From NCBI GenBank assembly GCA_015501595.1, contig JADNRX010000003.1, positions 62,001-126,000 of the forward strand: 64,000 nt of DNA. The letters are read 5' to 3'. This document shows positions 1 through 64,000 of this stretch, in pieces (positions within the stretch are counted from its first letter, which is position 1; each line of letters opens with the position of its first letter). This DNA comes from Hymenopellis radicata. Lineage: Eukaryota; Basidiomycota; Agaricomycetes; Agaricales; Physalacriaceae. The position numbers and the translations under genes are program-made. The notes below the pieces were generated by a model that worked only from the letters and a program-made list of their open reading frames with translations, did not search any database and had not been told where the DNA came from.

Positions 1-563
1 AATTACTCAGTGAGTGGTGATTCACATTCAGATAGTGCACGCAGGGACTAATGTGGCCCGCTCTCAGACATTACCATAATTGTCGAACAACGAAGACAAA
101 GAAAAGAGCATGTCTTTGGTCCGCCTGGCAATGGCGTCTGGGATATGCCACAAGGACTTTGATTAGTTTCCAGTGCTATCCGTGCGTCTAGGGACTCCAG
201 TAACGTTGTATTCAGGCCAACTCGTGCCCTTGCAACCTGTTCGTTAGTTTCGCCACTCATCCGAGTGTAGCTCTGACATTCGTAGTGTTCAATGTTCTGA
301 CAATTAGGTTGTGGGCCGTCCTTTGCTTGACGAGGTCAGTGTTCTCGAACATTATCAATGTCTTCAGAGTTTACCCAATTCAGCATTACCACTGCCAATT
401 GCCATATCTGAACAATGGAAGATGTCGTCCACCGACAATGGCCACAGCACAAAGGATTCGTGGCTCGATCGCAGAAACGACCCTGGCATTGTCCACAACG
501 CGCTGGACTATAAAGAGTCGAGCGGCAGATCCTGTTTCTCATTGTCACCCATCGTTTTCCACT
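1..563. other. No supported gene; probable 5' region of next gene
   Basis: An open frame runs from about 285 into the gene that follows, but its first 93 codons look unlike the rest, and I place the start at 564. No repeat, RNA gene or motif was recognised here. Confidence 0.4.
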
Positions 564-1426
564 ATGCTCAACACCAAGCAGACAGTCTCCAACCAGCAGG
601 GCCTGCGCCCTCCCTCGTTGGTCATCAACAGCGTTCTTAGGACCGACCCAAAGCGCACCATGGATTGTCCCACTTCCCCCAGGGCATCCATGCACGTCAT
701 GTATTACCCTCACTCGCGCCCCACGTCCCCAGAGGTCGACGACATTCCCACCGGTCCCCGACCCATCTTCACCCAAAGCCACCCCAATGATCCCATCCCC
801 GAGGCCGCTGAGATGCTCGTCAAGATTCGCTCGTCCAGCGTCAGGACCTCGCGCACCACCGCGAGTTTCGCGTTCATGCGCCCTACCAGGGCAGATCCAC
901 CTCTGCCGTCGCTGTCCGAAGTCGCGGGTGATATGCCTATCAGCGTAGGCCGCCCCCGTTCCCGCTTCCGCAAGGCTATGCATAACGCGGGTGTAGTGCT
1001 CCGCATTCGCAAGAAGGACGTCGGGATCATGCACATTGCTCCCGCCACGCCGCGTGTTGCGGAGAAGGCGAAGGAGGACACGCCCAAGAACGCCTCGGCG
1101 GGCGGCTCCATCCTTCGGGGCGCCATGCCTAGGAAGTGGTCAAAGTCGAAGGCCATCGCCATCGCCGAGTCGTACGACGCGTTCGCGCCCTCGAACGAGT
1201 TGAAGCGCGCCAAGTCGTTCTCGGGAGTCTTCGCCAATGCTATTGTCGAAGATGACCTCGATCTCGACGATGCTACGCGCGAAAGCATGGGCACGTCGTA
1301 TATCCTGCACCAATCCATCAACTACCGCGAGATGGAGATTGACGGGAGCAGTGAACTGGGATATATGGTATGTTCCGATGCTCTTTGTCTGGGATTTGTT
1401 TAATGACCGTTGTTCCTTAGATCTGA
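564..1426 (+). CDS. Hypothetical basic Ser/Pro-rich protein
   Basis: Predicted 269 residues in two exons (564-1367 and 1421-1426). A GT..AG intron at 1368-1420 leaves only Ile plus stop in the last exon. The reading frame also opens upstream at 285, but the ATG at 564 starts the stretch with even codon use. The protein is rich in Arg, Lys, Ser and Pro, with SPR-type and RKWSKSK basic patches. No signal peptide, membrane segment or known domain is visible. The rich basic composition could mean a nuclear or cytoskeletal protein, but I do not recognise the family. The start codon and the tiny last exon are inferences. Confidence 0.6.
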
Positions 1427-2402
1427 GTCGCGTCCTCTTGCACATCATTTTGCGATGACTTATTATTGCGTTCGATTCTTGTATATCATGTTGAGAAGCA
1501 GTCAAATGTAAATGTAACACCATCCTACACTGCAACTACCTCCCCTATGCCTATGTTTTTACCACCCTCTATGTCATGCTCTCCTCTTCACTCTTTCTTT
1601 CTGGCAGTTGCAGTTGTTGTACTTATTTATTGGTTATTTTGAAAATGTACTTCATTTAAGAAATCTGCAGTCATCTTGTAAGTTCATTCGACGGGGTCTA
1701 TCTACGAAGATGCTCAACGTCGGGCTGGCTGTTTCCGAAGGCGAACAACTTCCCTTTTGATTCAAAGTGTCATTTCGGCATGTGGCGTTTAGACAATTTC
1801 TTGTCGCATACCCTGCTTTCTCCCGTACGATCGTTCGGGCTCGCCGCTCGGGTAGAAGGGCCCAAGAATGCATCTTGTTTGTCGCCAAGCTGATTGCCGG
1901 CAACTGAAAAAAAAAAAAGAGTTACTTTCGACAGCAGTGTTTAGCCCGGAACTCGGATACTGTCCGCTTAAATCCTCGCTTGCCAACGCTGATTGAAAAT
2001 TAAGCATACCACGCTTGCGACGCCATATCGACGCGGCTGCTTCAAAGTACAAGTCTCCAGTGGCGAGCATTCGCGTATATATTGAGGGAGTATCACGCAA
2101 GCCTACTTACGGGGATAGCCGTTGTGTATGCGCCACATCCGATTCTAGAGACCCCAGTCGAAGGCATGTTATGTACTTCTGCGGCATTCCCCGCCGCCTT
2201 CGACTTCTTGGCTCTCAAGCGTCGACGATCCGGGAATATATTTACAGACCGCCATTCAAGGTCGGTCCCGGTAACTTGCGTCGGAAGCCTCGCGTCGTAC
2301 CTGAGGCGCTTGAGAGATGGTCACTGGCAAGAAACGATGTATAGCGGCGTCAAGAATACACGGGATATGTAGGTGGGTAGTAATACAGCGAGAGGAACAT
2401 CA
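1427..2402. other. Intergenic region, nothing recognised
   Basis: Only short overlapping frames on both strands. A run of twelve A lies near 1908-1919. No TIR, tRNA or conserved domain was seen. Confidence 0.4.
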
Positions 2403-3442
2403 TCAAAATCCAAAACCAACATTCAAACCCATGTGTCCGACGTTGTTTTGCTTTTTCGGCAATGGAGTGCCTCGTTTATGTTGACCTCTCCTGGAGCCGA
2501 TGGGATAGACACACTTGTTGCCTCTTTTAGTGCATTGACTAAAGCCTTCGGGTCAGCTGTCAAGTTTGAGATTAAAAGTTTCGACATACTTGCAAGGTCC
2601 TCCATCCATGGGGCGTCCGCATGCAATTTTACGACTTCGACAGAAGAAACAGGCGAGGTTGGGAACCTTCTCGGATGTGGGAGACTCGACGCCGTGGTGA
2701 GAGAGTGAGTGGGGCGGCGACGGCTCCTGGAATGGCAGCCCAGGAGATACGCGGTGCAAATCCACAGCAGACTGCGGAGGCGAGCCGTGCGACATCTGCG
2801 AGATGCGTGGAGTGAACTCAGTGAAAGGGGAAGATGGTGGACGAATGGCGCGATCGCGAGGAGAATTGTCGATGTAGGGAGCACGCGGTTGAGTGTTGTA
2901 CTCATCTTGATAGTCGTGTATGAGGCTGCGAGGAACGGGATAGAGCTCGTGACGAGGAGCAGTCTGCGGTGCAAGATTGATATCAGCGATCTTCGCGAAA
3001 CAGAATCGAAGACCTCACATATGACTTGTCGACTTTCGACGGCGCGCCATGAGGAGCCATCATTGGTAGCATGGCACTGCCTTGTAGGTAATACCCGTCA
3101 GTGTATTCTTGAGGACCTCCCGCATACGGCAAAGCCTGAGATGATCAGTGGGCAAGGCTTCGCGATAGAGTACAGATTACTGACCTGGGCAGGATATCGA
3201 GGCTTCGGATTATGGTACGACGCTTGTGGTGGAGATGGTCGGTGTGAAGTATAGGACCCACTTCGATCGTATATAGCGGCTCCCAAACCGTATTGGCCGC
3301 TGTCGGTATAGGTGGCGGTGGATCCATCATCCCAAGTCGGCGCGTACTGATGATCCACCGACGCCAAGGGAGGGAGTAAACCGACTGGAGGTGAAAATTG
3401 GCCGGATGGATAGTGGCCTGAGGGAGAGATATAGTCTGACAT
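2403..3442 (-). CDS. Zn(2)-Cys(6) protein with C-terminal zinc cluster
   Basis: Four exons (3442-3185, 3135-3019, 2963-2590, 2538-2403) join in frame to 294 residues. Residues 1-210 are low-complexity, rich in Pro, Ser and Tyr. The zinc cluster follows at about 210-245: CFFCRSRKIAC, then C-NQ-C and a final Cys before VYPIGSRRGQ. The third intron splits the cluster between its fourth and fifth Cys, which supports the splice model. Known: such fungal clusters bind DNA, usually CGG-type half sites. Seen: the cluster is near the C-terminus and no Fungal_trans domain follows, unlike the classical Gal4 layout. Probably a nuclear DNA-binding regulator; targets unknown. Confidence 0.85.
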
Positions 3443-4913
3443 GGTGGATGTCAATGAAAGAGGCGCCGATGAGCAAAGAAGTGGGGTCACCGCTCTTTAA
3501 GAGGCATGACCAGCCCAGATGCGACCGAGTTGGGAGCCCTACTTTTGTTTGCTTCTTTCCCGTAGTGAGATTGACACGTGGGGCGTCATTATACTTCTAC
3601 GTTTTTGCTTGTCGACCGAGCTAATCAGGATGTGACTCGTTTTTCTGCCGATCCGCAAGTCTTTCATGATGGCCGCCACATTTCGCTCCAGTTTGAATAG
3701 CCGTGTACCGTGTCAGAGTCGCAGATGCGCTATTGAGGAGAATCAGGGAGATGGGCAATCGCCAAGCAATCGCTGCAAAAGCAGAGAACCATGCTGATTA
3801 CATCGTCGGGATCATTGGACTCGACCGAATATCATCAAGTCGGTGATGAGATTTGGATGGCCGACGATGAAGGCCAGAGATCAAACTATAAAGAGTAAGA
3901 TATAAGTAGCATTGCCGTAGCTGGAAAGGTACTTGAAGTAGGAATAATCAACTTCGCGGGCCCCCTCGTCACCAGGCTGAGTTTGAGGACATCCGAAAAT
4001 CAGAAAGGGCGCTATGATAGGCATGAAGCCTCGCTGAAAGCTCATGGGGCTTTGCATCGTGGCTGCATATGCATCAATTCAAAACTGGCGATATCATTTA
4101 CTGAACAAGCTCAACATATTTGGCGGAGTCCAATCGCCAGTAAGGAGGTACCGACGCTAGAGCGAGGTTCTCCACGAAGTGGTGGCAGTACATAAGGGGC
4201 ATATACATAACCCTGTTATGCATTTCGACCTCAGCGACCAACGTTGACTGGCAGTGACCAAACTCAGGGCAAGACGCGTGATCCAGAAAAGGTAACCCGG
4301 CATACCCCGGGCGTACTCGGTCTTCTAGTGAGGATGAATCTGTATCAATTGCCGACTTAATAACGCTCTGCGAGAAGAAAGAACGCTCCGAACAACCCAG
4401 TAACTTGCGAAGCAAGCCGAAGAGAGATTCTTGCTCTACATATGATCTCGGACCTCTGAGGGTCAGGTACGCGCTTTTTACGCGTGTATTCGAGCTAATT
4501 TAAAATACTTCATGCATCAGACTACAAAATCGTGATGTGGCGTTCCCTATAGCCCAGATGGCTGCTTATTGGAACCAGTCGAATTTCAGGAACGGTGTTA
4601 CAACCTCGCGGAACACGCTGGGGGGCAGTAGTTTTAACTACAGCAACCTTTCCCGACTGTGCCTTACTGGACACTCGGCGAACGGCTGAAGACAACGGAG
4701 GGGTCAATTCGATCGCCTTCCAAGTGATGCGCGAACGAAGCACGCACAACAGGTGCGGTTTGCGTCACACCCCATATATGCTGATAGAAAGTCGCAAACC
4801 AGTAGATTAGAATCTTCCTGAGAGTGTTTCCCGTCGCGCAGAAGGCTGACAAGTGACCTGAAGACAGTAACGCCATGTCACGCCTGGTGTTGAGGTGGAA
4901 ACGTAGATTCCAC
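3443..4913. other. Gene-poor stretch upstream of tRNA-Pro
   Basis: Only short unrecognised frames on both strands, for example 4098-4415 minus with no domain. 3443-3700 probably carries the promoter of the divergent zinc-cluster gene. Confidence 0.4.
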
Positions 4914-5001
4914 GGCCTGATGGTCTAGTAGTATGATTCCTTGTTAGGGTATCTGTGTACACTTCTCGAGGAGGTCCCGGGTTCAATTCCCGGTCAGGCC
5001 C
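4914..5001 (+). tRNA. tRNA-Pro (anticodon AGG), with intron
   Basis: The acceptor stem GGCCTGA/TCAGGCC pairs over 7 bp with discriminator C. The anticodon stem CCTTG/CGAGG closes the loop TTAGGG, giving anticodon AGG at 4946-4948. A T-arm GGTCCCGGGTTCAATTCCCGG is visible apart from the variable loop. An intron of about 16 nt (4950-4965) sits after position 37, the standard eukaryotic site. A T7 run at about 5025-5031 would serve as Pol III terminator. The body matches the tRNA at 32406-32485 except in the intron and one acceptor pair. Confidence 0.95.
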
Positions 5002-5123
5002 TGCGTCCATGATCGTACCAGTCAATTTTTTTATTATAGTTCTGTTCTGGTTACTGTGCTTTGCATAATTCCGTGAACACACCAACTTTTTGTCAAAACG
5101 ATCGACGGGCCCAGACCGCCCAC

Positions 5124-5446
5124 TAGGGTGGCGCAGTAAACCTCCGGGGGGGGTTAGTAACGGTATTGATACCGACCCCCCGGGAGGCCCTGGTTTTGAA
5201 ACTGTTAGTAACGGTTTCGATACCGGCACGTGCTTTTACCACGTGATGTGGCGCACCGCTCCGCCGCCCTCCGCCCGCCCTTATCCGCCACTTTCAGCTT
5301 GCCTGAGGGCCAGCGCGCCATCACGTGAATTTGTCACGTGTCGGTATCGAAACTGTACCGATACCTCGGCTGAGGTTTCAATACCATATCGATACTGTTA
5401 ATAACTGCGAGGTGTATCGAAACCTAGGGTTTACTGCACCACCCTA
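5124..5446 (-). mobile_element. hAT-like MITE, copy 1 (323 bp)
   Basis: The ends TAGGGTGG...CCACCCTA are flanked by a perfect 8-bp duplication CCGCCCAC (5116-5123 and 5447-5454). The inverted repeat extends imperfectly inward (GCGCAGTAAACC against GGTTTACTGCACC). The interior has repeated GGTATCGATACC-type words and CACGTG boxes. No transposase is encoded. 8-bp duplications and TAGGG ends are typical of the hAT superfamily, so this is a non-autonomous member by inference. It begins 122 bp past the tRNA-Pro 3' end. Strand is given relative to copies 2 and 3. Confidence 0.9.
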
Positions 5447-5584
5447 CCGCCCACGGAGCCGCGCCTTCTCGGCACCAAGGTGGCCGCCCATGACTAACGG
5501 ACCTATACCGCCATCCCATGCACCTCAAAGATCAATGTTGGTTAAAAGGAAGTATATTTAAGGTAGTCTTGGTACATTAGGATA

Positions 5585-5690
5585 CTCGAGAAGGCTGGCG
5601 GAAGGAGAGGAATGCCGAGGCGGTGGGAGAATACTCCCCTCCGCCGATATGCCGCGGACCGGATGTGCGGTCCGATTATTTTTATTTTTT
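5585..5690. other. GC-rich stem-loops followed by T-rich tract
   Basis: Two clear hairpins can be read: GGCGG-TGGGAG with CTCCCC-TCCGCC at about 5620-5646, and CGGACCG with CGGTCCG at about 5656-5675. A T-rich run follows to 5690. They lie inside the 674-bp element. This may be element structure or a structured transcript; there is no further support. Confidence 0.35.
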
Positions 5691-5889
5691 TGAGATGTTC
5701 ACGGAATTATGCAAAGGGCAGTAAACTCTTGTGCTTGAGCCTTGAAGCTTGACTCTTGAGCTAGTCTGAGTAGAACTGCAGTCGTACTTAATTCAATGTT
5801 GTTTATTCTTTTTTTCGTAGCAAATGTTCTTGAGCAGACAGGTCACGGCACGACCCGAGTAAATCGATCGTTGTAGGTTGCAGACGACG

Positions 5890-7662
5890 ATGACGAGCAC
5901 GTACAATACGCCTTTGGAACCCGTCTTTTCGTTCGTTGCAGAATGCCTCTCGTCGATGGAAAGGACTTTCTACAAGTTGCCTGGCTCTGCGATTATTGAA
6001 CGCTACGTCCGAAGCTCACACCAAAATGACCCCGGTCGGACACTGCTGGAACTCATCCTCTTCGCACTGGTCATTCGCACTCTGCTTCAGTCGCGAACGC
6101 GCGCTGAGAGGTCTGCCAAAAATTTTATAGAGTTTTCCGACAAGGTGCGTCGGCTTTATCTGCCCTCAGAACCTCAGGACTCAGGCTATTGCTAGGAAGT
6201 TGACGAACTCGTTGATGAATGGGTACCGGAACCGCTGGCACAACCGTTGACTGAACGAGAAGAGGCCGAGCTCAATTTTGCACCCGTTATTGTTGGCCAG
6301 AGCGGTCCCAAGCCCAAACTTGCGTCGACCGGCAAGACAGTGCTCAACCTCTCCAGTCTTAATTTCACCAATCTTGCTGGGAACGAAGTAATCAAGGACA
6401 AAGCTATCGATGCCCTCAAGAAATACGGCGTTGGGAGCTGTGGTCCTGCTGGGTTCTATGGCACCGTTGGTTACGTGTATTGACATCAACCCTATTCCCT
6501 CACTCATCACTTTCGTAGACGCGCACTTGGATTTGGAACGGGACATCGCCGACTTTTTGGGTACAGAAGCGGCTATCTTATATTCTCAAGGCTTCTCCAC
6601 CATCACTTCAGTTATTCCTGCCTTCTGCAAACGAGGAGATATTATTGTGGCCGACCGTAGCGTCTCCTTCCCAATCCAGAAGGGCATGCAGATCTCCCGT
6701 TCGACAATTCGCTGGTTTGATCACAACGACTTGAAGAGTCTCGAGGATGTTCTTATTTCCCTCGAGAAGGAACGCAAGAAGCGTCGTGCGCCCTTGACTC
6801 GTCGCTTCATCGTTACAGAAGGCATCTTTGAGAAGGACGGCGCCATGGCGGACTTGCCGAAATTGGTACGACTTTCGTTCCATTCACGCGATTAACCAAT
6901 GCTCACATACCCTCAGATTGAACTAAAGACAAAGTACAAGTACCGTCTCATTCTTGACGAGTCTTTTTCCTTTGGCACTGTCGGACGTACTGGACGCGGA
7001 CTTACCGAACTCTACAACGTGCCTGCATCCAAGGTCGACATGCTCATCGGTTCAGTCGCCATCGGTCTCTGTGCAGCAGGTGGCTTCTGCGCCGGAACCC
7101 AATTCGTCGTAGAGCACCAGCGCATTAACGGTCCTGGCTTCGTCTTTTCTGCCTCGATGCCGCCTCTTCTCGCCGTGAGCGGCTCTGAGGGAATCAATAT
7201 CCTACGTTCCTCCCCCTCCATCCTCGAATCGCTTCATGATAACACGCGTGCTGCTCGCTCTATCCTCGATAGAGTAGAAGGCATCACGATTCCATCGCAT
7301 CCCGCTTCTCCCATGATACATATTCAACTCAAGACGCCCTCGACGAGCAGTTTACATCCGGCTGCCGCTGCGCATCATCCTACCAAGCCTTCCAATCCCT
7401 CGTCGATCCTTCCAAGGGAGGCTAGCGCGTGGAACTGGGACATCGCGACAGAGGAGAATATTCTTCAGGACGTAGTGGAAGAGGCTTTAGCGCAGGGCGT
7501 CTTGATTTCGAAGGCCCAGCGTCTGAGGGGCAGGAAATGGTCGAAGTGCGGCCGAGTATCCGTCTCACGATGACTTCTGGGCTCACGAAGAAGGAGACGG
7601 AGAAAGCTGTTGGGATCGTCAAGGCGGCGCTGCAGAAGGTGTTGTCGAAGCGCAGATGGTAA
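5890..7662 (+). CDS. lcb1: Serine palmitoyltransferase subunit LCB1 (one-base frame break)
   Basis: Four exons (5890-6144, 6196-6469, 6519-6865, 6917-7662) give about 540 residues, a normal size for LCB1. The enzyme condenses serine with palmitoyl-CoA, the first step of sphingolipid synthesis, in the ER with LCB2. Seen: an N-terminal hydrophobic stretch (about residues 55-70), [43 protein letters not shown] and [10 protein letters not shown]. The last is the LCB1 form, which lacks the PLP-binding lysine of LCB2. The frame breaks at about 7527-7535: the C-terminal [11 protein letters not shown] continues only if one base is missing in the GGGG run. I read this as an assembly error. The gene is intact otherwise. 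Confidence 0.95.
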
Positions 7663-9695
7663 TCTATATTTGGTATAGTAAGTATGGCTCTTGGGGTACC
7701 TAATCATGGCGTCCCGCTAATTGTTCGTTACAGTATACTTTGAATGTCGTTAATCTCTAGACCTATACAATGCATTTAGCTATCAGCCGAAGCGGGATGC
7801 AGTTGTGGATTTACGCGACAAGTCAACCTTTTTGTTCACCGCCACTTTGGACCGAGTTTCAACGTCTCGAGAACTTCTGAATCTGATGGTCATTTACACT
7901 CGGGTTACTTGGGTGATTATAGAATCTTAACAGCTGTTCAAGCATCAGGACCAGCCGCAAATCGTCGGTCAATGAAACTCGTTGAAGTCTATTCAATTAA
8001 AGACGGGGCCACCCGCTTTTCTGACATTTGAAGACGGGATCTCTGCTCTAGTCTCTTCTGATGTGTTGGGTTATCAATCAGTGACATACAAGATAGGGAG
8101 ACGAACAACATCGAGTGAGTTGGTCGTTCGGGAGTAAGCGCGCTGATTTAGCGTTGCACGTCAATGATGATTCCTGTCTGGAGCTGGTAACTATCTATGC
8201 TTGATACCCAATGGCAAAAGACGCTAACAAGCCGCATTACAGGAGTTCCAGACTCGAGAACGAGGGTGCCTTCGTGTTTGTGGCCATATAGCAGGCAACA
8301 TGCATATGACATTGTCATGTACGTGCGTCTTCTTAGTACCCGCGTCCACACACCCTTGAGAGCGATTCACACCCAAGACAACGGTGGCGAGCTCTTCCCG
8401 AAAGCTCGGTCCACGAGGAGGCCGCCTATTTCCCCACCATACCTTCTTGTGCCTATCTGGACTTCACACGACCGCCGTGTCCAAACGTCGCAGGCTCAAC
8501 ATGTACACGGTGGGCTCATATGATCAACTTGTACTTACCAGTGCGAGTTCTGGGCCGGCGATGGAGAAGACGAGAAAGGCTGCGCGCCGGAAGCTGTGGT
8601 CGTAGTAATCTCGCCTAGGCCGGCGCATCGATATCACTAAATCACTATCAGCTGGTGCGGGAACGAAATCACACTCTTTGGTCTTTTTGCTGTTTGTTGT
8701 GAAGTTCGCCCTTGGACCGGGTTTCGACGGCTTGAGAACTTCGCCACGATCTGATAGTTCCCCGCGTCTCTGCGAATGGGGTGGAGGGGGCAAAACTTCG
8801 GTTTGTGCATGTTCATTCCCGAGGGCCGAGTAACGTGGTCCGACGCGGGAGCTCAAAAGAGGCAGATATCGTTGAAAGTAGACATCTTTAGAATGGAACA
8901 TGTTACAGATTACAACAGTTAGTTGGGGCTGCCGTACATAGAGAAAAGGGTAATCATCTGCGCGCGCACTGTCACCGAGAACACTGTGACTTTGGACACA
9001 TGGAATGGAACACACGTCTGCGGCGTGGCAGATTATGTGCGTCCCAGTGACACGGGGAACGGCTTTGCTTTTTTGTCCCCGAAAATCGTGTGTGCATGCG
9101 AAGGATCATTAGGACAATAGGCGTTATGAAGGCGATCCACACTGACAATAGGGTAAACTGGACGCGTGAATCAGATGGAGAGACGAGACCGCAGTGCCGT
9201 TGCCATCAGGAAAACTCGAAGACGAAAATACGTCGGATCCCTTTTGCTGGGGAGGTGTTTCCTCATTCGACCGGTGCTTCGTCTCTATTGGGCCCGAGTC
9301 GAGAGAAGGTCGCATGACCCGCGAAGACAATAGTGCGGCTGGGTGGCGCTATTGTTTTGAGCCTGCAATGATATCAAAGTGGCGGTGGTTCATTCAACTC
9401 AGCGGAATCCGAACAAAGTAAAGCAAAATGGCGACAACATTCATGATTCAATTGTATTTGTGTGCGGAGTTGTATCGTACAAATGGAAAGTTCGGGTGTG
9501 TGTGGTACAAGTGGTACAGAGGCTAAACGAGAGAAGTATGATTAAGTTTCTAATATATAAAAACGAGGGAGTATAACTACTATAGCATAATGAAAGCGAA
9601 GCGAACTGAGGACAGGGAGTGGGGGTGGGACGCAGAAAAATATATAAGCGCCGTGCAAGTCAAAGGTGGTGCATGGAGGAGGATGAGGATGAGAA
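7663..9695. other. Gene-poor region
   Basis: No product recognised. A minus-strand frame at 8524-9015 (163 codons) contains a moderately hydrophobic stretch (AAFLVFSIAGPELALV) that could be an exon of a membrane protein, but I cannot build a gene from it. The rest shows only short frames. Confidence 0.35.
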
Positions 9696-10350
9696 TTAGG
9701 CGACTGATATTTCAATGAAGCTGCGCCATCGCCACGAGTCCTCGTCTTTGAGGTCCATGAACGATTGAAGCGGCTGCAGCGATGCATGTTTTGATCGAGA
9801 CGAGATGGAGCGTGACTTTGTGGAGAAGAATGATGTGGACGTGTTGGTGAGGACGGTGGGAGACGACTGGGAGTATGCGTGCTGGCGGCGAATGGATGGT
9901 GGCAATTCGATGAAGGACTCATCATCATCGGACGACTCGTCGCTCGACATCTCATCATCGCCTTCGTCGTCCGTCATGCTCATAAAGTTTTGGCTGATCG
10001 TCGCCAGGACGGGCCGTTTGCCCTTTCCCTCGAGCCGGGCGAGGGCATCAGAGCGATTCAGGCGACGGTAGCGGGTCGAAGCCGAACTGGGTGTCCTCGC
10101 GATGGCGGGAGGGGACGGCAGAACGGTGCTGGGAGCTGGTTTGGGAGATGGAAGGAATCGTGGCGAGTCTGGTAGTGCCCTGTATACATATCGTTAGACT
10201 TTGAAGGCTTGTAAACAATGAGCACGTACGGTGGTAAAGACTCGGCATGGTCGAATGAAAGAAAAGACCTGAGGTCCTCTGCATAGTCGGATTGGAGAGC
10301 AAGAAGCCCGACGTGAAGAACGGCGAATAGGGTGAGCCTGTGCGGAACAT
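9696..10350 (-). CDS. Small Ser-rich acidic protein of unknown function
   Basis: Three exons (10350-10313, 10268-10230, 10179-9696) with introns of 44 and 50 nt add up to exactly 187 codons. The start reads MFRTGSPYSPFFT. The middle has an acidic Ser/Asp patch (MTDDEGDDEMSSDESSDDDESF, in two parts around residues 105-127) followed by Ser-rich sequence, and the end reads RWRSFIEISVA. It has no signal peptide, membrane segment or known domain. A TATA-like TATATAACC lies about 90 bp upstream. Exon 1 and its short intron are inferred from frame alone. Confidence 0.55.
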
Positions 10351-13300
10351 GGTGATGCTTGGCGCTGTCGAAGACGACGACGACGATATAGAGGGGTGTG
10401 GCGGAAAGCCTTGCTCTGGTCAGCTTAGCCTCGTCGGTTATATACCGGTTGGCCTCATGTTTTGTGACTGCAGGGCCAGGGTGCCTCTAAAAACTGGATC
10501 GAGATCCACGGTTTTCGGCCTTCTTCCCCATTTGGCGCCACGTCACACTAACGCCATACTTTCCTAAACAGGGCATCCCAATTGTCAGGTTGATTGTGTC
10601 AAGTTTCCTTGGAGACTTACGCACGTCGCAGAATGATGTTGCTGTGCGCTTCGTTCCACGGCCACCTAGGTATGATGGCCTCCATACCCATTATGCATCA
10701 GAGTATACCTCAGCTCCCATCGCAGTACGAAATTCTCTCGCCACGCTGGTAGTCACATCAACCGTTTTCTTCCGTGGGTGCCTCGATGATTGAACGTCGT
10801 CATGTCAATCTTGTACGTACACCTTTAATTGTCTTTACTCTTAATTGCGCGCCTCCTCTCCAATTATTACCTTACAGTACCACCTGTCTGCCAAAACGCT
10901 CTTCGACTCCGAATAATACGCTACTCTGCGCATCTTCCGAGCCCGCTAGAATCCAAATCGCTTCCCCGTGCCAACCATATACATTTTGGCCATGACGATC
11001 ACTCCAAAGAATTATACAGTTCGATGGTATGGATTGAAAAGCCCCATTGTTCTTCCCTGTCTGCGTCATGCATGACAGGCAATTACTCCCAATCAAGCAC
11101 TCTCGCGCCTTATCGGATCGTGGCCAGGGAGGAACAATTGAACGCTTTGAATCAACAGACTCGCGTTCTACTCCGCACGGAGCCTCCTATACAGGGTAGA
11201 TCGCGTTCATTTACGCCTGGGAAACACAAACGCGGAGCGCGTCGGCTCTGTGTGACTAGACTCGGACCTTGCGCGATGGAAATTCCAACATCCGCGGTCG
11301 TATGTTTTGCTCAAAAAATACTTGACTTGGCTAAGGCTTCCTCCTCACCGTTTTGCCATCTAGATTTGCTTCCGAACAACAATGCTCTTTCATCTTCCCT
11401 CTTCTCGAGTTCGCCTATCACCCATCACTGCTTTGTTCTCTCTCTTCCATTGTCCTCGTCCTCGTCCTTTGTCCGACGTCATCGCAGTTATGTACCTCTC
11501 TGCAGGGCTGTTGCCATGCTTCCCCAAGTCAATCGGTCGGTGCGCACTTCCGTTTCGGTTCCTGACGTGACTCCTAAGCCGCCTTTTACTTTCTCTGCCG
11601 ACAAAAAAGCCTCTGATTTTCTGCTCCCGCCCCACATGATTTTCCAAAAAGAGTCACCAACGACTATGTGGCTCCATCACGGCGCCCTCCGTCTCTTACT
11701 CATTGCACTCCAAGTCTCCAACGCGATGCGGGATTTACATGAAACATGACGACGACGGCCACACGGCGGGATCATATTGGATCCACTCTAATGCCCTCCA
11801 TCTCAATCATATTGCGGTATTATATTCTAGTACACTTCCTTGCCTTTCAATTGGAGCAACGTCCGAAATGCCCACAGTTCCCTCAGTTCTGGTCTGACAG
11901 CCTTTTGGCGGCGATGATTCGCAGGGTCTAATGCAATTACCGATCGCGTCGTTGTAGCTGTAAAGGGTCCGAGCATATGCAGCACTCACCTCATGGCGCC
12001 GTGCTACGTGCTCTGCAGCCTTGTCACGGACCACGCAAAAAATACACGTTGCCCCGCTGTCTACTTCGTTGCAATCGGCCGTTACAGGCGGAATTATGGG
12101 ATATTGACAGGCGGTGAATTCCTCTGAGCGCGACTCCAGACTCCAGAGCGGAAGGTCGGTAAGATATGGTAATGTGGCGCACTTTTTACATGCAGATATG
12201 ACGAGAACGCTTTATCTCCCCGGCTCTCCCTGGATTGTGGCCAAGTCCAGGACGAATTCGAACTCCACGTCCCCGGTGCTCTTTTGCAGCCATGTCGCCG
12301 AACGAGCTGACATGTGTTTGATAAGAATCGCTGAATGAGAAAGTCATCTTTCATCGTATGTTTTTGGTGTATTTCATGCAATGTGGTTAGTTTATGGACT
12401 AGCTGAGGGGCAAAGCGCGCCATATCAACTTTCTACGCGCAATATGACCGACAGACCAGCGTGTTGGACCAGAGTTTCCCGATGCAGTACTGACAATTGG
12501 TTTTTGTGGGCGCGCGCTCCCGGGTGGGGAAGGGTCGGGAGAGCGCTAGCTCGAAACGGATCGGAGCTAGCACATCCCGGTGCTGATGACGGTGGCTGAC
12601 TTGCAAGTTGGGGTCATCAATGACAACAGCAGTCCAACGACGCGTCGGTTATTTTGTCATCAACATAACATGACTGGACGCTGGCTAGGCGCTGCAGGGA
12701 TGACGCCACAATCCGATTGTATGATTAACAAAGAAGATTGCTTCCACGGGGGCTTGATAGATATCTGTTCAACGAACGTGTGATTAGATGGATGTAAAGA
12801 AAGTGTGCTATCAATCGACCGGAATGGCTTACGATGGCGATGCTATTCGAGTTCAGGTCCGAGTGCGAGCTAAGTACGAGATATCATGATGAGGGACAAG
12901 ACAAGCACTAGTAGCAGCGGAATGATTCAATGTATGTCATCGCGCACAGTTCTACTCACCAGCACTACGAACATGCCATAGGTTAGCCTCCGACGCGGGA
13001 TATGGCACTGGTGGCGTACGTCCTTGAAGCTATAAGCATCACGAGGCGTATGTCCGTGGACCTACGCCGCGTAACAACCCACTTTGCCTGAATGGCGGAT
13101 GTAGACCGCTCGTTTCAGAGCCTATGTACATAGGTCAGCGGACGTCGCTCGCTACACAGCCGATTCCGGGGATGCTACCTCTGAATGCCGAACCCTCAGT
13201 GTGATATACGGCCCACGGGTGTAAAGATAAAATGACTGGACCTGAGCCAAGCTTGCGGCGAAAGTCGTTTCTGATTCGCCGGCGACAAATAGAGCTACGC

Positions 13301-13700
13301 ATGTCGGCCTACGTTCCGTATTCTGAGTCTCCGGAAGCTTTTAGCAAGAACGAGGTTGATGTTGAGCGATGATTGCTATATACGGAGGCTTTACAGAGAG
13401 AACAAGGCGAATATCAAGAAGCGAACGAACCCTGCTGTGGGTCCCAGTGGCCAGAAGATCTCCTTCGAGGTGAAGGAAAAGAACTCTGAACTTTAACGAT
13501 GAACAACAGGAACCGTTCGTTCCTGGAGGAAAAGCAGGTGACGTCGGTCATAAGGCACAAGGAGAGAACACAGCGGCGGAAGCAAATTTGAACCGACCGA
13601 TAGGAGGTGCGTCGCAAGCGTCGCAAGGAGAGAAGAGGTACGCCGAGCTAGTACTTACAGCTGCTATCGTAGAAGAATTATCAGAAAGTCCAGAAGATTG
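10351..13700. other. Long region without a supported gene
   Basis: The longest open frame is 10829-11749 plus (306 codons). It has no recognisable domain, looks like untranslated Ser/Leu/Arg-rich sequence, and overlaps open frames on the other strand. I do not call it. No repeats or RNA genes were seen. Confidence 0.4.
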
Positions 13701-14046
13701 TCAACGAAGGAACCGCGAGAATACCGGGTACGTGTGCTGTAGATCGTTCCGAGCTGCAAGCGAAAAATAGGCCTTTGTATGAAGCACCGGTCAGCGCAAG
13801 TTCCTGTAGTTGTTCTTTATGGACAAATCATTAGTCGAAACTCACCGAAGGAGATTCAAAGACTTGGACTGAATGAGGGGAAGTGTGTTCACTCGAAGGG
13901 AAGCTCATAGGGTCCAGGACAAGCCACCATACGTGTTGGACGAGATCTTGACGCGCATCGAAAGCGGATGGCGCATATATTTCGGCGTATACAGGTATCC
14001 GCGATTCGAGCAAGCTCATCGGGACCAATACGACCATCATGGGCAA
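13701..14046 (-). CDS. Candidate two-exon fragment, unknown function
   Basis: One minus-strand frame (14046 to about 13837) reads MSLLESRIPVYAEIYAPSAF and then DLVQHVWWLVLDPMSFPSS. It can be spliced over a GT..AG intron (about 13770-13837) to AYFSLAARNDLQHTYPVF, with a stop at 13701. The composition is protein-like, but I do not recognise the family, and the true 5' end may lie upstream of 14046. Low confidence. Confidence 0.3.
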
Positions 14047-14876
14047 GTTGGAAACCGTCAGACGTCATGATGTGGAATAAAGATATCGGTGGGTGCAAAA
14101 GCAACGTCGCAAGAAGAAAAGCAGACAACCAGTTGTGAAGTTGTGACTTTTCCAGCTTACCAAAAGATCCCGCGCGCGCCGCCATAGAGAGAAAACGCCA
14201 CGGAAGATGATGCAGCATAGAAGTCATAAACGTGGATGAGTCGTATTGGAACAATATCTGCAAAGCTCAATGTGAGAATGACGACTGTCAAAGGCATCAG
14301 GAGGTAAACCAGTACGAAAGTTGAAAGTGGAACAAAAGTTTGCGTTTAAAAGTTGAAGGAAAGGTAAAGGTGAACAAATTAAAGAGGTATACCGGTATTT
14401 CGTGAGTATCAAATCTATGGTCAATCCAAGCTACATTTATCGTACAACCAAAAGGTATGGGGGGAATAGATGCCAGTGAGTACACGGTTCCAAAAATGAG
14501 AAGAGCCCAGGCTATTGAAGAAGAGTTTACGCAGTCCCATCATCCGTGGCCTGCGTTGAAGATGGGCTTTCGACTCGAATACGCTTCTGTGAGGATATTT
14601 GAGAAACTGTGGGGAACATACAGGCATATACACACCTGTGATGGATCAGACAGCTCTGGGGTAAGTCGCTGCGAGGGGTCTGCAAGTTTCCGTTTGGTGT
14701 TACGAGCCTCATTCGGCGATTCATCCTATCGCAGGTGTCAGTTAAATCATAGTCGCAGCCGAGAGAGAAGCTAGTAACCTCTGGTTTGATTAAATTCCTT
14801 CTACGACTTAGAGGAGAGACGGATAGTCTACGCCTTGGGATACGCTAACAAAACGACCAGGTAAGTCAATGTCAGG
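14047..14876. other. Intergenic, nothing firm
   Basis: Short frames only. It may hold upstream exons of the candidate at 13701-14046. No repeats seen. Confidence 0.3.
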
Positions 14877-15603
14877 TTATGGAAATATTCTTACATGTAC
14901 GGGAATCTCGACCGACACGGTCTTTCTAGAGCCTGGGCGAGATGGAGGAGGGGTTATTGTAGGCCGTCCTTCGAATGAAGATAGAACATGAGATCCATTA
15001 TATTTCGTTATGGAGCGTGCTGGGGAAGCCGGGGTGCTCAGTGGTATCGCGAAATGACGGCGGTCCTTCATCTTGTCGAGGTCGGATCGTAGTGCATTGA
15101 CCTTCTGTTCTAGTCCGCGTCGTAGGACGTTGTCAGCTTCTATGCGTTCAGATTTCTCGCCATTGAGTGCATCCTCAAACTCTCTGTGCTTAAGATGATG
15201 CAAAGGCAAGTATTCCTGAAAAAAGAGTCATGCCAGTAAGTAACCACAGCCAGAAAATGCGCACCTCCAATCCAGGCTCACATTTCGGTTCCGCCTTCAC
15301 TCTACTGGGCACCTTCTGCAGCTGGTCCACCACGTCCTGCAAGGAGGCCACCGCTGACTCTATGCTCCTTCTCTTCTTCTGCTCTATCTCCAACCGCTTC
15401 TCTAAGGTTGAAATCTTGCTCGAAAGCCTCGCATTTTTCTCTTCCAAGCGGCGTCGTTCCGTCTTTTCACTTTCCAGAGTGTCGACTTGGCCGACGAGCA
15501 AAGCGAATTGATCCTCTAGCCATTCCAGGCGGTCGTTATTGTCATGAGGGCGTCGAGCAGTAGGGGGAGGTGTGAATAACGTGTCAGAGTAGTCACTGCT
15601 CAT
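14877..15603 (-). CDS. Coiled-coil protein of unknown function
   Basis: Two exons (15603-15265 and 15215-14877) separated by a 49-nt intron give 225 residues. Residues about 20-155 form a strong heptad-like coiled coil (RLEWLEDQFALLVGQVDTLE, then repeated Glu/Lys/Leu segments up to LRSDLDKMKDRR). The tail is Ser/Pro-rich (STPASPARS, TPPPSRPGSRK). The start ATG is followed by SSDYSDTLFTPPPTAR. No catalytic domain is visible. Likely a cytosolic structural or adaptor protein, by inference. Both exons are exactly 339 nt and in phase. Confidence 0.7.
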
Positions 15604-16199
15604 GATGGCGTCCGCGAAGAAGCGCGCGCGGATCCGGTAACTAAATCGGGCCAGGTAAGTACCTAACTTCAACTTGCTCCCGACTGTCATGACGACGCAA
15701 TACTTAATGTCCAGTGAGACTCGAAGAAAAGCACTCATAGTAAGTAAGTTTATGGACTTGGGGTTCAATTTCGTATTATCAAGCACCTGGAATGCTGCTT
15801 GGAAGACAAAGGAATAGATATTCTTGAGCCACTCTGGCAGCAACGTCTCCCTCTTTCAAGTCTCCCTACTAGTAAACCGCCATCTTTCTGAGATCATCTT
15901 GGTGGATGTTGACCACACCTCGTCCGATTACGCGGACTCCCCGAATGTCCAAAACGCGCTTTCGGCCACGAAGATACTTAGGCATGGTTTTTACTGCTGG
16001 AATCATTTCGTACTTGGCCCAGTCTTCGCCTACATATGGCAAACTCTCGACGGATTCTGTGATTTGATATCACACTGGGCGCTCGTCTTACTTAACGGAA
16101 CCAACTTTCTTGTCGACAAGCCCGTCGATTCGTTATGTACTCGACTATCTAAGATACTATCTTGCCCAGGAGACATCATGAAATCAAATCATGTCTTGA
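15604..16199. other. Intergenic region
   Basis: A 144-codon plus-strand frame (15824-16258) has no recognisable features and overlaps the start of the next candidate in another frame. It is not called as a gene. Confidence 0.35.
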
Positions 16200-16540
16200 A
16201 TGTCAGTCCTCATCAACTCTTCAATATCTACTCATTCGACAAATGCTACAGCCGGTGAAGCCCTTCCAGCAGGAGCGCGCGACCTTGACTTGATTTACGA
16301 CCAGGTCGAACGTGACGATGAAAACCCTGAACTCGTTTTGAATACCGACGGGATACTGAAAGTGAGGTGCATGTGATCCAACTGGATTATGGACAGTATC
16401 TCGACGATGTGCAGGTTACGGTAACTACTAACTTCATTGGAGGAACGTCGGAAGTGTTTGCGCCCCATGAAGACAAGTGGTGGTCTGCTTTGGGACTTGC
16501 CGCGTCCAGTAGATTCCAATATTTGGACGATTGTAAATAA
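16200..16540 (+). CDS. Small hypothetical protein (about 95 aa)
   Basis: Exon 1 (16200-16361) starts at ATG with MSVLINSSISTHSTN and ends DLDLIYDQ...TDGILK. A 53-nt GT..AG intron (16362-16414) joins to VTVTTNFIGGTSEVFAPHED, ending QYLDDCK before a stop at 16538. The two exons are in phase and the translated sequence looks natural, but no family is recognised. It lies tail to tail with the zinc-cluster gene at 16689. Upstream exons are possible. Confidence 0.4.
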
Positions 16541-16688
16541 CAAATATCTACAACGGCGTTGTAGAAGTATATGATTTTCGAAAAGTTCGAACTCGCCTCG
16601 ATAAATTTCATGTGAGGTATAAGTGCATCGAGTCCGGCTCTACAAACGATCTCGTCAATTAACTATACTGTAATGCTTGCAGTCCAAA

Positions 16689-18898
16689 TCAAAATGGCCC
16701 TCTACCATTAATCCCCGTAAGACTAAGATACGCCCCAAAGTCTTCCCAAGAGTTGGCAGACCAGCCCTCCCACGCCATGAGGTTGTCCGCCCCATTGGGA
16801 GCCAGATCAGTATTACTGCTATCCACCCCCGGATCGCCCCAGTCCAAATGTTCCGCGTCGACGTCGTGGTGCTCTTTGCGCTTCCGGGAGTCCTGTTCCT
16901 TGGGCGCCTTCAGCAGCGCGAACACTTCGGCAATGACATCACTACGCGAAGATGATCAGTATTAGAACTGACTGAAACGAAAGAAGAGTACGTACTGATA
17001 TCGCCCAGCTACTTGCCACATTTCCTCATGACTCTGCAAGATCTCCATCAACTTGTAGACGTCTTCCAGGTCTCTTGGAGTGGCTACAGCGCCATCGCTA
17101 TGCGCATTTGCTGCGTTAAGCAGGAGGACAATAGCCGAGTACAGGATAGCCGCTAGCATATTCCCAAGTGTGATATCGTGGAACGCCGCATGATGCGCCT
17201 GAAGAACGTGCGCACACGATCGTGCAGCGTTAGTGCAGATGGCTATGGAGTCGAAGGAGCGGTCGGCGTTGATGATGAAAGGTCGATGGATCTGGATTTG
17301 GACCCAGTAGTACGTGCTATAGAGTACAGCGGACGCCTCGGAGGGTTGGTGCGGATTCCAACGTAGGTGGTCCGGTAGAGCGTCGATCCATTTATTCAGA
17401 GCAGAATCCAACTCCACCGCGACATTATGTCCCCATTCAGCGGTGGACAACGCGTCCCAGTATTCGGAGCGTCTCACAGAGTATATGGTTTTCTGAGCAA
17501 ACCCATATATCTCTAGCAGCTTGAGATGCAACACCCATGCCGTGACTTTTGGGACAACTCCGGCTGGCTGTGTCCATGGCTGAAGCGGATCGGCTAGAAG
17601 CTCTCCCGGCCAATACTCGTCGTCGATTTCCAAAGGTAAATCTGTGTCGAATCTGGAGGAAACCGTAAGAAACCAAGGGAAGCAAAGAAAACGAAGTCAT
17701 TTACTCGTCTACATTGGCACATATCATACGTCCAGACAAGGAACTAGCATAGCAGTCGACAGTAATGAGCGCCCACCAGGCGCGCTTCAAAGACTCATCC
17801 AGCGGCGTCCACGGTTCGTTACTCCGCCGCTTGCGATGGATTCTCATGTGTTGCGCCAGTCGTATGCCCATGCCGGCGAACAGCCAACACTTACCTTTTA
17901 TGGACAGACGGTACATATACAGCACCATCAAAACGAACAGCTGCAGATCCCACAAACATCCAGGCGAAGCATAGTCAATTGAGTCTAGCGGGCGTAGCTG
18001 CTTGAACCATTCCCATCCTAATTGATGTCCATCAGCCACCCGCGTATCGTTGCTAGTGCGAGAGGCGATGGCGCATACGGCGAGGACGACAGAACCGAAT
18101 TGTCGGGAGGTGTAGTGTATACCGTTGGATACGTCACGTCTGAACGACGGGCCATGGAGGAGACATATGTGGTTGTTGGTAGTATCAAGGAAGTGATCGA
18201 CAAAGGAATAGATCAGGTCTGAAGGAGGGAAGAAGAGCGGAGAGGTAAAGACTGGGGTCATGTTTTGCCAGACCTGCCGCGTCCAGAACGCTGGCCTGCG
18301 ATGACTATAGTGGGGATCCAATGTTTGCTTGAGGTCGAACACGGTTTTGATGAATTTCGTGTCGTCTTCTGCTCCGTACTGGCGATTCTTGTTTTCGGAG
18401 ATGGAGAGCCCGCTCATCGGACCTTCCATAGTCTGTACATCGGCAGTGGGGCTCGCACTGGCTTCATGCTCCAACGCAGAGACCTTTGCCTCCAGCTCCC
18501 GTGCGTAACGCGCCAGTTGTACAAGCAGCGGTCGCAATACCCTAGTATCTTTGGGACATGTGTATGCCGGCTCTAGAATGGCGGTTATGTGGACCTGTAG
18601 CTCCTCCGTAGTCTCCGGCATAGCCAAGTTTAGAGGTACTCCACCGTTCTAATCAATGATAAGCCGGGGAAACCAGAGTGCTTTGGCGGTTACTCACCTT
18701 TCTGGACATTGCAGCAATATGTGTACATTCTGAGCCAAACGCCACGCAGTTGGAGCATTTTGCACCAGGTCTTTGAGCACTGTCACCTGCTTCACCGTTA
18801 GATGAGAATCCCTTAACAGATGACAACTTACAAGCTTTCTTTCTGAAGCGGCAACTGTCACAGGAACCTTGTAGTCTCCGCTTTTTGGTGCCCTCCAT
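16689..18898 (-). CDS. Zn(2)-Cys(6) transcription factor with Fungal_trans domain
   Basis: Five exons (18898-18832, 18786-18698, 18648-17705, 17652-16996, 16941-16689) sum to 669 residues in frame. The N-terminal cluster (residues about 13-45) reads CDSCRFRKKAC, then C-SN-C and a final Cys; an intron splits it. The middle region (about 150-480) matches the fungal transcription factor domain: LIYSFVDHFLDTTNNHICLL, WLFAGMGIRLAQHMRIHRKR, LKRAWWALITVDCYAS. The tail is Asp/Trp-rich (WEGWSANSWEDFGAYL), possibly an activation segment. Known role of the family: nuclear pathway regulators that bind CGG repeats. Target genes cannot be told from context. Confidence 0.92.
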
Positions 18899-19504
18899 TA
18901 TTGGACCTACGGGTCAATTGTTTCTTGATTTTATGTTACTGAGCTATCCGGTGTCGTTAAACCGTGTTGAGAACCTTGAAGAAGGCAGTGATGCGCAGTA
19001 CGAACATGGGAGTGAAACTTGGAGAACATCACAATTACATAACGCGACATAATCAATATGCCAAGTTGTAAAGCTGATCAGAGCTCCGGAGGAGGAAAAA
19101 TGTATTTCGTGGTAGGTAGGCAGGCAGGTGGAGGTCTTGGCTTTACGTCGGGAACGGACGTCGGAATTTGGAAACCGAGGATCACTGTCAGTGTGAAGGC
19201 CTTGTAATGCCGATGGGATCACGTTACCGCTCACGACTTTTCCCGGAGCCCACCATCATCTCCTCATAAGTATTCTGTCCTATACGCCAACGAAACCGCT
19301 TTGTTATTGACGATTCCGAGTGGAAAGGGAATCAACCGACAGGCGCATTGGTGCAAAATCCATTGTTGACACGGATTTCGCCTCGTGCAGGGAGCTGCGC
19401 GCAACCAGCAGGAGACATTATTACTCCCCGGCCAAGCATACACTGTGAGTTATTTATTTGACTTTGTCTCCACTTTCTTCAACCTAAATTGAATCAGGCC
19501 TTCG
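18899..19504. promoter_or_regulatory. Divergent intergenic region
   Basis: Spans the gap between the minus-strand zinc-cluster regulator and the plus-strand F-box gene, so it must contain both promoters. No specific binding sites were identified. Confidence 0.4.
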
Positions 19505-21163
19505 ATGAACAACACTACGACTGCAGTTGAGCTGTGCCCAAGATGTCGCGCGTCAATTGCGCTGACTTCGTATACGCTACCATTTGAAGAGGACTTCACT
19601 AGAGCGTATCACAATCCTCCGAAAACGGACTCCTCCTTCATAGAGAGCAGCTTAGCCAAGCCATCACTCGAGTTAACAACACTGGCAGATGAAATTCAGC
19701 GTGTCGAGTCGCTACTCAACGCGTTGAAGACGCACCACGCCCATCTCGGCAGGCATATCCATCGAACCACGCGTTTCATTGAGTCCTCCCCCATCCGTCG
19801 GCTTCCTACCGAAGTCCTTGGGATCATCTTTGCCTCGGCGTGTACATCATTTCAACAGGCCGAATACAAAACCCCACTTTCAATCAGCCTTGTGTGCTCT
19901 AAATGGCGCGACATCGTCATATCTATACCCGCTCTATGGACGAACATATATGTCGCACCGTACTCCCCCACCTGTGGTGTGCCTGTGTACCAACATTATC
20001 TCCAGCGATGCGGAGAGATCCCCATTTCCGTCAAGGTGGAGGTTCCCATCATGGAACACGTCACTCCAGACGATGACGATGACGAGGTTCCCTTTGAACA
20101 AACCTACGAGTACCACGTTGACGTTATGGGCGATATTTACGAGACTTTTGCTCAGTGGAAGGTTGCCGAGTTTTATATGAAGGAAGCGGATGTCCAACTA
20201 TTGGAAGGTCTTGCAGGTCGATGGCTGGACGCTTCGAGTCTTCTTCTCGAGTCCCTTACCTTGGCGATAAAGGATAGTCCTGTCACAGGCAACCTCCCTA
20301 GCATTTTCAGTGAGGCCCCATTACTGTCCACCGTGAACCTTCTGGATTGTTCCGATAGCCAAGCTTTCTTATGGACACGTACTCAACTGCCTTGGGGACA
20401 ATTACGACGAGTTCATACCGATCAAGCGAATGCGGTGCATCTGATGTATCTCAATCCTGACTTCCAGGATGGAGAAAGCAGAACACTTGTTCTGAATGGA
20501 CCATATGATTCCGCACGGGTTCATTTTTACCTACACCCCAACCGGCCGATCACACTCTCTGTCACTACCCTCGTCCTCGATTCGCACATCTGGACCGGCA
20601 ACATGTGCGCATTTTTTCGCAATGTTGCCATCCCCACTCTCGAAGACCTCACAATAATCACTCCCGACCCCAAAATGTGCCGGAATCGTTCAACGGCCAC
20701 CCCTTGGAGCAACCAATTGCACGAACTTCCTGGATTTTTGGCACGTTCACAATGCAGACTGAATGCATTCAGTCTTATCATGCGTGGCCGGCATGGTGAT
20801 AACTATCCTGGTAGAACTGCACAACCGGCGCTGGCGGACAGCTTGGTTGATGTGCTCGCTACCATGGGCCGTCTTCAACGGCTACAAGTCATTGAAGCTG
20901 AGTCGGGGCCACCATTCCTTAACGAAAGACTCTTCCAGCAGCTATCTGCTAATAGCATCCTATCCGAGTTGACGTCTCTCGAATTGGTGTGGGCGGAGGA
21001 TCGTCAGCCCGACAGAGAACTGCTCTCCGCGCTCTCGTCGCGCGCTGACGGTTCTCTCTCATCTGTTGTCCTCGGCATCCGTAATGGGGGCAACCTTGGA
21101 CCGGAAGTCCTGGAATGTATGCGGGGTTTGCGACAGAGAGATGTCCAAGCAATGTGCTGGTAG
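19505..21163 (+). CDS. F-box-like protein, single exon
   Basis: An uninterrupted frame of 552 residues. A short CPRC motif sits near the N-terminus. A helix (ELTTLADEIQRVESLLNALK) leads into the F-box-like core at about 98-145: SPIRRLPTEVLGIIFASAC, then SISLVCSKWRDIVISIPALW. This is the common Agaricomycete layout. The rest is an irregular leucine-rich region typical of substrate-recognition parts. Known role: F-box proteins link targets to the SCF ubiquitin ligase through Skp1. The start follows an intron-like pyrimidine tract, so an upstream untranslated exon is possible. Substrate unknown. Confidence 0.9.
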   Translation: MNNTTTAVELCPRCRASIALTSYTLPFEEDFTRAYHNPPKTDSSFIESSLAKPSLELTTLADEIQRVESLLNALKTHHAHLGRHIHRTTRFIESSPIRRLPTEVLGIIFASACTSFQQAEYKTPLSISLVCSKWRDIVISIPALWTNIYVAPYSPTCGVPVYQHYLQRCGEIPISVKVEVPIMEHVTPDDDDDEVPFEQTYEYHVDVMGDIYETFAQWKVAEFYMKEADVQLLEGLAGRWLDASSLLLESLTLAIKDSPVTGNLPSIFSEAPLLSTVNLLDCSDSQAFLWTRTQLPWGQLRRVHTDQANAVHLMYLNPDFQDGESRTLVLNGPYDSARVHFYLHPNRPITLSVTTLVLDSHIWTGNMCAFFRNVAIPTLEDLTIITPDPKMCRNRSTATPWSNQLHELPGFLARSQCRLNAFSLIMRGRHGDNYPGRTAQPALADSLVDVLATMGRLQRLQVIEAESGPPFLNERLFQQLSANSILSELTSLELVWAEDRQPDRELLSALSSRADGSLSSVVLGIRNGGNLGPEVLECMRGLRQRDVQAMCW

Positions 21164-21566
21164 TGTCCATTTCGAATAAATGGTTGGAGAAATGTTGTTG
21201 AGTAAAGGGCGACCACATTGTAGAAATGTGGAAATATTCCGTGGTGTTGTTTGAATGGCGAGGCAGTGAGGACGACGGTGTAGTAGCTCCTCGGACCAAC
21301 ATTTAGATTTGGTCGTTATTTGGGAAATACGAACACAATTCAACGGTCGAGCAGTTCCAAGTGTGGACCTCGTGAGTGAGTGACAAATAAGTCATAACAA
21401 CGCGACACCGCTATGTCGATGACCTGAACCTTGCCCTCATGCTCCCACAATGAAAACAGGTTAATGCGGATATCCTTCCATTGCTCGGTTCTTCATCTAT
21501 TACACTAGGCGTGGCGCATATACATTGGCTCAAGGACATAAATCCGCTCTGTCCTTACCTACGACC

Positions 21567-24500
21567 ATGGACTCCCAATCCGAACCCGAATCGCAGCGTT
21601 TTGTTCCTCAATCGGATGACGATAAAAACGTCTTTCCTGTCGTCGAGATCACAGCTGAAAAGGGAAAGAAATACAAGGTACGTAAAATGTCTGTCTAGTT
21701 CGGACGCACGTCTCCTTCAATCCGCATTTCAATAATCTCACTTAAATAGGTGCGCTGGGCTGGTAACGACCCAGCGACAGGCAAGCCTTGGGCTGAAAGT
21801 TGGGAACCGAAAACCAACGTTATGTCTCCACTTGTGACAGATTGGAAGGCGCGTAAGCAGGCGAAGAAGGACAGGAAGAGGGCTTGTGAGTGTTATTCAG
21901 TTAATGCTGCTCAAGGTGGTGACGCCGATTTGGCATTCAGCAAAAGCGAGCAGTGCGAGCACGCGATCAAAAGCTTCGGGCTCGACGCGTTCGCGCAGGA
22001 GCACGACTGTGAAACTCGAGGATGAAGACGATTACGAGCACCCACCATCGAGGAAGACAGCCACGATGGCCTGGCAGCGCACGAAGTTAAACTCAGAGGT
22101 CGAACGAACTCCTTCAACCAGCAGATCCACGTCCACAAGCAGACTACGGAAACGCATATCTACGACGAGGCAGAGCCATGTCGCCGAGAAATCCGAACGC
22201 GACAACTCGCCTTCACCGAACTTACGACGGTCCGTGATAGTTTCCGAGAAAACGCGTCCGTATCCCTTCCTTTACAACTTGTGCACTAGTAGCTGATGTA
22301 GAAACTTACAGCCACGAAAAGCCGCTCTGTGTCTACCCCTGTGCGTTCAACACACTCCCACGAACACGATGAATCTGTGCATTACGAAGAGATAGTCCCT
22401 GATGATCCACCTCCACAAGAGCCGGAGTCAGAATCAGAGCCCGAAATTGTGCCCCGGAAACGGAAGCGCGAACCTAGCTCGTCGCCTGAGCCGCCAACAC
22501 AGGAGTCAATCACGCCGGAGGCAAGACAGAGAAAGAAGCGGAAGGTGGAGAGGAAGTTAAAAGAGCAGTTAACTTCACTGTCGGACGAGTCAGAGGATGT
22601 TGACATGGATGATAACGCCTCCGAGAAGCTGTTGTCGAACTCTGACTTGCGACAAGTTCCAAGGAGCGACTCGCATTCCAAGCTGTCGCGGCTGGATCTG
22701 GTGGATGCGACCAGTGCGGCGTTGGAGGAGGTCGAGCCTGATCTCGAAATAGTTCAGGACTCGCTAGAGAACGTGGAAGACAGTCAGGAAAGACGCGAGC
22801 CTTCGCCCCTACCGCCCACTCGAACCACGTCCAAAACGCCGCGTCCAGTACCTTCTGCTTCTCACGGTCGTCGTCTTCATCCGCTGGAAGAACCGGATCT
22901 CACCATGCTTTCCTCTGCAGACCGTGCACGTCTGCGGCGCCACGATCGCGATCTTGCAGCCATCGAAGAGGCGCACACTATGGAAAGAACGTCGAGTGCT
23001 GTGGTGACAGTCCAGAGTGCTCTGCCTGCAAACGACCAAGGGATGGTCGTGCCGGATTCCCAGGAGACTCGTCCCAAGAAGCGGACGAGAGCGCAGACAC
23101 GGTCGCCGTCTCCCCGTCCACATTCTCGGCGGAGTCTAATGAAGGGAAAATCGCCGTCCAAGTTATCTGTTGGCCGCTCGCCTAGCATTAAGAGCATGGG
23201 CAGCGTCAATAGCCATGCACATGGGAAAGTGCTTGCCCCAATTCCTGTCGTTTCGCAGAGTGCTTTTCGTCCGTATTTGACGCCCAAAGTTGATGATGAT
23301 AGCATTGAAGAGTTCAGCTCGCCAATCAAACCGGCCAAGCCACAAGAAGCAGACGAGGAGGAAGATGATGTACCGGACGAGGAACAAGAGGAAGCGGAGG
23401 CTGCGCCAGAAGAGGAGGCAGAAGTTTCGGAGCCAGACCCAGTACCAAATGAATCGAGAGACAGTCAGTACTATCAACGCAAAGGACTGGAGCTTGCGGA
23501 GGAGGCTAGGCGCAAGACGAAAGGCGAGCCGGTGAGAAAGAGGCGGATTGAAGAGCTCTTGAACAAGAAGAGGGAGAAGGCAGAGGAATTACCCACTCCC
23601 AAAGACGATTTGCCACCACCGGGCACAGTATCGGATACAGACGACGACCAGAGCCATCTGATACATTACGACGCGCTAGAATCGCAACAGGACGAGCATC
23701 CAGCTGTCGAAATGCATCCTACCACCGAACCAACGCCAGAACCGGAGCTACACCCGCCGTCGGAACCCGAGCCACAGCCTGAACCTGAAGCAGAGCCGGA
23801 GCCGGAGCGGGAACCTACACCTGAAGCAGAACCAGAGCCGGAGCGGGAACCTACACCTGACCCAGAGCCAGAGCGGGAACCTACACCTGAACCAGAGCCA
23901 CAGCTAGAACCTGCACGTCAACCCGAGCCCGACTCGCAAGAGACCAACGATAATACTCGGACGGATATTGACGATAGTGGCGAGCTCAGAAAAGAGTTGG
24001 ACTTGGAAGAAAGGGTGAACCGACGGCAGGAGGAAGAGGAGTCTTCGCAGGATCTGGAAGAGGAGGAGCGCGCAAGAAAGGAAAAGGAGCAGAATCAGAA
24101 TCAACCTGTACGTTTTCTGTCTTCTATGGCCTATCTGTATTGATTGGTTCGGCAGGATGCAGAGTCACAACAGTCGCAGGACACTGGTATGGGCGAGCGT
24201 CAACAGTTGCCGGTAATTCTAGTTTACAAGTTTCCCACATAGTTCTGACCATGTTTAGGATATGGAGCTACAGTATCCGGAAGATGTCGAAATGGGCGAG
24301 CAACAACCCGAACAGCAACTGGGTGAACAGCAAACCGAATCTCAGCATCAGATAGAGGTATGTGGCCCTTCGACTTAGCTTGTGGGAGTGATACTGACCC
24401 TTCACAGGAACCCCCAACTGACGACGCAGCGCGCACGATCCGCTTGCTCAACGCTGCCGCTGACGGTCTGCGGAATCAGCTCGCGGAACAGGCTAAGCAA

Positions 24501-25066
24501 ATCACATTCCTCCAAACGCAGTACACCGCGGCGTCCTCCTACGTCGACACCGTCCGCAAGGATAACGCCAAACTCACCGAGACCAACGCGACGCTCCAAA
24601 CCCAAGTTACTTCCGGCATGGCACTTATCCGTTCTACGTATGAAGGCAGGGTCAAGTTCCTGGAGCAGAATGCGACGCGTTGGCAAGAGACGGCGCAGTT
24701 TGTTATGAAGAAGGACGAGTTGACGAATGATGATGTGAGGAAAAAGGCGAGCTTGTTGGCGGTGCGAGAGGCGGAGATGCAGAATATGAGGGCGGAGATG
24801 GTTGGATGGCGGGGAAGGGCCGAAGGTGCGGAGAGGAGGTGTAGGGAGTTGGAGGGAGGGTGAAGGAGATGGAGCAGCAGCGGGAGGTGGAACAGCCGCA
24901 GCAGCAGCAGAGGGAAGTCGCTATTCCACTTCCGCATCGAAATCATGTGGCGCCGAGTCAGGGGAATTATTATTGCAACTGGCGGCCTTGTAAGGCGGGG
25001 TTTGGGACAAGAGATGAGCTAGAGGTGCATTTTGGGGTTCATGCCGAAAGTCCCGGTGTGGGCTGA
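21567..25066 (+). CDS. Chromodomain protein with coiled coil and C-terminal C2H2 finger
   Basis: Seven exons (from 21567, 21750, 21941, 22302, 24156, 24259 and 24408) give 1053 residues if one missing base near 24854-24860 is allowed. The N-terminus has a chromodomain-like stretch (KKYKVRWAGND..., WAESWEP), split by intron 1. A long acidic and basic low-complexity region follows, with KRKRE patches and a Pro-Glu repeat array (23787-23930). A coiled coil follows ([15 protein letters not shown] to [11 protein letters not shown]). Only after the frame shift does a clear C2H2 finger appear: C-NWRP-C, 12 residues, H-FGV-H. Known: chromodomains read methylated histone tails. Likely a nuclear chromatin protein. 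With the extra base the exon sum is divisible by three, which supports an assembly deletion. Confidence 0.82.
23787..23930 (+). repeat. In-frame minisatellite (30/36 bp) in chromodomain gene
   Basis: Two 36-bp units and one 30-bp unit, plus partial copies, encode [16 protein letters not shown] repeats. The units keep the frame. Such arrays commonly vary in copy number between strains. Confidence 0.85.
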
Positions 25067-26616
25067 TTGTTTATGTTACTATGTGTAGGATGACTTTTTG
25101 GTTTATGTGTGGAGCATGTAATTTATTGAATGTTGCAATATGGAAGACATCTGCCAGCAGGGTACGTTGATGTACTAGCCTCTGATTTGGCAACAAGTTC
25201 AAATCATTTTCGTTAGAAATATCTCTTCCAGAATACCTCGCAGGCTGCAAAATGGATACTGGAGTGCGTAGTCGCGACCTAGAACCGTTAGATTTGATAC
25301 CGAAAATCACGTCTTCAAGTTGTCTGTAGTATAAATCCCATGTGGCGCAATATGAAGAACGGCCGATTTATATGGAGCCTTCACAATGCCTAGTTCTGGC
25401 AGGAAACGAGCCTTGCCTTTGTTGGTGTCGAGATCCAAGACCTAGAGGACAGAAGGACGCACCAAATTTGCCTCTCTGACATGTATCGACATAGACCGCC
25501 TCGGCGTGGCCATGCAAGATGAGAGAAGCATTACCATACAGCTTACTTGAACAGCAGTCAATCATAGGGATAAACTGGATAAAAGGTCTCGTTTAAAGAA
25601 GTGAACACAGCGAAGACCAATCCATGGCTTAACGCTGCTCGCGGTCCAGCATTTCGTTTAAAAAAGCTACCAGCGATAAATCCCGCAGATACGGAGTTGT
25701 AGATGTCGTTCTTTCCGCGAAACTACGGAAGAAATGAGGTTTTGCTCATTCAAAGTGGAACACGGCATACCCTTTCAATCACATATCCTGTGCCACCATA
25801 CAGTGCTCCGGCCGCTAACATATTCGTGGGGCGTATGTTCGAAATGTTGATAGACTGTTGCCGTTTAGCACGCGCGAGAACTGGGCCGGACAGACGCTGG
25901 GACGACAATTGACGTATGATTACGACATCTACGAGACCCATGGCTAAACGACATGAGTATATGCCAGCCAAATACACTATAAACGCATACTCCCTAGGGC
26001 CATCGTTGCGACCACTGCGCGATACGTCCAGGCGCTCCTGCGCTGCGCCTCCCTGTCATCCTCGGTGAAGCCAGGCTCCTTGCCCACAGGGTTTGGGTCA
26101 ACACCACCCATGCCGGATCCAAGTTGAAGATGATCGTCCAAAAGAGAGCTGCGAATACGTGTCATGAAGCTTACGTTTCACTACATCGTCCGATCTTTCT
26201 CTTTTGTACCGCCAAAATGCGACGCATCAGAGCTCTGAAAATTTGGTACAGCTAATGTCACCTATATCTCAATCGCATCTCTGCATTTCTGCCCCATCGT
26301 CTCTACGCCAGTCCAAACCAGGCTTTCGCCTCTGTTCTCGCCTGTTCAACAATGCAATGCGCGGGTCCCACGCAATGGATGGTGACGCCTGCTCTCGTGG
26401 CCACTCGTTATCACCCACGCAACTGCACCCTGCACGATGATCCATACTCCGAGGCTCATGGTAGGTTTTTTACTAGTTCCTTTCCAAATAAGTACACTGC
26501 CGTCAAGGCTGATCTCGTCTCTCTGCGCCCATCTCCGTGCCATTACCGTGTCACTTTTCGCTAGGGTAAAACAGGCGTATACCACCTCAAATGGAGTGTC
26601 TTTCTTGACTCACATC
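25067..26616. other. Region without a supported gene
   Basis: A 62-codon minus frame at 25977-26165 looks somewhat protein-like but matches nothing I know. No repeats or RNA genes were seen. It may hold promoter sequence for the degenerate reductase downstream. Confidence 0.35.
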
Positions 26617-27118
26617 ATGTCGTCTAATAACACGAAAATCCCTACTGTGAGTTCGACTCGTTCTTTCACCTCACATAAACCTCAAACGGCCAACAGTCAA
26701 GCTCGGATCTTCCGGATTGAAGGTTCCGCCCATCATCTTGGGTTGCGCTGTCTATAGCACGCCTGAGTGGTACGATTGGGTCAAGGGAGACGAAGAATCG
26801 ATGAAAGACATCCAAAGCCGCGTTTGTTGGCGAGCTGCTATACATTATAGCCATCTAACCGCTTCCATGCCTGGTCCATCAGTCGCCCAGGTAAGAATAT
26901 CCCCAGCTTTGACAGACTGCGCTAGTAATCAGCCCTTCGTCGTTCGCCCATTTGGCTCTTGCGTACGGTAAGCTGTTCGATTTGGACCAATATGTCGTAC
27001 TAACCTCGAGTTAGCTGCATTACATGAGACGTTGACCGAGGCTGAAGTTCGTTATCTTGACGAACTGTATCAGCCTTGGAAGCCGATAAAGAACTTCAAC
27101 CAGTTTCCCAAAAATTGA
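26617..27118 (+). pseudogene. Aldo-keto reductase remnant
   Basis: The start MSSNNTKIPT joins over a small intron to KLGSSGLKVPPIILGCAVYS and PEWYDWVKGDEE, the N-terminus of a fungal aldo-keto reductase. The C-terminal LHETLTEAEVRYLDELYQ also fits that family. The ~250 residues between, with the catalytic Asp, Tyr, Lys and His, are missing, and what is left in the middle does not align. The full family length is about 330-350 residues, so this is an internally deleted copy. Unlike the one-base breaks elsewhere, an assembly slip cannot explain it. It lies 260 bp upstream of the short-chain dehydrogenase pair. Confidence 0.75.
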
Positions 27119-27376
27119 ATATTGAAGCCTCGGAACGCAGACTTTCACTGACCTGCCAGACCGAAGGAGAATTTATGCACGTTCTCTTGTGTAATACTCT
27201 CTGTCTTCGCCATGATCATCATCCTTCTCGATCAACGCGATGGGTGTTCAAGTGTATTATCAACGCGTGATGCTGGCACGGGGACTTCTACTGCCCGAAT
27301 GCTCAGGTCGAACTCGGATTTCCGGCAACTACTTAATGGCGAGAAGCTTACAGATACTTGATACCAGTGTCCTACC

Positions 27377-28490
27377 ATGTCGACGCCGCGCAAGTCTGTT
27401 CTAATTACTGGGTACCTTCCAAATTCTAGTGGCCATTCCTTGAATACTGAAACTTCGGTTCAACAGATGCCGACAAGGCGGCATCGGGGGAGCGCTAGCG
27501 CGGGAATTCCATTCCAAGGGTACAAGGAATTAAAGCTCTTCTATCCTTACTAATAATACGACACGCAGGCCTCCGCGTCTTTGCCACGGCGCTTTCTGCT
27601 TCTCACCTAGCCGACCTAGAAGCTCTAGGCGTCGAGACATTCTCTCTCGACGTTACCTCGCGTCCCCAAATAGCAGCTCTTGCCGCAGAAATATCAACAC
27701 GAACAGGCGGGACGCTTGACATTCTGGTTAACAACGCAGGTCGCTCGCGCAACAGAGCTGCACTGGATGAATCTGATGAGGATATGCTTCTAATGTTTGA
27801 GACGAATTTGTTTTCTGCTATCCGGATGGTCAACGACTTTTCGGGACTACTCATCAAGGCCAAAGGAACGATTGTGAATATTGGGTCTGTCACGGCGTTT
27901 GTGCCGCTCACGTTCAGTGGTACGCAAGTTGTTCATTGCGTTAAGTATTGACGAACGGGGTTTTTAGCGAGTTATAATGCCTCCAAGGCTGCTTTACTTC
28001 AGTACAGTGATACGTTGCGCATTGAACTCGCAGCTTTTGAGTATGCGCTTTCAATTCCTCGCGAATCCTCATTTGAATTTTTTCCGTAGAGTCAAAGTCC
28101 TGGTCACGCTCACTGGTGGTGTCCAGTCGAATCTCACGAACGTTATAAGCGAGCTGCCTCCCAATTCATTGTATCAGCCTATTGCTGCAGAGTACTGTGC
28201 GCGACCGGGGAGCACTCAAAACGGTGCCGTGCCCAACGCGGTGTTTGCCCGAGGTCTTGTTCCCCAGATTTTGAAGAAGAATCCGCCAAAATGGGTCTGG
28301 AATGGATCGTCTGTGTGGAAGGTATGGATACTCAGTTTCTTCCCGAGGGGACTCACGGTAAGTCGCCTTGTTCAATATTATGTGTTTCAAGGTGATCTGA
28401 TGTGGGAGTTGTATGTAGTCCTGGGTTGTGAGGGATTGGTTTGGGATGGGGAAGTTGAGACGGTATGTCAAAACAGGAAAGATGGAATGA
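27377..28490 (+). CDS. Short-chain dehydrogenase/reductase, copy A (AYR1-like)
   Basis: Six exons (27377-27411, 27467-27519, 27569-27919, 27968-28040, 28090-28357, 28419-28490) give 283 residues. Motifs in order: cofactor loop TGCRQGGIGGALA (residues 12-24), NNAG, the Ser of NIGSVTAF, and catalytic YNASK. This is a classical SDR. The length and C-terminus resemble fungal 1-acyldihydroxyacetone-phosphate reductase (AYR1) relatives, which use NADPH in lipid precursor synthesis, but substrate cannot be set from sequence. The C-terminal VWILSFFPRGL stretch is hydrophobic and may touch membranes. It is the upstream member of a tandem pair; the other starts at 29333. Confidence 0.92.
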
Positions 28491-28684
28491 GTTTTGTCAA
28501 CGAGCCCCATGTACACCATATGGTGCTTCAACACATCACCCTTTTTCTTTTTCTCTTCGAGTACCAGACAACACCTGGTGACTGCATACTGTCTCCGCCT
28601 ATTGCCGTGGAACGTCTTTGCGAAGGATCTGATCTCAGCAACCTCAGCTTTCGATTGGTCAACCGGTCACAGGCCACAGTGAGA

Positions 28685-29268
28685 CACATCGGGGGTATTG
28701 ACTTTTCCGAGCTGAGAAAGTAGTTAGGGAAATTGAATTTTGTATGCTCAGAAAATTAGATTTCTCCAATCCCATTTCAGGAAGTTTGCTTTTCCGGGCC
28801 GAGAAAAGATCCCAGGAAACGTGATTATCTGAGTCCTTTTCTCAGTCGGGAAAGTTTGATTTTCTCGGCTCAGACGGCAGCTGAGAAAGGCAGCTTTTCT
28901 CGTTGCTTTTCTCAGCGGAGAAAGCCTGATTTTCTGAGATGACAAAGGCCCTTGCACACCTCTGGCCTGTTTTTCTAGCTGAGAAAGGCATACAAGGGCC
29001 TTTGTCACCTCGGAAAATCAGGCTTTCTCGGCTGAGAAAAGTAATTAGAAAAGCTGCCTTTCTCAGCTGCCGTCTGAGCCGAGAAAATCAAACTTTCCCG
29101 ACTGAGAAAAGGACTCAGATAATCACGTTTCCTGGGATCTTTTCTCGGCCCGGAAAAGCAAACTTCCTGAAATGGGATTGCATCTGGAGAAATCTAATTT
29201 TCTGAGCATACAAAATTCAATTTCCCTAACTACTTTCTCAGCTCGGAAAAGTCAATACCCCCGATGTG
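28685..29268. mobile_element. Palindromic snap-back element, copy 1 (584 bp)
   Basis: Starts CACATCGGGGGTATTGAC and ends with its inverse, flanked by a 3-bp duplication AGA (28682-28684 and 29269-29271). The two arms of about 285 bp are nearly perfect inverted copies around a centre near 28977. The arms are full of CTGAGAAA and TTTTCTC words on both strands. No real coding capacity: the frames here mirror each other. CAC...GTG ends with a 3-bp duplication recall CACTA-type elements, but that link is inference. It fills the space between the two dehydrogenase genes and ends 64 bp before the second start codon. Confidence 0.9.
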
Positions 29269-29332
29269 AGACATGCCATCAACAGTCATGCCGTGATAAG
29301 AAATCTTGAAGGTGACTTGGTTAGTGACTCCC

Positions 29333-30455
29333 ATGTCGACGTCGACGTTGCCCAGGAAGTCTGTTCTAATAACTGGGTGCGTTCCAAAATGCAGCCTGGG
29401 TGGGTTGGATGCTATGACTTTGGTTCATCAGATGTCGTGAAGGCGGGATCGGGGGAGCGCTGGCGCGCGAATTCCATTCTAACGGTTCGTCCAGAACCAC
29501 AGCTATCTTATCCTCGACTACAATACACCACGCAGGCCTTCGCGTTTTCGCGACAGCTCGTTCTGCTTCGCAGCTCGCCGACCTGGAAGCTCTGGGCATC
29601 GAGACGTTCTCTCTCGATGTTACCTCACGGCGTCAAATAGCAGCTCTTGCCGTTGAAATCTCGACGCGAACTGGCGGAACCCTCGATATTCTGGTGAACA
29701 ACGCGGGTCGCGCTAGCAACATACCTGCACTGGATGAATCGGACGATGATATGTGTCTAGTCTTCGAAACGAATCTATTCTCTGTTATACGGATGGTCAA
29801 CGCGTTTTCGGCGCTGCTCATCAAGGCTAAAGGAACGATTGTCAACATTGGGTCTGTCACAGCGTTTGTGCCGCTCACGTTCGGAGGTGCGCAAGTTGTT
29901 CATTGTGTTGGGAAGCGTGTCGACAAACTCCGGACTGTAGCGACGTACAATGCCTCAAAGGCTGCTTTACATCAATATAGTGACACCTTACGCATTGAAC
30001 TAGCGCCTTTTGAGTGCGCTCTTTCGACTTGATCTGGACGCTGTCTGATTCTTTACCTTAGCGTCAAAGTCATAGTCATAATCACCGGTGGCGTCAAGTC
30101 GAACCTCACAGCTGTTAAGCGCAAGCTTCCTCCCGGTTCCTTGTACCAGACTATCAATGCTGAGTACCAAGCACGTCAGGGTCAAACCCAACTCAATGCC
30201 ATGTCCAATACGGTGTACGCCCGAGGTGTTGTTTCCCAGATCTTGAAAAAAGATCCCCCGAAATGGATCTGGAAGGGGACCTCTACATGGCTAGTTTGGA
30301 TTCTGATTTTTTTCCCAAGAGGACTGATGGCAAGTTTCCTGTCATTCAACTGACTCTTCCTTCTTCTAATGCTGCATTTGTAGTCCTGGATCTTCAAAGA
30401 TTGGTTTGGAATTGGAAAGTTGAGGCAGTACATTAGAACGGGGAAGACAGAATGA
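29333..30455 (+). CDS. Short-chain dehydrogenase/reductase, copy B (AYR1-like)
   Basis: Six exons with introns at the same sites as copy A give about 285 residues. The start reads MSTSTLPRKSVLITG, the cofactor loop is TGCREGGIGGALA, then NNAG, NIGSVTAF and YNASK. The end reads KLRQYIRTGKTE. All key residues are kept and no frame break is seen, so both copies may be active. It is clearly a tandem duplicate of 27377-28490, diverged in the substrate part and C-terminus. Its upstream region is almost entirely the palindromic element, so its promoter may have changed. Confidence 0.92.
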
Positions 30456-30861
30456 ACCTCTTCATAACAAGTCGCGATGTATATTAACAGACCTAGGACC
30501 ATTTGTCCCAACACAGAAGTCGTTATCAGAGGCCTGTGTGCCAGAGGAGAGAACATGTTATTTGTGGATGCCTCGAATAGTCGTGCCTCTCTGCACAACG
30601 CGCGGAAAGTCTGCATTGGTACCGTCTTATCCCTACCCGGTAACCCGACCGGCGACCGCGTAAAAATTAAAACTAGGGTGGTGAAGTAAACCCTTGGTTT
30701 TGATACACCTCAGGTTTACTGCGGTTACTAACGGTATCGATACGGTATTGAAACTGTCGGGGGTCGGGAGGTAGGTTTCAATACCGGCACGTGATCACTT
30801 CACGTGACGGCGCGCTGGCGCTAAGAGAAGCTGAGGGTTTACCGATCATGACGCTGGGTTG

Positions 30862-30940
30862 TTATATGCCATGCCGAATGTTATATGCCATGCCGGCGTT
30901 ATATGCCAGCCGAGACGCGGCGATCAATGGTTATATGCCA
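30862..30940 (+). repeat. Subterminal repeat TTATATGCCA x4
   Basis: Copies at 30862, 30881, 30899 and 30931, irregularly spaced (18-32 bp), within 110 bp of the element's left end. Such clustered short repeats are typical transposase-binding sites; that role is inferred. Confidence 0.8.
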
Positions 30941-30944
30941 CTTG

Positions 30945-31534
30945 CACATCGGGGGTATCAAATTTTCTGGGCTGAGAAAATAGTTTGAAAAATCCGATTT
31001 TCTATGCCTAGAAAAGCCAATTTTCTCGGAATCAATCCCATCTTGGAAAGTTTGCATTTTCTGTCTGAGAAATGATCTTGGGAAACTTGATTTTCTCGGA
31101 AACTTCCCAATCTGGGAAAGTCTGATTTTCTCAGCGCAGACGGCATCTGAGAAAGGCAGCTTTTCTTGTCACTTTTCTCAGTTGGTAAACCCTGATTTTC
31201 CGAGATGACAAAGGCTCTTGCATGCCTTTCTCAGCTAGGAAAACAGTTCAAAGGCTTACAAGAGCCTTTGTCATCTCAGAAAATCAGGCTTTCCCTGCTG
31301 AGAAAAGCGACAAGAAAAGCTGCCTTTCTCAGATGCCGTCTGCGCTGAGAAAATCAGACTTTCCCAGATTGGGAAGTTTCCGAGAAAATCAAGTTTCCCA
31401 AGATCATTTCTCAGACAGAAAATGCAAACTTTCCAAGATGGGATTGATTCCGAGAAAATTGGCTTTTCTAGGCATAGAAAATCGGATTTTTCTAACTATT
31501 TTCTCAGTCCAGAAAATTTGATACCCCCGATGTG
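30945..31534. mobile_element. Palindromic snap-back element, copy 2 (590 bp)
   Basis: CACATCGGGGGTATCAAA and its inverse form the ends; 3-bp duplication TTG at 30942-30944 and 31535-31537. The arms are near-perfect inverted copies around about 31240. It is homologous to copy 1 over its length but clearly diverged, while the two arms of each copy match each other far better than the two copies do. It sits inside the 1341-bp element. Confidence 0.9.
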
Positions 31535-32405
31535 TTGTAGCTTTCGTTGCTTGCTCTGTCCCGTGTAATCTTTAAAATTGTACAGAACAGCTTGAACAAC
31601 ATTGCTCTCGAGATGAACAAGGATTTGAGGAGAACCGAGTCCAAAAAACGGAGCCGTCAATCACTGGCGGCGCATGAGCCGGTTATCTCCGAGCAGGCCT
31701 GAGGAAGCGGCCACTTAGTATCAACTCAGTATATAGCCTGCATCTACGTGTTGACAGACATTCATAGCTACTCTCTGAAGAAACCGAAGCGGTCTTGCTA
31801 CGCCATGCGTCGTCGGCCCACCAAATCAGGAATGAACCCAGGTTAGGGTTACAAGACGTGGCGCTCTCACGCAAGTTTGGCGCGTTCTCATCTGCTTCTC
31901 ACTCTCAAAACTCGAGATGTACTGTGAGATTGGCATGGATGTGAATATGGGAGAGAGCGGATGCGTTGCAAGGCAGGATGACGCCTTCCGACACCTGCAT
32001 CAAATTTTGAGCGCGCGCGTAGCGCGAGAAATTTGAGATTGTACACTACAATCTATACTTTGTGACTTCCTCAGGACAGCCTCCAACTGAGCTGCCAAAG
32101 TTCCTTTCCTTTCTTTTATTGAATTCTTTTTTTGCAGTTTTCGGGCCGAAATACCCAGTAGAACGATCGGAAAACCAAGCTGAGAGTGGCGGGACAAGGG
32201 CGGGATGAGGGCGGCAAGCCGCTGCGCCACATCACGTGTCCAAAACACGTGCCGGTATCGAAACCGTTACTAACAGTATCGAAACTAGGGCCTCCTAGGG
32301 GGTCGGTATTGATACCGTTACTAACACCCCCGGGAGGTTTACTGCGCCACCCTAATTAAAACGGCTAATGTGGCGCATTTATGCTGCGTGGGCGACAAAA
32401 CAACA

Positions 32406-32485
32406 GGGCCTAACCGGGAATTGAACCCGGGACCTCCTCGATAGATTATCCCTAACAAGGAATCATACTACTAGACCATCAGGCC
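32406..32485 (-). tRNA. tRNA-Pro (anticodon AGG), with intron
   Basis: Reads GGCCTGATGGTCTAGTAG from 32485 downward. Acceptor GGCCTGA/TTAGGCC (one G-U), discriminator C, anticodon stem CCTTG/CGAGG, anticodon AGG at 32453-32451. The intron after position 37 is only about 8 nt. A TTTT run follows about 10 nt past the 3' end. Confidence 0.95.
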
Positions 32486-32678
32486 GATGACGACATAGGT
32501 ACCAGTCAGACTTGGATCTGCTGAGCCCACCTCTCCTTTTCTCCAACGCATCCGATCATCACCTGTTCACGTACCGCCATGGTTGACAATGACTGTAGTG
32601 ATACTCATTCGGAGCCGTGCGGATACCATAATGATTTAAAGGGAACCTCATTGTCTCGTTTCGACGACATCCTTCATC

Positions 32679-35505
32679 ATGGTTCCAACGTTCTGGGGCA
32701 TCTGTTATCACCATGTCCATCACATGAATGTTGTCTCCCTCCCTCTTCTCCATGTCTCCGCCGCGGCCAATATCAAGGAACTAGGCGCGCAGATCAAGTT
32801 AATACAGAGGTTTCTCAACGATGCTACCATCCCCATCGAAGCGGTTTATTCATTCCCTGTGCCTGCTCGTGCCGCAGTATGTGGTTTCACCATGGTAAAG
32901 CAAGACGGAACCAGAGTCCCAGGCATCGTTCAAGAAAGAGCAGAGGCACGAGAAACCTACGATGCGGCATTGGCCGAGGGGAAGATTGCATCCTTGGCCG
33001 CTCAGCAAACACCAGACGGTAAGCCTGCTTTTATAAAATGTTAACTCCTTCATAACGATTGGTTTACAGTATTCCAAGTGTCTGTCGGCAATCTTGTGCC
33101 CAATGAAGAAATCCAAATCGAGCTTATTTACGCGACGGAGCTCACAGAGGACGAGGACAACGATTCTATCCGCTTGCATCTTCCAGCGCACATTGGTTGT
33201 CGCTATGGCCAGGCTCCATCACCCATGATACAAAATAATTCTTCATTCATCACTGTCAGCGTCTCTGTCGAAACTGTCTCGCCCATCAGGAAAATTGGCT
33301 CGCCATCACATTCTATCTCAACTGAGCTTGGTCCAGATCCTTCACTTCCTGGTGCACATGATCTTCCCTTTTCCAATCACGCACGAGTTTCTTTGGCTTC
33401 AGACAGCCCATTCCAGAAGGACTTCATCCTTACCATCCAGTCAGCCGGTCTTGATGCACCTCGCTGTGTTGCCGAACTTCATCCGGAGCACGATACTGTG
33501 GGTTTGGCGCTGACTCTCGTCCCGCGCTTCAACCTCCCCGAACCTGACAGCCGTGAATTTGTTTTCCTGGTTGATCGTAGTGGATCCATGCAAGGACCCC
33601 GTATCGCTGCTGCTCGCAAAGCGCTCGTGATCATGCTCCGCTCACTTCCTCACAAAAACACCGCGTTCCAGATTGCGTCCTTCGGTAACAGAACATCGAT
33701 GTTATGGGAGCAGGGCAGCAGAATTTACGACCAAGAGACTCTTGATGAAGCCACACGGCACGTGGACGGCATGCAGGCGGATTACGGCGGAACACAGATC
33801 GGAAATGCGCTCTCGACGTGCTTTGAGAAGCGCAAGACGGACCGCCCGACAAGTGTCATAGTCCTGACCGATGGTGACGCATGGGATAATGAGGACGTCT
33901 TTCAGACTGTCAAGAAAGCTGTGGCTGCCGCCTCGGGCAGCTCATACTTACGCGTGTTCTGTCTGGGTATTGGCAATTCTGCCTCAACAGCGATGTGTGA
34001 GGGCATTGGGCGGGCTGGAAATGGGGCGAGCACAATGGTAGGAGAAGACGAAGCGAGTATCACTGGTAAGATTGCCAGACTCCTGAAGGGTGCGAGGACG
34101 CCTCTTCTCTCCGAAGTTCGCGTTGATTGGGGTAGGCCCAACTCGGCAAAGCAAAAGGATATTGAAGACGACTTCGAGATGGTTGACGAGCCAGTAAAAG
34201 TGGGCGCGGAGAATGACACCGGGAATCAGAAGCGGAAGTTGAACATTTTCGACGAAACTGCAGATGCTGTTCACTTGGACTCTACACCGGCTCCTCCGCC
34301 TGTACCTGTTATTTTACCTCCTCCTGCCGACATCCAGCAAAGTCCCCTCAAGATCGAAACTTTGGTACCTGGATTCCGACTGAATGTATACGCTATTTTG
34401 CAAGGTTGGTTCAATGTTAGTTTCTTTTGTGATCCCTTTCTGATGACGTCCCGTAGGCAAAAACACTGTACCCAAGACGGTCACCATTCGCGGAACGACA
34501 CAAGACGGCGCTGACATCGAACTGCCAGTACCTGTTACTCTTAGCAGTCTTCCAAACGATGCTAGCGGGAGGGCTCCTCCCATTCACGTTCTCGCTGCAC
34601 GGAAAATCATACAAGAGTTTGAAGATGGTCGCTACGATGACCTCATGAGGTCTTCCCACCCTGATTTTGAGTTAAAAAAGGTTGTGAACGCGCATATCGT
34701 CCGACTTGGGAAGACCTATTCCATTGGGTCATCCCAGACATCCTTCGTGGCTGTCGATGATAAGCGCCCCGTGCCGCCCTCTCAGTATCCTTCACATGCT
34801 ACTGTACTTAATAAGACACTGCAGATGGGGATGTACAGTAGAGGCCGAGGCGGAAATATAGGCAGAGGTGGAGGCATAGGCAGAGGTGGAGGCTTTGGCA
34901 GAGGTGGAGGCAGAGGCGGAGGTGGAGGTAGAGGCAGAGGTGGAATGTCCCCTGTCAGTGCTAGAATGGCTCCGGCTCCCTCGTCGTTTTCTAGCCATGC
35001 CTTTAGTCGAGAGACGGATCTCAACGTTGCACTTGACTCGGACTTGTCCCAAGATCAAGGCCGTGGCGCCCCCACCGGCGCTCGTAGATTCAAGTATGAT
35101 TATGGCGCTGTCAGTGCGTTGGTGCTGACCGCCGACAGATCACGCGTAGGAGGTATGTCGGAGCAGGCATCGAACAACCCACCTCAGACGCCTTTGGATA
35201 TACTGGAAGCACTTGCTCGTATGCAGTCTTTCGCCGGTAGCTTCTCGATGAAGGTGCTCCCAGTTTTGAAGGATGGATTGACAGAGGGTCAGGCGAGGGC
35301 TGCATTTCCTAATGGCACAAAGGACGATATCGTCGCGACGGCTTTAGTCGTTGCGTTCATTCTCGTACGGCTGGCGAGCCGTGGAACAAACGACAAGCTG
35401 GCATGGGAAGGCATATGCGACAAGGCTCGGGAGTATCTTAAAACAGAGTTAGGTGGTGTTGAAGAGGTTGATGAGATCGTGAAGAAGGCTGCTATTGGTT
35501 TGTAA
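32679..35505 (+). CDS. VIT and von Willebrand A domain protein
   Basis: Three exons (32679-33018, 33070-34404, 34457-35505) give 907 residues. The VIT domain covers about residues 20-150 (IEAVYSFPVPARAAVCGFTM, QERAEARETYDAALAEGK). The vWA domain starts near 275 with the metal-site motif DRSGS at 282 and a later TDGD. Residues about 689-721 are a Gly/Arg-rich array. A C-terminal helical part (KDDIVATALVVAFILVRLAS) closes the protein. Relatives are the inter-alpha-trypsin-inhibitor-like/PARP4-type VIT proteins common in basidiomycetes; the role in fungi is unclear. No signal peptide, so probably cytosolic. The start ATG at 32679 is close to the usual VIT start, but the first 18 residues are unusual. 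Confidence 0.92.
34848..34945 (+). repeat. Gly/Arg-rich coding minisatellite
   Basis: Units of GGCAGAGGTGGA with small changes encode GRGG repeats within the VIT/vWA gene. The array keeps the frame and is likely length-variable. Confidence 0.85.
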
Positions 35506-35707
35506 ATCGTTAGTTATATTCTATACATGTGGCGTAAATAAGCGGGCTAAAGAAAGTCGGATAATCATGACGGTCGAAAGAGCTAAGCAGATACTTCGAA
35601 TTTCCTTGGAATTTCCAGGGGCTGGTTTAGCTCACGTGCTGAGAAACCCGTTGTTTGAATTACTTAAGTATTAATGGGAAGGCTTTCCTGAGTTTCCTCC
35701 GTCCACC

Positions 35708-37095
35708 ATGTCGACTGTAGGCCTTCCGGATATCCCATACGACGTGTTGGTGCTCTTATTTACACATCTTGAAGGAAATCGGCGCGCGCTGTATGCGTCT
35801 TGCCTGGCCAGTCGCGCCCTCCGTGAAGCGGCTCAAGAGTGTCTCTATAGACATGTGCAGTTGGATTATTACGCGAAGGAATATGTGCGGTATATTATCA
35901 ACATATTGAGGCTCAGCTTACATGACTGTAGGCATCATATAGTGCATTAAAGACTCTACAGCGACGACCTCATCTACGGCCATATGTTCGATCAATAGAT
36001 CTTGTTCGTATGTACCATTCACGCCCGTGCAGGACGATCAACCAATGCGTAACCTAGTGCATGCTTACGCGACGTTTGGGCTTAGATCCCATGCTGTTCT
36101 ATCATCACTGTCGGGGCTTCAATCATTTACCTTGCGTTTCCAGAACCCCCGACCTCAGCGAACTCACATCCATTTTTCTTCCCCACCATACTCTGGAAAG
36201 ACGTGATTCCTCATTTGCAGGCGTGCACGACTCTGAGGTCGCTCCACATTCTGTTCCGGGTTGCTGAAGAGGACATTCCGGAGATTAAAAGCATTCCCTC
36301 TATCCGGAGCCTGACATTGGGTTCACCTCTGTTTCTTTCCTAGATGAATATCAAGAGGAACTAGCATCCTGGACATCACTTCAGATTCCCGACTCGGTTT
36401 CCTTACATTACTCCAGTTTTCCCCTTGCTCCTTCCCTCACGAGGCTGGACATCGGGCCTGGACACCTCCTCAACCGGGATGAGCTCTTCCGCCTTCTCAC
36501 GCGCACGCCCGCCTTACGCTTTCTGAACATATTCTATGACAATTTTGCGTCGTACACCGCCGTCCCCTCCGACACCCCCATACCCTCTCTCCACCTCGAG
36601 TATCTTATCGTACGTCACCAGGGAGTCGCTTCACGCCCCACATACAATGATCTCTTCAAGTGGATCCGATTTCTTGCTCCCACAAGCCTTGCTAAACTTC
36701 GTGTATTGGGAATTATTCCAGATGACGAACGCAGCTGTCCGCCAAGCTGGACCGCACCACTAGTTGAGTATATCAGAGCGCAGCGGAATCTAAAGGTGCT
36801 GTGCACGCCTGCGATTGGATTCAAGCAGAACGACTTCGATATAGTGGTGCAGATGCCATCGATCCGGATCTTAGCACAGGCCTACAACGTGAGTGGTTGT
36901 GATCTTTTACTATCTTCTTCGTTCTTATACATATCTCCCTGAAGAATGTGCACTACCGCATATCGAAGGGCACTTTGGACGCGCTATACATTCACTCATC
37001 CTCTGTTAATCTACGACTCACCGCAGAAGTGGGTCTCGTAAGACATATAGTCGACGGGACAAGTGGATGTGGATTATGTGTATGTTTTGCAGATA
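35708..37095 (+). CDS. F-box/LRR-type protein with several one-base breaks
   Basis: The start MSTVGLPDIPYDVLVLLFTH and LYASCLASRALREAAQECLY form an F-box core at residues 4-50. Downstream pieces such as VHAYATFGLRSHAVLSSLSG, FFPTILWKDVIPHLQACTTL and SLTRLDIGPGHLLNRDELF form the leucine-rich part. They fall in three successive frames, each needing one extra base (near 36024, 36146 and 36332, all next to short homopolymers). An intron likely starts after the first exon (about 35930) and another after 36890. It could be a decaying gene, but the identical direction of all breaks fits assembly deletions. Role by family: SCF ubiquitin ligase adaptor. Confidence 0.7.
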
Positions 37096-37299
37096 TCGTC
37101 ATCTGTTCTATCCTGATTTCCCTGGTAGACAATGTGGACCGCAGATGCACGAGAGGACCAAGATCCTCTGGAAGTCGAGCTTCTGCTTCCTTACTAACAA
37201 AGGATACACCGCATGTCTGTTCGCGGTCGAGGCGCTGCTGATCATGTGGCCGATCGTTTTGACAATTGCGTGAGCAACTGCACGATAGCATAATAGACA

Positions 37300-38572
37300 A
37301 TATACCCTGCTGGAAAAGCGATTCCATCGTGAAGCTACTGCCAAAGCAGTCGAAGTTCCTGTTAGAGCAGCTCTAAACGGTGGCGATGGCCTGAAGGCTG
37401 CGCAGGGCCTTTGAATATGAGTGTTTAACGGATCGGCAAGTTTTGGGCTCCCATTCTTCCTCGACATTTTACTCTATGCGTAGAGTGAGGTTCGTTGTGA
37501 AGCTCGTGCCTCCCTGCTTGGGTGTCACCAGCGCGACAGATCGGTTTCTGTAAATCATGTTCTCTTGATGTACTCCCGCCCGTGCTGATTACTCGGTCAC
37601 GCAGACAGTGAAGACCGAAAGGAATGGAAGTCGACGAGGCTAGGGTGCAGGTTAGGTCTGCTGCTGTCGGCCCCTAGACATTAACGCGATCAAAATTACT
37701 CCTCCTCCTGAATTCCGTTTCACTCTGCCTACAGTGCAATACTCATTATCTCTTACAGGCCTACAAATCATGAGCTAAGAGTTATAAGGCCTGATCCTCT
37801 CTGGATGGACTGAATGATTGCAGCTAGTCACAGACCGACGATGCGTCGCACGCCCCCAGGTAACCTCTGTCTACAATATGAACAAGTGTTGATATAGTAG
37901 TTGTAGAGTAGTGTACATGTAGTCGTAGTGTAGTATATCAACACTTGCTCATATTGTAGGCATCAGGTTACTTGGCTAGCCCTCCTCCCCCGTGGTCAGT
38001 TGAGCAACTCGAGCCTGGCCGCTACCTAGAGTTTCCTGACGGGCGTGTAGGACTGACTGAGGCTCTACACTCGACTGCTGTGAAAGTTCAGTCCATTAAC
38101 GGGACGGGACAGAACCTTTTGTTTCGCACTCATCGGAGGCTTATGTTGACTTCCCCAAGTATTCATGCAAGTCAAATATGATATTCTGAATCGTACAAAG
38201 TTTAAAGTTCGTGTCATACATTGGATGCTGGGTTAAGTAGGAAGTCTAGCATCCGTGCGAGTCTAATGAATAACCATCAGCAACTCTCGAGAAACGAGAA
38301 CACAAGGAAAGGGCTACTTCCTTGCAGTCATCGTAGCAAATTAGCTGGTTGATCTCGGAGCAGTAGAACTCGTGATTCTCTGCAGATACCGAGCGTCCGC
38401 AGACGACGCGAGGGAAGGTCGACGTTGTCAAAGTACTTACATCACGACGTAGGGAACACAGATACGGACCCCGTCATAGTTTGCGGAAGGTGGTCAAAAG
38501 GCAAAGCCCAATACAAAACAAAAAAAGCATGGATATCCGTAATAAAAATACAGCATTATATTCGCTTTAGAA
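37300..38572. other. Intergenic region with one small palindrome
   Basis: No gene was recognised apart from the inverted repeat at 37860-37971. Confidence 0.4.
37860..37971. repeat. Short inverted-repeat element, 112 bp
   Basis: The arms of about 40 bp (GTAACCT start, then CTACAATATGAACAAGTGTT against its near inverse) enclose a 34-bp loop rich in GTAGT words. No target duplication is clear. It may be a miniature element or a transcribed hairpin. Confidence 0.75.
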
Positions 38573-39048
38573 TTAAAATCTGTCCCGAACCCACCTGAAA
38601 AGACGTGGCACGTTAGCACCAGTACAATCGAAGGCTATCTGAACACGTACTTCTTGTCGAACTTGTGGTTGACTTCAATAAGTTTTGTGCCCTCGTCGGG
38701 TTGTATGTTGTTCCATGGCGTGGGGTTGGCCTTGGTCCACACAACTGCAACTATTCAGCACATTGGACAGCACGACAGCCGCAGAGATCACTCACCCGTT
38801 GGACTTCGGGCGGCGTGCCAGGTGGCGTAGGTCCCCATAGATACAACGACGCCTACGATTACGACACTGGAGCAATGCCTTAGATGGTAGAACAGTTCAT
38901 GACTCGAACGTACATTGGTAGAGCCTACAATGTCTATCAGCGACGGCTGCGCTTAAAGGCAAGGGAAAACGCGCACCTCAACGGCGAACCAGTTCTTCAT
39001 GAAGAACTTTGAGAAAGAGGGCTTGGGTGCTGGTGCTTGGATAGGCAT
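38573..39048 (-). CDS. NDUFA4/MLRQ (B12D)-type mitochondrial inner-membrane subunit
   Basis: A small gene of five short exons. Exon 1 (39048-38977) reads MPIQAPAPKPSFSKFFMKNW. After a tiny exon with EALP, the membrane segment SSVVIVGVVVSMGTYATW follows, then TKANPTPWNNIQPDEGTKL and FDKKWVRDRF before the stop at 38573. The NPTPWNN...P-E-G-T-K...VNHKFDKKW pattern is typical of the fungal MLRQ/NDUFA4 family, a single-pass subunit linked to complex I/IV. Introns were placed by GT..AG and frame; exon 2 is only about 11 nt and is inferred. The gene is divergent from the frame at 39229. Confidence 0.8.
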
Positions 39049-39228
39049 TGTGGAGTAGGATTGGGATTTCGATGAAGGACTGCAGCGCTCGAGGGAGCCA
39101 ATAAATAGTATAGCTTTGCAGGGTTCGGTGACGTGCGGAACGTCCATCTGGAACTATTCCAGACTTCGCCGACCTACTTCCAGATTTATCAATGAAGTTC
39201 CAGTTCTGACTTGCTGTAACATTCCGCT

Positions 39229-39621
39229 ATGTCTGGCCTTCGGCTGCAGGGCTGTGCATCGCTAGTGCGCCGTATCGTTACGAATGGTGGACCCACGATT
39301 GCTGATAATATGGTCCAGCCCGTGGGCGCAAATTCAAATATTCCCGGTGCAAATGGTCGAGATTCGAGAAAAGAGAGTTCCTTGTGTATTAGTGAGGGCA
39401 GGATATCGAGTCTCTGTGTGTTTTTGGGTGTCCTGACGGGAACGATTCGACCAAGGCCTGCCAATCAAAGAATTCCACGTGATTTTATATCCAAGCCAGC
39501 CGGAACAGATAAATGCAGCATAAAAGCAGGCGCCACTGGCCAAAGGCCCCGCAAAGCTAGCGACGACGAAGTTCAAGGAGAAAAGCGGGCAAAGATTTGT
39601 AAGTCGATCAATCTACTTTGA
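39229..39621 (+). CDS. Candidate small protein, possibly mitochondrial
   Basis: An open frame of 130 codons beginning MSGLRLQGCASLVRRIVTNG, an Arg-rich amphipathic start that could be a mitochondrial presequence. It continues through PVGANSNIPGANGRDSRKES. The later part is basic and less convincing, and may be intron. It shares a 180-bp divergent promoter region with the MLRQ-type gene. Low confidence on structure. Confidence 0.35.
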   Translation: MSGLRLQGCASLVRRIVTNGGPTIADNMVQPVGANSNIPGANGRDSRKESSLCISEGRISSLCVFLGVLTGTIRPRPANQRIPRDFISKPAGTDKCSIKAGATGQRPRKASDDEVQGEKRAKICKSINLL

Positions 39622-39874
39622 TCCGCGAAAGAATTGCCTTATTAGTCCATTGCACCTTGTCCTCATGATCATAAGATGCTAGTTCATGTGGAAGACTTGC
39701 GTTCATCTATCTACTTCTGGCGGCTTTGTCTCTCGATTTTTCCTTATCATTATCTTGACGCTGACCTTCTACATCATTGTCGCCAACGACAACACTTCTT
39801 AGATCGACGGCGTCCTTCCGAAATCCTGTACTGCTTTTTGAAATGGGGCGACAAAGGTCAGCGTGCAAAAACTC

Positions 39875-40864
39875 ATGGCGTCGAACAAAGCTCGCGCAGC
39901 TCTTTCTGCTGGCCAACAAGTTACCTTATTTGACCGATGGACTTTGCGGCCTTGGTCAATGCGCACTTGTACAAAAGAAAACTTCTTGGGGGGGTCTCAG
40001 TGTACTACTCGCTACCTAAATACTCCCATCCTCTGCCAAAATGCTAAGCAGTTTAGACGACAGCTACTTTTACATGTGTGTTACCAGCTTTCTGCCTTGG
40101 TCTACGCGATTTGATGTTTTCAGCAGTGCAGTCTCTCCACAGCATGCCGTCGATCCTAGCGGCCCATCCTCTAGTTCTCTAGACGTGCCCATGTCTGACA
40201 ACGAGGTAGACGGTGAATACTCTGAAGACGATGAGATAGATGGGGAATACTCAGAAGACGACGAGGAACGCGCCAGGTATGTTCAAATTGCACCACACCG
40301 TGTCTCGAAATAACAACCAACTGCAGTGGCTACGAAACCTTCAGTATTCGGAATGGTCGTGTTTACTCTAGTGCCGCTGTGCCATCGCCCACTGCGACGC
40401 CCGACATCAATGGCTCGACTGGAAAGCCGAACGCAGGCCAAGCGCGTTTCCCTCCTACTCCCGAAGACCTCCATGCTCTCCGAGTCAACTACACACGAAA
40501 ATATGTTGCTATCATGACGCAGGACGTGCCGGAGGAGTTCATGGCGCGTCCTCACGCCAACCGTTTCTACCTCTCACTCTACCCCAGTATCTCCCAGCAA
40601 AGGAAACTCGGCTTCTCGCCACCTCGACGATCTAGCAATGATGAGCGGAAAGCTGCGCTTGAGAAGGACGACTGGATTGAGCCGGGAAGCGTGACGAAGG
40701 CAAGTGTAGTTTGCCGAGGATGTAAGCAAGTTGTAGGACCAGCATTCAAGAATTTGCGCCGGGGGTACTACTGGGGTGATGCATGGGTGCGCCATCGAGC
40801 GACCTGTGCTCGGTATACGAGATGTGGTGTCTGCAGCATGGAGTACGTGTACCCTGATTTGTAG
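39875..40864 (+). CDS. Unknown protein with CxxC...H...C zinc-like motif
   Basis: The likely start is MASNKARAALSAGQQVTLF at 39875. The join to the next exon is not resolved. From about 40124 the frame reads SSAVSPQHAVDPSGPSSSS and an acidic duplicated DGEYSEDDE segment. A clean 50-nt intron (about 40277-40326) leads to YETFSIRNGRVYS. The last part ends with VVCRGCKQVVGPAF, GYYWGDAWVRHRATC and a stop at 40864. The CxxC plus HxxxC arrangement suggests one zinc site, and I recall this C-terminal type from Agaricomycete proteins of unknown role. The intron chain in the 5' half is uncertain. Confidence 0.6.
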
Positions 40865-41200
40865 ATGATATAATGACTCGGAACTTGAAATTTACTGGAA
40901 AGTCTGTGTCCATGCGCGTAAAACTATAGTGGAACGGGGCGAGTTCCGTACCTCTTCTTGACTGGTACGTATGTAATCTCTCTTTCAACGGACAGGCAAG
41001 AAGACTTGTACAGTATGCGTCCCTCCCTTCAAGTTCTCAGCTTGGTTGACTTGACTTTCATAAATCTACAGGGTTGAAGTCATGCTCAGGCTCTTCCTCA
41101 CTCGTACTCACGCCCAAGACCTGAACTTCTCATCTCCACGCCGTCTTCCTGTACTATACAATCATTGACGGGCGAACTCGGCGCGAACTCTACCCTTCTC

Positions 41201-41930
41201 ATGAAGAAGACACCTGTTCTTCTGTCTTCTTCTCTCTTTACTTCCTTCATTACGCTAGCTTGTACACTTCCAGCTCCGAGATGGCACAGATGCGCTGATC
41301 AAGGGTCTATCCCCTTCTACGAGAGGACCGACAGTGTACATCATAATAAAACGTGGGCGTCTCCGACTTTCCCGATGCCCATCACCTTACCGTGTACCCT
41401 CAAGGAACGGGCTATATATACTCCTCGATTTCTCGCCTATCTGCCCGACTTCCTCTTTCCCCTGCTGGCGTGAACCATCATGCCCTCACTACACGTGAGA
41501 CGGAAGAGCCCACATGGTTGAAAGCGATGTGGCTCATACTGGCCGTGATCGGCTTGTTGGGCATTATCTTCTTTCTCATCCTCAGTTTTCGCGCGGCCTC
41601 GAAATTCAGGCGTCAGCGCCCTACCCCGTTGCCGCTGGTGTACCCGTTGACAGCGGAGACAGCAAGTTGGGAGCGATCGTTCCCATCATCCTCGGCGAGT
41701 CTTCCGCAGGGGTCTGCGAATCCTCAGGCATTGGTCCCCGAACATGGGCGCACGCCTTCGAGGGATCTCAATTTGCTTCCCCGCCTTGTCATCCCGAAAC
41801 TTCCACCAAACATACGATTCCAGCGCCCGTGGAGACGCCCGCGTCATCTGGCGTCACCGCTGACTCGGTCAGAAAGCGCAAGCAGGAGGCGCTTCCTCTC
41901 CTCCTACCAGCCACCGAAATCCCCGTGTAG
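41201..41930 (+). CDS. Single-pass membrane protein with signal peptide, two one-base breaks
   Basis: MKKTPVLLSSSLFTSFITLA is a signal peptide. After a short ectodomain comes a clear membrane segment (MWLILAVIGLLGIIFFLILS, about residues 125-145) and a basic stop-transfer region. The tail ends ALPLLLPATEIPV at 41930. Three frames must be joined, each by one missing base, at the A-runs near 41348-41351 and 41602-41604. Both joins restore natural sequence (VHHNK to VGVSDFPDAHH; RAASK to QASAPYPVAAG). Function unknown; likely a small surface or secretory-pathway protein. Confidence 0.55.
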
Positions 41931-42067
41931 TGACACCCTACTATACTAAAGACGGCCTGAATATTTATGCAATCTTTCAGAGGCCAAGCCTCGAGATGCC
42001 ACAATGGGGTCGTGGCGACCAATTATTGAGAGGGCTTCATTAACTGCCACGAGGCTGCCCCATTTCC

Positions 42068-42194
42068 TCTAAGAGAGGCTGAGAGTGGAGGGACAAAGGC
42101 GGGCGGAGTGCCCACTGCGCCACATCATGTGTTGGTATCGAAACCGTTTTGAATCGAGAGCCTCCAAGGGTCGGTATCAATGATATCTCGATTC
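42068..42194 (+). mobile_element. Truncated hAT-like MITE relic
   Basis: AGAGAGGCTGAGAGTGGAGG and GCGCCACATCATGTG followed by GGTATCGAAACCGTT match the right half of copies 2 and 3 with many changes. The left half and the right end are missing. The 6.3-kb transposon is inserted in or next to its degraded right side. Confidence 0.7.
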
Positions 42195-42257
42195 CAAGGG
42201 GGTTCCTCAGAAAAGTTTTTGTACACTAGGCCGATTAATATTTTTCGAGGCTCGACC

Positions 42258-42273
42258 TCGGACCTACCTACCT
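42258..42273 (+). repeat. Subterminal 16-bp repeat, left copy
   Basis: TCGGACCTACCTACCT, 63 bp inside the left end. The same sequence in the same orientation lies at 48468-48483, 37 bp inside the right end. A candidate transposase-binding site, by analogy with other DNA transposons. Confidence 0.75.
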
Positions 42274-42348
42274 CTATGACGTCATAAATGTCACGTGATG
42301 CGTTATTTACCGTATTCGGAATATCTACCCCGCACTTCTTCCCCACCT

Positions 42349-45300
42349 TCATCGCCGTCTCTTTCCATCGCGCTCGCTACCTCTGCACCCATCGCACACC
42401 CATCGCTGGGGTACAAAATCCATCCCCAGACACGCCATGTGGAACTGCTGGACTATTAGAATGGACCAACTATACGGAAATCAATATTCTTCACGCACCC
42501 AGCCTGTTTCACATCCGGCTCGCGTGCATTTTGCTGCAGCACCTCGCTCACTCTCGGGAACGGCGATTCCACATTCACAGTGGCCAAGCATGTTCGTTAG
42601 ATCCATCCCCTTACGCTTTCTTCCCGATCGACGACTACCACCTGCAACTGGGCCCGGCTCTGGCATGGGTATGAGTCCCGCCGGTATTGGATTCGCCAGC
42701 GTCGTCGCAGAAGCTGCTGGATTATTTGAAGCAACTGGTTCAATGGGTCGTGAGTCGGATGCTGGCTCTGATCGTGGTCGCGTCGCGTCAGAATGTGGCC
42801 GCGAAAGGGCGTTGTCACTCTCGTTTGGTGCGTTCATTTCCGCGTCCATAGCTTCGATTGACGTTCCATTGGCCTCCACAGGATCATTCTCTGGCGCAGG
42901 CATGTCCTCTCCCTCGTCTCCTGTTTCCTCCGCCTCAATTTCTGATTCAGACGATAACGCCTCGGATTCACCAGAACCCTCATCGAGCCAGTGTGCGTCC
43001 TCGGCAGCAAGACGTGGCAGACCCCCAAAGGTGGTTGAAATTGGAGGTCTGTTACCTGTTTGCTCATCCCATTCACCATGCTCACTGTTGTCCAGGTCAC
43101 CAGGTCCTGCAGACACGCTATGCCTAGATATTAATCAATACCCTCTTCAATATATCGTGATTTCGACGCTTACCTGTGTGACGTTCGCGTGCTGTGAGCT
43201 TCCGAGATCACCAGAGCACCAATTTCCTTCAGCGCCTTCGCCTCACCTCGGGATTTCTTCGGCTTCGACTGTTTCTTCCGCTCCGTGTATACCTTTCTCA
43301 TTGCCTTCTTCTCTGATGGAGAGATATCCCAATCGGCCTTGTACAAGTTAAGGTCTGCATTGGGATGCACCTTCTTGTAGTGCTCGCGTGCTGTGTACTT
43401 CCAAATTGCAGGGGCATTGGAATCCGAGCGGCTGCAGATACGGCATTCGATGGGAACATTCGAGCACGGGCTTTTCGCAGTCGAATTGGCAGCTACGGCG
43501 TATTTAAAGCCACGAGTATTCAACGACTTGAATACGACGCAGCCGCGGGTGCGCTTTCGATCAATTTGCGTATTGCCCCCCTTCGTCAGGAAGAACTCAC
43601 AATGGGGTGCAGGTGATAGACATAATCCGCACGGGAGGAGCGACTTCTGGACGCCGCCGAATTGGATATGTGCACCTACATGTGCGATGATGTTCTGGGG
43701 TTTCGACAGATCGAAGGGAATCATAGGGTCTACGCCGCACTCAGAGCAGTAGATTGTATCACCAATATCCCGAAAACTGGCCTCAGTTTCGCAAAGGAAG
43801 CACACCTTACCTGGGAAAGTGTGAATTGACATCGAAAAATAGGAACATTGTCTCGACCTACCAGAAGACTCGCGGTACGGAAAATTCTTGGATCGAATCA
43901 CCGAAGGTATTCTCTTGTTCCTCTGCGCGTTCACTGAATCTGCAGATGCTGACTCCAACCGTTGCAGGAGTTCTGTTCCGAGCGCAATAAGCTCCGTACT
44001 GTCAAGAAGCCAAAAGGTCGGCCCAACCTCTGGACTGCCGAGCTGTGGAGAAATGGGCTGTACAAATTGCCCCGGTACAGTGTAGCAGGCGGGGCGCGGT
44101 CGACTTCGAGTACGCCAGTCATTCTTGAGTGTCGGGTCATCGTCAGCAGTCGCAGGAACGAGGTCGATGATTTGGAACTCGACAGACACGCCGTCCTCTC
44201 CCAGAATATCTAACCCCACGTCGGTTACTGAGGAATCCTTGGAGCCTCCGATGGTGATATCTGTCACCGCACCAATGCATACGAACAGTTGATGTTCGCA
44301 GTAAAGGAGTGTAGCCACTGGTTCCCCGATGATCAGTACAGGCTGCATAGTGTCCTCGAAGTCGTCGTCAATGGAGCTCAGTGCAACACGCGACCGGTCA
44401 AAGCTGAAGCGCTTGATCTCTTGAACGCGCTTCAGACGGTCGGTGGAACTGATCTCATTTCGATAGCGTGAGTGGATTTTGATTGCTCGCGCTTTATTCA
44501 CTTTCTTGCCATCCATGAAAACAAAGCGATCAAAGACGCGCTTCGTCACATCTGAGACTACAATGTCTTCATCCTCAGCGATCTGATCTTCAAGTTCCCG
44601 TACTCCAGAGTCATCCATATCAAGCCGTGGACTAGCTTCAGATGCAATTGGGGTAATGGCAGGGCGGCGAATAGAGGTAATGGCAGGGCGGCGAATAGAT
44701 GGAGGAGCTACGGCAGTGCCTGCGTGCGAAGACGGGGAAATATGTGCTGGTGTTGCTGCACCATCGGAAATAGAATCTGTCTCATCAATCATCTGCGTAT
44801 TGTTGGGAATATTGGACGCGCTGGGAATATCAGACGCGTTGGGAATATCGGACGCGTTGGGAATATTGGACGCGTTGGGAATATCGGACGCGTCGGGAAC
44901 ATCAGACGCGTCAGGAACATCAGGATCCTCGTTGTCATCCTCAGCGAGAGGCAGATCCATGAGAAGGACACCACATGGACTCAGAATACTAATGGAGCGC
45001 TTGTCACGGTCAAGTGCGGCAAAGAGAGGAGCGAGCTCTGGGTTGTCATCTTCAACCATACGGCGTCCGCCGCGCCAGCATGTCTGTAAGACGACGTTGG
45101 ACAGTGAGACATCAGCACGCCATGACCGGGGATTGATACGATCCACCCCAGAGTCTAAGATCTGATGCCCCTCCTTTGAGACTGCAGGTAACTGAAGCCG
45201 GCGTGGACTGCTGTCCCACTCTGGCTTCATAGCTAGTATGTTCGAAACCTCGGTTGTCCCGGTAAGGCGGGTAGCGAGCTGGAAGAGATCCACGTTCGCA

Positions 45301-48266
45301 TCTGTGCCAACAATTGTGCGCAGAATCCCAAAGAGTGTTTCTAAACGATCCGTTCCGAGCAGTATAATCCAAAACATGCCGGACGGATTGTCGATCTTCC
45401 CTTTTGCTACGCAAAAATAGACGTTCTTGATCATAATCATGATGTCTGTGTATAGGAGTGTCGGGATGAAGTCCTTGCCTGCCTCTCGGAAGAGAGCCAA
45501 GGCAAGATGAGCTGCCGCGCTGAGGTGACGAAGTTGCTCGCTCAATGTGAGATCGACACAAATGTATGGAAAGATGAGATGGCGGAACAGCGATCCCAGT
45601 AAGCGAAGGGCCTTCCGCTGGGCCACAAATATTGGCTGCGCGGACGTTGTCTCAGGCAGAGACCAGAGATCGCGCATGAGTTGATATGCAAGTGTTACAT
45701 CCTGCTTGTCATCTGGCTTGAATAGCGAATCAATGTGTTCTTTGCTGCCGCCGGCATCACGAAGATGAGATTTCATGATTGTTGGGTTGATGTGTGTTTC
45801 GCGAACGTCAAGACCACGCGCACGAAGCATGAGGTTCCGAAGTCGTTTGAAGACGTGTTTGTAGTCCTTGTCAGCCGTAAGATCATCATCACCAACATGG
45901 AAGTCCATGAACTCGAGGGGATGTAGAAGTCGATAAATGGGGGAACTCGGGGAGAGATCGTATTTGAAGGTCATATCTATAAGTGCTCCGCCGCGTTTTG
46001 TTTCGCCATCTGAAGCAATAGAGACGACGCGAAGCTTCGTCTCATCTTTCGTGCTATCAAGGGCATCGAGAACGGTCTGAAGAACTATGGCGTGTTCGGC
46101 CGAGGTTTCACGCTTGCAGGTACCGGAGACTAGAATGGGTCGAGCACCATATATTCGAGTGTTATCTGTGAGAATGCCGAGTGCACCAATGGTGGCCTTT
46201 AAATGAATAGTTAATATAAATAGTTAGGGGCTGTGGGAAGCTATTACCTCCGATGAGTAATGTACGTCCCCACAGTCTAGACTTCTGAATAGCTCCTTCA
46301 TCTCGTCGACCCCATTGAACTCTAGAGAAACTCGGTCTCCATGCTCACGACACGGTCCAAGGAAGTAGTTTGTCAAGTCATCCCATCGGATTCGCTTGTC
46401 AACTGAGATTTCGTCAAACATCACGACTTGATGGCACACGTCGCCCGACTTGCGACTCGCAGTCAGCTCCTCAGGCGACAGCACAGCTTCAATATTGCTC
46501 TTGATTTCGATTTCGGTTGGGGCACCATATGATGGTCGAATGCGAGGCATGGTAGAATTGCGGCGGAGTGTAGAGAGGCTTGGAATTTGATGGAGGGAAC
46601 GGTGCGCAATTTTTGCAACACGATTTCCACCGAGACGCCAAAGTAACAGCCCACGCAGATAATCTGACTCTTCGTATGGCTGTGGACGGTATGCACCCAT
46701 CGCCGCACGCTCATACAATGCAAGGAGCCCTTTGACGCCTAAACCGCGCTTTAGTCCAACACGGATGATGCGGTCAACGCCTTCTACTCTGCCACTACGG
46801 ATAGCGACTAGTAAGCGCTTGTGGTTGGACAATGCCCTCGCTCTCCCATGTAGAAGCTTCGAGTTGTTGAGACCCTTCAGCTTCAGCGCGTTCAACTGCT
46901 GGTTTTGACGATGATGACGGTCGACCAACTGGCGATGAGAAAAGTATCCAAGGTTCGTATTCTCCTGTATACCCTCTGTGATCCGCTTCATAATTCCCTC
47001 TAGAATTGAATTTATGGGGAGCATACGACATCGCGCACAAAGCGGGGAGTTCACGGCGTCGTCTCTCTTCCCTCTACAACCTGTCGCACGCAGGGTCAAG
47101 ACTCCTCCCTTGACAGCGTAATCCCAAGGAAGGTTGAGCTTGCTATGAAGAGCGAATGGATAGTCGTAATGGGGGGATGAACCTGGCGGAAATGTAGGTT
47201 GAAAGCCGATACAATGATTGTCTGAGCTTCGCTGATTATTGAACCTCGTAGGCTCGCTCACATCGGACAGCGCATCAACATCAATAATCTCATCTAATGC
47301 TGCTGCAGGTTCTGAGGATCGTGGAACCGGATTGTCGACATATTCGAGGTCATCAATTTCGGAGTGAACGGGCGGCGGAGGAGACGCAGAACGTTTTGGA
47401 CTAATTAATGGTGAGGTTCACTCTAAACGTAATAGTTCTATCACTTACAATGTATCCAGAGCATCGCGAAGGATGTCCACCTTCTCCTTAAACAGTCCGA
47501 TGTCGACACCGCGATCCATAACGAAGTATTGCACGAAGTCATAGAAGTTGCGGACACCAAGGATACCACCCCGAATCATGCCTTTGATTTCCTCTGGAGT
47601 CTTTCCCCATCCAAAGACGCGGTGAACGATGGCATTCAACCCCACTTCCCAGAGCTCGTCACCCAGGATTCCATTCGGCAGATAGGTACTCGGGTGATGC
47701 CCAAACGCTGCAAGTGGGTCATCACCCTCACATTCGGGGATAGTCGACGCGTCAACGGCATCAATAATCGCTTTGAAGTCGGACAACAGCGTGGTTGCAG
47801 GAGTGACGCGAGGCGGCTTGGGAAGTGCCGCGGCTTTTGGTGTAACTGCGATGGAACGAGGCGTATCTCGAGGAAGAATGGCAGAGGAAGTGGGTTGTAT
47901 GGGTACAGGAGAGTTGACTGGAGTTGCTGGAGGGAGCAAGGGATTGATGGCAGCTGGTGCCACAACGCGAGCTGGGACTGGAGGTGCTTTGGGCCGGAGA
48001 AAAGCACTCAGCCCACTTTGTTTGCCGTACTTCTTGGCATCGAATGCCTTCTTCTCCTTCTTCTCCTTGTTTTTCTCACATATGCCAGTTCCTACGTGCC
48101 GCTTAACGAGATTTTTGATGCCTCCTGCCCCCGTCTTCAAAATCTCGCCACATACTGCACATTTCGCCGTACCATCCCCCATGTCTTCAAACTAGCTTAC
48201 ATTAGTTATGAATGTATACTGCTGCTATCAATCGCTTACCTGATCCTCAGGTTTGTGAGCTGCCAT
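42349..48266 (-). CDS. P-element-like transposase with BED-like and PHD zinc fingers (1889 aa)
   Basis: Six exons (48266-48240, 48191-47449, 47400-46248, 46196-43174, 43123-42499, 42447-42349) total exactly 1890 codons. The N-terminus has a BED-like finger (CAVCGEIL, later RHVGTGIC), then a Pro-rich linker. Catalytic candidates in RNase-H-like order: D586 in VVMFDEIS, D704 in IASDGE, E927 in GTDRLETLFG. The LETLFG block recalls the LE-FFG motif of P-element and THAP9 transposases. An 18-bp repeat array encodes IPNASD units (about residue 1070-1110). Further CxxC pairs follow (VCFLCE, YCSECG, CRIC). The last exons form an ING-like PHD finger. An optional in-frame 51-nt intron near 43830-43880 would shorten it by 17 residues. 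It likely acts in the nucleus on its own TIRs. Confidence 0.9.
44805..44935 (-). repeat. 18-bp tandem repeat within transposase
   Basis: About seven units of the type TTGGGAATATCGGACGCG encode IPNASD/VPDASD in the minus-strand transposase. All units keep the frame. Confidence 0.85.
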
Positions 48267-48467
48267 GCTCGTCGTTAAGAGAAGAAGAGCTGGGCGGAAG
48301 TTGCCTAATCGGGAAACCTCACGCCCAACATGCGTATTAGCACAGCCATAGATGCAAATTCACTCCAAACATGTCTTAAAAGATCATAATATGGTGCATA
48401 TCATTGAATTGACACAGAAATCGTGAAAAGGATCACGTATAAAAAAAACTTTTTTCCGAGTCCTTGG

Positions 48468-48483
48468 TCGGACCTACCTACCT
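48468..48483 (+). repeat. Subterminal 16-bp repeat, right copy
   Basis: Identical to 42258-42273 and in direct orientation; see the left copy. Confidence 0.75.
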
Positions 48484-48580
48484 GCTCGGTATACCGGCCC
48501 GCATCTCCGGAACCCCCTTGCTCGATTCTCGGGTCCAGTGCTGATCATGAGTGACGGTCCGGGAGGTTAAAATTTAAAAG

Positions 48581-48912
48581 TAGGGTGGTGAAGTAAACCC
48601 TTGGTTTTGATACACCTCAGGTTTACTGCGGTTACTAACGGTATCGATACGGTATTGAAACTGTCGGGGGTCGGGAGGTAGGTTTCAATACCGGCACGTG
48701 ATCACTTCACGTGACGGCGCGCTGGCGCTAAGAGAAGCTGAGAGTGGCGGGACAAGGGCGGGATGAGGGCGGCAAGCCGCTGCGCCACATCACGTGTCCA
48801 AAACACGTGCCGGTATCGAAACCGTTACTAACAGTATCGAAACTAGGGCCTCCTAGGGGGTCGGTATTGATACCGTTACTAACACCCCCGGGAGGTTTAC
48901 TGCGCCACCCTA
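48581..48912 (+). mobile_element. hAT-like MITE, copy 3, intact (332 bp)
   Basis: TAGGGTGG...CCACCCTA with a perfect 8-bp duplication TTTAAAAG (48573-48580 and 48913-48920). It is the uninterrupted reference for copy 2. It ends 45 bp from the 3' end of the tRNA-Pro(CGG). The short gap between holds a further broken TIR-like word, GTTTACTGGTAACTGCGCCA, perhaps the footprint of another copy. Confidence 0.95.
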
Positions 48913-48957
48913 TTTAAAAGGTTTACTGGTAACTGCGCCACAGTAACAAAACCATTA

Positions 48958-49057
48958 GGGCTCAACCGGGAGTTGAACCCGGGACCTCGCACATCTAGCT
49001 GCCCAACAGGCAGGGGAAATTCCCGAAGCGCGAATCATACTACTAGACCATTGAGCC
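48958..49057 (-). tRNA. tRNA-Pro (anticodon CGG), with intron
   Basis: Acceptor GGCTCAA/TTGAGCC, discriminator C, anticodon stem CGCGC/GTGCG with one G-U, anticodon CGG at 49025-49023. The T-arm is GGTCCCGGGTTCAACTCCC. The intron after position 37 is about 28 nt (48994-49021). The D-arm TGGTCTAGTAGTATGATT is shared with the AGG genes. Confidence 0.93.
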
Positions 49058-49643
49058 GTGCGTAGGTCTCACAGTGGAGTCATCCAACGGAACGGAAACG
49101 AACGCCCACCAGCCACGAAATAGGCTGCCGTCTCATTCAACTCCTTCGTAATCTACCAGAACAGCAAGACTGTCGTTCACAGGCCCGTTCCCTCCTAGCG
49201 GCGAGTCGGCTTCCAGGAGCATGTTGTTCTCTTTGCCACTGAGGGTATTCTTTGTCCCCATTGGCCTCCTATCATGTAAAGAATTCGACACGCGTCCGTT
49301 CACGATCTGCAGACATGGAGGTATTGGTTGGTACCAGGTGTGCATGTGAGAGGTAAGCTCGCTCATTCACTTAACATGTGCTCTTTATTAACCAGTGCTC
49401 CTTATATATAGGTGGTTCTTGTTCAATGTTCCCTTTGACCACTTGGCAGGATCTAAGTTAGTAACAATCGTCGAGCTTATCGCTGTGTGGCATTCCGTAG
49501 TATCCTCGCAGAAATGCTCGTTGAATCACGAGTAATCTCGAGTCATCCGATGCGCCTCCGCGGACGCCGGATGGTACCTCACCGTAAAATGGCTGCCGAA
49601 GACGCCACCCTGTGTATCCTGCTTCCTACCACGAACCTTGATC
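49058..49643. other. Intergenic; likely promoter of the acyltransferase
   Basis: A CTTATATATAGG sequence at about 49402-49413 is a TATA-like candidate some 235 bp before the acyltransferase ATG. Nothing else was recognised. Confidence 0.4.
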
Positions 49644-51038
49644 ATGGCCTCTCAGTCCTTCGACGATAACGTGCTAATCCCTGGACCATCATTCCACATC
49701 GACCTCGCCCCCGAGGACGCGCGCCATCCAGTCGTGTACAGCCGCCGCCTCTTGATCTTCCGCTGTGATTCTACAGCACAACGCGACGAGCAACTCGCGG
49801 CCCTGAAGACCGCTTTGCACGCATTCCTCTCCCAATGCCCTTTTCTAGGCGGTACTACCGCGCCCTTACCTCCCAACGAAGCCAAAGACGGCAAGGAGGA
49901 TTGGCGCACTATCGTACCCGGACAGGGTCTTGAGTTGGTCGTGAGAGATCTCAGCTCAGTCATGCTTTCTTTCCAGGAGCTTGAGGCGGCCAACTTTCCA
50001 GTTGAAGATTTACCTTACAACCTTCTTGTGCCTGTTCCACAGGACCTAGGAAACGACCGTCCCTTTGCAGCATGTAAGATGCAGTTCAGCGCCATTGCTG
50101 GCGGTACGATCCTCACGTTTGCCGCGTCACATTCTGTAGCCGATGGCAGCGGCATGAATGAGCTGATGCGCATTTTGAGCAACGAGACGCGAATGGCAAG
50201 CGACGAGGCACGATCGACGTCTACTGCGAAGCCAGCAGGTGTAGACCGGACCTTTTTGCGCAACATATCGAGCACAATCCCGTTCAACATATCCGACCAC
50301 CCAGCATACGTCTCGTCAGTTCCTGCAGCTCCAAGCCCAGACCAAACACCCCACCCCTTCGCTGCCAAATCTCCCGAAATCCCAGTCCTCCTTCGCATCT
50401 CTGCCTCCAACCTAGCACAACTCAAAGCTGACGCAACTCCGCCAGACGGTTTTCGAATCTCTACACATGACGCACTCGGTGCGCTAATATGGCGGAGTGT
50501 GCTCCTCATTCGAAGCCGTCGCACACAGGGCATCGATATCCCACCCTCAACCATCAGCCAAATCTTCATGCCCTCAGATGGTCGGCGGCATCTCAACCTC
50601 CCAGTATCGTACATCGGGAATGTCATCTACCAGCTCACCGCCTCCCTTGATCTCGGGACGTTGCTCTCCTCCGATTCATCATCCGGCCTCCAAGCCGCTG
50701 CACGGTCGATCCGTCAAGCTATCACAGCTGTGAAACCAGATCTCGTGTCGAGTTATTTTGCCGAACTGAAAGATCGTTGGGTCCACTGGGGATTTTTAGT
50801 TGGCATGTCTACCACTAATGTAGCCATGGGCTCGGGTTTTTCGGGTGCGGTGTATGGTGATGACTGGGGGAAAGCGTTTGGACCACTGGTTAGCTATCGA
50901 AACCCCGGTGAGGGAAGGGGTGGGAATTGGGTTTTTCCTAAGACACGGGATGGAAGTGCTGAGGTGGTGGTAGGAGTTTTGCCCGATGAGGTAGAGGTGT
51001 TGAAGGGTGACCAATGTTTCGGGAAGTATCTGGGGTAG
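49644..51038 (+). CDS. BAHD-type acyltransferase (PF02458-like)
   Basis: A single exon of 464 residues from the ATG at 49644 (MASQSFDDNVLIPG). The catalytic HxxxD is HSVAD at residues 163-167. The structural D-G-W-type motif appears late as YGDDWGKA at about residue 405. Known: BAHD enzymes move acyl groups from CoA thioesters to alcohols or amines; fungal relatives are often called trichothecene 3-O-acetyltransferase-like and act on secondary metabolites. Neighbours are not a clear metabolite cluster, so substrate is unknown. Cytosolic, as no signal peptide is present. Confidence 0.93.
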   Translation: MASQSFDDNVLIPGPSFHIDLAPEDARHPVVYSRRLLIFRCDSTAQRDEQLAALKTALHAFLSQCPFLGGTTAPLPPNEAKDGKEDWRTIVPGQGLELVVRDLSSVMLSFQELEAANFPVEDLPYNLLVPVPQDLGNDRPFAACKMQFSAIAGGTILTFAASHSVADGSGMNELMRILSNETRMASDEARSTSTAKPAGVDRTFLRNISSTIPFNISDHPAYVSSVPAAPSPDQTPHPFAAKSPEIPVLLRISASNLAQLKADATPPDGFRISTHDALGALIWRSVLLIRSRRTQGIDIPPSTISQIFMPSDGRRHLNLPVSYIGNVIYQLTASLDLGTLLSSDSSSGLQAAARSIRQAITAVKPDLVSSYFAELKDRWVHWGFLVGMSTTNVAMGSGFSGAVYGDDWGKAFGPLVSYRNPGEGRGGNWVFPKTRDGSAEVVVGVLPDEVEVLKGDQCFGKYLG

Positions 51039-51430
51039 GGATGATATGATAAGTATGATATCGCTTCCTTTCCTGAGATGATCTCCATTTTCTTTAGATA
51101 GAATCGCTCAGCCAAGTAGAGATATATAGATTTGGTAGAGTACATGTCAAAGCGTGGATCACTTGTGTTGGGGTTGCAATGGAGCCTCCCAACCGGCAAA
51201 TGTCGACGTCGACTCAATTCAACCCATGGAGTCTGGACAAGCCCTCTTGCAAGCTTCAATTCTACTGATACCCATACGATTCCGAGTCTCAGCCAGAATA
51301 GACGTTCAAAAGATTTCGGACACTACGAGAACAATCAGACATGCGACTCAACATGTAGTACTGTACTATCGAGGCGCGTGAATTGACTACTAGATAAACA
51401 GTTGACAACTCGGTGGTTGTTCAACGAGCC

Positions 51431-52237
51431 TGATACGGCCCCAACGTTCAACAACTGATCTCCAATACATTCCACGTCCGAATAACGATGAACTATATAG
51501 TAAACTGTTCTGAACTGTCCAACTTTGATTTGTTCAGTCAGCGACATATTGGTCACGCTCCGGGAGAACATCTTCCTTGAGCTGAGATGATTAAGGGAGT
51601 ATTCATAGCGCGCGAGCTGTATCTGAAATGGTTTAATCGTTTGGATCGACGAGACCCCAGAGCAGCGCAGTAATAGCAAACGGAGGATGTGTTCCGTCTT
51701 CTCCGAGTCCGTCTCGACTCGGCGAACCAGGACCCGAGCGCTCATGGATGCGTCACCCAGGCAACCAACGGTTCTCGTCCCCCACTGATTGTACTGTATG
51801 TATGTGGCGATTAAAATTATTGATGCTTTCCTGAAGCCGCTCGAGTCCGATAGCCTTCGGTGAGCATCGGGAAGGGATATTATTATCCACCACGATTGAA
51901 GTTCATTCAAGCGGCATGATACACAGCAAGCAAAGGCCTGGCAACTTCTATTGATGTTCCAATATTATCATGCGAGTTCGGTTGAAAGGCGGATCCATGT
52001 ACATGCCCGGTAGACTTGGCAGTTGCGAGGAGCCTCGACAGTTCTCCTAGGCCCAGCAATCCGACGACAGGAGAGAACCCCAGTTGACAGCATCAAGCAA
52101 CAAAGTTGAATTGGCACGTCTGGGTATGGTCGGGGCCGGCATCAAAACGCAAGAACGTTTCATTGTGCTCGATCGCGTTGTTGCGTAACTCGTGTGTAAG
52201 GCTCAGAGATGTGATAGCACGCTTCCAAACCAGATTA
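51431..52237 (+). repeat. Long direct repeat, copy 1 (about 0.8 kb)
   Basis: From CTGATACGG to AAACCAGATTA, highly similar to 54084-54835 with small indels and substitutions. No coding region is recognised. It lies 580 bp upstream of the Cyt-like gene. Confidence 0.9.
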
Positions 52238-52816
52238 CTTACCAGACGAGTTCTTGAAGGGAGGGCAATGTGATGAAGACATCTTTTTGCACCCCGTATG
52301 TCGTGTACCTTTTTTCAAAAGGTCATTTATCCCATTGCAACGTTCCACACTCTAATTGTTCTGTCATAGACAACGAGATCACCAAAATGGTTCTTGGTGT
52401 CTCCCGGTATTTCAGGCGGCCGAGGTCTCTGCGTGAGACTTGACGCGCAATGTTTTATACTAAGTTACTGTGGTTGACGGCCGCGGAAGCTTGAACGACG
52501 GGATGTGCGGGACAGAAGTGGGATTGGATCGCCAGTCCAGCTCAGAACCTGTGGATCTTGAAGTCCTCCGAGCGCGCGTTCCGACCCAGCCTGTAGCACA
52601 TGTGAAGTACGTGCTTCGCAATCCAGACTTGAACAATCGAAGGTGGTTTTATTCGGCCCAGCCCGAGGTCACAGGTCGTGATGGTCTGACTTAGATGGTG
52701 CTACTATTCTCGCCGGACTACCTATATAACCTCGCTTTTCTGCGACGTCTCATCTAAACCAACTCCTCTCAAATCACCTCTCAACCAACCGTCAAGCCAC
52801 CGCAACATATTTCATC
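52238..52816 (+). promoter_or_regulatory. Upstream region of the Cyt-like gene
   Basis: No gene. CTATATAACC at about 52721-52730 is a TATA-like box 90 bp before the ATG. A pyrimidine- and CAACC-rich leader follows. Confidence 0.5.
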
Positions 52817-53624
52817 ATGTCCTCCGTGTAAGCGTCCTTACGCTCCTTTGATATTTACCTGTTTTTGACGTCAAACATAATGATCAGTGCTAAAGAAGAA
52901 TGTGCGTCAGTCTAATACCCGACACTTTGAATTCCTACTCATCAACGCCTATGTGAAGCCCCGCCAACCTCCTTTAACGAATTCTCCAAGCTGCCCGAAA
53001 ATCTTGTGCCGACTAGCGTGCAGGTCATGAAGTTCTGCGGGCACTACGTCAGGCTCGAAAACGCCGAGGACAAGAAATGGTTCGATTGGGAGGGCTTTAA
53101 AAACGCCATCGACGACTACAAAGGTGACGACCTTCATCTGCGCTTATTTATACAAATGAAATATACATGCAATTTTAGGTGTAGACCTCACCTTCGACAA
53201 GTTCAACAGCAACAGGATCAACCAGCAGACGGCGACGGTGAAGACGATGGTCGACAAGATCGTCGCCTTCCTCCGTGACGCCCTCAGCGTAGAGTTGGAT
53301 TCCAAGGATGTCCCGGCGTTGAAGGCGAACATCGAGACGACATTCACCAACTTGAAGGCGGCAAAGGACAACGGATGGGCAGACTTCTCCAAGTCGAGCG
53401 ACTCGGAAAACTCGTCCTGGGAGTACAGAGTCCTCTTCGCGTTCCCCAACCCGGACCGCTCCACTTTCTTCTACAGTCTGGTGACGACCATCAAACTGGA
53501 GGCAGACATCAAGGAAGAATCCTCTTGGTGGGGTCTCCAGAGCAGCACCTCGAAGAATTTCTCCTCCTCTATTGATGCGATGGAGCTTGTCGTCAAGAAG
53601 GGCTTCAGGGACCCGTCCGAGTGA
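52817..53624 (+). CDS. Cyt/volvatoxin-like cytolysin candidate
   Basis: Four exons (52817-52827, 52888-52901, 52959-53123, 53179-53624) sum to 211 residues in frame. There is no signal peptide, as in basidiomycete volvatoxin-type proteins. Family features seen in the C-terminal half: a WEYRVLFAFPNPDR stretch followed by alternating hydrophobic strands and an SWWGL turn, then a terminal helix and strand. Known: Cyt-type proteins (PF01338-like) form pores in membranes; fungal members may deter fungus feeders. Assignment is from pattern recall and could not be tested by search. No frame breaks. The gene is placed between two long direct repeats. Confidence 0.7.
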
Positions 53625-54083
53625 TGCGACTTCCCGTGCGTATAGTTCCTCCGTTCCCCATTCTCATCGTTTGCGCCACTAATCATGTTTTCCGTCAGGC
53701 ATGTTGTAGCGTGACGAGAACGGCTCCATTGAAAGAAATTTGTGTCAAGAGAATTCGAAAGAGAACGCGGGTTGTCATTGTACTGTGAACAAAGATATAC
53801 ATTTTCTGGTCCCTCCGAGAACCCGATTCAAGGGGACCGTGGTTCGTACAGTGGAGACGCAACCCGACCTGTATACGCGAGACTCAGTATGGCGCTCAAC
53901 GCGCTTTATCTTCCTGCAGCGGTTCGATTTGCTGCAATGCTCGGGATCATCTGTCGATCCCGAAGTCTCGAGATCTGTGGTCTTGAGGGTAGTATGTAGC
54001 TGAGCCATGCGCTCGTGTGAGAGGCGTGCGACTCGCGCGTGTTCTGTGTGGATGTGAGTCGTGTAAAAGTGAACATGAAACAG
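53625..54083. other. Intergenic region
   Basis: 3' flank of the Cyt-like gene. Short frames only; no features recognised. Confidence 0.4.
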
Positions 54084-54835
54084 CTGATACGGCCAACAAC
54101 TGATCTCCAATACATCCCACGTCCAAATAGAACGATGAACTATAGTAAACTGTTCTGAACTGTCCAAATTTGATTTGTTCAGTCAGCGACATATTTGCCA
54201 CGCTCCGGGAGAAACATCTTCCTTGAGCTGAGATGATTAAGGGAGTATTCATGCGCGCGCGCTGTATCTGAAATGGTGTAATCGTTTGGATCGAAGAGAC
54301 CCCCAGAGCAGCGCAGTAATAGCAAACGGAGGATGTGTTTCCGTCTTCTCCGAGTCCGTCTCGACTCGGCGAACCAGGACTCCAGCGCTCATGGATGCGT
54401 CACCCAAGCAACCAACGGTTCTCGTCCCCCAATTGTAATCTGTGGCGACTAAAAATGTTGATGCCTTCCTGAAGCCGCTCAAGTCTAGCCATCGGGAAGG
54501 GATATTATTATCCACCACGATTGAAGTCCATTCAAACGACAAGATATACAGCAAACAAAGGCCTGGCAACTTCTATTGATGTTCCAATATTATCATGCGA
54601 GTTCGGAAGGGCGGTGCATGTACATGCCGGGTAGACTTGGCAGTTGCGAGGAGCCTCGACAGTTCTCCCAGGCCCAGCAATCCGACGACAGGAGAGAACC
54701 CCAGTTGACAGCATCAAGTGAATTGGCATATGTATCTGGGTATGGTCGGGGCCGGCATCAAAACGCAGGAACGTTTCATTGTGCTCGATCGCGTTGTTGC
54801 GTGAGATGTGATCAGCGCGCTACCAAACCAGATTA
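54084..54835 (+). repeat. Long direct repeat, copy 2 (about 0.75 kb)
   Basis: Same order and orientation as 51431-52237. Shared blocks include CAGTCAGCGACATATT, GAGCTGAGATGATTAAGGGA and GGGCCGGCATCAAAACGC-type stretches. It starts 460 bp after the stop of the Cyt-like gene. Confidence 0.9.
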
Positions 54836-55367
54836 GTACAGCCTGGGGCGCCCATAGATGACATGCCAGAGGACGTACGTTCAAGTCGCGCTTTTACGGT
54901 TTACCTACACACAGCCTCGTGCGCAGTTCGAGTGGTGAGACGCTGGCGCACGTCCAGCCATGATGGTAACACACGCCCCCATATGGGTCTAAACAATTGG
55001 ATCGCGACTGATTTATCATTTGATGGTTTATCACATCCTCGAGGATTTCGTGATCACGCGTCCAAGTAACAATGTTTGAGTGTGAAGCAAACAGTGTGGT
55101 AATCGTTTCGTGATTCAGCAGGACGACTTTGCAACATGCTCGGTGGAGCTACAATCACGATGAATGGAGCTCGCCTGTCGAGGCAACCGGTTCCTCAGCG
55201 TATAAAGTCTCTGCTGCGCGAGGCAGACGATTCCCCATCCTCACGTTCATCTTTCTTCTCGGGTCCCCTTTGTTGATCGTTTTCGCAGAGCCAGGCGCTC
55301 TCATACACTTTCCTTCATTCTTCTAGTCACTCGCATCTCTTGACACCCCTCCCACACGAAGATCATC
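54836..55367. promoter_or_regulatory. Upstream region of the secreted-protein gene
   Basis: No gene was recognised. A CT-rich leader precedes the ATG at 55368, as is common in basidiomycete genes. Confidence 0.4.
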
Positions 55368-56418
55368 ATGGTCCAAGTCAGCCTTGCCGCCCTTCTCCTC
55401 ATCCCTCTCGCTTCGGCCGCCCCACTCCGGATGCAAAAGCGCATCGCGCAGGTCATCGCCGACTCTACGGCCAAGTGGGAGGCTGCATGTATCGCCGCAG
55501 GTGGCGCCGCTCAGTGCAACCCCATCTCGCAGACCGCATTCACGTCTCTACTCGCAGCAGGGGGTAACTGTGACCAACAGAATGCTGCGGACTCCATGAT
55601 CGACCTCGCCAAAACCTTGGGCGGCGATGCGGAGATGATCCGGCTCTCACAACTCTTCGTGCAGCAGCCGCGGAATGCTGTGAGTTCCAATCTTGATCTC
55701 GTCTTCCAGAGAGAATTCTGACTTGCGGTCATAGCCCGATTCCCTTCAAGTCCCGTATTGCCAGACTGCGCCGAAGAACGCCGAGTTGAACGGCCTCTTC
55801 CACTGCCAGTTTGAAGGGAGTGACTTTACCAAGTTCAGCGGGGACCAGACGGGAAACCTTCCCCTCGGGCTGACCGAGGTGAACCCCGCGGGAAGCTGTC
55901 CGGCGAAGACAGATGGCCCAGTGCCGGATGGCGTGCAACTGAACACACTTGTTGACGATCCGGGCGCGGGTGCAGGCTTCGAGCGGCACTGACAACACAG
56001 GCAGTGGAGCAGCTGCAGGGGACGGCACCACTACTGGAAATAGCACTGTCGGAGACACCACCGGCTCGACTGTCACCGATTCGGCTAGCCCCGCCACATC
56101 TACCTCGACCTCAACCTCCTCCTCGTCCTCGTCTCCTCCTCCTCCTCTGGTTTTGCCCTGCAGAATGGCTTGGACGCGATCGCGCTCAACCAGAAATTCT
56201 CCACCCTCACGGCCGATTCCGCGTGCACCGCCGGTGAATCAGCATGCGTCAATGGCGGATTTGCTCAGTGCGTCGGTGGCAAGTTCACGGTGACACAATG
56301 CGCTGGTGGAACGCAGTGCTTTGCGCTGCCGTTGGTGAACAGTGCAGGAACATCCATTACATGCTCCACCGAGGCAGACAAGGACGCGCGAATTGCGGCT
56401 ACTGGCGCTAGCGCGTAG
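55368..56418 (+). CDS. Secreted Cys-containing protein with Ser/Thr linker
   Basis: MVQVSLAALLLIPLASAAP is a signal peptide. The first domain (to about residue 185) has conserved Cys positions (WEAACIAAG, AAQCNPIS, GNCDQQNAADSMIDLAK, YCQTAPKNAELNGLFHCQFEG). One intron lies at 55680-55734. A Gly/Ser/Thr linker follows, then a second domain (GFALQNGLDAIALNQKFSTL, SACVNGGFAQCVGGKF) to the stop at 56418. The linker is out of frame with both domains: the frame moves by two bases near 55965-55980 and by one near 56125-56145. Either deletions in the assembly or a very short intron explain this. Domains of this type are common in basidiomycete secretomes; the role is unknown, perhaps wall-linked. Confidence 0.75.
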
Positions 56419-56973
56419 AGAAAATGTAGTGTGGTCGGGTGCTCGCGATTTTTACGCGTAATTACTATTATATATATTCGATTAGTTCTGAATTAGTATG
56501 AACGTAATGGACAAGGTTCAACAAACACGCGAGGACGAAAAGACTTGAGCATACCTTGATATGATTCGCAAAGCCTAATCAACGATATGAGCTTGTTTGA
56601 ACTTACTTGAATGAAGCAGTATCCGGCGTTGTCCCACAATATGGCTGAATGGTTGGTCTCCGTCGTCGCGTTCAGCTGTCTATCTGACCTCGTGAAATGG
56701 TAGCCAGGTACGACGCTTGCTCATTACAGTACGGCCAGGTTACATACCTGGCTAGTGAAATGGTTTGTTCCCTGGTGACCATATTCAACTTTATGGTGTG
56801 ATACCAAGTACATAAGGCTTGAGTAAGGCCACTGTTTGTGCATACAAACGTAGATGCACGATGCATTGTGAGGGTCTTCAAGGAAATGATCGCGGCTTTG
56901 AAAGGTCGTCCGGTTTCTCCGGACATCGCGCCGAAGCTCATGATATCCTTAACTCCATATACCACTCCTCGAC
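56419..56973. other. Intergenic region
   Basis: TATATATATTCG-type AT-rich sequence near 56469-56480 follows the secreted-protein gene. No gene is supported; the long minus-strand frame at 56672-57376 is antisense to the next gene. Confidence 0.4.
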
Positions 56974-59900
56974 ATGTCGAGCGATGGCCACAAACGACCG
57001 CGACGATTATTCTCCTTTGACTCGACAAAGAGTTTTTCCAGTCGCCGTACACCATCCGAGTCGTCGGTCGACCAATCTCAGACGCATAGTCGCGGTCTTC
57101 CAAATTCTCGACTCTTTCGCAATTGAATGAGGACGACAGTACACCATGGACAAAGACAGGCTTGGTCGACTCGCCGCTGGGCCCAGAGCATAACCCTTTC
57201 AACGACGTCGTTACCCGGCCAGAAAGCCCCAGACCGCGCTGGCGGCCCAAACTCGAGATATCACCCGCCGTGACGACTAATGGGTCAACAAAGGTGGAGA
57301 TTGTGCCTCCTTCGCCATCGTTGGCGCGTTGGGATACCGTCCGCCAGCTTGTGTTACCCTCTTCACCTCCTGCCAATCATGTTCAGCACGCCTCGTCCAG
57401 CTCCAGCCTGAACATACCCCCAAAGCCTTCTCGCATCACTCACAAGTTTGGTTTCAAGCAGGTCGTGGAAAGCGCGCGCCAAGTTGCGGTTGATGACACC
57501 CAAAAATTTGCTTACGAGCTACAGAGGGCATGCTGGGCGAGCAGGTTTGGCGAGGTCAAGGCCCAGACAACCATCAACACGCACGGATCGTCGCTTTCCA
57601 TCAACCAGCTCACAAATGTCAAGATGCGCAGGGCATCGTTGCCGCTGGCTGCTGGATCGCTGAAGCAGTTGTACCACGTCCTCCTTAATCACGCGTCCTC
57701 CGAGAGTCGACATCTCCCTCTCGAGAGCCTTGTGCTCTCTACGCTCCTTATACCTTTCCTGAGATTGGACAAGGGGGCACGCGTCGACGAAGAGCGCTGG
57801 TTTGCCCTCGAGTCGTTTGAGATCATACGCAAGACCTGGGGACCAGCCGATGAGGTATGCTTCTCTATCTTCGTTTTGAAGCATTCTCACAACGCCCAAG
57901 TCAGTCGGCGTGGAACGGTGTATGTGGTGCTTTGAAGGCGGCACTCATTCCTCCATCACCTCTGCGAGTTAGGGTCTTAACTTGTCTCTGGAATCTGACT
58001 GTTCCACCGGATACGTACATGGCCGTAACAACACCACTCTCGTTCCAGGCGCTCGTCCAAGGTCTTTTCTCTCTTCTACCTTGGGTAGACTCACATACAG
58101 AGGAAGGAAAGATGTTGACTCAGATTATCTTTCACGTTCGAACCGGTTCGTGTGGCGAATTGGACGATATTGCAGTGGAACAGGACTACAATGCGATCTT
58201 TATCGACGGCGACAATCAACAAGCCGTTCGTGACGTGATGGTGGTGGAGGCTCTCGGAAAGTGCATCGAAAACTCTTCCGACTCAGACAGAAAATGGCTT
58301 TTAACTAACGTGGTGGACGACTACTGGCCTGTTCATTCTCGAGATTCGTCCCCTTCATTTTCGCCGCTCCTGGCTTCCATGCATGCGCGTAAACTCAATT
58401 GTATTACGCGCATATTCTGTACGCTTCTTCAGTCTACGGCACCCGAGAGCAATAGGCGGTTGAATGACTCTTTACTCATAATCAAGCTCTCGCGGGAACG
58501 GGTTCTTCCTGAACTGGATGTACTTACCATTCCGGCCGTCTTCGAAGCAAAGCGACATATGATCAAAGCTATCTTACTTATGATGACAGCTGAGGATGCT
58601 GCGGACGTTGGTCGCTGGTGCATTGCCACTGTCTCGCACTGGTATCGGGAGACGGGGGAGTGGAAATCGACTTTTGAGAAAGGCCTTAAACATGTGGTAC
58701 GTTCCGAGATGCTAGCCGAACATATCTAATCTTTTTTTAGATTATGAACAGTCCGTGGACCGTTCTGTTACCGGTTGTTACGGCTTTGTGCAAGTTCTCC
58801 CTCAAGAGGTTCGGAAGCAGGTCATGGTGGTCATGCTTCCTGTTCTCAACGATGTCGGTATCTTATCCCTGCTATCTTCCAACTCACGCTGACATTTCGT
58901 AGCGACTCGTCGATGATGCACCTCCCATCCTAACATGCCCCTCACGTCGTTGTTCAACTCCCTTTCCCACAACTATCCTCAAGTGTTTTTACAAGCCTTT
59001 GTTTTCCCTGCGCAGCGGCTACGAAGGAGATATCGGTTGTAAACCATCTATGCATCATTCAACGCTCTGCCAAGTTTCTACCTGATTTCTGGACCCATAA
59101 TGCCGAGATGATCTCGGTCGCTCTGATGAGCGACATTGGCGGCTCTAGCGGAAAGGATAATGATGCAGAGGGAAACTGGGGAACGGCTCGGTTGGGACAA
59201 TCTGTGCTACTGGTCGAGTTGACTGGACGGATCCAAGAGATCAGACATGAACGGGAAAATAACTCGGTAAGCTACTTTTATCATCACAAACCTAAATCTG
59301 ACTTGTGTAGATTGGCGATGCCGCTTTCGTGGAGATGGTGAAGTTTGCTTATGAGCTGGAAGTGCGGTTGGGTATTATGCTCCAAGCTCGGGTATGATTC
59401 TACTTCATAGTGCATCGTTTTTCCCGCTGACATCTCCCCGTGGTATAGGAGCGAAAAAAATTGGTACCACCGTCTCAACGCCTTCTATTCTGCGTCTTGT
59501 TCAGGGAACTCCGACTCTTGACACGCTCTCTGAAATCGTAATCCTTCTTCCTTCTCCTCAAGCCAGATTCTGACGAATGATCTAGTGCTCCATGGCTACA
59601 GCAGGTCGTGACATGGTTCATCAGCTACCACGATTCCATTGACGAGGATTTCTTTCTCGACGAAGTCGATGCATCAGTGTCCGCATTGAAGAACGTTTAC
59701 GCTATGGTGCAAGACGGGAACACGCACAAAAAACAAGGGCGAAGTACTGTAATGCTTTCGTATTTCCAGGAACCTGCTAGTCGTCATCAGTTGGTACAGC
59801 ACCGATCCCCGTTATCCGTCACACGAAGCTGCTTGAAGCTATCGAGAAGGGTTATATCGCGCGTGCGATGAAGCTACTTGTGACTGTTTCGCTTGCTTTG

Positions 59901-62900
59901 ACAACCGACGACTATCAGCAGATTGGTCCAATTGTTTGGGAAAGGTATCTCAACGACGCAGAAAATTCAGTACTCGCCTCGGTAATTACTCTTTTGTTCC
60001 ATTTGTACGTATTCTGAGTACCTTCAGGCCTGTTTCCTAATTATGCAATGTGGCGAGAAGGTGCCCGCAGATCTGCAGGCGATTATAGAGGTTGATTTGG
60101 GCAGGTTGGTCTTTCGCGTCAATCGTGAAAGTTTCATCTTGAGTCATATACCGTTTTAGTTTGGACCGCACTACCAAGTTTAATGCCATCTCACGGATAA
60201 GCACGTTGTCGAATTGGCGTTTCAGATAGCCTCGCAACTCATTGTCGTTGACCGTTCTCGACGACCGTTCAAGCTAGCTCGCCCTCCACTGCCTTTCATC
60301 GCGACCGACATGGGCACTAGTCAGTACGTTCGGAAAGACGATCCGTCCGATATGAAGGATAACCTGCCTGCGGAAATGCGAAAGCGTTTGGCTGAGATTG
60401 GATGGGTCAATGAAGACGCGCCTGTTAATAGGCATATGGATCGGGTTCGAACACCGTTCTCATTGCTTCCCGTGCAGCAGCTGGATCGTCTAGACTCCAA
60501 GCCTGACTTCACCTCCTCACCCCTCGCAAGCCCGATGGCCTCACCTCAGAAAAGTCCCATTGGGTTGAGTGAGTTGGACGAAATCACCCTCCTTCGCCGT
60601 AATTCCAGTACCGGGGGTCCTGCGCACGGAGTAAAGCGTCGAGTCGTCTTCGTCCCGTCAGTGGCGCGCATCTTTCCTACGCTCACCTCCATGGTATTTG
60701 ATGATGATTTCGCGGTTGCTCACGTCGCTCGTGCTACTATCATCGATCTCATGCGTAATGATCCGTCTTTGTTGACGCGACCAATACTCGACCTTCTGGC
60801 AGAGGAATCGAAGGATGTGTCTGTGGCGGTGTCATCTTTCCGCGCCTTTTTGCATGTCCGGAATACCCTCCCTCCGTCGATGGCGTATCATATCTTCAAC
60901 TACCTAACGGGGTTCCTAAGGTACAATGCGAAGAACGCTACAACGGAGGAAGCCATGCACGACTACGCATATGTCATGCCCATCCTAGCCAAGCTGGTAC
61001 CGCAGGTTAGCGAATTGTCCTTGCGGGATTTCCGTCGAGCGAAAGTCGACCTGTACTTCATACCTTCCGGCGCCCTCTTCTTCTCTCCAACAGCAGCGAA
61101 CCCGTACATGTTCCCACAGTCTCTGGACCTCTCTAACCATATGGATGACGTTCCAGCTCGTCTGATCGCAGTGAGCATGGTTCGCATCTCTCAGAATATG
61201 CTTTTCCTGGACATGTTGAAGAAGAACCCTCAAGACGTCCAGTTGGTCCGAAAGAATATGGTTCGGCTCGTGCTCCCCACGTGGGACGAATCTCCAGAAG
61301 CACGAACTCTTGACATCAAGGACTTCATCCCACGGAAGTCGAAGTCCACTGGGAATCTTGACATGAAGGACTCCAAGCTCAATGCCCTGTCTATCTTGCT
61401 CTCGCGGAGCTACTTGCCCCTGGTTGCCCAGATTTTTCGCGCCATGTCCCGGCATCTAAACGATAGAAGTGAACTCGCTGTTCTGGTGGACGGTGTGAAT
61501 CGTATTCTCCTGGCGCATGGAAGTGATATAGGCATCGTCAGTCAAGCATTGATAGGTCAGCGAGTCACGTTTTAAGAGTTGGGACGTATACTCATCATTC
61601 TGAACAGCCCTCATGGTGGCCAGCACTCGTTTCCACCGATTATTCATCTCGAGAGGTGGTTATACTCTCTTCATGCCCGTTGTCATGAAGGTTTATGCCG
61701 AGGCCGAACGACATTCCGGCATCAGATTTGCCATCGAGTATGCTGTAAATCGCTTCTTCGCTCACCACCGCGAGGCTTTTGTCTATCAGAGCCTTGACGT
61801 TATCGCTCATATCATCGCTCTCCCGGAGGCCAATGCACCCTGGATTGCAAAGAGTGTCTTCAACCTCTTCTCTTCGCTGAAAAACGTGTCGTGCTCGGAC
61901 CCAGACGCCGCTGGTATACATGACTCGAACAAATCCCAAGAGCGCGAAGCGCTTATGGTCATCACAGCGGACGAGAAGCCTCAGACTTTTTTGGCCTCTT
62001 TGCAGAATAACAAAATGGCCAACCTGTCAGAGAAGGAGTATGAATATGAGACCAAACGACTCAGCGTCGACAACTTTGTTCGGCTCTTTCTGACCGTCAT
62101 CGCTCACGACCTGACGATCATTCGCTCGGAGCGATTCCTGTGCTTCCTCGGATACCTGACGCCCCATCTTTACCAGGCGTCTATGTCGTCGCGTAATGTT
62201 CTACAGCAGGGGATTGAGGCGCTAGGCGAGGTTCTTCGTATTTCGCCGAAAGCCAAAGGTGACGGAGCCAGTCATCGTCCCACCGAGGACATACCACAGG
62301 ACAGCGCGATGGACGAGATTTTGGACCAACAGCTGAACGAGAAGTCCAATACGCCAAGCGACTTCGTGTCCCTACGGCTTCATTATTTCTCTCTGGTGAC
62401 ACAGTTCACGCGAGCAGGCGGGCAGTTATCATCACAGGCATCCCACAGAACTATCGAGCTCGTCAAGACCATTCTTCGAGAAGCAACCTCCATTCGGGTG
62501 AATGATGCCATTTCATCGTTTATGGTGGATTATACGAAGACGTCTTATACGCAGGAGAATAATCGTAGCGTGAAGGCTCTCGTCGCTTTCCTGAAGGACT
62601 TGGCACCAGTGATCAGTGCATACGCGTTGACCATCGATTTTTCCGGCGTCTTCGATGTTATTGCGGATCTCTGCACCAACCCGACCTATGCCAACGAGCC
62701 CAGCTTCTCGGAACTCGTCGTGTATCAGATATGCGCTGCTGGGTTGAACGCCTGTAATCTAGCAGTCACGGAGAAAATGCTTTTCACGCTACCATGCAGG
62801 ACGTCTTTGATACGACTCTTGAGTCATGCCGTGTTCTTGTACGGCGCTGACGTTTTTGTGGAAGTCGAGAAGCATGCGCCTACACATGACTACTTGGTGG

Positions 62901-64000
62901 GGCTGGTGCTGCCGCTAGCGCTGGCCATTAAAACAACGGCAGAGCTAGATCAAGATGCTCGCCGGCCTGAGGCGTGGCACCGCGAAGCGCATCATCGGGC
63001 CTGGGTACGGTTGCTGTCGTTTACCTTGTCGGCGTGTCAGAAGCCCCGTCGGTCTGCATCGGAACCGTCGTTGCTGGAGCGCTCCAAGTCACAGGATAGT
63101 TCATCGACAGACAAGAGAAATCGCCTCTTCACACTCGTCACCGCTTTGCAGGTCTTGAAGGTCATCGTGGTGCGCGCAGAGAAGGACCTGTCTGCGTGTT
63201 TGCCCTCTGTGTGGTTGAGGATTGCGAGTTTCCTGCGCATGATACTGGACGACGGCAATGGAGACTTCTCGTTGGGTCAAACTGAATATTCACCGTCCCC
63301 TTCGCCCACACCTTCTCCACGTGCAAGTGGTCAATTTGACTTTTCGACGTCTCCGTCGACCGGTACTTTCCCGGGCACTTTCCCGAGCTTCACCCAACAG
63401 CGCACATTCTTCAACCCTCGGGTTGTCGACTACTGCCTCTGGTCCTTTTTGGAATTGCTGTGTGCATACCGGACGCCGCTCGTTGTTCAAATGCGTCTGT
63501 TCATGAAAGAGAAAGTCTTCACACTTGACACTCAACTCCGCGCTCAACATCGGCCCTCGCGGCCCAACTCGTCAATCTTCTCTAAGCCCAGAAGACGGCA
63601 GTCTGGCCTGGCTTCTCCGGAGAACTCGCCGCGATTGGGTCCATCTCGTTCATGGGGGGATGCACAGGAAACGAGCATGCTTTCGCTTGATCCACATCGC
63701 ACGCCCGTGTCTAATCGCACCGGACCTCGTATCATTCACCTTGGACCTAGTGCGGATACCTTCCGCCGGTCGTTGTCGCCAGTATCAAACTTCTCGGCTT
63801 CTGCTCAGGCAAGGTCGACAAAGGTGAAATCTTTGTCGCTGATCCAGGCCACCTACAGGCGGATACGGCTCGTTCAGAGTTGTATGGGGTATCAATCGAT
63901 GTTGTTGCCGTGGCCGGCTGGGGACGTGGAGGAGCCGCCGCCGACTTCATGGACGACTCAGCGTGCGTTGAAGGAAGTGGTGGACGAGACCAGGCAGCTG
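56974..64000 (+). CDS. Very large helical-repeat protein, 5' part (UNC80-like candidate)
   Basis: The gene starts MSSDGHKRPRRLFSFDSTKS at 56974 and is still open at the window end. Recognisable stretches include FGFKQVVESARQVAVDDTQ, HLPLESLVLSTLLIPFLRLD, VFVPSVARIFPTLTSMVFDD, NFVRLFLTVIAHDLTIIRSE and FNPRVVDYCLWSFLELLCAY, with no catalytic motif. Many introns of about 50 nt occur (for example 57856-57905). The frame drops one base at a TTT run (57115-57117) and again near 58920 and 59010. The helical, HEAT-like composition and the order of blocks recall fungal proteins annotated as UNC80-related, which accompany Cch1/NALCN-type channels. That identity is a guess from memory; the existence of the gene is not in doubt. 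Confidence 0.8.

What the first reader, a model, noticed from the sequence alone, without database searches (positions are those of the whole stretch)
4914..49057. Every tRNA-Pro in the window carries the same hAT-like MITE just downstream, in one orientation
Three intact copies (5124-5446, 30674-32354, 48581-48912) have TAGGGTGG ends and perfect 8-bp duplications. They lie 122, 51 and 45 bp past the 3' ends of tRNA-Pro genes (AGG, AGG, CGG). Read along each tRNA, the element always starts with the GCGCAGTAAACC end. The duplications differ (CCGCCCAC, ATTAAAAC, TTTAAAAG), so these are independent insertions unless the tRNA units were later copied with small changes. tRNA-gene targeting is known for Ty- and DIRS-like retroelements; a hAT element with a tRNA-Pro preference would be new.
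Basis: seen in the sequence. Interest (0 to 1): 0.9.

Follow-up and report, generated by a model that had tools for sequence, protein, structure and literature searches.

The report
DNA transposons landing beside tRNA genes
In a mushroom genome, a family of small cut-and-paste DNA transposons, with relatives that do likewise at least in part, sits just past the end of tRNA genes and similar small-RNA genes, nearly always facing the same way, a landing habit known so far from retrotransposons.

Summary
The three elements (TAGGGTGG ends, perfect 8-bp duplications) lie 122, 51 and 45 bp past three tRNA-Pro genes. The genome (75.5 Mb, Hymenopellis radicata) holds 350 matches to the terminal repeat. 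Of 46 distinct sites read, 41 lie downstream of a tRNA or tRNA-like gene (3 weak calls), 2 of U6, 1 of U5, 2 of an unnamed repeat sharing a motif with U6 upstream regions; in 8 another element lies between. So the target is not Pro but looks like Pol III genes generally. From the gene side, 18 of 63 tRNA genes carry a same-strand end of family F1, F2 or F3 within 160 bp downstream, none upstream; 0.01-0.02 expected. Spacers and 5' flanks show no duplication. Insertion distance follows the terminator T-run (rho 0.57), not tRNA length (rho -0.05). Best reading: hAT-like non-autonomous elements whose unidentified transposase is tethered at the 3' end of Pol III genes. hAT membership rests on ends, duplications and a weak motif; no coding partner was found. 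In the papers searched I saw this habit only for retrotransposons.

The parts
4914..5001 (+). tRNA-Pro(AGG) gene with intron (ARAGORN calls it Asn)
   Evidence: anticodon loop read by eye
5116..5123 (.). target duplication CCGCCCAC, copy 1 (left)
5124..5446 (+). F1 element, copy 1; proximal end TAGGGTGGCGCAGTAAACC at 5124, 122 bp past the tRNA
5447..5454 (.). target duplication CCGCCCAC, copy 1 (right)
32406..32485 (-). tRNA-Pro(AGG) gene with short intron (ARAGORN with introns calls it Ser)
   Evidence: anticodon loop read by eye
30674..32354 (-). F1 element, copy 2, with a nested 1.34-kb insert; proximal end at 32354, 51 bp past the tRNA
30666..30673 (.). target duplication ATTAAAAC, copy 2 (left)
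32355..32362 (.). target duplication ATTAAAAC, copy 2 (right)
48958..49057 (-). tRNA-Pro(CGG) gene with 28-nt intron
48581..48912 (-). F1 element, copy 3; proximal end at 48912, 45 bp past the tRNA
48573..48580 (.). target duplication TTTAAAAG, copy 3 (left)
48913..48920 (.). target duplication TTTAAAAG, copy 3 (right)

Best explanation
These are non-autonomous (MITE-like) DNA transposons of hAT type, in at least three families with similar ends (F1, F2, F3, probably also F4). Their integration is directed to the DNA just past the 3' end of genes that look Pol III-transcribed: tRNA genes of many isotypes, U6, probably U5, and an unnamed U6-motif repeat. SHOWN for F1: the location (25-134 bp past the tRNA 3' end at 39 sites, each beyond a T-run), one orientation with one exception seen (L035), independent insertion, and generality over isotypes and gene classes. 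SHOWN IN PART for F2 and F3: several ends at tRNA, U6, U5 or motif-bearing genes, same side and strand; most of their flanks were not read. SUPPORTED: the anchor lies at the terminator side of the gene, because distance tracks the T-run and not tRNA length. INFERRED: a transposase, not identified, binds the asymmetric element ends and is tethered to a protein at the 3' end of active Pol III genes (terminating Pol III, or a TFIIIC-type factor reaching past the gene), so the element lands in that zone in one orientation. Repeated landings in one zone give the tandem and nested arrays seen.
For: Exact terminal repeats, mostly in contig order: 46 of 46 sites lie in the downstream zone of a small-RNA gene or of the U6-motif repeat: 41 tRNA or tRNA-like (L036 a weak 150-nt call, L047 and L068 by eye), 2 U6, 1 U5, 2 repeat X; in 8 of the 46 another element lies between. 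Gene side: 18 of 63 tRNAs, 0 upstream; 0.011 expected for F1 and F2, about 0.015 by hand with F3 added. 10 of 27 U6-type motif sites have a same-strand end within 400 bp downstream, 0 upstream, 0 opposite, 0.014 expected. Controls: among 43 elements with duplications, tRNA within 200 bp of the proximal end same strand 28, opposite strand 0, distal end 0; detector false positives 9 in 1.2 Mb. Independence. T-run before the insertion in 39 of 39 spacers; rho 0.57 with T-run, -0.05 with tRNA length, constrained permutation p 0.0003. hAT type: 39 of 61 ends with perfect 8-bp duplications; duplication motif nTnnnnAn p 0.0013 uncorrected; one coding hAT in the genome has an 8-bp duplication and the end TAGCGTTGTGC, 9 of 11 bases like the common F3 end TAGGGTTGCGC.
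Against: No coding element with these ends was found, so neither the transposase nor the tether is known. The coding hAT in L083 has no tRNA in the flanks held (653 and 128 bp), so hATs at large need not do this. L022 has no small-RNA gene found within about 1.5 kb, L007 only a doubtful tRNA-like stretch, and L020 could not be judged (contig end). L035 is inverted, with F2 between it and the tRNA. U5 is usually a Pol II gene (recalled), so its being hit weakens 'Pol III only' unless U5 is Pol III here. In the duplications a G..C pattern at positions 1 and 8 scored as well as nTnnnnAn. 45 of 63 tRNAs have no listed end within 160 bp, though the F1 list is truncated.
Confidence: 0.8

Rival explanations
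1. The tRNA gene plus MITE was copied as a block (segmental duplication), so the association arose once.
For: Copies 2 and 3 of the window are 99-100% alike; L077 holds a duplicated tRNA-Glu unit.
Against: 0 similar pairs among 39 spacers and 0 among 39 300-bp 5' flanks; many isotypes; duplications differ. In L077 the two tRNA-Glu copies were hit by different elements (F1/F4 end, F3).
Confidence: 0.02
2. Insertion is random but only copies in the harmless zone beside tRNA genes survive selection.
For: Compact fungal genomes purge insertions in genes (general knowledge).
Against: Selection would leave copies in other intergenic DNA, on both sides of tRNA genes and in both orientations. The upstream side is empty (0 of 63) and orientation is nearly fixed. 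Six copies of another transposon family in the same genome show no tRNA in the 5' flanks held.
Confidence: 0.05
3. The transposase recognises DNA, not a protein: for F1, the subterminal repeat GGTTTCGATACC resembles the tRNA B-box GGTTCGANTCC and could dock on it.
For: Resemblance seen by eye in F1 repeats.
Against: F2 and F3 repeats (GGTAAATAACC-like, GGTTAATAACC-like, read by eye) lack TCGA yet hit the same zone. The U6-motif repeat is hit too, and insertion points share no strong sequence.
Confidence: 0.06
4. Targeting is to open, T-rich or nucleosome-free DNA in general, and tRNA gene ends are only the best examples (as titled for Hermes).
For: A T-run precedes all 39 insertions measured. 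Hermes in nucleosome-free regions: a reference title seen in PMC7337890.
Against: Open chromatin at Pol II promoters would then be hit too, yet the 46 sites of the sample fall at small-RNA genes or the U6-motif repeat. Orientation would not be fixed.
Confidence: 0.08

Closest known systems
TRE3 and Skipper-2 retrotransposons of Dictyostelium (PMC5911963, passages read)
   Same: Insert downstream of tRNA genes: TRE3 40-150 bp in the same transcription orientation, Skipper-2 8-23 bp in D. discoideum.
   Different: They are RNA-based retrotransposons. Here the elements have terminal inverted repeats and 8-bp duplications and also hit U6, U5 and a U6-motif repeat.
Dada DNA transposons (PMC3706591 abstract and passages; PMC8869645 passages)
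   Same: DNA transposons specific for tRNA and snRNA genes.
   Different: Dada inserts inside the gene at a fixed sequence, with 6-7 bp duplications and mostly one target gene per family. Here insertion is outside the gene, over a zone, with 8-bp duplications and no strong shared site sequence.
Ty1 and Ty3 of yeast (PMC5911963 and PMC7175516, passages)
   Same: Pol III gene targeting, explained there by contacts with the Pol III machinery.
   Different: Upstream side; LTR retrotransposons.
hAT superfamily
   Same: 8-bp duplications, short TAGGG ends, duplication motif nTnnnnAn (motifs recalled).
   Different: No hAT known to me targets Pol III genes; no transposase found here.
Mu and P elements (PMC7337890, passages)
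   Same: DNA transposons with a transcription-linked insertion bias.
   Different: That paper ties them to Pol II initiation and reports no preference at tRNA and rRNA genes.

Membership tests
hAT | 8-bp target site duplication | tested here: met
   39 of 61 F1 proximal ends have a perfect 8-bp duplication, 4 more with one mismatch
hAT | short terminal inverted repeat starting YARNG (consensus recalled) | tested here: met
   TAGGGTGG..., TAGGGTCG..., TAGGGTTG...
hAT | duplication motif nTnnnnAn (Ac type, recalled) | tested here: inconclusive
   T2 15/39 and A7 18/39, joint p 0.0013 uncorrected for 16 patterns; G1/C8 scored alike, p 0.0014
hAT | coding relative with hAT transposase and the same ends | tested here: inconclusive
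   None of 70 PF05699 matches lies between listed facing F1/F2/F3 ends; the nearest is 3.7 kb from a closed F2 element. F1 listings are capped at 100; F2 and F3 are complete for their patterns. The C789 candidate could not be read
Dada | 6-7 bp duplications | tested here: not met
   8 bp
Dada | insertion inside the RNA gene at a fixed sequence | tested here: not met
   25-134 bp past the gene, no strong common sequence
tRNA-gene-targeted retrotransposons (TRE3, Skipper-2 type) | position downstream of tRNA genes | tested here: met
tRNA-gene-targeted retrotransposons (TRE3, Skipper-2 type) | LTR or poly(A)/RT-type structure | tested here: not met
   inverted terminal repeats with 8-bp duplications; no LTR or poly(A) seen in the copies read

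The most novel reading that the evidence does not exclude
A lineage of hAT-type transposases has evolved to dock on the terminating Pol III complex, or a factor bound at Pol III gene ends, so that a whole set of cut-and-paste families is delivered, in one orientation, into the DNA just past the terminator of nearly any Pol III gene: position-based targeting by a DNA transposon, parallel to but independent of Ty and TRE elements. The landing pattern could also reveal unknown Pol III genes, such as the U6-motif repeat.
Probability: 0.5. Interest if true: 0.9.

Novelty: new variant of a known kind. Interest (0 to 1): 0.82.

Why it matters
In the papers searched, targeting to the flanks of Pol III genes is described for retrotransposons, while the one DNA transposon group I found for small-RNA genes (Dada) inserts at a sequence inside them. 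A DNA transposon that uses gene position gives a second, independent route to a safe-landing strategy, possibly through a different part of the Pol III machinery (the terminator side), and it would be a lead for site-directed cut-and-paste insertion tools. The insertions also act as natural markers of Pol III genes in a non-model mushroom and point to an unnamed candidate Pol III gene family.

Tried and rejected
Rejected as the source of the elements: the 6.3-kb coding transposon at window 42195-48520 (ends CAAGGGGGTTCC, duplication CTCGATTC). It lies 437 bp past tRNA-Pro(CGG) and looked like the autonomous partner, but six other copies (L087-L092; L086 was internal) show no tRNA in the 5' flanks held, so its place is probably coincidence. 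Long F1 copies (L069 1258 bp, L057 740 bp, C507 1618 bp) look like MITEs with nested elements. L040 and L077 have F1-type ends followed by unrelated DNA; their ORFs were judged by eye, not searched. B-box mimicry was rejected because F2 and F3 lack it. 5S genes could not be tested: no 5S found, 47 of 3937 candidates scored. Rfam at gathering threshold found none of the window's three tRNAs and one at the lax threshold, so my own tRNA detector and ARAGORN with introns were used. Paper searches returned no paper; others returned papers that, by listing or by the passages read in six of them, do not describe this habit.

Sampling limits: F1 has 350 ends with up to 2 mismatches but only 100 are listed. 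Loci were read for 50 of these (46 distinct sites): the first 30, then 20 more in contig order, leaving out hits already held or in the window. The similarity sample L001-L030 overlaps it. There ARAGORN found a tRNA in 19 of 30 loci, one of them (L023) far from the element; B-box or tRNA-like by eye in L006, L008, L010, L013, L015 and L024; repeat X in L004 and L021; L007, L020 and L022 not explained. Flanks of most F2 (44 proximal ends) and F3 (55) copies could not be fetched.
Full report
WHAT WAS CHECKED. The three window elements are as described: 5124-5446, 30674-32354 and 48581-48912, TAGGGTGG ends, perfect 8-bp duplications that differ from each other, 122, 51 and 45 bp past tRNA genes. 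ARAGORN names the third Pro(CGG) and misreads the intron-bearing other two; by eye both carry the Pro(AGG) loop. No further tRNA was found in the 64 kb, so each tRNA gene found in the window carries the element.

GENOME. The window is G000:C629:62001-126000 of a 75.5-Mb assembly. Four proteins named Hymenopellis radicata (P0001-P0004) lie on contigs of 372591, 104573, 32267 and 284384 bases, the lengths of C496, C513, C933 and C641, each with a matching hit, so the source is Hymenopellis radicata, of the Agaricales.

ELEMENT SIDE. The terminal pattern TAGGGTGGCGCAGTAAACC with up to 2 mismatches has 350 matches against 2 for the reversed pattern. I read 50 of the 100 listed exact hits (L031-L080), 46 distinct sites. 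My detector finds a same-strand tRNA upstream of the end in 35, one of them (L036) a weak 150-nt call. Rfam adds L073 and L080. L070 was resolved after reorienting by its internal sequence. L035 is an inverted element with an F2 element between it and the tRNA. L047 and L068 have tRNA-like T-arms by eye. L046 and L067 lie past U6; L045 is a truncated F1 behind an F2 element that starts 66 bp past U5. L062 and L071 lie past repeat X. In 8 sites (L033, L035, L039, L040, L045, L055, L067, L068) another element or remnant sits between gene and end; several of these were read by eye. The similarity sample L001-L030 (overlapping) gives ARAGORN tRNAs in 19 of 30 loci, with L007, L020 and L022 unexplained. 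ARAGORN labels beside the elements (44 of 59 ends within 700 bp) include Gly, Leu, Ser, Phe, Gln, Ala, Thr, Ile, Val, Arg, Asp, Asn, Glu and Pro; some names are probably wrong because of introns.

GENE SIDE. Of 63 tRNA genes scored by Rfam without regard to the elements (63 of 2877 candidates), 16 have a same-strand F1 or F2 proximal end within 160 bp downstream and none has an end upstream; 0.011 expected. Adding the third family F3, C743 (52 bp) and C503 (81 bp) make 18 of 63, and a U6 gene (C553) has an F3 end at 28 bp. The F1 list is truncated, so this is a lower bound. F2 ends also lie past U5 (L045) and past the tRNA in L039. Most F2 and F3 flanks were not read.

A THIRD GENE CLASS. Repeat X, past which L004, L021, L062 and L071 sit at different points, shares the motif TACTCTGTAGRCTRWACAGAATRCA with the upstream regions of two U6 genes. 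The motif occurs 27 times in the genome with up to 3 mismatches; 10 of 27 have a same-strand F1, F2 or F3 end within 400 bp downstream, 0 upstream and 0 in the opposite orientation, 0.014 expected. That repeat X is a Pol III gene is inference.

CONTROLS. Of 43 elements with duplications (0-1 mismatch), 28 have a detector-called tRNA within 200 bp of the proximal end on the same strand; 0 on the opposite strand, 0 at the distal end; the detector makes 9 calls in 1.2 Mb of random sequence. Spacers (39) and 300-bp 5' flanks (39) show no similar pair. Downstream flanks show 23 similar pairs among 43; 15 were printed, of which 2 are repeat X, and I take the rest for other repeats without having examined them one by one.

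MECHANISM. In 39 of 39 spacers a run of four or more T lies before the insertion, which follows 13-108 bp after it (median 42); distance to the tRNA end is 25-134 bp, median 63. Distance does not vary with tRNA length, introns included (rho -0.05, p 0.77), but rises with the position of the T-run (rho 0.57; permutation keeping the insertion behind the T-run, p 0.0003). So the anchor seems to be at the 3' side. A nearly fixed orientation implies that the two element ends are handled differently. Two U6 paralogs were hit by F1 and F3 about 25 bp apart, and two tRNA-Glu copies in L077 by an F1/F4 end and F3: the zone, not the sequence, is chosen. The transposase and its partner protein are not identified.

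IDENTITY. 8-bp duplications (39 perfect of 61 ends), TAGGG ends and a weak nTnnnnAn motif suggest hAT. One coding hAT (L083, PF05699) has an 8-bp duplication and the end TAGCGTTGTGC, 9 of 11 bases like the common F3 end (10 of 11 with a rarer form), but no tRNA in the flanks held. None of 70 PF05699 matches lies between listed facing F1-F3 ends. C789 is a candidate that could not be read; by hand about 0.15 such pairings would be expected by chance.

KNOWN WORK. Passages of PMC5911963, PMC3706591, PMC8869645, PMC7337890, PMC7175516 and PMC1431731 were read. They describe retrotransposons upstream and downstream of tRNA genes, Dada inside RNA genes, and Mu and P elements without Pol III preference. 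Searches listed no paper whose listing points to a hAT or MITE with this habit; subscription journals are not covered.

Noticed in passing
window 42195-48520: Coding DNA transposon, 6326 bp, ends CAAGGGGGTTCC, 8-bp duplication CTCGATTC, large gene on the - strand, no Pfam hit in the two ORFs scanned, zinc-finger-like N-terminus and PHD-like C-terminus by eye; 523 homologs, of which the best 120 are listed, the named ones from Agaricomycetes.
   Followed up: partly
window 30836-32176: Nested insert in F1 copy 2 with ends GGTTTWCCGATC and apparent 8-bp duplication AAGCTGAG, holding a long fold-back that gives microRNA-family matches below their cut-offs; a similar fold-back at 28930-29017.
   Followed up: no
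L004, L021, L062, L071: Repeat X: multicopy sequence of roughly 400 bp or more with a U6-type upstream motif (27 motif sites in the genome, U6 genes included); candidate unknown Pol III gene or SINE.
   Followed up: partly
L045:513-628: U5 snRNA gene followed closely by a run of seven T, with an F2 element 66 bp downstream; U5 may be Pol III-transcribed here.
   Followed up: no
L046, L067: U6 genes appear to contain an intron or insertion (matches of 134 and 161 nt to a 105-position model) and share a conserved upstream motif.
   Followed up: no
window 2129, 12174, 21511, 25342, 32370, 48934, 53672: GTGGCGCA occurs 14 times in the window on both strands against about 2 expected; 6 lie in the three elements and one (42116) in an F1 fragment, the rest are scattered, possibly footprints or remnants; similar words stand in several tRNA spacers.
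   Followed up: no
G000:C789:32577-37317: Best-scoring hAT dimerisation domain of the genome search lies 4488 bp past a tRNA on the same strand; candidate autonomous partner, sequence could not be fetched.
   Followed up: partly
L077:1835-2850: Two copies of a tRNA-Glu unit with similar spacers, one hit by an F1/F4 end, the other by F3, at nearly the same point.
   Followed up: partly
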